Assembly (NCBI GenBank): GCA_024734495.1
Contig: JALMQS010000916.1
Coordinates: forward strand, 62,001-126,000
Reading direction: 5' to 3'
Length of the DNA: 64,000 bases
Source: Forficula auricularia
Lineage: Eukaryota > Arthropoda > Insecta > Dermaptera > Forficulidae
The notes beneath the pieces were generated by a model. The model was given only the letters and a program-made list of their open reading frames with translations, was not told the DNA's origin and ran no database searches. Below, piece after piece: positions 1 to 64,000 of this stretch (its first letter is position 1; the number at the start of each line of letters is the position of its first letter). The position numbers and the translations under genes were made by a program.

Positions 1-1080
1 CAATAAATAGTGATGCTAAAATTTTGTATCTTAAATATTTTTAAATTACTTCATTTTAAATTAAATATATTTAAAATATGTTTAAAAATATTCTATGTTT
101 CTTGCGGTTCCTAAAAAAAAAAAAAAATGCCTATATATTAAATTTTAAAAACTGGTGGTTATACAGCTCGAATGCTAAACGGAAGTAAGATTTTTTATTA
201 ATTACTAAAAGATGGTGAGACTGACGAGTAACTAAGAAAACCAACTTGGATTTACAAAATTTATCCAGCTATGTAAAAAATATATGTACAACTTGTCTCA
301 CTGAAACAAACTTCAAAAATACTTTGGAGTATTGAAATATTAGATACTCAAATTTAAAGTACAATAGTATTTGAAATACACATGTATCTCAATAATTGCC
401 CAACCCTGTCTTGTCTCCAGTCTATTTCACTGGGATGCATGCGGTAGAAGTATATTGGATCTTACATCTTTCCTAATTTTATTTATATAGATTTTTTTTT
501 ATTTGTAATTTTTAAAAAATATACAATATTAGATATTTTAGATGTGTAAAAAACATGAATTTATTTTATAATAAAATTGTAATTAATACGAATGGTGCCT
601 TTAGATAACTGTTAGGGAAGCAACTTCCTTTTCCTTAGTATATATTTTATTTTTATTTGATCTCAAGTAGAATTAAATTTCTATTTAACTTTAGTTAGTC
701 TCTTATTTTCCTTCTTACTCTGTCTGATTTTATATGCCTTTATTATTTTGTTGTATTTTTATATCTATTTATCTTCCCTAGAAATTTTATTAGCAAAGTA
801 TTTAATAGTAGAAAAGTAAAAAAATTAATTAACAATTTAGATAGTTTTAAAATTTTCATATTTGAGAGTTAATTACTCTGACTTAATTTATAGAGTAAAT
901 TATATTTCTTAGTCTCTTTGCAGAAAATAAGAGATTTGCAAACAAATGACACTCTCTAGAGGTCAAACTACTAGATACAGATGTTCTCAACCTATTTCTT
1001 CCAAAGAACCCCTTCTGCAATTTTGTAAGAAAGCCATTCCCCCTTTCCAGAATTTTCTAATTCAAAAACTTTATTTCAAA
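1..1080. other. AT-rich intergenic DNA with no gene seen
   Basis: No convincing coding exon, RNA gene or clear element was recognised. Around 982-1000 there is a stretch resembling the end of a hAT-type element (CAGATGTTCTCAACC), but no partner end was found. Confidence 0.5.
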
Positions 1081-1137
1081 TATGTAATATGCTTTTAATA
1101 TTGAAAATAAAAGATATCATATTTGCCGATTCCCAAT

Positions 1138-1590
1138 ATAAAGATAAGAGTAAATAAATATTATATTTAATATGGATTTACTATGAGTTAAGGATACTAG
1201 GTCACTTATTTCACATTAGTAGTTACTCATAGTAAATCCATATCTATATATATAAAATAGAAAAGTATGTGGATATATATGTATGTGGAAACGATCTGAT
1301 TGGCCATTGCATAGCCAATGCCAAAGCGTTAAATTATTAGAACGATTCTGATTGGTCAGATAGTGATCGTGCTTAGGCAATGTGTTAAATAAATCTTTCC
1401 TTATTCTTCCTTATTTTTGAATCAATTTCATTCAGCACATTCTTTCGATACTTACAGTAAGATTTTAAATTTCAATTATTAAATTGGTATGAACGAGACG
1501 CTCCCCGCCAGGGGCTAGGTGACGCCGGGCCGAAGGCCCGGTCGTCAGCTAGTTAAATATAATATTTATTTACTCTTATCTTTATTAAAG
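1138..1590. repeat. Hairpin (foldback) repeat interrupted by a Helitron
   Basis: The left arm (about 1138-1189) is the reverse complement of 1224-1242 joined to 1553-1590. Removing 1243-1552 makes the two right pieces contiguous and the hairpin continuous, so the Helitron is younger than the hairpin. Confidence 0.8.
1243..1552 (+). mobile_element. Non-autonomous Helitron, about 310 bp
   Basis: It starts with TC (TCTATATATATAAAA) and ends in CTAG. A GC-rich hairpin (GCCGGGC CGAA GGCCCGG) lies about 10 bp before the 3' end. It sits between host A and T with no target duplication. These are the diagnostic features of Helitrons. It carries no Rep/helicase gene, so it must have been moved by enzymes from elsewhere. 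Confidence 0.88.
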
Positions 1591-1639
1591 ATGTTTCACC
1601 TTGCACCAACACCACAATCTCTACTAATGATTCCCAATA

Positions 1640-3849
1640 TAGTCCAATCAACGACGGTTATAGAAAACATTTTATAGGAGAGAATTTTTTTCTTATGGAA
1701 TGTGTTTGGGCTAGTTAGGAGGTAAAAATACTAAAAGTCCCCAGTCCTAGCTACTAGGCTTAAGGGTGTAAGGGGGGGTAGAAATGTCCCGTTTTTTTGT
1801 TTTTTGCTTATATCTCAAAAACGGTGGGTCGGAGGGAATACGTTATTCTTAGCAAAATAAAAGCTTATAATATTTACTACAAGATTGCTTTTATTTAATT
1901 TTTCTCTGTTCCTTATGGTTTTTGAGATATTCGCCCGCGAATATCGTTTATGTATGAAAAAAATAAAATTTGCTATATTTTTCGTCAAACATTTGTCTCT
2001 ATAACCTCAGCCTTTCTTTTTATAGTAAAAGTACTCAGAAAAGAAGTTGTAGAAATTCAATTTCCTTTAAAATAATATACATTTATGATTTTATCTTCAA
2101 ATCGTCTGAAGTTATAGCAATTTAAAAATTGCAGGTCGATTTATACATTTTGTTAGAAAACCCCGCAATAGCCCAGTATATAGGGGGGTTCAGCTTACAT
2201 TTATTGCGGTAAAAGATTTTTTTCTAGTATCGTTTGGTATGATGTGGGTATGCCAAATCTAAGTTTGAGACCTCGAAAGTGTGGGGGACAACTTTTGGTG
2301 GCCGAAAAACCTCGAAATTTTCGGACTTTACACAAAAACTCGCACTTTTTTTTGATTTTTTCCCATTTCGACCATGATGGAGCACGTTTTCAACAAATAA
2401 ATATATACATTTTTAAACTAGATTAAATTTGCTACAATTTAAACAAAGTTTCATCCTAATTGGACTGTGTCGCAATTTGGTTGAAATTTTGAAAAACTTC
2501 AATTTTTTGCAAAAAATCTCAGTTTTTCCTTGATAAAATGAAAAGCACTCATCTTAGAAACTTGATTTCTATCTCATTCTCTAGGAAATATTATTGACTT
2601 GAACGTTTACTTGGACCACTTTTTTGATAAAACTCTTAGATTTATATATATCCAGAATTTTTCGGACAGGAAATGATCCATTTTTCAAAAAATCTCAGTT
2701 TTTTCTTCATAAAATGAAAACCACTTATCCTAGAAACTTGATTTCTGTCTCATTCTACAGGAGATTTTGTTGACTTGTACTTTTACTTGAACTACTTTTT
2801 TTGATAAAATTCTTATATTTTAAGATATCCAGCATTTTGCATGACACCTTTGAAGATTCGGAATGGGTTCTGTCCGGAGAATTCTGGATATCTATAAATC
2901 GAAGAGTTTTATCAAAAAAGTGGTCCTAGTAAACGTTCAAGTCAACAAAATTTCTTAGAGAATTAGACAGAAATCAAGTTTCTAGGATGAATCGTTTTTA
3001 TTTTATGACGAAAAAACTGACATTTTTTGAAAAATGGATCATTTTCTGACCGGAAAATTCTGGATATTTATAAATCTAAGAGTTTTATCAAAAAAGTGGT
3101 CCAAGTAAAAGTTTAAGTCAATAAAATTTCCTAGAGAATGAGATAGAAATCAAGTTTCTAAGATGAGTGCTTTTCATTTTATCAAGGAAAAACTGAGATT
3201 TTTTGCAAAAAATTGAAGTTTTTCAAGATTTCAACCTAATTGCGGCACAGGTTACCATAATCCAATTAAGATGAAACTTTGTTTAAAGTGTAGCAAATTT
3301 ACTGGGCTATTGCGGAGTTTTCTAACAAAATGTATAAATCGACCTGAAATTTTAAAATTGCTATAACTCCAGACGATTTGAAGATAAAATCATAAATGTA
3401 TATTATTTTAAAGGAAATTGAATTTCTCCAACTTCTTTTCTGAGTACTTTTACTATAGAACGAAAGGTTGAGGGGATAGAGACAAAAGTTTGACGAAAAA
3501 TATAGGAAATTTTATTTTTTTCATACATAAACGATATTCGCGAGCGAATATCTCAAAAACCATAAGCAATAGAGAAAAACTAAATAAAAGCATTATTGTA
3601 GTAAATATTATAAGCTTTTATTTTGCTAAGAGTAACTTTTTCCCTACGACCCACCGTTTTTGAGATATAAGTAAAAAGCCAAAAAACAGGACATTTCCAC
3701 CCCCCTTCCACCCCTAAGCCCGGTAGTTAGGACTTGGGACTTTTAGTATTTTTACCTCCTAACTAGCCCAAACACATTCCATAAGAAAAAAATTCTCTCC
3801 TATAAAATGTTTTCTATACCCCCTTTTTGAGCGTTCGTTGACTGGACTA
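1640..3849. repeat. 2.2 kb palindromic foldback element
   Basis: Bases from about 1640 read inward are repeated in reverse complement from about 3849 backwards, with the centre near 2875. The ends read TAGTCCAATCAACGA and TCGTTGACTGGACTA. The left arm has about 230 bp (roughly 2185-2415) missing from the right arm. Within each arm a unit of about 170 bp occurs twice (compare about 2510-2660 with 2685-2840). No coding capacity was found. It is probably a non-autonomous DNA transposon with very long inverted repeats. Confidence 0.8.
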
Positions 3850-3865
3850 ATACCGTTTCGCGGTT

Positions 3866-4100
3866 AAATAGAAAAGTATCAGACAAGTTCATTCGCCAAT
3901 ATGTTTCCCATGACTCGGAGAAACTGTAACTCTCTGCCGACCTCTGTCTTTCCAGTCACTTATATATAGAGTCCGTTTCTCGAAAATGGCTTTAAAGATT
4001 TCGATGAAAATCACGCATTAGGGGTTTTTGAGTTCACAAATCAATCTGGGTTGGGGCGGGGACATTTTCTCAAAGGCCTTGGGAAGAGGTATTGTGAGCT
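3866..4100. repeat. LINE 3'-end scrap followed by a Helitron-like scrap
   Basis: Bases 3866-3950 resemble the LINE tail better preserved at 45235-45470. Bases 3957-4090 resemble the 5' part of the Helitron-like family seen at 19654-20690 (the region with the GTTTCTCGAAAA motif). Both are short and diverged. Confidence 0.4.
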
Positions 4101-4667
4101 GGTTTTTAACATATTTTGTTCTCCCTCAAACGTTAGAATCATTAATAAACATTTTATAATTGTTTTTATAAAGAACCTTATTGATTTAATAGAATAAAAA
4201 ATAATCAAGAATTTATTTAAAAATATATTTTATATAAACAGATCTCAATTTTGTAAAAAAATAACATATTTTGATAGGTTTTATAATTAAATCATTATTA
4301 ACAAGTGGTTGAAAAAATGAATCATGAAGTTGAATCAAAACAAAACAAATGGTTGTTCAAATAAACAATAACTAAAACTCTAGCAAAGCTTGGTCTTCCA
4401 GGTACTAATACATAATTTATAAAATTATAAAAAGACAGGTATACAATAATTTATAAACTGTACAATATTGCAGTATAGGTAAGTCATCATAATGATAGAA
4501 AAAATAATGACTCAAGTTTCTTTTTTTTTCAAAATTTCTTCGAAGGGGACTTTTGAACCTCTATTCAAGGCTGGGTCGTCTAATTGTGGTGCCTGAGACA
4601 ACGTTTAAAGCGCCTTTTAATTTTTTTTGAAAAACTAATGAATGAATTAATAATAGACTAGGGACTA

Positions 4668-5418
4668 GGGTCAATCCATTCAAATCACCCAGGTAATGTT
4701 GCTCAACATTTTATATTTTACTGATTTTTTTATCATGAGTTCTCTATAGATAGACAGTCACAAAACAGTACTTGAAAAAAATTTATATGTCATAGTTTTT
4801 TTTTTAGCAGCCATTTTTAAAATGGTTTTTGTGCATATTTTAATAAAAAACGTGGTTTTCGGAAAGTTTAATTGCCAAGCTATTTTTAAGGATAGCAGAA
4901 TAATTCAAAAACCAGTGTGTTCAGCAAGAAATGAACTTCAGGTATACATTATTTTAATTTTTCTATCATGCAAGAGAATCAGTCAAACTCTTCCTGTAAA
5001 AACTCGGAAAAAATGTACTTTTTAAATCCATAAATTTTTATGAAGAAAAAGAGACTCACTAATAATAAGTTATTTCTGTGTTGTATGCTTATATAACTAC
5101 CTGCAGTATAAGTTGTAGTCCTGAGAATGCACTCGTTTTTTTTCTAGAGCTTTTCAAAAATGACCGAAACCCTTTAAATGTCAATTTTCACAGGTCAATA
5201 TCTGAAAAGCGAGTTAATGAAAAAAATTAAAAATTTTACAAAATGTTCTTTATACAAATAGGAATATCTCACAAAAAAACTATGACATATACATTTTTTT
5301 CACGTACTGTTTTATGACTGTCTATCTATAGAGAACTCATGATAAAAAAATCAGATAATATATAAAATCATAAGCAACAAATTTTATTTAAATTGGGTGA
5401 TTTGAAATGGATTGACCC
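4668..5418. mobile_element. Non-autonomous element with about 140 bp inverted ends
   Basis: The segment 4668-4810 is repeated in reverse complement at about 5275-5418, including the motif ATCATGAGTTCTCTATAGAT. The core between them carries no recognisable protein. Confidence 0.7.
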
Positions 5419-5419
5419 A

Positions 5420-6310
5420 CTTACTTAATACGTAGATAATATAATAATATCTTTTTGTTATTAATTATACATTTGACATAGGTGCCATTCTTTTTGGCGC
5501 TTATATCACTGCTTGTGACGATCACTTTGCCTATGAAATAGACCCTGCCCCCACATCACCTTCTATGAGCACATGCTTCATTAAAATTATTGTAAAATGG
5601 TCGCAGTTGCTGACAAATAGGTGTTCTTTTCAAAAATTCTAGACACAGTTACTTCTCTTATCTACAGATAATAATTTATTTATTTAGATAATTTTACGGA
5701 CTAGTAGTGCACTTACAAAAATAAATAGTCATTATAATGTTGTTATTCAGTTCTTATGACAGTCTCCACACGAAGGTAAGTATTCTAAAGTGGTCAAATC
5801 TCAAAAAGGCCTGAAAACTTATACTTTTGGAAATAATGATGCCGGGAAACTTCTTTTCCAAAAGATTTAATGATTGTGCGGCCAAAATCTATGGATTATC
5901 CTAGACCAATAGTGCAGTATTTCTCAGTTAGGGAATCTACCGAAGTGCGAAATTGACTAGCAGGTTAGATTTTGGGATTCAACTAGTAAATTTGAAGCAA
6001 AGAAATTTTCTTCAGCGGAATGAGGCATAATTTCACGGGCGATGACATAAGCTCAATAAAATATCAATTTGAAAATATTTTTTTTTTCTGTTCAATAAAA
6101 TTAGAAGTTTTTGAAATAACTACACAATAAGTTGGTCAGATCTATAAAAATAGTATATAGGTAATAGGTAGGCATTAGGGTGGTCCTTATTTTGGGTATT
6201 TTCGAATTTTTACGGTGGCAGAGGCTCATATGGTTCGAAATAAAATATCCCCCATGTTTCAAGTTTTTATCTCAATTTTAATCTTTGCCGCACATCGATG
6301 TAAGTTTCCC
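5420..6310. other. Non-coding DNA, nothing recognised
   Basis: AT-rich sequence without a supportable exon or clear repeat structure. Confidence 0.4.
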
Positions 6311-6314
6311 ATCT

Positions 6315-6795
6315 AAATAACATGGAGTTTTAGATAGATAGAAGATGCTATTGAAGACATATGTATGGATCATAGCCATGTTTGGGTGTGAAACCTGGAC
6401 AATTAGGGAAGCGGAGAGAAAGAGATTAGAGGCTTTCGAAATGTGGTGCTACAGAAGAATGATGAATATCAAATGGATGGATAAAGTTACAAATGAAGAA
6501 GTTCTTGGAAGAATCGGAGAAAGAAGAACCTTGTGGAAGAGTCTGAAGAAGAGAAGAGGTCAGATGATGGGGCACACACTGAGACATGGGGGACTGCTTA
6601 GGGATATCTTGAAGGGGGAGGTGGGAAAGAAAAGAGGAAGGGGAAGGCCCAGATCAGAATATTTCAACCAAATAATTGGGGATATGGGATGCAAGACATT
6701 TAGAGAGGTCAAACAGCTGGCGGGGGACAGAGTCGAGTGGAGACAGGTGGTTGCGTCAAACCAGTCTTAGGACTGTATACTCAATGATGATGACA
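6315..6795 (+). pseudogene. RTE-type LINE: C-terminal end of reverse transcriptase ORF
   Basis: An uninterrupted reading frame encodes the last part of a non-LTR retrotransposon protein. It shows the FGCETWT motif, then [25 protein letters not shown] and a basic KRGRGRPR tract, ending in SNQS and a stop at about 6770. These motifs are typical of the region after the reverse transcriptase domain in RTE-like LINEs. The tail ends in a short ATGATGAT simple repeat. The 5' part is missing, as usual for LINE copies truncated during reverse transcription. Shorter copies lie at 12868-13150 and 44290-44545. Confidence 0.8.
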
Positions 6796-6996
6796 CAATA
6801 AGTGATATTCAGTCAGCAAGAACTTTATAAATTGGGTTTAAATAAGAATCTTTTAATCCTAAGGCACAGTAGAACCCAGATTATAAAAGTCCCATATTTT
6901 TGACATTTCTCTGAATATTTAATATAAATATATGGTATATGTATATACATATTTACAATTATTATTTCAATTAAACAATATCTATTAAAGTTATGT

Positions 6997-7331
6997 TTAA
7001 TAATCATGACATTTTAAGTGACTATTCAGATGCGATTTTTTACGATAGATTTATTACAAAATTCACATGTAAACGGTTTCTCACCTAAATGAATTCTTAA
7101 ATGAATTTCGAGGGCAGATTTCTTGTTAAATCTGGACAAACATACTTCACATTCAAAAGGTAAATCCCCGGAATGTGATTTCAAACTTCCATTTTGGCGA
7201 AATTGTTTAGAACATATTGAACATGAATATGGTTTTTCATCTGAATGAGTTCTTAAATGAACGGAAAGACTTCCCTTTTGAAAGAAATTCGAATGACATA
7301 TTGGACATGAATAAGGTCTCTATGTCTGTCG
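6997..7331 (-). pseudogene. Broken C2H2 zinc-finger array downstream of the finger exon
   Basis: On the minus strand this continues the finger array of 7334-7722 in a shifted frame. Three recognisable units appear (CPIC...HLRTH, CSIC...SLKSH and CEVC...HLRIH), followed by a CEFC unit. The second unit lacks its last zinc-binding histidine spacing. The fourth loses frame after CNKS; shifting one base recovers KKSHLNSHLKCH and a stop near 6997. An in-frame TAA at 7334-7336 plus an insertion of about 8 bp separates this block from the upstream fingers. It is either genuine decay of the gene's 3' end or sequencing indels. Confidence 0.6.
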
Positions 7332-7333
7332 CC

Positions 7334-7722
7334 TTAATGTGTTTTTATGTGATAACAGAGCGATTGTTTATGTCTAAATTCTCGACCACATTTAAGACAT
7401 GAATATGGCTTATCATTATTATCACTTGAATGTTTATGTTTATGGATTTCTAGATTAGATTTTCTAATAAAATCTTTAAAGCAAACATCACATGTATATT
7501 GTTTTTGGTTTTCATGAATATCGGCAATATGTCTTTGCAAATGACTTTTGCAATAGTAGCTCTTTTTACAATACAGACACTCATAGGGTCGTTCCCCAGT
7601 ATGTAATCTGATATACTCCTGATAATGACCAGAATGAGAAAAACGACGAAAACAATAATTACAAAATAAAACTTTTTTTCTTATTCTTTTCTTGCCTTTG
7701 ATCTGTTCCTCGTTCTTGAAAC
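7334..7722 (-). CDS. C2H2 zinc-finger exon, four fingers
   Basis: On the minus strand this follows a good splice acceptor (TTTTAG, exon from 7722) and stays open to TAA at 7334. It encodes four C2H2 fingers with Cys-X2-Cys and His-X3-His or His-X4-His spacing: CNYC, CLYC, CDVC and CLKC. The first linker is a canonical HTGERPYEC. Such proteins bind DNA in the nucleus, usually as transcription regulators. The upstream exon is not certain: the CENP-B-like exon at 8826-9284 is on the same strand but direct splicing would not preserve the frame (phase 0 to phase 1). The array ends abruptly and more fingers follow out of frame, so the gene may be a pseudogene. Confidence 0.65.
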
Positions 7723-8094
7723 CTAAAATTTTAATAGAAAATTATTATATTAGTATTTTAATATATAGTATAATTATTAAAGTAGTTAAACTAATAATAA
7801 AAAAATTATGTCAGCGTTAATTTTTTTTTTTTGATAAAGTGATCCATCAATTTATTTTCTTTAATTTTTCAATAAAGGAAAATTATAACCCAAACCCTAA
7901 AATCTCTCTGAGTGTCTTACATTGTACGCAAATGGCTAATTTTTTTACTTATGACGCGTTCAAATACATTCTAGTTAATAAGAAAAAAATTGGCGTGGCT
8001 TAACCAAATCACTTGATCTTATCATACCCTTAATAGATTTATATAATTTTTTATATATTACTATAGCTGCAAGGAACGCCTTCGGTGGGCCTCT

Positions 8095-8460
8095 TGCTAG
8101 CCAAGGGGAAGTCCCTTGGAACCTCCGTCTTTTGAACACTCCCTCTCCTGCATCTCCAACTACTTTTTGAATGCAACCCAAACGTTCTATAATCAAATAA
8201 TTCCTAGAGGGACGGACATACGTACATATATCGGTAGGTATAGAGATAGGCACAAATGTCCTTTAGTAGCCCTCTGGACCCCACCTCCCAGCCCCCGGTC
8301 GGTCTCCCGAAAATATTGGCAAAAAAAACGTCCCGAGGGGGTCAGAAGCGGTGGAAGACCAAAAAAACGATGGAAAGAGAGTTATGACCCTGATGACTGA
8401 ATATAATATGTTGGAGAAACAGGTGTTTGCACCTATATAGAAGAAGAAGAAGAAATATAA
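8095..8460 (+). pseudogene. LINE 3' end (RTE-like) with GAA simple-repeat tail
   Basis: The frame ending at 8400 finishes in a basic GGRPKKRWKE motif, typical of the C-terminus of RTE-like LINE proteins. The copy ends in an AGAAGAAGAAGAAG microsatellite. Only this end is present. Confidence 0.5.
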
Positions 8461-8825
8461 GGCTAAAGTTACAGGAGCGATGTCGTAAGCACCCTCTCTG
8501 AATCTAACAAAATCAGCTATAAGCTTAAAAATTGTAATTTTTTTTCGATAAAATTAAATTATTAGATTATTACATATTATTTAATCTTTCCATGATAAAA
8601 TTAGGTTTGAATTTTAAATACTAATTGAATAATTAAAAAAATGAAATGGTAGTAGGAACATAGATAAAAAAAGATCTTCAATAGATAAATATAAATGAGG
8701 AAAAAAACTTATTAAATATATGTAGTTTAAAATACATTTTCTTCTCGACTTACGTTTTTATTCAAGATTACTAATATAAATACTAAATGAAACGATTAAA
8801 TTATTAGATAAACAAAAACACTCAC

Positions 8826-9284
8826 TTTAAAATGTAAACCGTGCCGATGCTTAAACCTCGCAAGCCAGCCGCTACTTGCTAAAAACTGTTGCGAAGCATC
8901 CTGATGATTAGCTTTAATATCCGCGTAGAGACTTCTAGCCTTTGCTCGAATTGATGGTAGGTATAATTGTGTGCTATTTCGAATTTGCTCTTGTAGCCAG
9001 ATTTTCAATAATTGCTCCATTTGATAAATAGCCCCAGTACGTTGTTTCGTTATTATTGTGGATTTGAGTGGGGCCAAACCCATTACGTGTTCTTTTATTC
9101 GATTAGCATCTTTCACTATGGAGGAGATAGTTGATGACGAGAGTCCGAATTCATGTGCAGTTGCTGACATACTATTACCACCTTCATATTTATTTATTAT
9201 TTTCATTTTCATTTCTAAATCAATTCTAGTTCGTTTACGTTTGGGTTTAAGGCTTAGAAAAGCATTATTTTGTTCACCCCTCAT
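8826..9284 (-). CDS. Tigger/CENP-B-type DNA-binding domain exon
   Basis: The minus-strand frame begins at an ATG (9284) just after a splice-acceptor-like TTATCAG and ends at a consensus donor (AAA then GTGAGT at 8825-8820). The 153 residues contain a basic start (KPKRKRTR) and a psq-type helix-turn-helix at about residues 17-66 (DLEMKMKIINKYEGG, LSSSTISSIV). A second, CENP-B-type helix-turn-helix follows at about 80-150, ending GWLARFKHRHG. This pair is the DNA-binding half of pogo/Tigger transposases and of host proteins derived from them. The DDE nuclease is not seen here. The frame is intact and spliced, so a host-derived gene is possible. The alternative is a truncated Tigger copy. Confidence 0.65.
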
Positions 9285-9527
9285 TAACCCTGATAACAAT
9301 AAATAAATATAAACAAAAAAACGAACAAAATTATTTAGTCCTGTTATTTTTACAAACTTGTAGTATTTTAATGAAAAAATACGTAAGTCGAGAAGTGTTG
9401 AAATAAGCAATATTTTTGCGAATTAAGGGAAGGGAGAGTGATGAATGTAATCTATTGAAAACGCATTTACATTTTTTAAAAGGAAGAAGACTAATTTAGA
9501 TTAAATTTAAAATTAAAATGAATATAA

Positions 9528-9826
9528 AATTTAATTAAATAACGAATGCAAAGATTTAAGCATCTTTTTTTGAAAAAAGATGGAAATTATTTCATGTTTG
9601 TCTTAAAGGTTTGGCTAACGGCCCGGAAAGCTAGTTAGCGCTTGGGTTCGATTCCTAAGGGGACGATCATCTCTGATGTGCAATGTAAAAATATTTTCTC
9701 TAAAATCTTTGATTGGTCCTTAAAGTAAATTCATATATTAATATTTTTGAAATAATTTCCATCTTTTTTTCAAAAAAAGACACTCAAAAAGATACTTAAA
9801 TCTTTGCATTCATTATTTAATTAAAG
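9528..9826. repeat. Inverted repeat enclosing a SINE-like segment
   Basis: About 68 bp at 9528-9595 is repeated in reverse complement at 9750-9826 (shared motif AATGCAAAGATTTAAG). The interior is the tRNA-like repeat listed at 9597-9745. Confidence 0.65.
9597..9745 (+). mobile_element. tRNA-derived SINE-like repeat, copy 1
   Basis: It contains a good RNA polymerase III B box (GGTTCGATTCC) and an A-box-like TTGGCTAACGG about 40 bp before it. The tail reads AAAATCTTTGATTGGTCCTT. A near-identical copy is at 10181-10322. It does not fold as an intact tRNA, so I call it a SINE. Confidence 0.6.
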
Positions 9827-9936
9827 GGCCCTCACTGAAAACTTTTTTTCAGTTTAGCCTGATTTTTTGCTTTTCCCTTTGGGTTGAAGGGAGTGAAAAA
9901 TCTTTAGCTATAATTTTTATATATGTTGCATGTCAG

Positions 9937-10168
9937 CAGGCCCGTGGCTAGCGGGTATTCATTGCGTGCGCCGCACGCAGGCGTTCAAATAGCCAGGGAT
10001 TTATTTTTGATAAGATTAAAATATGAAATTTATAAAAAAAAATAATTCAAATCATTTAGTTTTTTTTTTTTAAATTTCATATTTTAATCCCATAAAAAAA
10101 ATCTCTGTCGATTTGAACGCCTGCGTGCAGCGCACGCAATGAACAACCACCCGCCAGGCACGGGCCTG
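9937..10168. mobile_element. hAT-type MITE with 8 bp target duplication
   Basis: The ends are CAGGCCCGTG and CACGGGCCTG, with inverted repeats extending about 50 bp (shared CGCACGCAGGCGTTCAAAT). It is flanked by a perfect 8 bp direct repeat CATGTCAG at 9929-9936 and 10169-10176. The 8 bp duplication indicates hAT-type integration. Confidence 0.88.
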
Positions 10169-10180
10169 CATGTCAGAGAG

Positions 10181-10322
10181 ATGTTTGTCTTAAAGGTTTG
10201 GCTAACGGCTCGGAAAGCTAGTTAAAGCTTGGGTTCGATTCCTAAGGAGACGAATGATGTGAAATGTAAAAATATTTTCTCTAAAATCTTTGATTGGTCC
10301 TTAAAGTAAATTCATTTATTAA
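10181..10322 (+). mobile_element. tRNA-derived SINE-like repeat, copy 2
   Basis: About 140 bp closely matching 9597-9745, with the same GGTTCGATTCC B box and the same tail. It begins a few bases after the MITE's right target duplication. Confidence 0.6.
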
Positions 10323-10688
10323 TAAAATTTAATGTTCTCTTATTCTACTCGATGGGATCTAGCATATATCCATTTGTATCAAAGTTTTTTCTTTTTTTAG
10401 TTTGATAATAATTGGCCTATCTGCTTAAAAACAAATTTTAAAGACATATGCCTAATTGCAAGTTCTTAACTTTAATAGTTTATACCCTTTTTTGGTAAGG
10501 GTCCCTAATTAAAACTAATCAAATTTTAAATATAATATATAGTAATTTGTGTATTTAATAAAAAAATTGAATTTTATTTTTTAACTACATATCAGCGATT
10601 TTAACAAAAAAAAATCATTAATATATTCTATTAAATAGAAAATAGAAAAATATTTAAAAAGGTGAGTAGAGAAGTGATAGAAATATGT

Positions 10689-10885
10689 ATATCTCAACCA
10701 AAACATTGTGTAAAAATACAGGCCAAGTTCGAAAAAGTAGTGAAATTGCCAAGAATAATTAAGTTGAGTAAATAGTAGATCTCTCAACTTAATTATTATT
10801 GGCGAATTTAACTTGGCTACACACTAGATTTCACTACTTTTTCGAACTTGGCCTGTATTTTTAAACAATGTTTTGGTTGAGATAT
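10689..10885. mobile_element. Foldback MITE, copy 1
   Basis: A long hairpin with ends ATATCTCAACCAAAACATTG and its complement, centred on TAGATCTCTCAACTTAATTA. A second copy is at 32854-33062. The outer flank with CCCGTTGGTCCAAAGGGCTA is also shared, so the hairpin is part of a larger repeat that extends to about 11000. Confidence 0.75.
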
Positions 10886-11360
10886 CTCTTTTTGTAAGCT
10901 ATGAGGAAGCCCGTTGGTCCAAAGGGCTAGAATTTTCATTTTTTGCCCCCCCCCCCCCCCCTTTTGAAGGGGTTGAAAGATAGAAAGTTTGGATTTTTGG
11001 AATTTGTCCTTTGTTTGTGTCCCAAACTCTACTAGCAGGCGAAATTTAATGATGCTGGAATGATTGGAAGTATGTAACCTATAGGTTTTGATGAACTGTC
11101 AGTGAGTGAGTGCCAAAATTAGCTATTTTCTAAGGTCCATATCTCAGAATCTATTTAAGCTATATTATTGAAATTTGGTAATCTCCTCAAGATGGATTGC
11201 ATAATTACATGTGTATAATTTCAGCTCTGTATCTCAAATGGATTCCGAGCTGCAGGGGGGGGGGGGGTCGAAATTGGCTCGAAATGGTTCGTGTAAATAG
11301 CGTGCAGCGTGTACGGCCAAGCTAATGCTCGAACTTGGGCTGCGCACGCTGTACGATTTG
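10886..11360. repeat. Unclassified repeat next to the foldback MITE
   Basis: Contains homopolymer C and G runs (about 10947-10964 and 11257-11269) and shares the region around the first C run with 32640-32850 in inverted orientation. Coding capacity was not found. Confidence 0.45.
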
Positions 11361-11452
11361 AAATTATCTAATATTGATTAAATTATTAAAAGAAAAATAT
11401 CGTTAGTAAATATAGTTAGAAGATTAAACCGACTATTAAGGGGAGTTATAAA

Positions 11453-11635
11453 TGAGGCTATGAGCGCAATAGTGGATTAAAAAAAATTATAATTTTGGTT
11501 TATCTTTTTTTTTTTTATGCTAAGCTGGTTTGGTCCACTTTTCAGTTGGTCGGTAACAATATTAGTAATTAATTTCGGCAGATAAATCAAAATTATAATT
11601 TTGTGGGTTAGTCCATTATTGTGCTCATAGCCTCA
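11453..11635. mobile_element. Palindromic MITE
   Basis: TGAGGCTATGAGCGCAATAG at the left end is matched in reverse complement at the right end (CTATTGCGCTCATAGCC-like, ending 11635). The arms are about 50 bp and imperfect. Confidence 0.6.
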
Positions 11636-12542
11636 AATAATATTAACCTCTATTCCTAATTTTATTAATGTTATTAAGGAGCCAAATTATTATTTACCTG
11701 AAATTGAATTATCCGTCATAATTCTATTTTTAAAACGAAGTTTCATTTTTAATATACACATAATTTTACTATTAATGCATTTCTTAAAATGTTTTTCTAG
11801 AAAATCATTGCTAATAAATAACGTATAACAATAGCAGCATTCGTAGAGTGGTCCTAGAACAAATAAATAACCATAACCATAAACATAAATTATTATAATA
11901 TTTACCACTGGTTTTTTTCATATTCGGAATATTATATTTTATAAATCTCATAAGTTAAAGAACATCTTCAACACTGTCTTGGTTTATTACAGTCTTCTCT
12001 AATCAGTCGTTCTGCTTGTATTTTATATCCCAGCATGGTCCCCATGAAATTTCGGGCCCGGGACTAAAAATCTGAAGCGGGTCCCTTATTATGGAATAAG
12101 TACATATGTTTTTTATGAAGTGGAAAAAGTTTGTCACTCTACGCACTTTTTTTCTAATATGCCCCTTAAAAAATGCACGCCCTGGCCTGGGACTCACAGG
12201 TGCACTTGGACCCCTCCCCTTGGGGGGCCATGTATTCCAGTGGAATTGAGTTAAACTAAGTTACAAAAATTAATTATAATTGCTATACAATTGAAAATAG
12301 ATTACTAGATAGGTTTCACAAATAAAAATATTGCTTATGAACAAAAGTAATATATTTTTGGGAGACGAGCCCAACTTCAGGAGTTTACATTGATTATCTT
12401 TTATAATGGCTAGCTTTTCTATGATAGCCAGGAATCATATATCATTTATAGCTATAGCAATTTTGTTCAGGTAGAATAGTGTTCAAGGTGAAACATATTT
12501 AATAAAAAAAGAGATTACTAGGTAGGTTTCACAAATAAAAGA

Positions 12543-12815
12543 AAGTGCCTGGAACACCGAGCGATGCTCGGTAACTTTTTGCCTCTAAATAGCTTAAGTT
12601 TTAAATGTCAAGGCTCTGCGACTTATACCGACGACGAGATATGAACGATTAAAATATTTATTTTGCGACATGACTAATTTACACCCCCTTCCTTTATTTC
12701 AATCGGATTAAAATTTATACACGACTAATAACTCATGAGACTTGATAATTTCACCAATTTTTAGCGAAATCGTTAGAGCCGTTTTCGAGAAACCGATTGC
12801 TCGTTTAATAAGAGT
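12543..12815 (-). mobile_element. Helitron-like repeat with CCGAGCGATGCTCGG hairpin
   Basis: On the minus strand it runs from about 12815 to 12543 and ends near the terminal hairpin CCGAGC AT GCTCGG. Near its 5' end is the family motif TTATTAAACGAGCAA. It belongs to the family with better copies at 13757-14447 and 19654-20690. Confidence 0.55.
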
Positions 12816-12867
12816 AGATTGCTATTGAGAAAGACTCGATAAATATTTCGGGCGACTAGCCCATCTT

Positions 12868-13150
12868 GAAATGAAGAAGTTCTTGAAAGAATCGGAGAAA
12901 GAAGAACTTTGTGGAAAAGTCTGAGGAAGAGTAAAGGTCAGATGTTGGGACACACATTAAAAAACGGGGGCTTAGGGATATCTTGGAGGGAGAGATGGGG
13001 AAGAAAAGGGGAAGGGCCAGATTAGAATATTTGGCCCAAATAATTAAGGATATGGAATGTGAGTCATTTAGAGAGGCGATGGGACATAGCCGAGTGGAGA
13101 CCTGTGACGGTATCGAACCAGTTTTAGAACTGTGTACTTAATGAAGATGA
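12868..13150 (+). pseudogene. RTE-type LINE 3' scrap
   Basis: Aligns by eye with the last 90 codons of the copy at 6315-6795 (GAAGAAGTTCTTGAAAGAAT onward), with deletions and frame breaks. Confidence 0.6.
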
Positions 13151-13756
13151 TGAGCCCATCTTCTAACTTCAAGAGATAGTTATTTTTATTTTAATGAGTA
13201 CAAGCAATAATTCTTTTATTTGTAAAACATACCTAGTAATCGTTTTTTAACTTTATTAAATATGTCTCATCTCGAAACTACAGCATTCCCACTGTGCAAC
13301 ATTGATATAGCTATATATGATATATGATTCTTGGGTATCCTAGAAAAGCCACCTATTCTTAATGACTAAAATAAACGGTCTTGTCATCAATGGACAGCTA
13401 CACTATAGTATCTCCAAAGTTAAGCAACATGTAGTGCGGTTTGTTCTGAAGTGTCAAGATCTTTTAAAATATTTATATTTACTTATTGTAAAACATCTTT
13501 TGATTGATAAAAGGAACATTGTTCTCGAAACAGTTCAAGTTCAATAAAAACCTACTAGATATATTGCAGCTTTCTGATTTTGCCAGTTTTGGTTGCAAAT
13601 ATCTGTTTAATTTAGGATCCACTAATAGATATCCGTTTATTTTTTTATAAAAGAATTGTATTTATTGTTGATGATGCAAAATTGCATACTCAGTAAAATA
13701 TATCAAATAGAGAAAAATAATATATTTTAGATATCAAATTACTCGTTTTATTATTA

Positions 13757-14447
13757 GTACCTGGCCACCGAGTGATGCTCGGTAACTTTTTGCTTCAGTT
13801 AAAAGCTATATATTAATCCCCGAACCCCCCTAACCCCCTGGACCCCCATCACTTAACCCCACCTCCACCCCCCCCCCGTACCCCTCCACCACTGCACCCT
13901 CCCATATCTCCCCACCCTCGCCCCAGCCCCCTTACCCAGTTTTTGCATTTCAAGCCTTGTAGTGGCCCACAGATTATGTGTATATATGTATAGGTATATA
14001 AATAAATACCGTGTAATAATTTTTTTAAATTAAATAACAATTTTTGAGTTAATCAATTAAATTGCCAAATTCTAATATAGAAAAAATACGTTTGTGGGAT
14101 TTAAAACTCGATTTTTAATCAATTAAATTGATTAACTTTTAATATATATATATAATAATATTTGTTATGATCTATTAGTGGAATTTAAAATTAAAAAACC
14201 AATTAATAATTAAAAGGAAATTGAATAAAAATGTAATTATACATTTTTATCGAGACAACCACCTGTGAATAATTATTTCAATTAACAAAAAACCCATCAA
14301 AAACAACTTAGCCGAAGATGAGACCGTGACAGATCGAATCGCCAACACAAAACCCTCCTAACCCATGAATTTCATCCCAATCGTTAGAGCCGTTTTCGAG
14401 AACCCGACCGGATATATATATTTGCTCATTTAATAATATAAAAGATA
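13757..14447 (-). mobile_element. Helitron-like non-autonomous element
   Basis: Reading the minus strand, it starts near 14447 (TCTTATCTTTTATATTATTA) and ends at about 13760 with the hairpin CCGAGCATCACTCGG and a terminal GGTACTAA followed by T. TC at the 5' end, a hairpin about 10 bp before a CTAA end, and insertion before T fit Helitron structure. Next to the hairpin is a strongly G-rich block (C-rich on the + strand, about 13815-13930). No gene inside. Confidence 0.65.
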
Positions 14448-15184
14448 AGATTCAATTCATTATTCTTTGATATTTTGATAGTGATTTTTCAAAATGTTCA
14501 GGTTTAAAACAAACCTTTATGAATGGCATGTGTCGCATTAACTTCTGTATGTAATATATATTCCATTTTTTTTTCAAATTAGGTATATCAGATTTATTAT
14601 TAAAAATAAGGAGAAAATAAATTCAAGTTGATTTTTGTTGTTTTTGAAATTATTTATCAATATCCAATAAGGTGTGAAGCTAGAAAAGCATAGGTAATCA
14701 GTTTGAAAATCTGTTACAAAAAATAAAATACGATTCATTTTTATCAATTTTACAAAAAGAAATATTTTATAATAAAAAAATATGAAGAAAAATAAACTTT
14801 TAATGAACTTATTCAATTATAGAGAACCACTAGCTAGAGCGGTCGGCTGTCAATAGAGAAATTCGGAACCGATTCCGACTCGAAAATCTATAGGTATCTA
14901 TGAAAAATTAGCTGAAAGGTGTAGTTTTTTTTTTTTTTTTACTTTCACATTTATATTCATAGAATATAATGGGGAAGTATTGCGATGGCCTGTCTGGATC
15001 CTGACTCTTTGAGAGCTTGTATCTCAGAGATGAAAAAAGTTAATTTCATTTTGTAAATTCTAGGTGGAAGGAATCGATGCCTTTAATAGTTGGAAACCGG
15101 ATTTAGGACATAAAACCGGAAATTGTGGTCCCCAGAGGCCAAAAAGGGGCCAAAAATCCATTGGTCAGTGCGTATGTATGTACG

Positions 15185-15440
15185 TAATGTACCCACCTGC
15201 GACGCGCCGCGACACTCCTACTTTACACCCCCTTCCTTTATTTCAATCGGATTAAAAATTTGACACAAGTAATAACTCATGACACTTGATAAATACACTA
15301 ATTTTTAAAAAAATCGTTATAGCCGTTTTTGGGAAAATAAAAAAAAACGAAAAATCTTTCATGTAAATGTCCACTTCCGGTCTTTCGATTTCAACCATAA
15401 GCTTGCTGTACTCTTTTTAGCCTATATCAAGCTTAAGTTT
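15185..15440 (-). repeat. Partial Helitron-like family copy
   Basis: Shares the ACACCCCCTTCCTTTATTTC and TCGTTATAGCCGTTTTTG segments with the copies at 12543-12815 and 29239-29790, but both termini are lost. Confidence 0.45.
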
Positions 15441-15911
15441 CGAATTTCGAAAATGTGAAAGTCGTGTGGTGAGCACACTAGTTGATTTCAGTTGATTTTT
15501 TTGGGGGGGAGGGGGTAAATCCCTTGAGATAGTGCTTGATGCCATTTTTTCTAAATTTATCTAGGCTTAATCGATAATGGACCCTTGTTTCATTTTTGGT
15601 ATTACTTTTGACGAAAATTCCACCAAATGCAGAGGAAAACAATAGGAAACCACCCCCGTTAACAATTTTTCCAGAAAATTTATCGTCACTGTTCGGATTC
15701 AAATATGATTCTAATTTAGCGACTTTTTTCTACTGCTTAACAAAATGAATTGTTTGAAAAAAATTTTGCTTGCACTCTTGCGAGAGGGGAGGATAAAACG
15801 AGCAAGTGAGGGGGCCGTCTTAAGCAAATTCTGCGCCGGGGTGCGAAAATCAACCCTTGCGTCCCCCTGGCAAAAATTTCTCAAAACTCTGTTTTTTTAC
15901 ATGGTCTAGAG

Positions 15912-16786
15912 CAGTGGTTCCCAACCTTTTGTGGCCCATCTCCCCTTTCTGGAGGTTGACTAACACCTATCGCCCCTTTTTCATTTTCATTGTATGCCTA
16001 ATTTTAATTTGAAGTAAAGTGAAAATAATAAAGCGCAAACTCGAAATTAGAAAAACCCCAATCAATGAATTTATTATTGACACCTGGTGTTTCCTTCACT
16101 TAAAAAGCCTTCCGACATGACTTAATCTCTCAACCCAAAATATGACAAACATAAATTAATTTATTGAGGTTCAAAAAGTGGGAATTGTAAAGTCCCACCA
16201 TCCTATTGTCAAATAAGGCATGTTCCAGCATCAAAGGACATGCCGCCTACTACTCCAAAATATTACCATTAAAAATAATTATATTATTATGAAGAAAAAA
16301 AATACTCTAAATGCCGCGTTCACAACAGTATGTTTCTTTGTAATTTATTTTTTCTAAAAAATATTAATATAACATTATTTATATTTGAGAATGAAAATTA
16401 CATTTAACAACTCGCAAGGGAAGTGATTCCATTTCTTTGTACGTGAGTGTATTTTAATTTTTCCACCTTTGAATACTCTCGCCCCCCTGATAACCCAAAT
16501 CGCCCACTTGGGGGGGGGGGGGGGGGGGGGGGGCCCCCCCCCGGGGGGGCCGACCCACTAAAAAAAAAAAAAAAAAATACGTCTTTGTATGCAATTAGCA
16601 TAGTGGCCAGATTCGTGTGACGAAATTGGCGAGAATNNNNNNNNNNNNNNNNNNNNNNNNNNNNNNNNNNNNNNNNNNNNNNNNNNNNNNNNNNNNNNNN
16701 NNNNNNNNNNNNNNNNNNNNNNNNNNNNNNNNNNNNGGGGGGGGGGGGGGGGGGGGGGGCGATCGCCCCCAGGTTGGGAACCACTG
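15912..16786. mobile_element. hAT-type element containing an assembly gap
   Basis: The ends are CAGTGGTTCCCAACC and GGTTGGGAACCACTG, flanked by the perfect 8 bp duplication GTCTAGAG (15904-15911 and 16787-16794). No transposase was found. The right half holds long G runs and an N gap, so its true length is unknown. Confidence 0.85.
16637..16736. other. Assembly gap (100 N)
   Basis: A run of N flanked by poly-G tracts (about 16510-16553 and 16737-16759). The gap size is probably a placeholder and the G runs mark failed sequencing. Confidence 0.97.
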
Positions 16787-17918
16787 GTCTAGAGCTAGTG
16801 CCCCATACCAGATTCTAACTTTACGGATGGTCAACATATAGAAGCCGTTACAATTTATTTATTTATTTATTATATTATGATCAGGGATGTAATACTAAAA
16901 AAAAAGAAGTGCCGGAAATGTCATTATAAAATAAATGCGCAAAAATATTAATATTTTTTAAAATACTAAATATTTTTTTTTAAAGGGCCTCCACATCTCC
17001 CCTTATAGCCCTCCGATCCTCCCACTCAGGATCCGGTTGAGTGGCTGAGGGTGTGGCCACAGCAGAACGGTGTGAAACCTTAGTATGCTGCGACCAAGAA
17101 TAAAATAATAATAATAACAAAAAAAAAAAAGGGAATACCGCATGTCGTCCAAACAATAAAAATAAATGAATACCCTGGGAAGAATAAATAAATAATCAAA
17201 TAAATAAAACAAAAAAATAAATATTTAAAATATGCCACTGGGTTTGAAGAAATTCTTGTTAAATTATTTAAAAAACAGATAAATATAAATTAGTAGACAG
17301 GAAGTTGCCGTAGTCAAGGAATAAAAAAAAATAATAATAAATAGGCAAGAAACCGCCATGGTCAAGAAAAATAAACATTTGACTGGGAATATAAGGCTAC
17401 TGGGTAAAATATTAAATAAATAGGTCATATAATGTTTTTTTCATTAATCATAATTTTCAAAACGGTACCTAGATTTAGGCACCCCTCATCCCCTTCACCT
17501 TGATCGGGGTTGAGACGGCCCTGAATGATTATAATTAATTGGTGGAGCAAAGAATTGAGTCTCATTACAGGCGGGTAAAGAGTCATAGCCCCCCAAGTAG
17601 TCTGTAAAATGCTATTAATTCCTAATATCGAAACAATTTTTTCTTATTCTATTTTTAATGATTATTTTATTAAATACATAGTTTATTTTCTTCACATATT
17701 TATATCTATATATTAACTATTTGTATTTGTGAAAAATTAATAGATATTAATTTAAATGTTATGTTAAGCCGACAGTTAAATTTCGGTCAGAGAATCAGAT
17801 GTATTTATCATATCATCATTATAGTAGTTATTGTTCCAATTGGATCAAGTTTAAATCCATCATTACAAGGGCACATTTGTTAAGATGTGGATATTGAATT
17901 TGCCGCGACGATAGCGCC

Positions 17919-18364
17919 CTCCTTTGCACTTGCTTACTAATTTTCCATTACTTATTTTTTAAAGTTCAGTGAGTATCTATTTATCCGACAGCTGTCTTCG
18001 TGTTTCCCTATATATAACCTTCAATCCAAAGTGAACAATTTTTTTTATTTTTAATTATTCCTTGCAATCTCCGACTAGTTTTTTAGGGTAACCCTTTAGA
18101 AGAAAATGGCGGCCAGCATGAGAAATTTAGTAGGATATGCGGTTAATTCTATTTTTTTATTATTTAACTCTTTCTACTTTTTATTTAATTCGATGACATT
18201 CGAATTATTATTACATTCCTTTTCCCCCTTCACTTTTTATTGCTACTTCATTTATAAGCTCATTTCGTTACGATATTCATTCGCTTATTCTATTTTTATT
18301 TCACTTTTATTTTTATAAATTCGATATCCATTAATGATTCTTAATTATGTAATATTTAAAAAAT
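17919..18364 (+). repeat. SUCLG1: Tandem duplication unit 1: promoter and first exon of succinyl-CoA ligase alpha
   Basis: This 446 bp unit is about 98 percent identical to the directly adjoining unit 18365-18811. It contains a TATA box (TATATAA, 18009-18015), a 5' leader and an ATG at 18106 opening the same 12 codons as exon 1. One base differs at the splice donor (GCGGTTAATT here, GCGGGTAATT in unit 2). The only GT here would splice one base early, and joined to exon 2 it gives a stop after two further codons. This copy is therefore probably a non-productive first exon, a decayed alternative start, or a false duplication in the assembly. Confidence 0.8.
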
Positions 18365-18455
18365 CTCCTTTGCACTTGCTTACTAATTTTCCATTACATA
18401 TTTTTTAAAGTTCAGTGAGTATCTATTTATCCGACAGCTGTCTTCGTATTTCCCT

Positions 18456-18462
18456 ATATATA
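18456..18462 (+). promoter_or_regulatory. TATA box upstream of SUCLG1 exon 1
   Basis: TATATAA lies 89 bp before the ATG at 18551, a plausible distance for a core promoter with a short leader. The same box occurs in the upstream duplicate at 18009-18015. The transcription start is not shown. Confidence 0.5.
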
Positions 18463-18550
18463 ACCTTCAATCCAAAGTGAACAATTTTTTTTATTTTTAA
18501 TTATTCCTTGCAATCTCCGACTAGTTTTTTAGGTAACCCTTTAGAAGAAA

Positions 18551-18587
18551 ATGGCGGCCAGCATGAGAAATTTAGTAGGATATGCGG
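18551..18587 (+). CDS. SUCLG1: SUCLG1 exon 1 (coding part)
   Basis: Encodes [12 protein letters not shown] plus the first base of a valine codon, completed by TT at the start of exon 2. The phase match, the basic and non-acidic composition and the promoter context support it. It was found by phase and composition, not by homology, since this part is poorly conserved. Confidence 0.75.
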
Positions 18588-21500
18588 GTAATTCTATTTT
18601 TTTTATTATTTAACTCTTTCTACTTTTTATTTATAATCGATGACATTCGAATTATTATTACATTCTTTTTCCCCTTCACTTTTTATTGTTACTTTCATTT
18701 ATAAGCTCATTTCGTTACGATATTCATTCGCTTATTCTATTTTTATTTCACTTTTATTTTTATAAATTCGATATCCATTAATGATTCTTAATTATGTAAT
18801 ATTTAAAAAATCAAAACTTTTCATTTTGATTAAACAAATATTGGGACAATTAACCTTAGAGTTAGATTCTTCCGGTATTCTATCGAATAAACTACAACCT
18901 TTGTATTAAATAAACAAATATTTATAATTATATTTTACTTTTATTAAAAAAATCAATTGATATTTCTACACATTTATAAATTATATTTTATTTTATCGGA
19001 AAAAGTTTATTTTAAAATTTTTTTAATTGTAATTTGGTAGTTTCTATTAAATTATACAAATTCAATCTTTTAAAATTCTGATTAAAAGATTAAATGAAAT
19101 CAAAGTCTATGCATTAATGAAGAATGACTCACAAATCAAATTCTCTATTTATTAGAGGTATTGAAATCTTGAACTCTGATCATCTCATCAATCGTTAAAC
19201 CTCTTAGTCAATATTAATATATAAAAAAAAAAATTAAGTATACATAATCACTTATCGAACAATTTGTTTCTAATAATAGTTATATTCATTAGTAAAAAAA
19301 TTGTAATATTAAAATTTGTGAAATTAATACAAATTAAAAAAAAAAATCTTATATTATATTAATAATAATCATTTACAAATTGACATTAGATAGGATTTAA
19401 TATCAAAATTCTTATAAAACTATAAATTGACTTTAGGGTATTATCTAACTTAAAATTTTTAAAACAAAAAATAAGAATTTGTTTGAAAACGGTTCGCTTT
19501 TAGGGACCCATATTTATTAAAACTTTTCAACTTATTTTCATTTATTAATTTTTATGCCTGTAAAATATTGGACGTTTTTTTAACACCTCATATATGTACA
19601 ATGTACATCGATGGTTATTTATAATCTGCCCCTTATTTCTGTTTTCAGTTTATCTTATCTTATTATATTAAACGAGCAAATCTTGTGTGTATATATATGT
19701 TAACGTTAGATGGACGCGAAAGTTAAAACTTATCCGGTCACTGCCCTATTTTGGTGCAATTGAGACCATATTCGTTTTGATACTGAACCAAGGGTTGAAA
19801 AAAGGGGGTCCTGTCTTTTGGTTCAGTATCAAAACGAATCTGGTCCCAATTGCACCAAAATAGGGCAACGACCGCATAAAAGTTGCAACTTTCGCGTTCA
19901 TCTAACGTTAACATATAAACATTCTAAATAAAATTTATTATTGAATATCTGAACAAAATTCATCTGTTTCGATTCCCCAAAGAATCAGACAGATGGGCTT
20001 TCTAGTAAATTTATATATATCCAATCGGGTTCTCGAAAACGGCTCTGATTTGGATGAAATTCACGGGGTAGGAGGGTTTTGTGTTGGACATTCGATCTGT
20101 CACGGTATCATCTTCGGCTAAGTACTTTTTGATAGGTTTTTTGTTAATAGAAATAATTATTCACAGGTGGTTGTCTCGATAAAAATGTATATTTATATTT
20201 TTATTCAATTTCCTTTTAATTATTAATTGGTTTTTTAATTTTAAATTCCACTATGATTAGATCATTACAAATATTATTATATATATTAAAAGTTAAACAA
20301 TTTAATTGATTAAAAATCGAGTTTTAAATCCCACAAACGTATTTTTTCTATATTAGAATTTGGGAATTTAATTGATGAACTCAAAAATTGATATTTAATT
20401 AAAAGAAATTATTATACGATATTTATTTATATACCTACCATACATATATACAAATAATCTGTCACTACAAGGCTTGAAATGCAAAAACTGGGTGAAGGGG
20501 CGGGAGCGAGGGTAGAGGTGATGGTGGGAAAGATTTCGGGGGTGCATTGGTGGGCGAGGGAAGTGGTTTCGGGAGTGGGGGCGGAATTGGGGTGGGTGGG
20601 GTCGAGGGGTTGGGGCGAGGGGATTAATACCATATATAGCTTTTAACTGAAGCAAAAAGTTACCGAGCATCGCTCAGTGGCCAGTTACTAGTTATTATGT
20701 CTGTTAAACTCCTTTTAAAGGTGGGTATTGTGCAAGTAAAAAGGGACCCTATTCGTGTCTGTCTCTGTTTGTCAGAGCAATGTCACTCGTAAGACACAAA
20801 CTTGAAATTTTATTAAAATATATATAATTATAGAATTACAAAAACGACATTAATATATAATAAAGAATGATTTTATATAGAGATAGATAGAAATTAATAA
20901 ATTTACTTTGGTTGTTTTTGCTATTATAATAATAATCAATAACAAACCTGTCTTTGTATCTTATTTCGTTTACAAGCTACATTGCTTCCACAGACTCACA
21001 GACATTGTAGCGACATTAATAGAATCCTGTTTTACTTTTCAAAGGAGCCCTAAAAATCTGACCAGTGTTAATCTACTCATGGTGGGAGCGTTTGTTCACG
21101 TTTACGCCTGGGGCTTCAAAATAAAAATTACAAGAAAACATGTTTATTAGAGTTTTAAAGACTCATTTAGCGGTACCCACTTGGTGAGGTGTACGGAATT
21201 TTTCATCTATTTTATATCAAAATATGAAAGTGTTCATACTAAGCTATTTTATATGCTATAAATTATGATAGCTTTCCGCGATCCCGTATCTAAATAATAA
21301 ATAATCTTTCATATATTGCACACCATTTAATTAAAGTTGATAACCTAATTTAATTACTTCTTCTTCAAGTGCCATATCAGGTCTCCCTGACGTTTCACCT
21401 CCTCTCCACATATATCTGTGCTGAGTGTGTTTAGCTGATTTTACACAGATATACCGGACCTACTTTTTAACGCCGGTTCGGAACGGCTAGTTTTGGAGAG

Positions 21501-24500
21501 GTTACTAGGCAATTATACTCTTGGTAGGTTGCCAATGCTTTCCAAGAGGAGGCGACTGCAAATATATGATCTGCCGAGACTCAGTCTCGAACCAGCGTAT
21601 TTCAGGCCAGCGACCCGACACTCTAACCACTGACCCACAGTCGCCTCAATTTAATTACTATATACATAAAATATAAAAATGTCTTATTAATTTCTTTTAT
21701 TTTTTTAAGAAAAATAAATTCGTGGCACTGATTTGAAAGACTTTTTCTCTGGATAAACAAATCAATCCAATACTTGGCTTCTAATTTTAAATATTTTTAA
21801 GGGAAGATATGCCACTGATCACATTTCGTTTGTATCTTAAGTTTAAAGAAGCCGAAACTTCTAAACATTAGAACTTTTTTATTTTCACCAAGTCTTGTCT
21901 AACCCAATAACACTTTCCACATCATCACCAGCCAATAAGCTTACATATTCCTTCCTCATAATTGCCGATACAGCATTCCTTTTTTTTCACATATATCCTA
22001 TTTCTTTGACTATTATACAATTTTTATAAAAATCTTATGGAGCTTAGAGAAGCAGATCAAGAGTGTTTGTAAAGATTCAGGGAATGTGAATTTTTAGGAA
22101 TTTATTTAATATGATTAAATGACATTGATATGGTTTTATTTAAATAAATGATCTTTGATTAAAATCATTTGACATTTCCAATTAATGGAATCTAGGAATT
22201 TTTTTTAAATATTAAATTTAAAACGTTAAGAGAAAGAGAAGAGCTATAATTCCTAAGTATAAACCGAATGCGAAGTATTTATTTAGTATCGCATATTTCT
22301 GATAAAGAAGCCAATTTCCTCATTTTACCACAAAACCACAGGGACATGAAATATCTTGATTATTTCGAACTACACTTGTCTTTAAATAAATGAAATTTTT
22401 AATATAAAAACAGATTATCTATTGTACACCAATATTTTTATAAACTTTAATAATAGTTTGAAATTATATAACATATTTATTGCATAATTTGTTTCCACTG
22501 ACTTATTAAATGCTGACCGAATGAGATTAGTTGAGAAAAGCACGCTCCATTAACTTTTTCTCAATATTCTCGGTATACTGTAGATCGAGGGGTGTACCGC
22601 GACCTAAAATCGTGTACACCTACTTCCACTTTCATTTCCAAGTAGAAGACAATAGATTATCTAATGAATTCCAAAGTAATTCCAAATAATTCCAAAGACT
22701 GTCTACACCTAATTCCAATCGCGGTTCACCCCACTCTGTAGATACATTTAAGTCATGTTGTCAATTATCTAGCTATTATAAATAATCTAATAAGCTATTC
22801 AAGGCCTAGCTATACGAATAAAATTAAAATAGTATTTTGCACAGAGTATCAAATTTTTTTTTATGATATTGACACAATGAGGTGCAACACCTATATGTCA
22901 GGATTGACTCTCTCATCGAAAAAGCAAGAACTTTCAGGGATTCGGTCTGGGACGAAGGTACCTTTGAATGTGAACATTGAATGATTGAAGGTTGCAGTTA
23001 AGACAGATTCTGGTGATGATACTTTTTAGGGAGGATTATCGATTATCTCTTCAGAACAAATTCCTATCGTAGTATCTATAATAAAAGGAATTGTCGGAAA
23101 CCCCTCTAAGATGGATCAGAGAATCGAGTAAACTACTAATTTTAATCTATTTATTGCATAAATGTTACAATTATATAATAAATAAAGTATATATTACGAA
23201 GCAAATAAATTCATGCCAGGTCTTTAAAAGGAAATCCTTGTGCTAAGAGCTGGAGTTCCAAAATTTCTAGATATGACGGAATCTTCTATTTGTCTTATTA
23301 TTGCTTACCTTTAAATGAAAATAAGTTCACTGACTCGGTCATTGTGCCTTCTTATACAGGCTCTGTCGAGATTGAAGGGTAGAGTATATTATTTTTCTTT
23401 TAGTTCTCAAATAAAAACAAAATATTTTTATTAAGCAAAAAGACAATCTTTATTTTATTCTTCTATTAATAAATTAACTTATGATCTTTTAAATATAACC
23501 TAGTAGCACAATGTTTCAAACTATATAGTTCCTATATAGATTCTGAAAATCTATATAGGCTCCGAGGGGTGATCCGCGATTGGAATTAGGTCTACACCGT
23601 CTTTGGAATTACTTTGGAATTCATTAGATAATCTATTGTCATCTACTTGAAAATGGAAGTGGAAGTAGGTGTACACGATTTTAGGTCGCGGTTCACCCCT
23701 CGATAGGCTCTATATGGTTACTATATAGTTTGGAACATTGTGCTACTAGGGTATCCTCTTTCTTACTCTCTTGTTAGCCTGGATTTATTTCTTAATAAAA
23801 AATAATAACAAACAAGTTGTAGAGAATTAACTCAATTGGAAAATTGGAAGTCAACACAAGCATAAAATTTGTTCGACAATTACAAAGGCAGTCCTTTTTG
23901 AAATATTTAGTTTCTAAATCTGGATCAATAATTTAGAGGCTTCATGCATTTCCTGAAATCAAATAACATGCAAGACCGGATCCCATTAGGCCAATTGAGC
24001 AGCCGAGCCGTTTACAATAGAATAAAAATGTTTTATTAGTGGACCCGGCAGAGGGGCCTTGAGCCATGAGGGGGCCCATCATCTGTAGAAATTGATTGAA
24101 GTATTATAAGATTACTCTCTTATGTAGATATTTATTTTTATATTACAAATTTGCATCTGTTTTTAATAAAAAATATAATTTTTTTTTTTCTAAATGCCTA
24201 ACTGAAGTCTTTTTCTATTCTAGTTAAGGTAACCCGGCTCAATCAAGTCCGAAACTCATCTACATATATTGCTTCACGGCCGAATATTCGAATCACTGCC
24301 GATACAAGAGTTATTTGCCAAGGAATAACAGGTAAGCAGGGTACTTTTCACTGCGAGCAGGCCCTCGCTTATGGAACCAAATTAGTCGGTGGAGTCTCCC
24401 CTGGCAAAGGAGGCAAGAAACATCTCAATCTTCCCGTCTTCAATACTGTTAAAGAGGTAGGAAAAATTATTTTCATTATTATTATTTCACACTTTTATTT

Positions 24501-27500
24501 ATTAAATATTCACTGTCAAAACTCATTAAGGACGTTCCCTAATATAGCTCAGATGCAGTTCGCTCTTTCCCCTACTCTCACATGCGCAGAAAAGTAAAAA
24601 TATTTTCACTGCGTCGTTTCTTGGATCTGGCAACATTGCGTTCTTACCGACGCTAAAAGACAAAGAATTAAAAAAAAAAAAAAAAAAAAAACACTTGCAT
24701 GAAACAGCTCAATCCTAAATTCCAGATGAGAACTGTATAGTTAGGTTTTAGATATGGAAAAATTGAGTGATTTTAGTGCTACGTTGCCAAGTCGCCATCT
24801 CTCACTTGACATGCCATGAGAGAAAAAATGAAAACCATCAAAAGTACCTAACTTTTAACATTTTTCATACAAAACGAATACCGCTTGATAAAATTATTTT
24901 AACAGGAAAATATTTGTTTTATCTTCAGTTAATAATTCTCAGTTTTTCAAAATATTATCAAGAAAATTACGATTGTTATTTAATGAAATAGTCGCTTTAA
25001 CATCAATCGGGAAAGGGTTCGCGTGTTAAATATGCAAATTTCAATAGTCAATATTTACAAATTTAGTGTCGCAAGGACTATTGAAAAAAATTTCTACGTA
25101 TAAAGAACACTTATAAATATGTATATTCAATGTTTTAAAAGGATTGCAAGAAAATCGATTTATTAGGGAACCTCCTTAAGTCGAAATTCGAAGCCGACAC
25201 TTTCAATACACCAATTGAACTTCTTTAACAATTCTTTCATTTGAAACGAAAAAATAGCTCAAATTTTCCTTGCTAATCTCAAAAATTTGCCGAAAATGTT
25301 ATTTAAAACATTTTTTGTATAATAATTACTACTATTTTAAACTCAATAATCTGAAATTTATTTTTACTATTCACGTTCGACTTAACAAATTTTGAAAAAA
25401 TAAATAAATAAAAAGCATATAATCATAATTCATGGTGTAACAATATATATTACTTTGAAATTTTATAATAGGAAAATAAGAACAAGTTTTTATGTGTGAC
25501 TTTTTTATTTATCATCTATTTATAGGCTGATAAATAAAGTCACACATAAAAACTTGTCCTTATTTTCCTATTATAAACTTTCAAATTAATACAAATTATG
25601 GACGGAAATGATAATAATAATACGAATCCTCTATCATCATTCTTGACTGTCTATGTCGCGTTAAACAATATTTTATTATATAACATTTAAATTTACAATT
25701 TTTTAATATTTTTGTTTGCTTTTCAATAAAATTATTATTATTTTTTTTAACTATTAAGAAAACTAATAAAAATCGTTTAAAATATACTTGAACAAGTAAA
25801 GTAAATTTATTATTATAATAATTGGCTTTTTTTTCTAGGCTAAAGAGGCAACAGGAGCCACTGCTTCTGTTATTTATGTGCCATCGCCAGGAGCTGCAAA
25901 AGCCATCGAGGAGGCCATGGACGCTGAGATCCCTCTTGTTGTTTGTATCACAGAGGGTGTTCCTCAGCATGATATGGTCAAAGTTAAAAATAAATTACTT
26001 AGACAGGGCAAAACTCGATTAATTGGTCCAAATTGCCCAGGAATTATTGCTCCAGAGAAAGTAAGATGAATATCTTTTAATTGATCTTATATTCTTTACA
26101 TAGACATTTCTATTCTATTTTTATATTCCTTAGTTGTTTATGTAAGCAATTTGTATTTTTATTATAATGATTTTCAAATTCTTTTTGAATACTATGAAAA
26201 GTTAGTTCGTGATTCCAAATTACTAATGGTCTTTTAAGGTAGTTGTTTCGCGACAATACAAGCAAAAAGTTAATGAGTATATAGAACAGTCAATAAGGAT
26301 TCATAATTCATGAGCCCAAAACTTTTTGCTGTTTATGTACCACTACTAGCCAATCCCGTGCTCGTTTGACAAATCTGGCAACACTGTCCGAGCTTGTATA
26401 TATTTTATGATAGAAATTTCCGTTAAAGTAGTACATTATAAAAGGAGATTTATAAAACAAAAAGTTCTTAATAGGCGATTGAAAGCTCTTGCGACAATGG
26501 CTGAAGCGAAAAAACGTCAAAAAATTTACTAAAGTTAACTCACTTTTTAGGTTAAATAAATGCGTTGTTGCCAGCTTGTTTTTAGTGTAAATTTTTCTTA
26601 ATACATTTTTCATTATTTATTCATTATTATCTCATTACTGTGTTGTAACTATGAATCAAAATTGTCTTAAAATATGTATTAGTTATTGTTTAATGTTGGT
26701 TTAGTTTTTAATGACAATGGTAAGAAGAGTTTCTTGATTATAATTAAATATGTATGTAAACTTTCCGATACCCTATATAGTGCAATGTATAAGAGTCTGA
26801 AAAACTCTATCTTCGGAATTTAATATCTCCGGAACTATATTGTTCATCAATTTCGTTTTGCCACCAATCGATACAGAAGTATTTAAATAATAATCCTAAG
26901 AAAACCTATATGGTGAAACAACTACCTTGAAGCATTGGTTAGGTATTATTATTTATCCTCATTAGGACTGAAATCCGGAGATGTAAATGTTTATTTAAAG
27001 TATTATTTAAATGACTAGAAGAAATCTATATATTGATTATTTATTATTTAATATGATTAATAAATAAAAAATTAAAAATCCCAAGTATATATTTGTAATT
27101 TTAGTTTTATTTGAAATCACATTTTCTATTTATTGTGGCTTCAGGACATAAGGTCTCAAATTAAATAAATGCCCTTTCATACTACGCTATATACCATATT
27201 ATATTAATTTTATTTATCTAAATAATTAATTAACCAAATGTCTTTGAATTTCAGTGCAAAATTGGTATAATGCCTGGAAATATTCACAAAGCAGGATGTG
27301 TGGGTATTGTTTCGCGATCCGGTACTCTAACATACGAGGCTGTACAACAAACAACAGAAGTAGGCCTAGGACAATCGATGTGCATCGGTATCGGCGGGGA
27401 TCCTTTTAATGGAACTGACTTTATTGATTGTATGGAAGTCTTCCTTAATGATCCTGAAACTAAAGGAATTATAATCTTAGGTGAAATTGGTGGTGTAGCA

Positions 27501-30500
27501 GAAGAAAAAGCGTCAGAATTTCTTTTAAAACATAATACAGTAAGAGAAAATTTACTAAGATAATTGAATTAACTGTAGAGGAGAAATTCAAGAAAATTCA
27601 TCATTTATTTTATGTTTTAGGGTCCAAATGCTAAACCGGTTGTTAGCTTCATTGCCGGCATCACCGCTCCACCTGGCCGTCGAATGGGTCACGCAGGAGC
27701 TATTATTTCTGGTGGAAAGGGAGGCGCTCAAGATAAAATTAACGCACTAGAAAAGGTAAATGTTTATCTAGTTCAGTGATTCTTAACCATTGTAGCGCGG
27801 AACTTCACTGCTAAGCAGTGGTCCCTCCCGAATTGATTTTTTTTTTTTTTTTTTTTTTACAATTGACACTACATTTAATCTAAATATTTATTTGATCATA
27901 TGAACTGAAGAGGTAGTAACATTTTACAGGATGCAGAATGTCCTATGATAATTTTATAGGTACATCAATCAATAAACCAAATGAAATACTATTAATTTAT
28001 TTTATTGTTAAGTGTGCCGTCAAATTTTTAAATTATTAAAAGTGTGCCGTGACGCAAAAAAGGTTGAGAATAACTGATCTAGTTCTTTATTTTATTATTA
28101 GTAATTATAATTATGTCACCACAAATAAACTTAATAACTGTGCATATAATTTTTTTTGGCATTTTATTTATAAGTATTAGGTTGATGCATAATTATGGAA
28201 CGTTTTTTAAAAATATTTTAATTCAGCAAAAACAATAATAAAATTTAACAAAAACATGTTTAAATGATTATTCGGGAACGTATTCACCATCTACTTCAAT
28301 AACTGCTTCCAATTTGTTTGGCAGTCGGTCGATTCCACGGGCGAAGTAGTCACGATTCTTGGAGGCAATCCACGCTTTGACATCGGCCACCAAGTCATCC
28401 AAATCGTCGTAGATCTTAGTCTTTTGCCAGTTTTTCAAAGAGCGGTTGATGTGATAGTCCGTCGGTGCTTCGGTCGGTGAGTACGGCGGATGTGGGAGGA
28501 GATCCCAGCCCTTATTGGCGATGAATTCGACGACCCGGCGCTCAACATGTGGACGTGCGTTATCGTGATGGAACACGATGTGGTTCTTTTTGCGCGGTCT
28601 TTTCGCCTCTCAGCCTTGTTGTTGTCGGAGAGTTCGTGGGGGACCCATCCAGCCAATTTCCATACCTTGCCAAGCTTTTTGAGGCGTCGAACGATCGTTG
28701 GTTGGTCGACATTGAAGTCTGCAGCCAGCATTCGTGTTGTAAGGCTTTCATCCTCTTCCACGGCTGTCAGAAGTGCCTGATCATCAAAATCCGATGGCCG
28801 ACCTCTTCCTTCTTTATCCTCCAAACTAGTGTCACCTGATTTGAAACGGGCAAACCACTTCCGTACTGCACTATCAGTAATTGTTCCTTCGCCAAAAAGT
28901 TCGTTGAGATCGCGAAATGACTGTGCTGCCTTCCATCCTTTCTCGTAGTGGTAGAGCATAATATGACGAATACGAATATGGTTTTCGACACGCATTTTTA
29001 TTAACTATAAATAGAGAAGATTGTTTTTATAAAAAAAATAAACAAAACGCCATTTTTGGCTAAAGAAAAACGCGCCAATACAAACGTTCCATAATTATGC
29101 ATCAACCTAATATAAAGAAAATTAATAAAAATTTGAGAAAAGAAACCGAAAATAAATAGAATGAATAAAATTGGTCAAAAAACCATTTTCTATTATCTAT
29201 TATTATAATTTAAATTACTTAGTTTTTTGAGTATAAGTGCCTGCAGCACCGAGCGATGCTCGATAACTTTTTGCCTCTATGGTAAATAGCTTAATAACTC
29301 ATGACACTTGATAAGTACACCAATTTAAAAAAAAAAAAAATCGTTAGCGCTGTTTTTGAGAAAAAGACGAAAAATCTTTCATGTAAATGCCAACTTCCGG
29401 TGTTCCGATTTCAAGGAAAAGTTTCCTGTACTTCTAGCCTATATCGAGCTTAAGTTTCGAATTTCGTAGCTCTGAGATTTATGGTTGCGAAACGCAGGGG
29501 GGTACATTCTTACGTACGTAAACATTAACTTCCGGTACTTCTATTTTAGCCAAAATCTTCTAGTAATTCTTGTAGCCTATAGATAGCTTAAGTTTCAAAT
29601 TTCGAGGCTCTGCGACTTACCGAAGACGAGATATGAATGATTAAAATATTTATTTTGCGCCATGATTAATTTACACCTCCTTCCTTTTATTTCAATCGGA
29701 TTTAAATTTATACACGACTAATAACTCATGAGACTTGATAAGAACACCAATTTTTAGCGAAACTTAACTATGTATATTTAATAATATAAGATTTATTTGA
29801 TCTGATAAGTTGATCGCGTAACTATTTACTCCATAGGTTTAAAAATATTCCCGAATCTTGTTCAGGTGGTGGATTTTCCATTAGGCTATTTAGAATGAAA
29901 CCTACGACGGCAAAATTTTCAGCGGAAATTCTTGGTTAAGGCGCGGCGACTCAGACAGCTATAAATTTGTTGGCTGATGGAATTATTAAATAATAATTAC
30001 ACAAAAATGTTAAACTAAAAATGTGTAAAATCATGAGGAACAATGTTTTTTTTAATTAAAGTTATTTAATTGTTTTGAGAAAAGTGGGAAGGGGTATATT
30101 GTTGTATTTTTATAATTTGATAGAGAAGTAAAATCTCCAGAGGTACAAATACTATACTCGAAGACACAAAAAGATGGATTTGAAATAATCTCCAAGCTAT
30201 CAAGGTCGTTAAATTAATCAAATTAATTGATAAAAAGCAACTAGTTCCTAACTTAAGATTATATTTGAAAAAAATAGGTGGCACAATATTTCAGCTTAAA
30301 GATGAAGCAGTCCCAGGCTAAATGGACACTTTCATACGTTTCAGTCTCATTCTGCTTCGGAAACATTGTATATTTATAAATCACTTCACTGTTATTTTAT
30401 ATTTTATCCTTTTAGAAAATTAAATATTTTTTGAATTTAAGGACGTTCCCTAATATAGCTCAGATCCATCCAGTTCGCTCTTTCCCCTTCTCTCACATGC

Positions 30501-31304
30501 GCAGAAATGCAAAAATATTTTCACTGCGTCGTTTCTCGGATCTGGCAACATTGAATTCTTACGAATGCTAAAAGACAAAGAATAAAAAAAACAAAAACTT
30601 CATGAAACAGCTCAATGGGAAATTTCAGATGAGAACAGTATAATTAGATTGAGAGAATTAGCTAAAAATCTCAAATGCACAACTGCAGAAGTTTTTTAGA
30701 TATGAAAAATTTAGTGCGACGTTGCAAAGTCGCCACCTTTCACTTGCCATGCCATGAGAGAAAAAATGAAAACGATCAAAAGTACCCAACTTTTAACATT
30801 TTTCAGACAACACGAATACCGCTTGATACAATTATTTTAACAGAAAAATATTTGTTATATCTTCAGTTAATGATTCTCAGTTTTTCAAAATAATTTCAAG
30901 AAAATTACGATTGTTATTTAATGAAACAGTCGCTTTAACATCAACCGGGATATAGGGTTCGCTTGTTAAATATGCAAATTTCAATGGTCAATATATACAA
31001 ATTTAGTCCCGAAAGGATTATTGAATAAAATTTCTACGTTTAAAGGACACTTATAAATATGTGTATTCAAAGTTTTAAAAAGATTTCAAGAAAATCAATT
31101 TATTAGGAAACGTCGAGAAAAACTTATCTAATATTTGCTAATTGAAAATTAATGGTGTAAATAATTATTTCAAAATAATGTTGGATAATTTCAGTATTTC
31201 TTATATTACATTTTTTTTTTCAGGCTGGCGTCATAGTCACAAGGAGTCCTGCTTTAATGGGTAAAGAGTTACTCAAAGAAATGAAGAAAAAAGGATTGGC
31301 CTAA
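18551..31304 (+). CDS. SUCLG1: Succinyl-CoA ligase [ADP/GDP-forming] alpha subunit, mitochondrial
   Basis: Six coding exons join in phase: 18551-18587, 24224-24456, 25839-26060, 27255-27539, 27621-27755 and 31224-31304, giving 330 codons (the human protein is 346). The enzyme acts in the mitochondrial matrix in the citric acid cycle: succinyl-CoA + NDP + Pi gives succinate + CoA + NTP. The alpha subunit binds CoA and carries the phosphohistidine, and pairs with an ATP- or GTP-specific beta subunit. Visible are a short N-terminus with Arg and Lys but no acidic residue (likely targeting peptide, about residues 1-30), the CoA-binding loop [10 protein letters not shown] at about 46-55, LIGPNCPG near 150, and [10 protein letters not shown] with the active-site His at about 283. 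All splice sites are GT/AG. AATAAA at 31551-31556 is a likely poly(A) signal. Introns 1, 2, 3 and 5 hold transposons. Confidence 0.95.
19654..20690 (+). mobile_element. Helitron-like element with a nested palindromic MITE
   Basis: Starts TCTTATCTTATTATATTA and ends with the hairpin CCGAGCATCGCTC followed by CAGTTACTAGT. It shares its interior with 13757-14447 (GGTTCTCGAAAACGGCTC, TTCACAGGTGGTTGTCTCGA). A purine-rich block (about 20490-20625) precedes the hairpin. A separate MITE is inserted at 19695-19916. It lies in SUCLG1 intron 1. Confidence 0.65.
19695..19916. mobile_element. Palindromic MITE nested in the Helitron-like element
   Basis: A near-perfect hairpin with ends ATATGTTAACGTTAGATG and CATCTAACGTTAACATAT and a second shared block (GTTTTGATACTGAACCAA side). 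Related Helitron-like copies lack it. Confidence 0.75.
21360..21655 (-). mobile_element. tRNA-derived SINE, second family, copy 1
   Basis: On the minus strand it starts with GAGGCGACTGTGGGTCAGTG (A box) and has a B-box-like GGTTCGAGACT about 55 bp later, with the tail running to TTGAAGAAGAAG. The + strand copy at 58408-58675 matches over about 270 bp. Confidence 0.7.
21660..22577. other. Intronic DNA, nothing recognised
   Basis: Part of SUCLG1 intron 1. AT-rich, no clear element or exon. Confidence 0.4.
22586..22735 (+). mobile_element. 150 bp hAT-type MITE, copy 1
   Basis: Starts CGAGGGGTGTACCGCGACC and ends TCGCGGTTCACCCCACT, with the target duplication CTGTAGAT on both sides (22578-22585, 22736-22743). 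Same family as 23563-23702 and 45671-45829. Confidence 0.88.
23499..23750. repeat. Hairpin element carrying an inserted MITE
   Basis: CCTAGTAGCACAATGTTTC at the left is matched in reverse complement at the right (GGAACATTGTGCTACTAGG). The MITE at 23563-23702 with its target duplication sits in the middle. Confidence 0.75.
23563..23702 (-). mobile_element. 140 bp hAT-type MITE, copy 2
   Basis: Same family as 22586-22735 in opposite orientation, with ends CGAGGGGTGATCCGCG and CGCGGTTCACCCCTCG. The target duplication is ATAGGCTC (23555-23562, 23703-23710). Confidence 0.9.
24224..24456 (+). CDS. SUCLG1: SUCLG1 exon 2
   Basis: Follows a TTCTAG acceptor and ends at GAG before GTAGGA. It encodes the end of the targeting region and the Rossmann-type CoA-binding start ([13 protein letters not shown], then [11 protein letters not shown] and LPVFNTVKE). 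An AG at 24227-24228 could serve as an alternative acceptor. Confidence 0.95.
24530..25175. mobile_element. Non-autonomous element with TTAA target sites, copy 1
   Basis: Inverted ends GGACGTTCCCTAATA and TATTAGGGAACCTCC are each flanked by TTAA (24526-24529, 25176-25179), as in piggyBac-type insertions. No transposase. A copy lies at 30441-31110. It sits in SUCLG1 intron 2. Confidence 0.7.
25453..25587. mobile_element. Palindromic MITE in SUCLG1 intron 2
   Basis: Near-perfect hairpin of about 135 bp. Left-arm AGTTTTTATGTGTGACTTT pairs with AAAGTCACACATAAAAACT of the right arm. Confidence 0.75.
25839..26060 (+). CDS. SUCLG1: SUCLG1 exon 3
   Basis: Acceptor TTTTCTAG, donor GTAAGA. It encodes [14 protein letters not shown], then [13 protein letters not shown] and [14 protein letters not shown], all hallmark segments of the CoA-binding domain. 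Confidence 0.97.
26236..26927. mobile_element. Non-autonomous DNA element (AGGTAGTTGTTTC ends), full copy
   Basis: Ends AAGGTAGTTGTTTC and GAAACAACTACCTT enclose about 690 bp without a gene. An inverted-orientation copy fills 53103-53793 in the radial spoke gene, and an end fragment lies at 41192-41347. It is in SUCLG1 intron 3. Confidence 0.75.
27255..27539 (+). CDS. SUCLG1: SUCLG1 exon 4
   Basis: Acceptor TTTCAG, donor GTAAGA. It encodes [33 protein letters not shown] and IILGEIGG, the core of the ligase domain. Confidence 0.97.
27621..27755 (+). CDS. SUCLG1: SUCLG1 exon 5 with the active-site histidine
   Basis: Acceptor TTTTAG, donor GTAAAT, phase 0 both sides. It encodes [20 protein letters not shown]. 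The histidine after RRMG is the residue phosphorylated during catalysis in this family. Confidence 0.97.
27774..28076. mobile_element. hAT-type element, 303 bp, with 8 bp duplication
   Basis: Ends CAGTGATTCTTAACC and GGTTGAGAATAACTG, flanked by ATCTAGTT at 27766-27773 and 28077-28084. It starts 18 bp inside SUCLG1 intron 5, close to the donor site. Confidence 0.88.
28180..29107 (-). mobile_element. mariner element with internally deleted transposase
   Basis: Near-perfect terminal inverted repeats (GGTTGATGCATAATTATGGA at the left, its complement at the right) sit in TA target sites (28178-28179, 29108-29109). The enclosed transposase gene runs on the minus strand. The element is a deletion derivative located in SUCLG1 intron 5, antisense to the gene. 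Confidence 0.92.
28268..28995 (-). pseudogene. mariner transposase lacking its first catalytic region
   Basis: ATG at 28995. The N-terminal half is intact: two helix-turn-helix regions, then the WVPHEL motif near residue 117. After KDRAK the frame shifts and resumes at [10 protein letters not shown]. The stretch that normally holds the first catalytic aspartate (around GDEKW) is deleted, roughly 100 or more residues by comparison with other mariners. The second Asp (HHDNARPH) and third Asp (YSPTEAPTD) remain, 34 residues apart as in D,D34D mariners. The stop is at about 28268. It cannot code for an active enzyme but its ends could still be mobilised. Confidence 0.9.
29239..29790 (-). repeat. 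Helitron-like family, two partial copies in a row
   Basis: Begins with the family hairpin (CACCGAGCGATGCTCGATAA) and contains two serial segments with ACTTCCGG and AAGTTTC(G/A)AATTTCG blocks. Termini are eroded. Confidence 0.5.
30441..31110. mobile_element. TTAA-type non-autonomous element, copy 2
   Basis: Same family and orientation as 24530-25175. The left end GGACGTTCCCTAATA follows TTAA. The right end has decayed (TATTAGGAAACGTC). It ends about 110 bp before SUCLG1 exon 6. Confidence 0.7.
31224..31304 (+). CDS. SUCLG1: SUCLG1 exon 6 and stop
   Basis: Acceptor TTTTTCAG. Encodes [20 protein letters not shown] and a lysine-rich end, with TAA at 31302-31304. Confidence 0.95.
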   Translation, partial: AGVIVTRSPALMGKELLKEMKKKGLA

Positions 31305-31309
31305 ATTTT

Positions 31310-32230
31310 TAATCTTATTTAGATAAATTATATACAAAAATATATATATATATATTATATAAATATAAATATTTCACATCATCTTGTAGTCTTTCTATGT
31401 ATATATATATATATTATTAAAAATTTAGAAAACGCCCATTTGAAACATTCAACTCAAGTCCAAAATGTCCAAATCTATTTATTATGTACTAAACTGTTAT
31501 TTTGATATATATCTCTGTTCATCTTATATCATTTTTAACATTAATTTATAAATAAAATTATTATTTTATAATCATATAAATAATTATAGAAAGTATAAAT
31601 ATATATATATATACAATATTCCATCAATTGAAAAAAAGCTTAAATTTAAAATTTTTTATATTTATTTAATTTATTTTTTAAAAAAATTTTCTTTCCTTAT
31701 ATAAAAATTAAGAAATCTTATTTATTTAATTAATTGTTGAAAACAAATTATATATAATAAAATTGTTAATGAAATATTATTAGTTGATCCATCACCCCCA
31801 ACTTATAAATTGAATCATCTTTTGTTTAACATATTTTAAAGAATTTTATTTAAGAAAATGTTTGAAATCAAGGCATAAATCAAACAAAGATTTAATTTGA
31901 TTATAAAGCAATATAACATATATTAAAGTTTTTTTCTACAAATATTTCTTGATTATTCATAAATTCACTCTACGCTGGATAATTCATTCGAATAGAAGAA
32001 TACCATGTTTCATGTTCCAATTTCCGTAAAAAAAGAAATAAATGAAAAAAGTGCCTGTGGTTGCGGATCTTGAACAAAGATAGTCGGTCATGGGAAATAG
32101 GAAAGCAAGAAGTGAGTTCCAGTCCCTAGAAGTCGCTGGCAAATGTGTTGGTTCGATATCTACCTAATTTGACTAGAAGGGATGTTGAGATCATTAAATT
32201 TAACTCGTCAGATCAAGTACCATGGTAGTA
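31310..32230. other. 3' flank of SUCLG1 and intergenic spacer
   Basis: Contains TATATA microsatellites and the poly(A) signal AATAAA at 31551. Around 32090-32190 is a scrap of the LINE 3' end family (better copy at 45235-45470). Confidence 0.5.
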
Positions 32231-32235
32231 TCTAT

Positions 32236-32612
32236 TAGGTTGTTTCAAAAGTTTTGTCAGTTTTTATGAGTCTACTTTAAACTCTAATATCTCAGTGAAT
32301 ACTTATTCAATTTAATCGAAATAAGCGCCATTTGAATCAGTGCACTTTTGCCAACGTAACACAAGTCTATTAATTCCGCCGGCATAAAAATTGGGTGCTT
32401 GGGATTCGATGAAGTCGACGAAGGCTGTTTTTGCCTGGTCCTGATTGGCGAAGGTTCTACCGGTGTGAAAGCTATCGAAGTGCTTGAAAAGATGATAGGT
32501 TGGCGAGAGGTCTGGGGAGTATGGTGGGTGAGGCATAACTTCGACGCTCAATTCGTTTAATTTTCGGACGGTGATTTGTGAAACGTGCGGACGGGCGTTG
32601 TCGTGGAGTAGT
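32236..32612 (-). pseudogene. mariner transposase, C-terminal fragment
   Basis: Minus strand from HDNARPHV (about 32605) through HPPYSPDLSP to a stop at 32312, then toward a terminal-repeat-like ATTAGGTTGTTTCAAAAGTT at 32236. The third catalytic position reads SPTYHLF where mariners have an aspartate, so it is inactive. The N-terminal half is absent. Confidence 0.85.
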
Positions 32613-32639
32613 AATATAATACTAGACTAGAAATGCAAA

Positions 32640-32850
32640 AACTAACCACTCAAAAAAAAAGGGGGGAGGGGTCAAAAATGAAAATTCCAGCCCGTTGGAC
32701 CAAACTCAACCAAATTTTGTATACATATTCTGTGGGCTCCCAAAATGCTAGAAATGTAAAAACTAACCACCCAAAATGGGGGGTTGGGTCAAAAATTAAA
32801 ATTCTATCCCTTTGGACCAACGGGCTTCCTCATAGCTTACAAAAAGAAGA
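32640..32850. repeat. Repeat shared with 10886-11000
   Basis: Contains two serial units with GGGTCAAAAATGAAAATTC-like text and the CCAACGGGCTTCCTCATAGC block found inverted near 10900. Confidence 0.5.
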
Positions 32851-32853
32851 AAA

Positions 32854-33062
32854 ATCTCAACCAAAACATTCTGTGAAAAAACAGGCCAAGTTCGAAAAAG
32901 AAAAGAAATCTAGCCTGTAGCCAAGTTAAATTCGCCAAAAATAATTAAGTTGAGAAAATAGTAGATCTCTCAACTTAATTATTCTTGGCGAATTTAACTT
33001 GGCTACAAGCTATATTTCACTTCTTTTTCAACCTTGATCTGTTTTTTCACAATGTTTTGGTT
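32854..33062. mobile_element. Foldback MITE, copy 2
   Basis: Same hairpin as 10689-10885 (ends AATCTCAACCAAAACATT and complement, centre TAGATCTCTCAACTTAATTA). Confidence 0.75.
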
Positions 33063-33341
33063 CTTTTTCTTCTTTTTTCTGTAATAACTTCCCTTATATA
33101 CCTACATATAAAATTATATCTTTGAGAAGAGCCATATTTCATCTTTCAAAAGTTCAAACAAATCATCACATTCTTTTTCTTTAAATCTATTTTTTGAACT
33201 ATTATTTATAATTATAATGATAAAAAAAAATAAATAGATTGATAGTAACATTAAATAGTGACTTTTTCACGGCAAGAGAGAATCTTACATTTATTATTAT
33301 TATTGCCTTGAAATGATAAACATTTGAATTTAAATATTAAT

Positions 33342-33361
33342 ATGAGTAAAAGTAGTAAAAG
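33342..33361 (+). CDS. RSPH4A: RSPH exon 1
   Basis: ATG and six serine/lysine-rich codons, ending AG before the consensus donor GTAAGT. The phase matches exon 2. The choice of ATG rests on this match. Confidence 0.75.
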
Positions 33362-36300
33362 GTAAGTATTTCTGTTATTTTAAAAAAGTCCTAGCTGAAA
33401 CTATTGATTTGTGTTAGATCATCAAAAAAGGCCAATACCTCTGCACCGCCCTCGATTGTGCCAACTGACGTAAGCTCCAAGTGGGATGCGGGAGAAGATG
33501 CAGGCGAACAGAGTATAATTACAACAGAGACACAAATTTCATTACCGCCCTACGCACCCGAAGATGAAGACTATGAAATGTTACCTTCGTTGGAACGCGA
33601 GGTGGAAACAGCCAAGGCATTCCTACAGAAGAGGAGTCCTCACTTGGGCATTAGCTTGTAAATAGAATCATGATAAAAAATCTGGCATACTTTAAATTTA
33701 CACTATATGACTTTACCATACATTAGAGGAATTCGTTAAAAATTCGATGACAATTTTTTCTACTGATTTTAACATGTATCCTGAGTGCAAAAAAGTGGTT
33801 TTTAATAAATCCCTCCATTAAAGGAGACAATAAAAGAGTGTGTCTTCTTCTGGAATTATAAATTTTATTTATAACGAGACTATAGTTTCGAGGGCTTTGC
33901 CCTCTTCATTAGTCTATATTGTAGGGGGGGGGTTCACTTTTAATTGGCTCGTAGGGGTCAAATAACATACGTATTTTATAGGTAAAAGTATTTATTTACA
34001 AAAAGGGGGTTTACATATTTTGTCTAGGGGTAAATCTTCTTAAAACATCGTTAATTAATACATCGTAATGGGTTACTCAAATCAACTCTCGTTTTCAACT
34101 GACTGAAGTTGCAACTGACATTCACACATGCATATCAGTGGTGGGAGAGATTGACCATATGCACTCTGTTTCGACAACCCGTCGAAACAAGTTGTCATAA
34201 TAATATTTGTGACATGCTTTTAGCCTAAAAGTGTTCGCTAAACAGGGCCTAGAACCCAGAAGATGGCCTTTCGAAAGAACAACGGGCCCTTGACTGGCAC
34301 GTGCTAACCATATGCTCTTAATAAAATAGAAATTATACAATTCATTAAAATAATTTCCCACATTATCTATATATCTGTGATAGACTGCGATGAAGAGGAG
34401 AAAGCCCTCGAAACTATAGTCTCCTTATAAATAAAATTTATAGTTCCAGCAGAGGACACACTCTTTTATTGTCTCCTTCAATACCATGGAGTATTTAAAA
34501 ATTCTGCTACCCTCGGCAAAAAACTTCCAATTTAAATTCCTCCATGTTAATAACTCCTATGAAAACGATTTTATTTATTTTTCATGGATGAAAAAGTGAA
34601 GTTTTCTACAAAACGCTCTCGTTTTTTTTCTGGGTGGATAGGGCTTTCATTTTAATCATTTGGGCACAACGGTCACATGCCTGATCCCCGGTTGAAATCC
34701 AAGAAGAAAAAAAAGTAAATTTTTAGGCAGCTAAATAGTGGGAAATAAACTTTGTTAATTTTCTACACCCTTATGTTTACGACTACAACTAAAATGAAAA
34801 CAATATCGTAATAGTTAGTTTTATTATAAAAAAATATTTTCTTATTGTTATAATTGCACCACACGAAGGAAATTCCCTTTTTACACCCTCGCCCCTTAGA
34901 GCTGGCGCTAATTTATTTTAATAAAGAAATATCAAATTTTATTTCTATTCGTCGATTATTTGTCAGCGAAGGGTTTTTCGATTCGATTTTTTCTATTTTC
35001 TGCAATTTCGAACCAAAATTTGCAAACCCCAAGAAGCCCAAATCTAATCTGTTATTCGTTTTGACAATACAAACATTTTAGCACCAGTTCTTGAGTTATT
35101 GTGGATATCTGAATCTATTCAGACAGAAAAAAATCATACTTAACAGTCTCAGGCTCCTTGCAAATTTTGGTTATTTGGCAATTTTCAAAAAGATTCAGTT
35201 AGATTTTGTTGCAAGGATTTTAAATGAAGAAGAGAAGATTTTATGGGCTGAGTTGGCTTGACGCGAAGGTTTCTGTGGATGCGGGTCTTAAACAGCTGAA
35301 AGTTATAGGTCGCGAGAACACGTTTACAGGAAGCGAGTTGGAATCTCTGGAAGTCATAGGAATAAAATAAATAGACTGCTTCAATACTTGCTACGAAAAA
35401 TACATTACATCGATTTTTGCTAGTGATCATCACTTCGCTGTACTCGCCGAGCTGGATTAATTTCTAGGAAAAAGCACTTTAATATAAGCCACTGCGATAA
35501 TATCTATAAAGCACAATTCATAAAAAATCTATTTAAATCCAAAACCTTATAATAAAACATATTCAGAATATTAGGACTCACTGAGGAAAACCGAAGCAAA
35601 GTGCGAAACCATTTGTACTAAAAAGAATATATTAAGGGTCTCTGGAGACAGTTGTAACGTCGTGTCTCCACTGGAGTGACCGCGCTGACGTCATCCGAAG
35701 CTGTCGCAAGTCGCGACGACGCGTCAGACTGTCGAAGACTTCATTTGACTTCATTTCATTTGAATTGATTTGATAAAATTTGGAAATTTTCAACAAGTGG
35801 ACTTTTTATCACATTGAGTTTTGAACGACTTATTTCACAATCTTCACGATTACTATACTTGAAAAGATTTTGTTTTGCCGACTGTAGCAGAGTTGTTAAT
35901 TCATAAAGAGAAATCAATGAGATTTTCCTATGCTTGATGAATAAACTCATATATATATTATTATAAAGCGGTGTTTTCCAGCCTGCGACGTTTTCCGCAT
36001 CCAATACTCCTTCTTCCAATATGACTTCTTTTTGTAGCTGCCTACTCGTCATTAGCCGGATAGTGACTGAGCGTTTTCTTCACGAGGCCAGCCCCTTGAG
36101 CCAAATGCCTGGTCGGTCAGTAAGGCAAAAGTGCCCGTTGCCTCGTCTGAGGCTGCCTCGGCCCGATCCATCGGTTGTTTTTGTGAATGCTCAAAGGCGC
36201 CTCGGGTCGTTTCCTGCGTTCACTCAGGATGGTTCTGCGGCAAACGCCCGAGGCAGCCTCGCGAGGCTGCTCGCTCAGTCAGTATCCGGCTATTGCCTCA

Positions 36301-39300
36301 TCCACACCCTGTTTCACGTTCGTCTCGGTCTTCCCCTTCTTCTCCGTCTTTCCGTGGGTATCCAGTTCCATATTTTACGAGGCCACCTATCTTCCGGGAT
36401 TCTTTTGAGGTGTCCGTACCATATTAATCTCTTCCTCTCTATTCTATCTATTATGTCATTTTCAATATTCATTTTGTCCCTTATAGTTGTATTTGGGATA
36501 TGCTCCAATCTTGACACTCTTCAACTCCTCATCGCATCCATTTCGAGCGGTTGTAATTTTTTTTTCGTTTTTCTTGTTCATGTCCCATGTTTCCGAATTG
36601 TATAGGGCTATGCCTTCCACTATGGACCGATATATATACTACCATGATCAAAAAGTTTCAGGAATTTATTAAGAAAATCAAAAATACAAATTTATTCATC
36701 AAACTCGATATTGTCCCATTCAAAGTACTCCCCTTCGACTGCAGCACACTTATGGTATGCCAGCGCTTGATCCAATCCTCGAAACATTTTTTATACTCGG
36801 TTTTCGGTATGGACTATCAGAGCCGTTTTCGATTTTTACGGTTTTCAAAATGAAATCGTCTTTGCATCAACGAGTTTGTATTAAATTGTGAGTTAAAAAC
36901 GGTGCGAAAATGTTGAAGAAGTGTTACTCTATCGAAAACAAACTTTCATCTCTGAAACAAGTTTTTGTGAGTCTCTCGAGAATGACGAAGTCAGTCGACA
37001 TCGAAACCGACGAAAACGTCAATAAAAAACTGTAAATTGACCATTGGAGAGATGGCAGTGAACTTAAACATCGCTTATGAATCCGTTCAAGACATTTCGT
37101 TTAATGATTTGGCTTTGAGACGACAAAAAAAGACCGGATTTGTGGGAATCACATAACGCCCGGTCGAACAATGGCATCGTTATCCGCAACTTTTTGACCA
37201 AGAACGGAACGAATACCATACAACAGCCACCGAATTCGACTGTTTTGGCTCCCTGCGACTTCTTCCTGTTCAATCGGCTCAAAAAATCGCTCCGAAGAAC
37301 GTTTTTTAGCAGTAAACAGGAGATAATGAAAAAATTGAAGACGGCTCTGATGGCCAAACCGAAAACCGAATATAAAAAATGTTTTGAGGATTGGATCAAG
37401 CGCTGGCATGAGTGCATAGCAGTCGATGAGGAGTACTTTGAAGGATACAATATCGATTTTGATTAATAAATTTGTATTTTTGATTTTCTGAATAAATTCC
37501 TGGAACTTTTTGTTCAAGGGGTATATATATACGTATAATTTATTTGTTAGAGACTATAGTTTCGAAGGTTTCAGAAATCTTTAATTAAATATTATATATA
37601 CCTATATGTATAATTGTATATTGTATATGTTTATTTGCATCAAACAGAAGACAACTTCATTGATTTCTCTTTATTTCTATATTTCTAATTTTAAGTAAGG
37701 TATGATAAAAATGGCTTGTGTAAAATTTAAAATAAAATTTACTTCATTTCTAGGTGGGATCATATGAGTGAAATATTAAATAAAGTTTTGTCAGAGAGGC
37801 CTAATAATGTTATAGAATGCTTTGAACAATATAGTCGTAGAATTATGTTGGATCGTCTACAAACAAAAACTCATCATTTAGTCAAAGTACGAGGACACAA
37901 GCCACAATATAGATTTTCGGCTAAAGCGATGGAATATATTAATGTAAGAAAACATTGCTGTATTCTTCATGTCATCACTTATCTTTCTTTTACTTTAATC
38001 GTATATTTGCCTACATTTGATTCAATGCCAGATCGAATGCGGTAGGTACAACATCAAATATTAAGTGAAAATAATATCTGAACTTATATTTCTGACTTAG
38101 AAATAATAAAGTTAAATAAAATTTATAATTTTCTCAATAATAATTAAAGAATAATTAACACATTAACGGAAATTGTTTTGATCGCGCTTTTTGGAACAAG
38201 TCTATATATCGCGCGAGACTACTGCTAGTTGAAGCTATTGGAGTCTGCTGAGTCTTAAGTCTGGACCAAAGAATGAAAAAGATATGATCCATTTAGCTAT
38301 AATCCAACGTCATTTTGCGTTTAGCCCTCATAATTTGGATGGATCACATCACATCCATCCAAGTGTCATGCGGGCTAAACGCAAAATGACGTTGGATTAC
38401 GCGCTAAATAGATCATATCTTTTCATTCTCTCTTTAGTCCAGACTTAAAACTCAACGAGATAATAACTCAACCAGCAATATCCTCACGATATCTTATTCA
38501 AAAAGCGCGATCAAAACAATCATTTTTCTTTTCATTGCTTCTAGTAAGTAAAAGCTTTGGGAATTTCAGCCAGAATATATACCTACTTACGAATTCCCAG
38601 GTTCCGGAGGCTTATTCTCAGAAATGATCACGGCTGTCTTGCGGCTAAGGGCTTGGTTAACCATATAAGTTGGTAAACTCTTTTTAAACATTGACAAAGG
38701 TAATCCTTGAAATTCACCTTTATTGCCCGGCGTGATGGCCAATCAGATGACAGGCACTTTCATCTGATTGGTCGTATCGAGCACAAGGTGAATAGGATTT
38801 ATATTTTGTCAACGTTAAAAGATTTCTTCGACATATATTCTTCTTTCGCTCTTTAAAATTATTACGGGTTCACAAACAAAATTGTTTAAGAGAGAAACTT
38901 GAGCTTGTGCTGCTAGGGGCGGTCTCTAAATTTATAGAAATTGGGAACTACTGCTTTAAATAAAATAATCTAGTGACTCTTAGAATAACAGTTAACGACA
39001 AAATAAAAATATGATCCCAATCACAAGGGATGAATTTCCTTACACAAGGAATTTTCTCAGAAAATCACAAGAGAGTGTCATCCATTAGAAGATTAGATAT
39101 CCGATGGAATGGATTATTTCTAATTATATGTCAGAATGATTGATTTTATCCCCTCGGGAATCGAACCCGAGTGCCAATAGTACAATGCGGACCATTTTGG
39201 CTACCTTGTGAGGTGCGAACCCTTCTGATATATCTAAACGTCCTGAATAGTTTACTCAAAAATGTAAATCTCCGTGTAAATGGCCCGGATTGCTTTTATT

Positions 39301-42300
39301 GGCCCTCAGGTTCGATTCAACGAGGGGTTAAAAAACAACCCTTCTGACATATGATTAAAAATACTCCATTCCATCGGATCTAATAGATGACACCCTCTTG
39401 TGATTTTCTTAGAAAATTTAAATCTATTTCTATCGGCAACTTGAACTCTCTCATATTCAGAAGGAATTTTGTTTGTAATTAAAATTCATCCCTTGTTAGG
39501 GACCACATATCTTCTTATCTAATAAATTAGAAGTATTTTTAATTGGAAAAGTTTTGTTTGTAAGAGTAGCAGAGTTGTTGATTAAAAGAGAAACAAAGAG
39601 GTTGTCCTCTGCTTGATGCAAATAAACATACACACATATATATATCGAGATCATATATCTGTATATATATTATTTATTTATTTATTTATTTGTTTGATAT
39701 AATATATATACAGATATATCATCTCGATATATATGTGTGTATGTTTATTTGCATCAAGCAGAGGACAACCTCTTTGTTTCTCTTTGTAGAAGTATTTTCT
39801 TTTGAAAACAGATTGGTAGAATTCAATGGAGAAATGATTGAAAAGATTTAGTTTGCCGAGAGAAGCAGAGTTGATGATTCATAAGGAAATATCAATGAGA
39901 TTGTCCCCTGCTGAATGCAAATAAACATACTAGTATACTTATATATATAATATTAATAGTTTATTTTTTAGAGATTATAGTTTCGAAGGTTTTGCCTTCT
40001 GCATCAAGCAGAGTTCAACCTTGTGATTTCTCCTTTTATATGGAGAATTGATGGAAAGACAGTGCATAGCTAACGAAAACTACAAATTCTGATTTTTTTT
40101 TTTTTATTGGAACATCATTTTCATTACCTTCAAAATCGACGTTTCGGAGGATCTTTCCTCCTTCTTCAGGGTTTGAAAGGGCTAAAGAAGGAAGCCTGTA
40201 ACCTTCCCCTTCTTATCTCTTTTAGTAGTGTCTTGGTTTAGAATTTGCTACTGACATTAACAGATTATTGCATTAAATTTTCTATTCTATTCTATCTTAA
40301 TTATATGGTACTCTAGATTTTCTAATAATTTTTTGGATTGAGGGGACCTTGAAAAGTAAAGATCTGTAAAAATCTCAATTTAGAATTTCTTCAAGAATAC
40401 AAGATTTCCATTACTACTTAGAGAATCAACGATTCTATTATTTGGATAATGAAAATAAAAATTTATCAATTGACTTCGTAATTTATCAGCTTTTCTCTTC
40501 TCCTTAACAAAAGTAATCACAAAAAAACGAGGTTGTTTTTTTGTTATTTCTTCCATCATTATTAGAACAAAAGAGGCTTTTTGTAATTGTCAATTTTCTG
40601 AATAGCTGATAGTTTTATACTTCTTATTAATAAAAGTGTTTAAAAAAATTTTAATCCCAAAATTGCAGCCCCCCTCTGCAGACTCCACCCCCCCCCCTCC
40701 TTCCCTAGCCACCCCACTAGTTTAAGCAACTGGTGTGGTTTGGCTAATGTATAATCTTATTTATTCCAGAGAGCCGCCTTGTAACTTGTTAGATATGCAT
40801 TTAAATAGAACCTTCTAAATTGTGGGTTGCATCGCAAATTCATACGTTTTTATTATGAATTTGTTAAAACTTGTTTGGTAGTTGATTTGTTTACTAAAAT
40901 TGTTTTACGAAAACTCCAATAAATACATCAGGCTTAGATCATAAACGTGAATAGTGATTAAAGTATTTTGGAATTAAAAATTTTTATAATTTAAAAAAAA
41001 AAAAAAAACTTATTTTCCTGTATTAATAAAATTTTAAAGATCTAAAACAATTTAATCTTGATGTGGTCTAATTAAATTAATGCAAATTTAGTCTGGGGAT
41101 TTACTTTCAGGCATCTTTGTAGGGCTATAGGCGTGGTTATATGGTTGCCACCTCTCCGGGTTTCAGTGAGTTATCTCCAGGCTCCGGATTTGAGGTAGTT
41201 GTTTCACCATATGGTTTTCTTAGGACTTTTTTGAAATTTAGAGAGATTATTTAAATATTTCTGCATCGATTGGTTCCAAAACGAAATTTATGAACAATAT
41301 AGTTCCGGAGATATTAAATTCCAAGGATAGAGTTTTTCAGACTCTTAAGAAAAAGATGGAAAAACGCTCTGGAGTAAACATGCTTTTAGCCTAACAATAA
41401 GAAGAAGAATGCAAGAATGGGATTCAATAATAAAATGCAGCTCCTATAGATCTTGAACGAACCTTGCCTTACTGAAGGGAAGAGGAGAAATCAATGAAGC
41501 GGGGAGTTGTCTGAACATCCGGGTCTTGAAGGATTGAAGATTCTAAGTGTCGGGAAAGAAAGAAGCAAGGTGAGAGTTCCAATCGTTTGAAGTCATGGGA
41601 ATCAACGTATTGCCGAATGAAACTTCTCCAAATTAATAGCGAAGTGGAAGTCAGCGAATTGTGAACAAAGCAGTCCTTAAGAGAAAATACTAATTTTAAT
41701 TTATCCGAGCACATGATGTGATAGTATATAATTATATAAATTAGAGAAAGCTTCTTCGACTAGCCAATGAGTCGAGAGATATGCTAAAATCCGAGTCTAG
41801 TAGTCTGATAGCTCGTTGCTTGAATGTATCCAGGAAGGCAAGAGAATGCTTTTTTAAATGACCATGCCACAATGAAAAAATTTCATCAGATTGCACAAAG
41901 TTTCGACACCTATTTCTGAATTCGTTGTCAGCTGCTCTCGGAAAGTCTTTTGTTATTTATTATTGATTAAAAAATATGCTCCCTAGGTGCTTCACCCGAA
42001 TCTTATCTTTCGATAGAGTTTGAGAAATCTATAAAAGAGAAAGTTTGATATTTTCTAAATTATATATTTTAAATCTATTTTAATATTTTGAAAAGAAATT
42101 ATCTGATTTAAATTGAGTGAATTTTAAATTTTTTAAAAATATGTTGTTTTCTTAAAGTCAATATCATAGTGGCTATATTTTTGGCAAATTGTTACAAAGA
42201 ATCAAAGATCTTATTAAATATGTTTTATTCATGTCAGAAGGGATCGTCTCCTTAGAAGTCGAACCCAATCTCCACGACTTTTAGGTTTTAAGGTAGTTCT

Positions 42301-45300
42301 TTCACAAATGCAAAAATTCAAGAAGTCTTTGAAACTTGGAGTATAAGTCATTAAAAGCATAATACACATACCTACTGTAAAATTTGAAGACGATTTACCA
42401 CACCAAACATGAAATAATTGCAATTGAAAATGATATTTTTTACATAGGGTAGATAGGGAAAGGGTAGGATATGATCATAATTTTATTTTTTTTCATTGAA
42501 GAACTTTCACCATCTTGATGAAAAACTAATATTTGTTAGAATAATATATTCAGAGTAACTTAAAAAATTGAAATTGAAATTATTTACCACGTAGTTTTGA
42601 TAAAAAAAAAAAAAAAAAAAAAAAAAACATATTTGGGCGAATATTTTTAGTGGAGGGGATAAAATATCAATGGCTTGCAAACGATCCGGCAAGTATGTGT
42701 GTATACATATAGAGATTTCGTAGTGTGAGTGGACAGTCACGTTAAAAAAAATACCTAACCTAAAATTTTAGTTCCATTCATATTTATAGAGTGGTTACGA
42801 GCCTAAAACTTTTTGTGTGGATTGTCGTGAAAGAACCTCCTTAACTATGTCAGAAGGATTTCGTCTCTAAGGCTAACCAAAATTTGCACTTAGGTTCGAC
42901 TTTTAACGGAACGATCACTCATGGCATAAATAAAACATATCTAATAGGATCTTTGATTCTTGGTTTTTAAATTCTTGAAATTATTAACATTGAAATAAAT
43001 AAAAATTTTCATTAAATTGAAGGGTTGGTTTTGTCACAAATATAATAAAACAATAATTTTAATAACTATTAGAATTATTTAATTGATAACTATACAGTTT
43101 CGGTCACCACTGGTCGACCATCCTCAGTAGTTCTAAAAATTGAAATGAAACATTTATTTACATTTTTTCTTTTTATAGAGAATTATATAATACAAATTTT
43201 TATTTTTTTTATTTTTACAATAATTTGAAATCATACATACATCTCGTTCAAGAACCGGAATTTGTCATTTCACATGAAACATTCATTCTTAAATCTTCAA
43301 TATAGATACATCACACAATTCATTACAATCACACACATACATATATATAGCAACAATTTATAAAAACGTTTATCACTGAACTAGAAACTATTTTGAATTA
43401 ATGATTATATTAAATATTATTTTCAATTTTATTTTTTTCTAATTATCTCATTGCATCGTCAATTATTATACAATTAAAAAACCCATTATAAATAATCCAT
43501 TCTAGAAACACATTATAAGTTAAATTCATTCTTTATTTTTAATTTTTTATTAATGAAATATCAAAATACACATCTCCCTATTACATTTTTCTTATAAAAT
43601 CAATACATGTTTAATCAACATACTAAATCAAATCAATATTCTCACAACAATGACACAATGAGACTATAAATAAATGTTTCATTTCAATTTTTAGAACTAC
43701 TGAGGATGGTCGACCAGTGGTGACCGAAACTGTATAGTTATCAATTAAATAATTCTAATAGTTATTAAAATTATTGTTTTATTATATTTGTGACAAAACC
43801 AACCCTTCAATTTAATGAAAAATTTAAATCAAGTCACTTAAGTTCTGGAAGAAATTTAATAAATAAATAAAATTGTATTATACTTAATGTTTTAGCGATA
43901 TTTTGAGAGAAAATCTAAATTCGAAGAAGGCGATGAAGAAGAGGAAGAAGAGGATTATGGAGAAGCACTTGAAGAAGAAGAGGAAAGGAGAGAAAAGTTA
44001 AAAACGAAATGGAATCTAATTGAAATGAATTATTATTTAGAATTGTCCGGGATTGGTTTCCCTAAAAAGGAACTCTTTCTTTTAAATCTAGCTATAAAAG
44101 AACTCGCAAAGACAAAGCCTGTTATTAATTGTAGGTAAGAGATAAAAGAATAATCAATTAAAAGTTTTAATATTTTTTTTATCCTAAAATAGTTTTTTTT
44201 TGTTGGCTTTTAAATTGAGAAAATATTCGAATTTTTAAATTTATTTCCGTTTTTTCAACTTAAGTAGCATCATACTTCTGACATTTTTTAATCTCATCAT
44301 CATCATTGAGTATACAGTCCTAAGACTGGTTTGATGCAACAATCCGTCTCCACTCGACTCTGTCCCCCGCCAGCTGTTTAACCTCTCTAAATGTCTGGCA
44401 TCCCATATCCCCAATTATTTGGTTGAAATATTCTAATCTGGGTCTTCCCCTTCCCCTTTTCTTTCCCACCTCCCCCTCCAAGATATCCCTAAGCAGTCCC
44501 CCATGTCTCAGTGTGTGCCCCATTTTTAATCTATCCCTTTCTAAAGTCGAGGCCCTAGTGGTGTTGAAGATTGTATTAAACCCTAATGGTTTCAATATAT
44601 GTTTTCAAATGTCCGAAAATTTAATAATTAACCATATATATTTTCATCAAAATTAAATCAAATTTATTAATTTATTTTATCGTTTTAAGCTAGATTTTGG
44701 GGGAAGATATTTGGCACCAAAAATGATTATTTTATAATTGAAGCTCAATTTAATGAAGATGAACTTGAAAAAAGAAATGAAGTAAGTAAAAAAATTTAAG
44801 TAATCTCTCTTCAGAGTCTAAGAAAAAATAGATTAACTAAGAATAAAAACTAGAAACGTTTTTGAATTATTAAAAAATATGGTTTTTGTTCAAAATTCTA
44901 AAGTCACTAGAGGCTCATTTTTAGCTACATAATGACTTACTTAAAGGCCTAATCAAAGATTTTATTACATATGTTATATATATATATTTCAAATCAGAAT
45001 CGATCCCCCCTCGGAAGTCGAATGCAATTCTTCATAATGTAAAGCTAATATTTTGACGAAAATAGCATAGCTTGTAATGGTGTTAGAATTTTGAAAAAAC
45101 ATAATCTTTTTTAAAAGTTCAAAAACTCATTTGCTTTCATAATACGACTACGTTCGATCGACTCTGTTCTGACTAACAGGTCGTAAAAGTCAATCTGGTC
45201 GTATGTTAGCCATATATTTATTAACATATTTATTAAATTAGAAAAGTGCCGGACCACTTCATTCGCCAATACGTATATCCCCATGACTTCAAGGAACTGG

Positions 45301-48300
45301 AACTCTTTCCCAGCACTTATAACCTTCAAACCTTCAAAACCCGAGTGCATAAACACCTACGTCTCCACCCTCTCAATTAATCAACTTTCCATTCTCTTCG
45401 GTAATGCAATGGTCTTTCGAGATACATAGGAGCTGCATCTTTACCGCCCCTTCTTGCATTCGATTGCATTAAAAAAACAAAACAAAAAAAAAAACCCACT
45501 ATTTTTTAATTAGAAAATCACAAGAGGGTGTCATCTATTAGATCTGAGATGGAATGGATTATTTTTAATTATGAGGATAAGTAAAAAATTACTTACACTT
45601 TTCATTCTACAACTTTATTAAACTAAGATAGGTGTACAACAGATACATTATTTTTCGATATAGTCTCCACCGAGGGGTGAACCCCGACCTAAAATGTGTA
45701 CTCCTACTTCCACTTCCACTTCCAAGTAGAAGACAATAGATGACAATAGATTATCTAATGAATTCCAAAGTAATTCAAAATAATTCCAAAGACGGTGTAC
45801 ACCTAATTCCAATCGCGGTTCACCCATCGGTCTCCACCTTTAGCAATGCACTTGGTCCAGCGAGCCACAAGCCTCCGGATGCCTTCCTGGTAGAAGGTTT
45901 TCGGTTGGTCATGAAGCCACTTTTGCACCGCATCTCGAACACCCATTTAGTTCGTCGTGGATAATGTGATAGGCAGAACCGTGACTAATGTTTAAAGAAG
46001 ATGCTACCTTATCTATGGTAACTCACCTATCTGCTGTAATCATCTCTTGAGCTTGCTGAATGTTGTCGTCAGTGGTCGAAGTTGACGGTCGCCCAGCTCC
46101 CTCTTTTTGTGTTATTCTCGTTCGGCCTCTTTTAAACATTTCGATCCATAAAAAAACGCTTTTACGAGATAAAGCACTTTCCCCGTATTGTGACAAAAGT
46201 CTCGGGTGAATTTCAGAATCTTTCACACCCTCTGACCACAAAAATCTGACCACTCCTCGCTGCTCCTCTTTGGTGCAATCTGATAGCGGAGCTGACATGC
46301 TTATGCTGTTGTAGCTAGACGACACCTGACGCGATCGTGATTGAATTCCGCACACGTCACCACAGACGCGCCAACTCAACGCATTCGCATGCGGCCGCCT
46401 CCTATCTTAGTTTAATAAAGTTGTAGAACGAAAAGTGTAGGTAATTTTTGACTTATCCTCGTATATTTCAGGAGGGTTGTTTTTTATTTTTTTTTTTTAC
46501 CAATTAAATTAGAGGAAAAAGTGAAAACTATTGGCATTTTGAACTTTTATATTCAGAATTCCTGATTGAAAAACAGAAAAAAGTATTTTTTTAAATTGGG
46601 GAGCCCTTGATCAGATGTAGCTAATGAGCTATAAAAATGCATATATTAACCCTTTGCACTCCGAACAATTTTTAATATGACCTATCTCAAATCTGACTCA
46701 AAATAATAATAATGACTCATCATATGAGTGAAAATATAATATATATTTTATAAAAATTAAGAGTATAGAACTTGATGAAGAACTAAAGAATATTTGAATT
46801 AAATATATATTTATATTTAAAATAAAAACATTATTTCTTTTATGTCGTCGCTGCGGCGACAACGGAGTAGAAGCTTATCATACAATGTCGCCTCAACGGC
46901 GACAACAACGGAGCTACTATATTTGATTAGCTTACATTGTCGCCGCAGCGGCTACAATGGAGTGCTGAGGGTTAATAAGTTACGCCTTTGTGCCAAGTTT
47001 CATCTTTTTAATTATAAGAGTTGGTTGACAAAAAATTGCCAAATCACCAATATTTACTGAGTGACAATTTTTCCTCCAATTAATTTCGCAGCCATTTGAT
47101 GCAGAAGAAGCAGAAGCAGAAGGAGGGTTAGAAGAAGAGGAGATAAGAGAAAAATCCGAAGAGATGGACGAAATGCTCGAAGGTGAAGATGAGAAATCAG
47201 AAATCAAACCACTTCGTCCAGTTTATCCGCCTATACCGAAGAATCCGTGGCGGCCCCCAAAGGAGACGCCTGTCGAGCGACCCGGCCAAGGGGCCAATAA
47301 ATATGTATTAGAATTTTAAGATATCTCTTAGAAAGTGATAATTCGAGAAATATTAATAATAATTTCATTTTTAGACATATTTTGTAGCAAATAGTCCTGT
47401 TGACAAATGGGAAAATCTCCCTGATGTTGCGCCCAATCAGATAGTAATAGCAAGACAAATTAAACGGGCCTTTACCGGAAATCTTAATGCAGAAGTAAAC
47501 ATTTTCATATTATTATTATAGATAAAGCTTTGATTAAATAAATAATGGGTGAAGTAAAAAGTTCTGAGCTTTTTTCGTTAGATGACTTTAATGAGCCATA
47601 TCTCACGTTGTATACGTCGATCATTCTTTTTTGCGATTTAAAGGTGACATAATGCTTTAAAAAAAGTGCTTTGACAGTTTTGTGTTTGGTGAAGCCAGTT
47701 GTGTGTTAGAGCGTTCCAAAATGGAGGTAAAAAAAAGAGAAAATTCGATACATTCTTCGGTGCCACTTTGACCAAGGGGAAAAAGTGGAGCATGCGACCA
47801 AAACAATTGTGCTGTTTATGGACCCAATACAGTATCGAATGCAACAGTGGTTCCAACGATTCCGTTCTCTTAATATGGACGTCGAAGATGGGACACGCTC
47901 TGGTAGGACAATCGTCGAAAATGTCGATAAAATCATGGAAATTGTCGAGTCAGACCAGCATGCGAGCACTTATTCCATTGCCCAGGAACTGAAGATTAAC
48001 CAGAAAACCTTTTGGAACCATTTGCATAAGGCTGGTCTCAAGAAGAAACTCGATGTATGGATGCCACACGAATTGACGTAAAATAAACTTTTGGACCGAA
48101 TTGAAGCCTGCGATTTTTTGCCTAAACGATGGCGATGGCGATGGGGATGGTGACTGGCGATGAAAAATGGGTCACATACGAGAACAACAGGCAAAAAAGA
48201 TCGCGATCCAAGCGCAGTGAGCCGGCCCAAACGATCGGCAAGATGTTTTTACTGTGTGTGTGGTGGGATTGGAAGGGAATCAACCACTATGAGCTTCTCC

Positions 48301-51300
48301 CATCTGGCCAATTACTCAATTCTGACCTATACTGCCAACAACTGACCAGATTGAAGCAGGCGATCGACGAGAAGCGGCCAGAATTGGCCAATAGGAAGGG
48401 TGTTGTGTTCCATCAAGTGGACGCCAGACGCTCACATCGTTAACAACGCGCCAGAAGCTCCGAGAGTGGGATGGGAGGTTATATCGCACCCACCGTATAG
48501 CCCATACCTGACACCAACCGATTATCACATTTTCAAGCATTTAAAAATTTCCTTGATGGTACAAAACTGGCCTCAAGAGAGGCTTGTGAAAATGAGCTGG
48601 TCAAGTTTTTCACCAATAGGACTTCTTCAATTGTGGAATTATAAGATTCCAAAATTTCTTTAATATAATACACTTTTCTAGGTAATTTAAAAAATAACAA
48701 ATCTATAGTTTATAGTAAGACCAAAGTTTCGTATCTCTATTAAGACACTTCATCAGATTTCCGAGAATCTGTAAAATTGTTTGTATATATATATATATAT
48801 TTTTTTTTTTTTATTTTTTTTTTATTTATTTATTGTCACCGGGAACAAGGCCCATTTAGACAGCACATCAGTAAAGTGTTAGTAGGATTAGTGAGGGAGC
48901 CGAGATTTAGCCGGTCGAAATTTTATATGCTAGCTAGGCTCGAACCCGGGCCTCCCGCTTGAACATCGTCATCAACGATGCTGAAGCGGGGCCAACGCCT
49001 TAGCCAGCTCGTACAACCCGATTCCCCAAAAATTTTGTAAATGAAAAAGAAAAACACAAAAACTGCAATACTTACATTAGTGAAAGTGAAAATACGAACA
49101 AGTGAGATTATTTTAGCTCTCCTTGAAGAGCCGGCCCTCAAAACACTTTTTTAAGATAACATGTTTAAACGTATTTTAAAGACCTATTTAAAGATTTCTT
49201 ATTTGAAGAGGTGAGCATTTTTTTTTTTATTAAGATTTTATGTTTCCGGTGTTGCTCAATTTTTTTTTCCACTTTGATGATTCTACTATCTGTGGATCAT
49301 CCAACTAAACTTACTTGTAATAAACTCATAAATTACAAGCCTAGAAAGAAGGAATAGTCAACAAAGTCTAATTATAATTGCTCGTTTTTTATCTACCAAT
49401 TTTGGGACGGAACCAGGACTGGAGGAGCTAAGGGGGCCACTCAAATGGGGCGCTTGTAACTTACAATGGAAATTAATTACAATGATGTGATTAGCGAATT
49501 TGCTATAAGAAAGGCGTGATTAAAACATGCATTCGAAGAGTACAAATATATAATATTATATATATTTATTTATATGGTTTTTTAAATAGTTTTATTTTAA
49601 ATTTACCTAGAAATTATTTTGACCCTGGCAATAAACGGACCCAAAAAATATTTTGCCTAGAAACGCAAATTAGCTTAACCCGTCCCTGTATGTAGCTCTA
49701 AAAATTATTATAATTTTTTTAAGAAATGTACCTATATATTTTTTTAATTTCATTCATAAAAACCTTCATTTAAATTTACATATAGCTCTATCTACTGATT
49801 CTAGAGGGCTTGATGAGTTTTAATAAAGAGATGAAACGATGTGTTATTAGAAATTACAGCATTAAATCTAAATAAGAATTTACTAAGGTTATCAAAGTTG
49901 TTATTAAATAAGTTAGATTGTATGATGGAAATATAAAAACTGTATGCTTTTGATAAATCAATACATTTTTAAATCATTTGTATATGCAGACTAGTCTGCA
50001 TATAATATAGTTGATTTATGTAATAATGAGATATAGAATCTATGAGCCATTGAACTTTTAATTTTAGGAAAGACATACGTCTAGTGTTTGGAGCTTAAAC
50101 CCAAGGCACTCCCTCTGCCACCCTAAACCAAAGATACCCATCTATCGAGTTGACACACAAACAACAGTGTTCTCCCGGTGGATAATTTTGGAATCACTCC
50201 AGATATCTTGACAAATTCTGAACAAACAACACTTCTCGCCGACTAACCATGCTCTCTCAAATTACTACAACCAATAAAAGAAATTCAACTAAAGAAATTG
50301 TTGGCCATAAAGAAGAAACCACATTTCAGCATACATAAGCATCCGGCTAATCAGAATATCGGCGAGGTATTCCTGCAAGCCCTAAAAAATACTGCGGAAA
50401 GAAAATCAAGGTTACTCCTAAAAACATACCCCAAATTGTACCTTTAATCAAAGTTAGTTGGTTTAACCCCAATCCAGTAAAAAGTGGGTATCATTGGATA
50501 AATCCGGCCATAATAGCAAACACAGCCCCCAGCTGGCTGCCCCTCTCTCGGGTCTAAAAACGCCATTCGGATTTGAGACGAAGCTCCTGTTTTTAAATTG
50601 TCATTTTGGATTGAATTTAATTACCACCGAAATGGAACTTTTTCAAATGCTAAAACATCACCGTTAACTCGTAGTGTTATCTCCCAAATCACCGTTAACC
50701 AGTAGTGTTATGTCCCAAATTCGAAAGAACAGTATAATATTAGTATAAACGAGAATGAAATAAATTCTTGAAAATATTTTTTTTAATAGTAAAAATCTTC
50801 GTGTTTAAAAATGGAACAAAATGTTTCTGAATCGTTTGAAGTTATATTTAACTTTGGTGTATATATATAATAATTGTATTTATTAAATAATACAATCAAA
50901 AGCATTATACTAATAATATATATTCTGTTAGTTATTTACTTACCCGCCATTTCCTGGCAAAGAATGTAATTATCTTCGCGCTCAAATTGCACGGATTTCA
51001 GCTGCAACCATTATCTCCCCAAAAGGATTTTTTACTACGTCACAGGATGAGGAAGAGATAGAAGAACAAGAAAATGAAGGTTTCTTTTTTTTATTTTTAA
51101 CTAATTTTTAATTTCCATATGTCTTATTTAAAACACTAATGATTTTTTTATTAATTTATTCAAGCTGAGGACATTCTCGTTAACGCTTATTATGATAGGA
51201 TACCTTTAATTAATCTAGCGGATCCGAATATGTCTTCCTGGTGTCATCATAGGCAACATATTTTAAAACAGGGCCGAGTCGTATGGTGGAATCCCATAAA

Positions 51301-54300
51301 GGTAACTTTTCTAACGAAGTTCAAAATAAATACAACCTTGACTTGACTTATTTCCCGTATAATTAAAGTTCGTTACATTTTAAAATTAAGGATTTTTTTC
51401 TTTCCGATTCCATAAATAGTATGGTGAAGAATCATGTTGGAAAAAATGTTTTTGCTTCCTTTTTTCAAAGTATCTCATAAACGGCTAAAACTATTTTAAT
51501 AGTGGAGGAAAAAAATTAAAGGCAGCCCAAAGATAAAGAAAAGTAAAAATTCCGAAAAAAATAATTTATTGGAACGTGATTTTCATTATCTTAAAATTAA
51601 ATGTTTCCTTCTTCAGGATATAAAAGGGGGGACAAATTTTTGTTAATATTAATAGGAACTATAAAGAAGGATAATTAATATAAGAGAGTTGTTTTTAAAC
51701 AAGATATATATATCGCTAGACTACTGCTGGTTGAGGCTATTGGAGTCAGCTGAATCTTAAGTCTGTACCAAGAGAGAATGAAAAAGATGTGATCTAGCAT
51801 CATTTCGCTATTAGCCCAAATGACGATTTTTACCAAACACTGAAATGGATCACCTAGTGGATTTGTAATCTGAGATGTTATATATTCAATCCCCCAGTCC
51901 AGCGTATATAGGAAACTCATGATTAATTGATAGCAACACCTTGCACACGTGTTAACTGAGCGCTTGACTGGGGGATTAAATATATAACATCTCAGATTAC
52001 AAATCCTCTAGGTCAGGGTTCCGCAAAGTGTGTGCCGCGGCACACTGGTGTATCGTGGTCATTAGTTGGTGGGCCACGGAAAAATGTAAAGTTTTATGAA
52101 CCACCCACACATAGCTGATAGTTATGCGAGCAGCCTTATCAACGATTGCTCCAAATTTTGATCTGCTGTGCTCAATTAAGCATGCTCACATTTCTCATTA
52201 AACATATTTTCATATTATATTGATTTTAATAATAAATAAATATTAAATAAACATTGGTTTTTACTTTGGTGTACCTTTAAAATTTCTTGATTTTGTAGGT
52301 ATACCTTGAACACAAAAAGTTTGCGGAACACTGCTCTAGGTGATCCATATCAGTGTTTGGTAAAAAGCGTCAGGCGGGCTAATCGCGAAATGATGCTGGA
52401 TCATACCTAGATGGATCACATCTTTTTCATTCTCTCTTGTTCCAGACTTAAGATTCAGCTTACTCCAATAGCCTCAACCAGCAGTAGTCTAGCGATATAG
52501 GTATACTTTGTTTAAAAACGCGGTCAATAACAACTCTCTTTGATATATTAATTATTCTTTAATATATTAATTAGAAAACTATTTAAATTCATTATTTCTT
52601 ACACAGAAATATATAAATTCAGATATTATTATTACTTAATATCTGACAAAAATCACCTGCATTCGATTCGCGATTGAATCAAATATAGGAAATTCATGAT
52701 TTTTAAAGAAGGATTTAAAAAAAGAGGGAAAGACCCCCCCCCCCCCCCCCGAAACGTCGATTTTGAAAAGAATGAAAATGACGTTCCAAAATATTATTTG
52801 TACTTTTCAATATCCTTATTGAGCTGTCTTCTGTCTTTTCTTCATTTTTCCCTAAGTACCTAATACACCAGTCCGTCTCCAAAGAATAAAATATTTATAT
52901 TTTAATCAAATACCTAAGTGAGATCACGGCGTTAAGACTAACAAACAAGGTATATTTTGTAAAAATTAAAAATATTATTTTAAGAGAAATTAATTATTTT
53001 GTCAAAAAATGATTGTATTCTGTCTGGTCAAATTTTTGCGAAAGTCTTATAAAAATTTCCCAAAAAGAGTGACTATCTGCTAAAGAAGCCTAGGAGAATA
53101 TATGGGTTTTCTTAGGATTTTTTCGAAATTTAGCCAGATTATTATTTAAATACTGCATCGATTGGTGGCAAAACGAAATTTATGAACAATATAGTTCCGG
53201 AGATACTAAATTCCAAAGATAGAATTTTTCAGACTCTCCTATGGTACATTACACTATACGGGATATCGGAAAGTTTACAGACATATTTAATTATAATTAA
53301 GAAACTCTTCTTAACATTGTTACAAAAAACTAAACCAACATTAAACAATAAATAATACATTTCTTAAGAAAATTTTAATTCATAGTTACAACACAGTTTC
53401 TGAGATAATAATAAATAATGAAAAATGTATAATGAAAAATTTGCACTAAAAACAAGTTGGCAACAGCGCATTTATTTAACCTAAAAAGTGGGTTAACTTT
53501 AGTAATTTTTTGACGTTTTTTCGCTGCAGCCATTGTCGCAACAGCTTTCAATCGCTTATTAAGAACTTTTTGTTTTATAAATCTCCCTTTATAATGTACT
53601 TTATCTGAAATTTCTATGATAAATATATATAAGCTCGGACAGTGTTGCCAGATTTGTCAAACGAGCACGGTATTGGCTAGTAGTGGTACATAAACAGCAA
53701 AAAGTTTTGCCTTTATGAATTATGAATCCTTATTGTCTGTTCTATATACTCTAGTATTAACTTTTTTCTAGTATTGTCGCGAAACAACTATCTTAAAATA
53801 AAAGAAACTGCTAGTTTTTGTAAAAATTACGATCAAAACAAACTACAAAGTTCCAAATGGGATATCCTTTATCCTTATCTTATTACATGACATACAGGTT
53901 GAAGATGAATTGGCTGAAAACGAAACCGAAGAGGAAGAGGAGGAGGAGGATGGGAAATTAGAGGCCGAAGTGGTTCGTGAGGTGGGTCCGCCACTGCTCT
54001 CTTCTCTCCACGATGATGCAACCCTGGAGGCTATCGTTCCATGGACAACGCGCTTACCCAATGATATACTCACTGATATTGGTGTGGTTTTAGTACGTTC
54101 GAATCTTTGGCCCGGTGCATTTACATTCGCAAATAAAGGAGGAAGGTAACTTAATATAATAATCAAAATTGCAACCGATTTTAGTTACCATATTTGCTGG
54201 AAAATTGTATCAGCTCCAGAACATATCCCAAATATTTCGAATCGAGTTTATGGAAGACTCTAATACCTCTCTCTCTTTCTCCCTACGACCCTCAAATTTT

Positions 54301-55820
54301 GGTATTCTATGAGAAAAATACGAAATCTCTTGCAAATTTCATAAATGAATATTATAATTTTTTTCAATTTTGGTGCTTGAGCTGTTTAGAACACTTTTGG
54401 AAGCAACTTAAGGTTGCTCGGACATTAAGGCAATGTTGGATTAAAAATCTGAATTTTTAATATGTTATTAATCGATAACAAATAAGTATAAAATAATTTT
54501 TTGAAAAAGATCTGACGAGGGGTTTTTATGTAATTAATTATTAAAAATCGGACTTTTAACACGTAGTGAATAGAAAATGTTGGCTGAAAGAACATAAGTA
54601 ATTAAATAATTGTTTAGTACAATAATTTATGAATGCGTTTTTCAAAAATTTGGCGTCTGTAGTTTTCCGTTGCTACAAAACTGGCAGAGGTAACGTAATT
54701 GTGGCTAGTAACAAAACTCTTTAAAAATTTATTTTCTTCCCAGTATATTATAATTTAATGTAAATCAAAATATGTATGTATTAACACAATTTTTGCTGAA
54801 TTTTGGAAGATTACTGGTAGCCCAGTCATATTAGGGTTTCCTCTCGGAATGAAAGATAATAAGCGGTAAATTGGTATAAACCTTTGTTTTGTCATCCTAA
54901 ATGTTGTCTCAAAAGTCACAAATGCTATCGTGACCGCGTCTTAAGATATTGAAGGTCAAAGGTCATAAAAATAGGTTTTTCTCGAATATCTGGCTTCCTA
55001 TTGCTTAAATGAGATTTGTACTTATTATAAAAGTTGTAGAGTATAAAATTCTCTACAACTTTTGTTTATTTTTTTCATACGATTAACCATTTTTGGGGTA
55101 GAGCGCGAAGAGTGCGCAGCGCACAGTCATATATGGCCTAATGCAAGGTCAAGCGTGTCAAGCGAGTCAGGTCATAGGTTGCCGAAGCCTGATTTAGTTT
55201 ATTGTAAAATAATATATGTATTAAAAAAAAATTAATTCTTTTTTCTTTTCAAGATTACAAATTATTTTAAAACTATTAATATGGACATAAACAAGACTTA
55301 TAATTATTGGATAAAAATACTTGGTAGGTTTCACATTAAGATATAAAAAATAAAACGAATTTATTTTTAGAGAATCTTTAATCTCGAATATATATCGATA
55401 TAAAGATTCTCTAAAAATAAATTCGTTTTATTTTTTATATCTTAATGTGAAACCTACCAAGTATTTTTATCAATAATTTTAAAAAATGTTTCACCAATTA
55501 CCAACACCAAATTCCTTAAAAACTAATAAACAAGACTTTTTTTATTATTTATTAATAAAATTATTATTAAATTTTCAGTCGATTTGAAAATATTTACATC
55601 GGTTGGGGTCACAAATACGTTACATATAATTATTCAGCCACCACCCTTGCCATATATAGAAAACGAATATCCACTTGGGCCGGAGATTTTGGAAATTGAT
55701 GATCCAACTGTAGACGAAGAAGAGGCCTGGCGATTATCCCAACAAAAAGATTATTTCGGAGAGGAGGAGCAGGAAAATGAAAGTGAAACCGAAATTTCCG
55801 AGGGTGATTTGGATGATTAG
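33342..55820 (+). CDS. RSPH4A: Radial spoke head protein, RSPH4A/RSPH6A family
   Basis: Eleven exons join in phase: 33342-33361, 33418-33657, 37754-37943, 43896-44134, 44694-44781, 47092-47304, 47375-47494, 50932-51079, 51165-51301, 53898-54145 and 55579-55820, about 627 codons. The family forms the head of axonemal radial spokes, which relay signals from the central pair to dynein in motile cilia and sperm flagella. Visible marks are AKAFLQK and [11 protein letters not shown] (about 75-100), FWGKIFG (about 230), GANKYTYFV (about 330), [34 protein letters not shown] (about 375), [16 protein letters not shown] and YIGWGHKY (about 500-560), plus several acidic Glu-rich stretches. One base too many in the last exon breaks the frame after YNYS. 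Vertebrates have two paralogues; I cannot say which is closer. Confidence 0.93.
33418..33657 (+). CDS. RSPH4A: RSPH exon 2
   Basis: Low-complexity Ser/Ala/Glu N-terminus leading into the conserved [20 protein letters not shown]. Donor at GTAAAT (the raw frame would read a stop here, so splicing is required). Confidence 0.88.
33878..33913 (-). ncRNA. Hammerhead-ribozyme-like motif H1
   Basis: Minus strand: CTAATGA (one change from CTGANGA), one extra A, stem II GAGGGC/GCCCTC with an AAA loop, then GAAAC and a stem III ACT/AGT ending in the expected GTC cleavage triplet. Confidence 0.6.
34385..34421 (+). ncRNA. Hammerhead-like motif H2 (partner of H1)
   Basis: Plus strand: CTGCGATGA core with two extra bases, stem II weakened (GAGGAG against CCCTC), then GAAAC TATAGTC. 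Probably a decayed copy. Confidence 0.5.
34480..35180. other. Intron 2 DNA, nothing recognised
   Basis: No exon or clear repeat was found. A short open frame at 34854-35081 has no family features. Confidence 0.4.
35185..35460 (-). pseudogene. LINE C-terminal scrap
   Basis: Minus-strand text with DFQRFQLA and [14 protein letters not shown] matches the LINE tail type seen at 45235-45470 ([21 protein letters not shown]). This is the end segment of a non-LTR retrotransposon polyprotein. Confidence 0.5.
36000..36640 (-). pseudogene. RTE-like LINE 3' region
   Basis: Minus strand carries [39 protein letters not shown] and a basic [11 protein letters not shown], the usual C-terminal segment of RTE-like reverse transcriptase proteins. 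Downstream (lower coordinates) it is GC-rich and full of stops. The open frames on the + strand here are shadows. Confidence 0.7.
36643..37527 (+). mobile_element. mariner relic with both ends formed by the transposase 3' region
   Basis: The last 200 bp (transposase C-terminus plus terminal repeat) appears at both ends in opposite orientation: minus strand at 36643-36850, plus strand at about 37320-37527. Between them is a decayed N-terminal region. The + strand reads WESHNARSN (first conserved residue of the HDNARPH motif changed), then [10 protein letters not shown] and [18 protein letters not shown] with a stop at about 37466. It lies in RSPH intron 2. Confidence 0.75.
37754..37943 (+). 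CDS. RSPH4A: RSPH exon 3
   Basis: Acceptor TTTCTAG. Encodes [20 protein letters not shown], the conserved dimerisation-like start of the family domain, to AMEYIN before GTAAGA. Confidence 0.9.
38173..38519. mobile_element. Palindromic element (TTGTTTTGATCGCGC ends), simple copy
   Basis: Arms of about 170 bp with ends TTGTTTTGATCGCGCTTTTT and complement. A larger relative containing two inserted hairpins or elements is at 51683-52540. RSPH intron 3. Confidence 0.75.
39011..39509. repeat. Inverted repeat with tRNA-like B boxes
   Basis: Arms at about 39011-39260 and 39270-39509 are imperfect reverse complements. Each includes a TCGAACCCGAG or GGTTCGATTC box, suggesting two SINE copies in opposite orientation. 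Related text occurs at 45510-45570. Confidence 0.5.
39579..39787. repeat. AT-rich perfect palindrome
   Basis: GAGAAACAAAGAGGTTGTCC at the left is mirrored at 39768-39787, and the intervening TATATA tract is also palindromic. Related scraps with GCAGAGGACAAC text occur near 35880 and 37640, linked to the hammerhead-type repeats. Confidence 0.6.
39973..40008 (-). ncRNA. Hammerhead-like motif H3, degenerate
   Basis: Minus strand: CTTGATGCA core-like start, stem II GAAGG CAAAA CCTTC, GAAACTATAATC. The core has one change and the cleavage triplet is ATC. Confidence 0.4.
40138..40169 (-). ncRNA. Hammerhead-like motif H4
   Basis: Minus strand: CTGAAGA, extra A, stem II GGAGG/CCTCC with loop AAAGAT, then GAAAC and GTC. 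Deletion-damaged relatives are at about 51590-51640 (stem II lost) and 52735-52800 (5' half replaced by poly-C). Confidence 0.65.
40200..41190. other. Intron 3 DNA without recognised features
   Basis: Includes a C-rich patch (about 40667-40720). No exon supported. Confidence 0.4.
41440..41720 (-). pseudogene. LINE C-terminal scrap
   Basis: Minus-strand frame with [19 protein letters not shown], same tail type as 45235-45470. Confidence 0.5.
42225..42305 (-). repeat. Degenerate SINE-like copy
   Basis: Reverse complement contains GGGTTCGACTTCTAAGGAGACGA, close to the B-box region of the SINE at 9597-9745. A second degenerate copy is at 42845-42960 on the + strand and a third near 44930-45060 on the minus strand. 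Confidence 0.4.
43088..43127 (-). ncRNA. Hammerhead-like motif H5
   Basis: Minus strand: CTGAGGA (perfect CTGANGA), one extra T, stem II GGTC/GACC with a longer loop, GAAAC, stem III ACT/AGT around GTAT, cleavage triplet GTT. Confidence 0.6.
43700..43739 (+). ncRNA. Hammerhead-like motif H6 (partner of H5)
   Basis: Same motif as H5 on the + strand in the right arm of the same element. Confidence 0.6.
43896..44134 (+). CDS. RSPH4A: RSPH exon 4
   Basis: Acceptor TTTTAG, donor GTAAGA. A run of acidic residues, then [20 protein letters not shown] and [14 protein letters not shown], matching the family's central helical region. Confidence 0.93.
44290..44545 (-). pseudogene. RTE-type LINE 3' end
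   Basis: Minus strand reads [20 protein letters not shown] and on to the same SNQS end as the copy at 6315-6795. In RSPH intron 4, antisense to the gene. Confidence 0.8.
44694..44781 (+). CDS. RSPH4A: RSPH exon 5
   Basis: Encodes [20 protein letters not shown], a strong family signature. Acceptor GCTAG, donor GTAAGT. Confidence 0.95.
45235..45470 (+). pseudogene. LINE 3' end
   Basis: The + strand encodes text with [17 protein letters not shown] and [15 protein letters not shown] before a 3' tail containing CTTCTTGCATTCGATTGCATT. This is a typical C-terminal block of a non-LTR retrotransposon, poorly framed. Confidence 0.5.
45576..46447 (-). mobile_element. mariner relic with an inserted MITE
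   Basis: Terminal repeats of about 60 bp match (CTACAACTTTATTAAACTAAGATAGG at the left and its complement at the right). On the minus strand the transposase starts near 46379. RSEG-type text [20 protein letters not shown] and [19 protein letters not shown] is the N-terminal DNA-binding region. The centre is deleted, passing directly to the C-terminal [17 protein letters not shown] region. The MITE at 45671-45829 interrupts that end. Confidence 0.8.
45671..45829 (+). mobile_element. hAT-type MITE, copy 3, inside a mariner
   Basis: Ends CGAGGGGTGAACC and GGTTCACCCATCG with target duplication GTCTCCAC (45663-45670, 45830-45837). Same family as 22586-22735. Confidence 0.88.
46650..46971. mobile_element. 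TTAA-flanked MITE with CGNCGACA repeats
   Basis: Ends CCCTTTGCACTCCG and GGAGTGCTGAGGG, each next to TTAA (46646-46649, 46972-46975), a piggyBac-like arrangement. The right half (46845-46960) holds three GC-rich units with TGTCGCC and GGCGACAA in an otherwise AT-rich element. Confidence 0.7.
47092..47304 (+). CDS. RSPH4A: RSPH exon 6
   Basis: Acidic linker (Glu-rich) followed by a proline-rich segment and RPGQGANKY. The donor GTATTA is weak but the phase and homology on both sides fit. Confidence 0.9.
47375..47494 (+). CDS. RSPH4A: RSPH exon 7
   Basis: Encodes TYFVANSP, then [20 protein letters not shown]. Acceptor TTTTTAG, donor GTAAAC. Confidence 0.95.
47562..48668 (+). pseudogene. Decayed mariner transposase in RSPH intron 7
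   Basis: Begins near 47720 ([16 protein letters not shown] by joining frames) and includes [16 protein letters not shown] with the first catalytic Asp. The second motif reads HQVDARRSH instead of HQDNARPH. The third is [11 protein letters not shown]. There are several stops and frameshifts, for instance after MPHEL. No clear terminal repeats could be paired. Confidence 0.85.
48719..48756 (-). ncRNA. Hammerhead-like motif H7
   Basis: Minus strand: CTGATGA (the classical core), extra A, stem II GTGTCT/AGATAC, GAAAC, stem III ACT..GGT and the triplet GTC. No partner arm was found. Confidence 0.65.
48822..49015 (-). mobile_element. tRNA-derived SINE, third family
   Basis: Minus strand: A-box-like TGGCTAAGGCGTTGG, then GGTTCGAGCC B box about 60 bp on, and an A-rich tail (T-rich on + at 48790-48830). 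Not an intact tRNA. Confidence 0.6.
50063..50127 (-). pseudogene. trnL2: Nuclear copy of mitochondrial tRNA-Leu(UAA)
   Basis: Minus strand folds as a tRNA: acceptor TTTAGG/CCTAAA, anticodon arm TTGGG TTTAAGC TCCAA with anticodon TAA. It directly follows the cox1 end. Being nuclear, it is a relic. Confidence 0.75.
50063..50532 (-). pseudogene. Mitochondrial DNA insert (NUMT): cox1 3' end plus trnL2
   Basis: Minus strand from 50532 translates with the invertebrate mitochondrial code (TGA as Trp) into the C-terminal third of cytochrome c oxidase subunit 1. Readable are [57 protein letters not shown] and [14 protein letters not shown] codons stand where the protein needs tryptophan. One TAG after RRYSD and a missing clean cox1 stop show decay. 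It lies inside RSPH intron 7, antisense to the gene. Confidence 0.92.
50932..51079 (+). CDS. RSPH4A: RSPH exon 8
   Basis: Encodes [20 protein letters not shown] and an acidic end. The donor (GTTTCT at 51080) is weak, chosen because it restores phase with exon 9. Confidence 0.88.
51165..51301 (+). CDS. RSPH4A: RSPH exon 9
   Basis: Encodes the segment with [20 protein letters not shown], aligned with the spoke-head domain. Acceptor TTCAAG, donor GTAACT. Confidence 0.93.
51683..52540. mobile_element. Palindromic element (family of 38173-38519) with nested insertions
   Basis: Outer arms 51683-51860 and 52342-52540 match each other and the element at 38173-38519 (GTCTAGACTACTGCTGGTTG type text). 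Inside is a second hairpin (51867-52006, ATTTGTAATCTGAGATGTTA and complement) and a hAT element at 52014-52333. Confidence 0.75.
52014..52333. mobile_element. hAT-type element, 320 bp, nested
   Basis: Ends CAGGGTTCCGCAAAG and TTTGCGGAACACTG with the 8 bp duplication CTCTAGGT (52006-52013, 52334-52341). No transposase. Confidence 0.88.
53103..53793. mobile_element. Second large copy of the AGGTAGTTGTTTC element
   Basis: Matches 26236-26927 in reverse orientation over nearly its full length. The right end GCGAAACAACTA is kept, the left terminal bases are lost. It ends about 105 bp before RSPH exon 10. Confidence 0.75.
53898..54145 (+). CDS. RSPH4A: RSPH exon 10
   Basis: Glu-rich start, then [20 protein letters not shown] and [19 protein letters not shown]. 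Acceptor ACATACAG, donor GTAACT. Confidence 0.95.
54146..55300. other. RSPH intron 10, unclassified
   Basis: No exon or element recognised. A short open frame at 54194-54460 has no family features. Confidence 0.4.
55311..55470. mobile_element. 160 bp perfect-hairpin MITE
   Basis: ATAAAAATACTTGGTAGGTT and its complement bound arms of about 75 bp that are almost perfect. It lies about 110 bp before RSPH exon 11. Confidence 0.75.
55579..55820 (+). CDS. RSPH4A: RSPH exon 11, with a one-base frame break
   Basis: Joined in phase it reads [18 protein letters not shown], then goes out of frame and would stop at about 55703. Shifting by one base near 55635 (at TTCAGCCACC) gives [17 protein letters not shown] and the acidic C-terminus ending GDLDD and TAG at 55818-55820, as expected for the family. 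AATAAA follows at 55830. Confidence 0.85.
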
Positions 55821-56115
55821 GAAATGATTAATAAAATTTTTATGAATGTATTTCTTTTGTTTTGTATTTAAAGAAAATATTAAGAAAATCAAATAATCAT
55901 CTTGCAGGTTAATTATAGCAAAAATCACGATAGGTGTGACATCTCTAAAAGATATATAGAATTAATAATTACATGTAAAATCAGCTCTTCATAACTATTG
56001 GCAACTGCTTGGAGCGTTAGTTAACTGGAATTAAAAAAGTAAACAAATCTGATGGGGCCATTTTTTCTTTAAGTTTGAACACACTCTGTTGCATTGACAA
56101 AACACTTAATATGTA

Positions 56116-56963
56116 CCAGGTGTATGCATATGAAATGACCTTTTTTTTTATGAAAATAAAACACTTTTTTTAAATAGTAAAGAAAAAAATATTTTATCAA
56201 AGTACTCTACATCACTTTCTACACATTTTGACCACATTTCTGGTAATTAGTGGATCCCTTCCAAAAAAAAACTGCTGCTCTTTGGAAGAAACCCATTCAT
56301 GGATCCATTTTTCAACTTCTTCCTAAGTTTTGAAGTGCTGCTCTTTAAGTGGGTGGCCCATCGACGAAAACAGATGGCAGTCGGATGGAGCCAGGTCTGG
56401 TGAGTAAGCCGCATTGGGTAGCAATTCCCAGTTGAGTGCTTCTAGCGTATCCTGAACCGTTTTTGCTTTATGTGAAGGAGCATTGTCATGAAGGAAAATC
56501 ACTTATGTTGCCTTTTTTGATAATCTGGCCGTTTTTCCTGCAATTCCCGGTTCAAATCAATTGATTGTTGTTGGTAGCGTTTAGCATTTACAGTTTCAGC
56601 AGGTTTCAATAGTTCATGATAGACGACACCTTTCTGGTCCTATCGTCATCGTTGAAACCATCTTTTGCATGTTGCTAATGATAGACCATGACTACCATAA
56701 GCTTCTTCAAGCATTCGTTGAGATTTTGCCGCGTTTTTCTTTAAATGACAAAAAAAATTACTGTTGTCCTCATATTATATGCTGTAGGCACAAAATTCGA
56801 CATTTTTAACACAAAAAAATTTTCTGTTGTTGCAGTGCAAATCAAATTTTAAACACTGAACGTTGTTGACAGATGCCAAAGCAATGAAAAAAAATTATAA
56901 GGTTATGGTATAACCTATACAGCCATCTATCGTAAAAGGATCATTTCATATGCATACACCTGG
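56116..56963 (-). mobile_element. mariner relic with clear ends
   Basis: Terminal repeats CCAGGTGTATGCATATGAAA and complement in TA sites (56114-56115, 56964-56965). The minus strand holds a strongly decayed transposase whose C-terminal end is still recognisable (GPPT, LQNLGRS-like, FFQRAAVFFWKG) with many stops. Confidence 0.85.
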
Positions 56964-56969
56964 TATTTC

Positions 56970-57980
56970 AATAATTCTAGGAATTATAAGAGAAAAATAT
57001 AATTCAAATAGTATTTTATATGTAATTTTTCGTTAAGTGCTTTACATATAAAATAAAAATATTAAAAACAAACTTTTTAAAAAACTATCTTTTATTTCAA
57101 AATGGACTATAAAATAGAAGATAGTTATTTTGTCAGTATCTGAAAAATTCTGCACTCACATGACAAAAAATAAAAGCCTGGGCGCTTTTAATTTGAAATT
57201 AAATTTATATTGTGAGAATGGAATTTTTTTAGAAACTGAACGAAAAAATATTTTCTATTTTTTTAGTGCATTTTGAAATCAAATACACTTGTTTCACTTT
57301 TTTAAATATATCCATTTGTAACTTTGCATTTATTCGATATGGGTCAATTCGAAAAATGTTAAAGATAAGAAACAAGCAGATCCACCAACCTTTTCAGCAG
57401 GCAGAATTTCAGAAATAATATTTCCTGTCGAACGAGCCACGCACCATTTTTTTACTTTATTTTTTTTTTGTTAAAGCAAACAAGCAATCGTGCTACAGTT
57501 GCGACCACATCGTCCCTTCCCAGCGGGTGAGTTCCTGGTCACACACTTGCCTGATCCAATGTAAAAAAACAAAACAAAAAAAGAAATTGTTATATTTATT
57601 TTTTTGAAGAAAAAAAGATAACTGAGAATTAAGTCATCATAGGACAATTTAAAAATATTTAAAATTGAGACGTCTGTATTTATTTTGCAGAGCTAAGGGC
57701 ATCAAATTATTTTCGACTGATGTTGTCGCAACATGGAAACAGTTTTCTAAACCAACACCAGTAATTAGTGTTCTCACTTGTGATTTGACGTGTTTCATAC
57801 AAAGCTGATGAAAAAATATATACATATTAGTCAAATATTCGGCGCCTATTAACGCAACCCGCAATGCAGGGCGTTCTATTTGAATGCATACCCTTCACCT
57901 TACAGGCGAGGCGCTGAATTATTTCAATCAAAGGCTTGCTTAATCATGTCAAAAATACACTTACATGTCTTTCTGTATCT
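56970..57980. other. Intergenic DNA without recognised gene
   Basis: A 71-codon minus-strand frame (57649-57864) shows no family features. Nothing else is supportable. Confidence 0.4.
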
Positions 57981-58004
57981 TTTAGCCTGCCGTGAAACAA
58001 AACA

Positions 58005-58060
58005 AAAAAAAAGTTGAAACTTTTTCAAGACTCCGTATGCCCACCAGTAAGAGTCACCTT
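58005..58060 (+). repeat. Short repeat AAAACTTTTTCAAGACT, copy 1 of 3
   Basis: The block AAACTTTTTCAAGACT recurs at 60712-60760 and 61080-61125, each followed by different CT-rich text. It could be a terminal hairpin (AAAAAGT..ACTTTTT) of another Helitron-like family. Confidence 0.4.
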
Positions 58061-58061
58061 A

Positions 58062-58260
58062 TAAACTTAGTACCTGGAGCCACCAAGCGATGCACGGTAA
58101 CCCCTGACCCCCACCACTACACACCCACCCCACCCCAACCGCGCCTCTCACCCCCGGATCCCCCACAACTGCACCCCACCTCCTGCACCTCCCACATCCA
58201 CCCCACCCCGCACCCTGTTCTTGCATTTCTAGCTTTCTTCTTGGTCCACATATTATGTGT
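58062..58260 (-). mobile_element. Helitron-like family, 3' part
   Basis: Minus-strand end with hairpin (complement of CCACCAAGCGATGCACGGTA) followed by a C-rich stretch on the + strand, as in 13757-14447. Confidence 0.5.
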
Positions 58261-58407
58261 ATATTTGTTTACTCGTACACCAATGTGCCCACATTCCTTC
58301 AAATTGAAAACATTATAAAAAAAGAAATAGGAAAATAATAATAAAAAATAGCACTTCATGCTGTGAGATCTCAGGCTCCAATTCGACTACAATAATGAAA
58401 ATACGAA

Positions 58408-58675
58408 AGAGGCGACGGTGGGTCAGTGGTCAGAGATGTCGGGCCGCTGTCCTGAAGTATGCTGGTTCGAGACTCGAGTCTCGGCAGATATTTGCAGTCG
58501 CCTCCTCTTGGAAAACAATGGTAAAATAACAAGAGTATAATTGTCTAGACATCCTCTCCAAACTAGCCGTTCGGAACCGGGGTTAAAAAGTAGGTCCCGT
58601 ATATCTGCGTAAAACAGCTAAACACACTCAGCACAGGTATATGTGAAGAGGTTCCGACGCCTGATCGGGCATGAC
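58408..58675 (+). mobile_element. tRNA-derived SINE, second family, copy 2
   Basis: GGCGACGGTGGGTCAGTGG (A box) and CTGGTTCGAGACTCGAG (B box) with the same tail as the minus copy at 21360-21655. Confidence 0.7.
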
Positions 58676-58870
58676 ACTATAAGAAATGAAAAAAACTCTT
58701 TCGTCATTGGTTGACAATGGATTGAGACCAGGTCGAATACGAAACCAGTATACAAAATTTTAGGCCTAATTCTCGTCAAATCGTCGGCATCGCAGAGGTA
58801 AGATGCGTTCATTATTTTAACATTTACTAACTTAATTTAGACTAAGTGTAAAAATGACGAGATATAACTA

Positions 58871-59825
58871 TTAGGTCATTCAATAAGTCCGTAGGATGAC
58901 ACATAGATGGCGTTACTAGAATTTTCACATATGATTTTTATTTAGTACTAACCTTCAAACGATACGTGTATAAATTTGACAGCAATCTGACCATTGATTC
59001 GTGAGTTATAGCATTTTGTGGGAAGCAACTTTTGTTATTAAAAAAAATGGGAAAAAGTGAATTTCGAGTTTTAATAAAGCATTGCTTTTTGATGAAAAAA
59101 ATACAGTGGAAACCAAACAATGGCTTGATAAACATTATCCGAACTCTGCTCCATCGAGACAAATGGTAGAGAAGTGGATTGCTGAATTTAAACGTGGTCG
59201 TACCAGCACAAATGATGCAGAGCGCAGTGGACGCCCAAATGAGGCTGTTATTCCAGAAAACAAAAAAATCCACAAATTGGTTATGAACGATCGCAAATTG
59301 AAGGTGCACGAGCTAGCTGACATTGTAAAGATATCAGATGGTAGTGTTTTTACCATTTTACACGAACATTTGGGTATGCGAAAGCTCTGTGCAAAGTGGG
59401 TGCCGCGTGAGCTCACAGTCGACCAAAAACAACAACGAATCGATGCTTCAGAGGAGTGTTTGGCGCTGTTAAACCGCAATAAAATGGAATTCTATCGTCG
59501 ATATGTGACAATGGATAAGACATGTCTTCACTATTACACACCAGAATCCAAAAGACAGTCAGCTGAGTGGACAGCAGTCGACGAACCGAATCCAAAGCGA
59601 GCAAAGACGCAACAGTCGGCCGGTAAGGTGATGGCGTCTGTATTTTGGGATGCGAACGGAATAATATTCATTGACTATCTGCAAAAAGGAACCACCATCA
59701 ACAGCGACTAGTACTGTGCACTTTTGGATCGATTGAATACTGAAATCGCAAAGAAACGGCCACATTTGAAAAAGAAAAAAGTGTTGTTTCACCAAGACAA
59801 TGCACCGTGTCACAGATCGATGAAA
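58871..59825 (+). pseudogene. mariner element, 5' two-thirds, with nearly intact transposase
   Basis: The left terminal repeat TTAGGTCATTCAATAAGTCC is followed by an ATG at 59048. A one-base slip in an A run near 59093 breaks the frame. From 59082 it is open to 59711 with both helix-turn-helix regions, WVPRELT, and the first catalytic Asp in TMDKT (the usual Trp is Cys). One TAG follows, then FHQDNAPCH with the second Asp. It stops abruptly at about 59825, where Helitron-like sequence begins. The missing end lies inverted at 61811-62144. Confidence 0.88.
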
Positions 59826-60172
59826 ACGAATTTTTATCAATTAAATTGGCAAATTCTATTATATAGCAATATTTGTAATCAAGTATTAGTGGGTTTTAAA
59901 ATTAAAAAACCAATTATAAATAAAAGATAATTGAAAAAAATATAAACAAACTTTTTTATTGAGATTTTCATTTATCAATAATTACTTAAATTAAGAAAAG
60001 ATCAATTAAGATGAAATTTGTTAAGGTCCAGACCTAACAAGATTGTTTTCTCATCCTCAAAACTTGTTAAGAGAATTTGATTCATCAAAATCGGTAGAGC
60101 CGTTTTCAAAATAGAACTAAGATACAATAAATATATAAAGAAACAATTTTTGCTTGTTTAATAAGTAGTAGA
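59826..60172 (-). mobile_element. Helitron-like element, 5' half, inverted
   Basis: Matches the 5' half of 13757-14447 (GGTTTTAAAATTAAAAAACC, AGAGCCGTTTTC), ending at about 60172 with the family 5' end TCTACTACTTATTAAACAAG on the minus strand. Confidence 0.6.
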
Positions 60173-60185
60173 TAGATAGATAGAT

Positions 60186-60345
60186 TCCTTTTTAGCAAGC
60201 ATATCAGGACAGTCATCAAATAGATTGAAAATATTTTCTTTTTTAAATCATAAAAGAATATAAGTTTGAAAAAGAAAATATTTTCAATATGTTTGATGAC
60301 TGGCCTGATATGCTTGCTAAGAAGAGAATATTTGATAAATTGACA
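60186..60345. repeat. Inverted repeat beside hammerhead-like motif H8
   Basis: TTTTTAGCAAGCATATCAGG pairs with CCTGATATGCTTGCTAAGAA, centre near 60262. Confidence 0.7.
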
Positions 60346-60374
60346 AATATCAAGGAAGTTAATTTATTTGAGCC

Positions 60375-60405
60375 CTGAGGAAGTCAACAAAGTTGACGAA
60401 ACGTT
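60375..60405 (+). ncRNA. Hammerhead-like motif H8
   Basis: CTGAGGA, extra A, perfect stem II GTCAAC AAA GTTGAC, GAAAC, triplet GTT. Flanking TTATTTGAGCC and TGCAAAAATAA can pair as stem I with an internal loop, as natural hammerheads do. Confidence 0.7.
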
Positions 60406-60409
60406 TGCA

Positions 60410-61810
60410 AAAATAAAAATTATTTGCATAAGATATTGTCCTTATTTCCCTAGAACAACTTTATTAATTTAATCGATGGACATAAATAATCAAAATAATA
60501 ATAAATAAATTAACATAATGCGTACACTTCTCAAGGGTTAATTAGTCCTCCCCACATTCCTCACAAACGATTGATAGCTACCACCAAAAAGGTTTGTATT
60601 TGAACAATTAATTGGAAAAAATTATCAATTGATGCCTCGGCAAAGTTAATTGTGAACTAAATTTTAGTGGATTTCTCGACGCGATTAAAAATACAAAGAA
60701 ATAGAAGAAAAAGTAAAAACTTTTTCAAGACTAGGTTCGCTTGCTAGTTAGAGCCGCAACAAGTAATTTCTTTTGTGTTTTGTACATTTTTGTCTGAATT
60801 TTAATGACGTCTAATTGAATATTCTCTCTCATATATATAAGGTATCGTTTTGGTCCGAGTGCAAAAGGCCATTCCTAGAATAATAGAAATTAAGAAATTC
60901 ATCTCTAATAGTCTGAAACAGGTCTGTTCTTGTAAGTGGATGCCACTTACAAGTCCAGACCTGTTTCAGGCATCCTTGCAATACCCCTTAGCTCTAAAGA
61001 AAGAGAGATAATTCTATCCGCGCCCTTTGTAGTTATTTTCATTCTAATGAAAGAATCGCTCACCCGCACATTAAATAATAAAAAAGTGAAAACTTTTTCA
61101 AGACTCGGTACACTAGAGCTGCCCTAGTAATTATTAATAAATTTAAATATAAATTGTTCATTTATGGCTATACTATAACATCCTCTTAAAATCTCAATAG
61201 AATAATTCAAAAAATAATATTTTCTGCCTTTTGAACGAGATATTCCAAAATCTAATCAGTACTATGTATTTTGATACAAACCAACTTTTTAACTTTTCGT
61301 TCTTGGGCTATCTTGTGTATCGGAATTCAGATACACAAAGAGAAAAAATCATAGTCGAAAAATATTTTTCTCCGCGTTTCAGACATTTTAAAGCACAATG
61401 AGCAAATATTTATTTTTATGCGTGATTTAATACTATAATAGGGCCGCCTGGGAGGAGAGTAATTTTTAACCTGAGTTCATTCTAGTGGTATATATTAATA
61501 GTTTAGCTCAGTTATAAGAGTAATTAAAAATCATTACTACTTAATTGTTTTATCTTCGTTAACCACTTCACAAAAAAAGACTTACTTTTTTGAATCATAA
61601 ATATGTACTTTGCTGAATATAATTCTCTCTTTGTAAAATCATATGGAAGTTCCTCATTTTTTTATTTCGAGATAAACTCTCTAAAATTATCCCAATCCAG
61701 ATCAAAAAATGATTTTGAAAAATATTAAATTAATAATTAGTTCTGAAAAGGACAGGTTGGTTATATAATTTTTAAAATAAGAAGTTATAGCTCTTAAAAT
61801 AACTACATAA
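60410..61810. other. DNA without recognised gene
   Basis: Holds two AAAACTTTTTCAAGACT repeats (60712, 61080) and a short palindrome (about 60912-60968, GGTCTG..CAGACC type). Nothing coding. Confidence 0.4.
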
Positions 61811-62144
61811 CAGCTCATTCAATAAGTCCGTAAGGATGAAGTAAGAAGAAAAACAAAATTTTGACAACAAACTCGATTTTATTATTCAACATAGTTGCCT
61901 TCGAGGGCTGATACAACGAGTATAGCGATTTTCCAACTTTTTCGAACATACCACTTTTATAGTAGGATTTCTCTTTCTCGTCAAAATAGGCCTCAGTTTC
62001 AGCGATTACTTCATCATTGGACTTAGAAATTTTCTTTCCAGCAAGCATTCTGCCTTGAGATCTTGAAAAACAGGATAAAGTCGCTGGGTGCTAAATCTGG
62101 AGAATATGGTGGGTGGGTAAGCAATTTGAAGGCCAATTCATTCA
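61811..62144 (-). pseudogene. mariner element, missing 3' third, inverted
   Basis: Minus strand from KLNELAFKLLTHPPYSPDLA (third catalytic Asp in APSD) through a frame break to NDEVIAETEAYFDEKEKSYY, ending in the terminal repeat TCATTCAATAAGTCCGTA at 61814. It is the same family as 58871-59825 and begins where that copy stops. Confidence 0.85.
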
Positions 62145-62396
62145 ATTTTTATTTAATTAAAAAAAAAATTATATGGAATTTATTTATATACCTATATACC
62201 TACACATAATCTGTGGACCACTAGAAATCTAGAAGTGCAAAACTGGGTGCGGGGGTGGGGATGGATGTGGGGGAGTCCGGGGGTGGAGTGGGGGGGGGGC
62301 GTGGTTTCAGGGGGGGGTCGGGGGGCGTTTACTATGTATTTGTATTTTTTTTAATTTGGTTACCGTGCATCGCTCGGTGGCTCCAGGTACTATTGA
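62145..62396 (+). mobile_element. Helitron-like element, 3' half
   Basis: Contains ATTTATTTATATACCTA, a G-rich block (62248-62330) and the end hairpin TACCGTGCATCGCTCGGTGG before CCAGGTACTATT. Confidence 0.6.
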
Positions 62397-62399
62397 TTA

Positions 62400-63360
62400 A
62401 AGTATAGTGACAAAAATGCAAGGAAGTTAATTTATACAGTATTTGACTGAACTACACTCGCCTTCATCTAAATCGACCCAACTCCTAAGCGCGCATACAA
62501 AATCGTTTTTTTAAAAACGGCTAAGCTGATATATTTTTTTAAGCTCATTTATTTAGCTTTACATTAAATTTGTGATCTGAATGGCTCGAACTGGAAAAAT
62601 AATATCTCATTAGATAAAAGTACTTACATACAAAATAATTATTTTTATTGTTTACATTTCTAAAATTTGTCTGCATGCTTCAAGAATTTCGCGGTACACA
62701 AAAGTGCCGCGGCACAGTGGTTGAGAATCGCTGATCTAGAGCGTACCTACTCTTGAAATGGTTTAATTTTCATCCAATTTTTCTATGTAAAATTTCACTC
62801 GCAAATTTTGAATTTTGTAGACTTTATGATGTCCCGATATATCCCTGCTCGGCAATGAAGAGTGGAACTTTCAGTGTAGCTATCTTCATGTCATAACATG
62901 CTGAATATAAACGTCATTTTTGATTTCGTCGTAGAAATATTATAATTTTATTACAAGATATTCTTGATTCAAGTTTTTTATATATATTTTAATTATACGT
63001 CATATAAGTAATTTAACCAATTTGAATTTGGCTTTTCTTTCAATTTCTCTGGTATAGATTTTACATCTATTTAACAAAACTTATAAAAATGAGGTTATTT
63101 AATATATAAAAAGAAAAACAAACGAAATATATTCTATTTGAATTTTTTATTTAAATATATAAAATTATATCTACTTATCAAAGGTAAATAAAATTCTTGA
63201 CTATGTATATTATATAATAATATAAATTTGTTTTTTTATTATTTAAGCAATATTGTTTGTGATTAATCATTAACTTTTCTAATAAATGTAATTTTTATAT
63301 AAATATAAAATAAAACCTTATTTTTAAAATATGAGAACATCTGATTAAATGACAAAAAAT
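62400..63360. other. DNA with one hAT-like end, otherwise unrecognised
   Basis: At about 62718-62742 CACAGTGGTTGAGAATCGCTG resembles a hAT end, without a partner. The rest is AT-rich. Confidence 0.4.
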
Positions 63361-63436
63361 ATAAACTTAAGTGGATATTGATGAGGCAGTCAAAAAAGAA
63401 GAAGATAATTTACACTATCTTTTTATTCATAAAACC

Positions 63437-63468
63437 GACGTTTCGGAGGCTATTCCCTCCTTCTTCAG
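63437..63468 (-). ncRNA. Hammerhead-like motif H9
   Basis: Minus-strand copy of H10 in the left arm. The stem I strands GGTTTT and AAAACC are both present. Confidence 0.7.
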
Positions 63469-63692
63469 GGTTTTGAAAAGTCAGTGAAGGAAATCCAATG
63501 CGGCATTCCCTCTGTCTCCTCTTTCAGTGGCAGTAACAATAATATCTTGTATTTCATTCTCAGCAGAATTATAATGTAATAATATTGAAAATGAATATTG
63601 AGAATGAAATACAAGATATTATTGTTACTGCCACTGAAAGAGGAGACAGAGGAAAATGCCGCATTGATTTCCTTCACTGACTTTTCAAAACC

Positions 63693-63723
63693 CTGAAGAA
63701 GGAGGAATAGCCTCCGAAACGTC
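63693..63723 (+). ncRNA. Hammerhead-like motif H10, best example
   Basis: AAAACC (stem I), CTGAAGA, extra A, GGAGG AATAG CCTCC (stem II), GAAA, a two-pair stem III AC/GT, GTC, GGTTTT (stem I partner). All parts fit the minimal hammerhead of Penelope-like elements. Confidence 0.75.
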
Positions 63724-64000
63724 GGTTTTATGAATAAAAAGATAGTGTAAATTATCTTCTTCTTTTTTGAACTGCCTCATCAATATCCACTTAATTCACT
63801 TATCAGTCCGTCTCCAAAAATTACTCCAATCTATATAAACTTAAAATTTTAATTCTTTATAAAATAACTTCTGTACCTTATTTATGATAAAAATATAGAT
63901 AAATACAAATCTTTTATAATAAACAATCTTATAACGATAATTATTTAAAATCCAAATGTTTCGGGAGAATTTTGATCTTTATCAATGAAATTTTAAGAAA

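What the first reader, a model, noticed from the sequence alone, without database searches (positions are those of the whole stretch)
33878..63723. A dispersed set of hammerhead-ribozyme-like motifs
At ten places listed as H1-H10 the pattern is CTGANGA, one extra base, a stem-loop, GAAAC, a very short stem III, and GTC or GTT. The stems are conserved by pairing while their sequences differ (GGAGG/CCTCC, GTCAAC/GTTGAC, GAGGGC/GCCCTC, GTGTCT/AGATAC). Compensating change of this kind suggests selection on RNA shape, or at least descent from working ribozymes. Minimal hammerheads with tiny stem III are known from the flanking repeats of Penelope-like retroelements. The extra base between core and stem II is seen in nearly every copy and may be a lineage variant.
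Basis: partly seen in the sequence, partly recalled or inferred. Interest (0 to 1): 0.8.

Follow-up and report, generated by a model that had tools for sequence, protein, structure and literature searches.

The report
Hammerhead ribozyme relics in retroelement remnants
This stretch of animal DNA holds about a dozen scattered, partly decayed copies of a known kind of tiny self-cutting RNA, most likely left behind by Penelope-like jumping elements and often arranged as mirror-image pairs; the copies are real, but the kind is already known.

Summary
CTGANGA + one base + stem-loop (at least 4 bp) + GAAAC occurs 7 times without mismatch, and 0 times in 40 resampled sequences, in the reversed window, or with 0, 2 or 3 bases in place of the one. 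With three decayed copies and two fragments there are 12 remnants in six families (E and F are kin), all within 33.9-63.7 kb. In each family the next bases offer a GTC/GTT/GTA triplet and a 2-bp stem III. Stem I can pair in four families, not in two. The extra base lies between A9 and an invariant G10.1-C11.1 pair. Rfam finds no hammerhead here.

New here: four of eight elements are head-to-head inverted pairs with the motif facing outward, the layout published for Penelope-like pLTR pairs; a contig from another source shows it too (L003). In three pairs, folding the whole element buries the motif.

Best explanation: relics of the minimal type I hammerheads of Penelope-like pLTRs. This rests on anatomy: no Penelope reverse transcriptase or GIY-YIG was found in what I scanned of the window, and the genome search did not complete. 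New member of a known kind. Activity untested.

The parts
33878..33912 (-). copy A1: CTAATGA (G5 changed) + A + 6-bp stem II + GAAAC + TATA + GTC
34385..34421 (+). copy A2: core interrupted (CTGcgATGA), 4-bp stem II, GAAACTATAGTC
33817..34482 (.). element A: head-to-head inverted pair, arms about 100 nt at 90%, A1 and A2 facing outward
39973..40007 (-). copy A3 (decayed core TTGATGC, GAAACTATAATC); the tail resembles family A
   Evidence: the weakest of the ten
40138..40169 (-). copy E1: intact core, 6-bp stem II, GAAACGTC; stem I of about 10 bp with mismatches
43093..43127 (-). copy C1: intact core, extra base T, GAAACTGTA, possible 5-bp stem I
43700..43734 (+). copy C2: identical to C1; sense strand of the radial-spokehead gene
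43002..43825 (.). element C: head-to-head inverted pair, arms 159 nt at 99% identity, C1 and C2 outward
48719..48756 (-). copy D: intact core, 7-bp stem II, GAAACTTTGGTC; no convincing stem I
51578..51632 (-). fragment E2a: core CTGAAGAAG joined to GAAAC, stem-loop II missing
   Evidence: E 0.034
52687..52780 (+). fragment E2b: only GAAACGTC and the tail preserved, after a C run
   Evidence: E 0.12
51570..52790 (.). element E2: inverted pair with both motif fragments outward; approximate ends at the shared tail GTTCCAA
60375..60405 (+). copy B: intact core, 6-bp stem II, GAAACGTT; follows a palindrome at 60184-60329
63437..63468 (-). copy F1: intact core, 5-bp stem II, GAAACGTC, stem I of 5-6 + 3-4 bp
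63693..63723 (+). copy F2: as F1, one base shorter in loop II
63367..63794 (.). element F: near-perfect 428-bp palindrome (93% over 434 columns), F1 and F2 outward

Best explanation
The motifs are relics of minimal type I hammerhead ribozymes from the pseudo-LTRs of several Penelope-like retroelement families, most now short non-autonomous or decayed insertions. Shown here: core, stem II, 2-bp stem III, cleavable triplet, constant one-base insertion after A9, and outward head-to-head pairing in four elements. Inferred from published work on such elements: in a working element the ribozyme sits at the pLTR/ORF junction of a tandem transcript, cuts 3' of the GUH triplet (as a dimer through a joint stem III, or helped by the element's protein), and reverse transcription starts at internal sites further downstream. 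That would explain why insertions here end about 31-87 nt past the triplet. Self-primed or turned-around copying gives head-to-head pairs. In such a pair each transcript carries the ribozyme together with its own complement, so these copies are probably silent.
For: Motif excess and the exact one-base offset. GT[ACT] within 0-4 nt of GAAAC in 9 of 10 copies and 6 of 6 families, against 40 of 164 GAAAC words in the window (the 40 include the copies). Stem I, not used to pick the copies, is stronger within copies than between them: rank 24 of 720 pairings of six representatives. Head-to-head pairs A, C, E2, F. A contig of another source has the same core with one extra T in an inverted, outward pair (L003). 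Literature: minimal hammerheads lacking helix III in PLE pLTRs and thousands dispersed in metazoan genomes (PMC7761336, PMC6155905, passages); head-to-head inverted pLTRs with palindromes, captured unrelated DNA and solo pLTRs (PMC3846280, passages); reverse transcription starting 111-118 nt into the ORF with the ribozyme cut at +26, i.e. 85-92 nt past the cut, and two start sites separated by the 30-40 nt tail (PMC11167929, main text).
Against: No RT or GIY-YIG in the ORFs scanned (31 of the 83 ORFs of 65 aa or more in 33-64 kb, plus 4 elsewhere) and no match to five short motif patterns in six frames of the window. Target-site duplications are not convincing: AAAATTT at C and TTAA at F can come from palindromic AT sequence. 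Stem I is poor in A1 and D. Isolated folds favour the hammerhead skeleton only in B, F1 and F2 of eight copies folded, and with slightly longer flanks F also prefers a competing fold. E2b's tail ends at 31 nt, shorter than the published sites. Rfam's hammerhead models do not score them. In PAc no RNA reads end at the cut site and cleavage is not needed for insertion in vitro, so even the relatives' ribozymes have no proven role. The nearest outside copy (L003) has GCC in place of GTC.
Confidence: 0.74

Rival explanations
1. Foldback or TIR DNA transposons (MITEs) whose inverted termini happen to contain a hammerhead-like sequence, moved by a DDE transposase.
For: The window has many foldback palindromes unrelated to the motif and several mariner-type remnants. 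F ends at TTAA and C between AAAATTT repeats.
Against: Arms of five unrelated families share only the ribozyme core and its geometry. E1 and E2 share little more than the motif and its tail (44 nt). Copies B and D have no inverted partner carrying the motif.
Confidence: 0.13
2. Animal retrozymes: small non-autonomous retroelements that spread as circular RNA and carry type I hammerheads.
For: Type I hammerheads in short non-coding repeats are described in animals (PMC7229834, passages).
Against: Those are tandem repeats giving RNAs of about 170-400 nt with canonical hammerheads. None of the 7 tandem rows found in 33-64 kb covers a copy, and the stem III here is 2 bp.
Confidence: 0.05
3. Ribozymes kept by the host, acting in introns of the radial-spokehead gene.
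For: Copies A3, E1, C1, C2, D and both E2 fragments lie between exon-like ORFs of a PF04712 gene at about 37.7-55.8 kb; C2 is intact on its sense strand.
Against: 6 of these 7 are antisense or decayed. C2 is predicted to pair wholly with its inverted partner in the full-element transcript. B and F lie beyond, and A before, the exons detected.
Confidence: 0.03
4. Chance in AT-rich DNA.
For: Two of the nine first-pass matches and ten of the twelve two-mismatch additions look like chance.
Against: 0 exact hits in resampled, reversed or other-offset controls.
Confidence: 0.01

Closest known systems
Minimal type I hammerhead ribozymes of Penelope-like elements and Terminons (Cervera and de la Pena 2014; Lunse et al. 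2017; Arkhipova et al. 2017; known to me only through citing papers)
   Same: Core CUGANGA/GAAA, one hairpin stem II, almost no stem III, type I layout, dispersed in non-coding DNA
   Different: A constant one-base insertion after A9 in all six families here (whether the published PLE motifs share it I could not read); no PLE gene seen beside them
Penelope pLTR pairs of Adineta vaga (PMC3846280, passages)
   Same: Head-to-head inverted repeats, palindromes at the junction, unrelated DNA between the arms, solo copies
   Different: No ORF found here; target duplications of 8-10 bp seen in some copies there are not convincingly seen here; the passages I saw do not mention hammerheads
Poseidon PAc of Anolis (PMC11167929, main text)
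   Same: Hammerhead with stems I and II at the pLTR/ORF junction. Cut 26 nt after the start codon, which fits A9-U9a-G10.1 being the ATG, as in copies C1/C2 (inference; the figure was not seen)
   Different: PAc has an active protein; the fragments here have none
Animal retrozymes (PMC7229834, passages)
   Same: Type I hammerhead in non-coding retroelements
   Different: Tandem repeats there, none here; a stable helix III in most invertebrate ones, 2 bp here

Membership tests
Hammerhead ribozyme, minimal type I | Core CUGANGA and GAAA around stem II | tested here: met
   7 of 10 copies exact, one base inserted after A9 in all 10
Hammerhead ribozyme, minimal type I | A15.1-U16.1 pair and H17 cleavage site | tested here: met
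   GT[ACT] 0-4 nt after GAAAC in 9 of 10 copies; A3 has ATC
Hammerhead ribozyme, minimal type I | Stem I closing the core | tested here: inconclusive
   Possible in families B, C, E, F; poor in A and D; rank 24 of 720. The skeleton is the minimum-energy fold in 3 of 8 copies
Hammerhead ribozyme, minimal type I | Recognition by Rfam hammerhead models (a yardstick, not a defining feature) | tested here: not met
   No Rfam hammerhead hit at gathering, at E up to 5, or at E up to 10 on three short stretches, copies F2, C2 and B; sensitivity of those models to this variant unknown
Hammerhead ribozyme, minimal type I | Self-cleavage | not testable with these tools
   No biochemistry or RNA reads
Penelope-like element | Telomerase-like RT with GIY-YIG endonuclease in the element | tested here: not met
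   None in 35 ORFs scanned with Pfam (31 of the 83 ORFs of 65 aa or more in 33-64 kb) or by five motif patterns in six frames. I therefore do not file these as Penelope-like elements, only as probable non-coding descendants; the genome search did not complete
Penelope-like element | Direct or head-to-head inverted pLTRs, often with palindromes | tested here: met
   4 elements; layout from PMC3846280
Penelope-like element | Short tail after the ribozyme, ended by internal RT start | tested here: inconclusive
   Arms end 57 (A), 87 (C), 31 (E2b), 70-71 (F) nt past the triplet (counted by eye)
Penelope-like element | Target-site duplication of variable length | tested here: inconclusive
   AAAATTT at C, TTAA at F, none clear at A and E2
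Animal retrozyme | Tandem monomers of a few hundred bp | tested here: not met
   No tandem array at any copy

The most novel reading that the evidence does not exclude
A lineage of Penelope-like elements is fixed for a hammerhead with one inserted base at position 9a. This would make the ribozyme dependent on the element's protein or on dimers, and the A9-U9a-G10.1 version doubles as the start codon. Head-to-head insertion then switches the ribozyme off by burying it in its own inverted copy, a built-in silencing of dead insertions.
Probability: 0.1. Interest if true: 0.55.

Novelty: new member of a known kind. Interest (0 to 1): 0.33.

Why it matters
It adds six sequence families of a known ribozyme kind that the Rfam models did not report here, and shows that the constant one-base insertion can serve as a search key. 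The head-to-head layout gives a testable reason why many genomic copies may be inactive.

Tried and rejected
Rfam hammerhead families: no hit at any threshold tried; the microRNA and sRNA names in those lists are all below their gathering scores and were ignored. Matches at 8390+ and 35581+: no stem II, dropped. 6015(-) and ten two-mismatch hits: chance level, dropped. The pair count on alignment A1 (27 of 27 cells paired, 9 cells changed on both sides, 0 of 500 shuffles) is not used as independent proof, because the copies were chosen for having stem II. Model R1 matches its ten training copies by construction; of the other 35 rows up to E 10 only the two fragments at 51.6 and 52.7 kb stand out, at weak E-values. 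Isolated folds are mixed: the two-stem skeleton in B, F1 and F2; E1 adds three pairs that use core bases; A1 and A2 draw core bases into another stem; C1 and D lack stem I; with 66 nt F also takes a competing fold. Target-site duplications: looked for, not convincing. Penelope RT and GIY-YIG: not found in what was scanned. Whether the published Penelope hammerheads carry the same extra base: the two key papers are not held (one search used a wrong id). No paper in the library held 'hammerhead ribozyme', 'penelope' and 'head-to-head' together, so I found no printed description of such hammerhead pairs there; that is no proof that none exists.
Full report
WHAT IS THERE. The window is AT-rich (25-40% GC in 2-kb steps) animal DNA, probably of an arthropod (inference), with mariner- and Tc5-type transposase remnants and a radial-spokehead gene (PF04712) whose exon-like ORFs lie on the + strand at about 37.7, 43.9, 47.1, 53.8 and 55.5 kb, the last below the curated cut-off. 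The pattern CTGANGA-N5..30-GAAAC occurs 9 times against 0.47 expected, with 0 of 100 shuffles reaching 9. Two of the nine lack a stem II next to the core. I then required at least four contiguous stem II pairs and varied the number of bases between CTGANGA and the stem. With one base there are 7 exact hits; with none, two or three there are 0. Forty first-order resampled sequences give 0 for the one-base form, the reversed window gives 0, and 200 anagrams of the two core words give a mean of 0.02 and a maximum of 2. All seven lie beyond 33 kb. One decayed copy was added at one mismatch (A1). Two more (A2, A3) were added at two mismatches for their likeness to A1; ten other two-mismatch hits and one one-mismatch hit were dropped. 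A stricter descriptor that also demanded three contiguous stem I pairs at the core passed only C1, C2, F1 and F2 (4 hits, resampled mean 0.03 over 30). Two fragments (51.6 and 52.7 kb) share the tail of E1 and are the best non-training matches of a covariance model of the ten (E 0.034 and 0.12).

ANATOMY. By flanks and stem II the copies fall into six families: A (A1, A2, A3), B, C (C1, C2), D, E (E1 and the two fragments), F (F1, F2). E1 and F are kin (84% over 63 nt), so there are five different stem II sequences: GAGGGC/GCCCTC, GTCAAC/GTTGAC, GGTC/GACC, GTGTCT/AGATAC, GGAGG/CCTCC. The first pair is G-C in every distinct row (9 of 9), as expected for G10.1-C11.1 (numbering recalled), so the extra base sits between A9 and G10.1. 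It is A in eight copies and T in two. After GAAAC comes a 2-bp stem III (AC with GT) with a loop of 0 (B, E, F), 1 (C) or 4 bases (A, D), then H: GTC in A1, A2, D, E1, F1, F2; GTT in B; GTA in C1, C2; A3 has ATC. In the window 40 of 164 GAAAC words are followed by such a triplet within 0-4 bases, the copies included. Stem I was not used for selection. By duplex energy it is clear in E1, F and B, modest in C (-2.5 kcal/mol), and weak or absent in A1 and D. Over six representatives the true pairing of flanks ranks 24 of 720 permutations. Isolated folds of eight copies are mixed: the two-stem hammerhead skeleton is the minimum in B, F1 and F2; E1 has both stems plus three pairs that use core bases; A1 and A2 pull core bases into another stem; C1 and D show stem II but no stem I. 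With 66-nt flanks F too takes a competing fold. Stem II is stable in all of them.

ELEMENTS. Four elements are inverted pairs with the motif facing outward near both outer ends: A (33817-34482), C (43002-43825, arms 99% alike), E2 (about 51570-52790) and F (63367-63794, a near-perfect palindrome). E1 and E2b share 44 nt, the end of the motif and the tail. Past the triplet the arms end after 57 (A), 87 (C), 31 (E2b) and 70-71 nt (F), counted by eye. Short direct repeats at the ends (AAAATTT at C, TTAA at F) are too AT-rich and palindromic to count. Folding whole elements A (- strand), C and F (both strands) buries the motif in the opposite arm: stem II probability 0.0, and 42-50 of 50 positions pair with distant sequence. 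The single copies E1, B and D keep stem II (probability about 0.74-0.94) (eight folds in all, E2 was not folded).

OUTSIDE EVIDENCE. A scan of bacterial and archaeal genomes for the GGAGG version found one contig (L003, a MAG titled Syntrophomonadaceae). The part of L003 around the motif looks like arthropod DNA: stretches of its first 157 nt match, at 71-78%, the region of this window at 45.57-45.89 kb beside a weak Mos1-type ORF, while bacterial-looking ORFs (by eye) begin further in. I take it for contamination from the gut host (inference). It holds the same core with one extra T, and an inverted second copy facing away from it (743-790 against 850-898, 80%). Both are imperfect: the first has GCC where GTC is expected, the second has an altered stem II. 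Model R1 scores the first at E 0.19 and does not list the second up to E 5. Two virus contigs (L001, L002) also carry hammerhead-like motifs with one extra T, but the pattern demanded one base there, so they show only that such a variant exists. A GGAGG-type pattern found nothing in the virus collection.

WHAT IT IS. Reviews state that Penelope-like elements carry minimal type I hammerheads lacking helix III in their pseudo-LTRs, and that many metazoan genomes hold thousands of such motifs, mostly dispersed (PMC7761336 and PMC6155905, passages). Adineta Penelope elements have head-to-head inverted pLTRs with palindromes, captured unrelated DNA and solo pLTRs, which their authors read as a sign of self-priming, on an antisense template (PMC3846280, passages). 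In the Anolis element PAc the ribozyme lies at the pLTR/ORF junction, cuts 26 nt after the start codon, cleaves in vitro only with the element's protein, and is not needed for insertion in vitro; no RNA reads were found ending at the cut; reverse transcription starts internally, 111-118 nt into the ORF, and the 30-40 nt tail corresponds to the stretch between two start sites (PMC11167929, main text). The layout here fits this, and the tails of A, C and F are of that scale; E2b's is shorter. [quoted passage not shown] With an invariant G10.1 this suggests A9-U9a-G10.1 as ATG, i.e. the same inserted base; copies C1 and C2 read exactly so (inference, figure not seen).

LIMITS. No Penelope RT or GIY-YIG was found: none in 35 ORFs scanned against Pfam (7, 10, 10 and 8; these include 31 of the 83 ORFs of 65 aa or more listed for 33-64 kb) and no match to five short motif patterns in six frames. 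The genome search was busy at all 19 tries. Activity is untested. The published alignments that would tell whether the inserted base is usual in Penelope hammerheads could not be read, though PMC10085705 implies that insertions of one or two bases there are known (passage).

VERDICT. Descent from Penelope pLTR hammerheads is likely but circumstantial. New members of a known kind, with an under-described layout.

Noticed in passing
window 37731-55817 (+): A radial-spokehead-like gene (PF04712) split over at least five exon-like ORFs (the last hit is below cut-off); seven of the twelve remnants lie between them.
   Followed up: partly
window 35903-35965 / 37609-37674 and 39585-39785: Family A-like tails in inverted pairs without a recognisable ribozyme core, perhaps older members.
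   Followed up: partly
window 2424-3301, 9936-10169, 10689-10885, 32841-33077, 55298-55482: Foldback palindromes without the motif; two of them (9.9 and 32.8 kb) draw Rfam microRNA matches below gathering score.
   Followed up: no
L003 1-2700: A bacterial MAG contig carries arthropod-like DNA joined to bacterial-looking genes: chimera or contamination.
   Followed up: partly
L001 220-247 (-), L002 2602-2635 (-): Virus contigs with hammerhead-like motifs that have one base between CUGANGA and stem II; in L002 stems I and III also seem to pair (by eye).
   Followed up: partly
window 1-33000: None of the twelve remnants lies in the first half of the window.
   Followed up: no
window 24202-24597 (+): A CoA-binding domain exon (PF02629), looking like a succinyl-CoA ligase gene (the latter by recall).
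   Followed up: no
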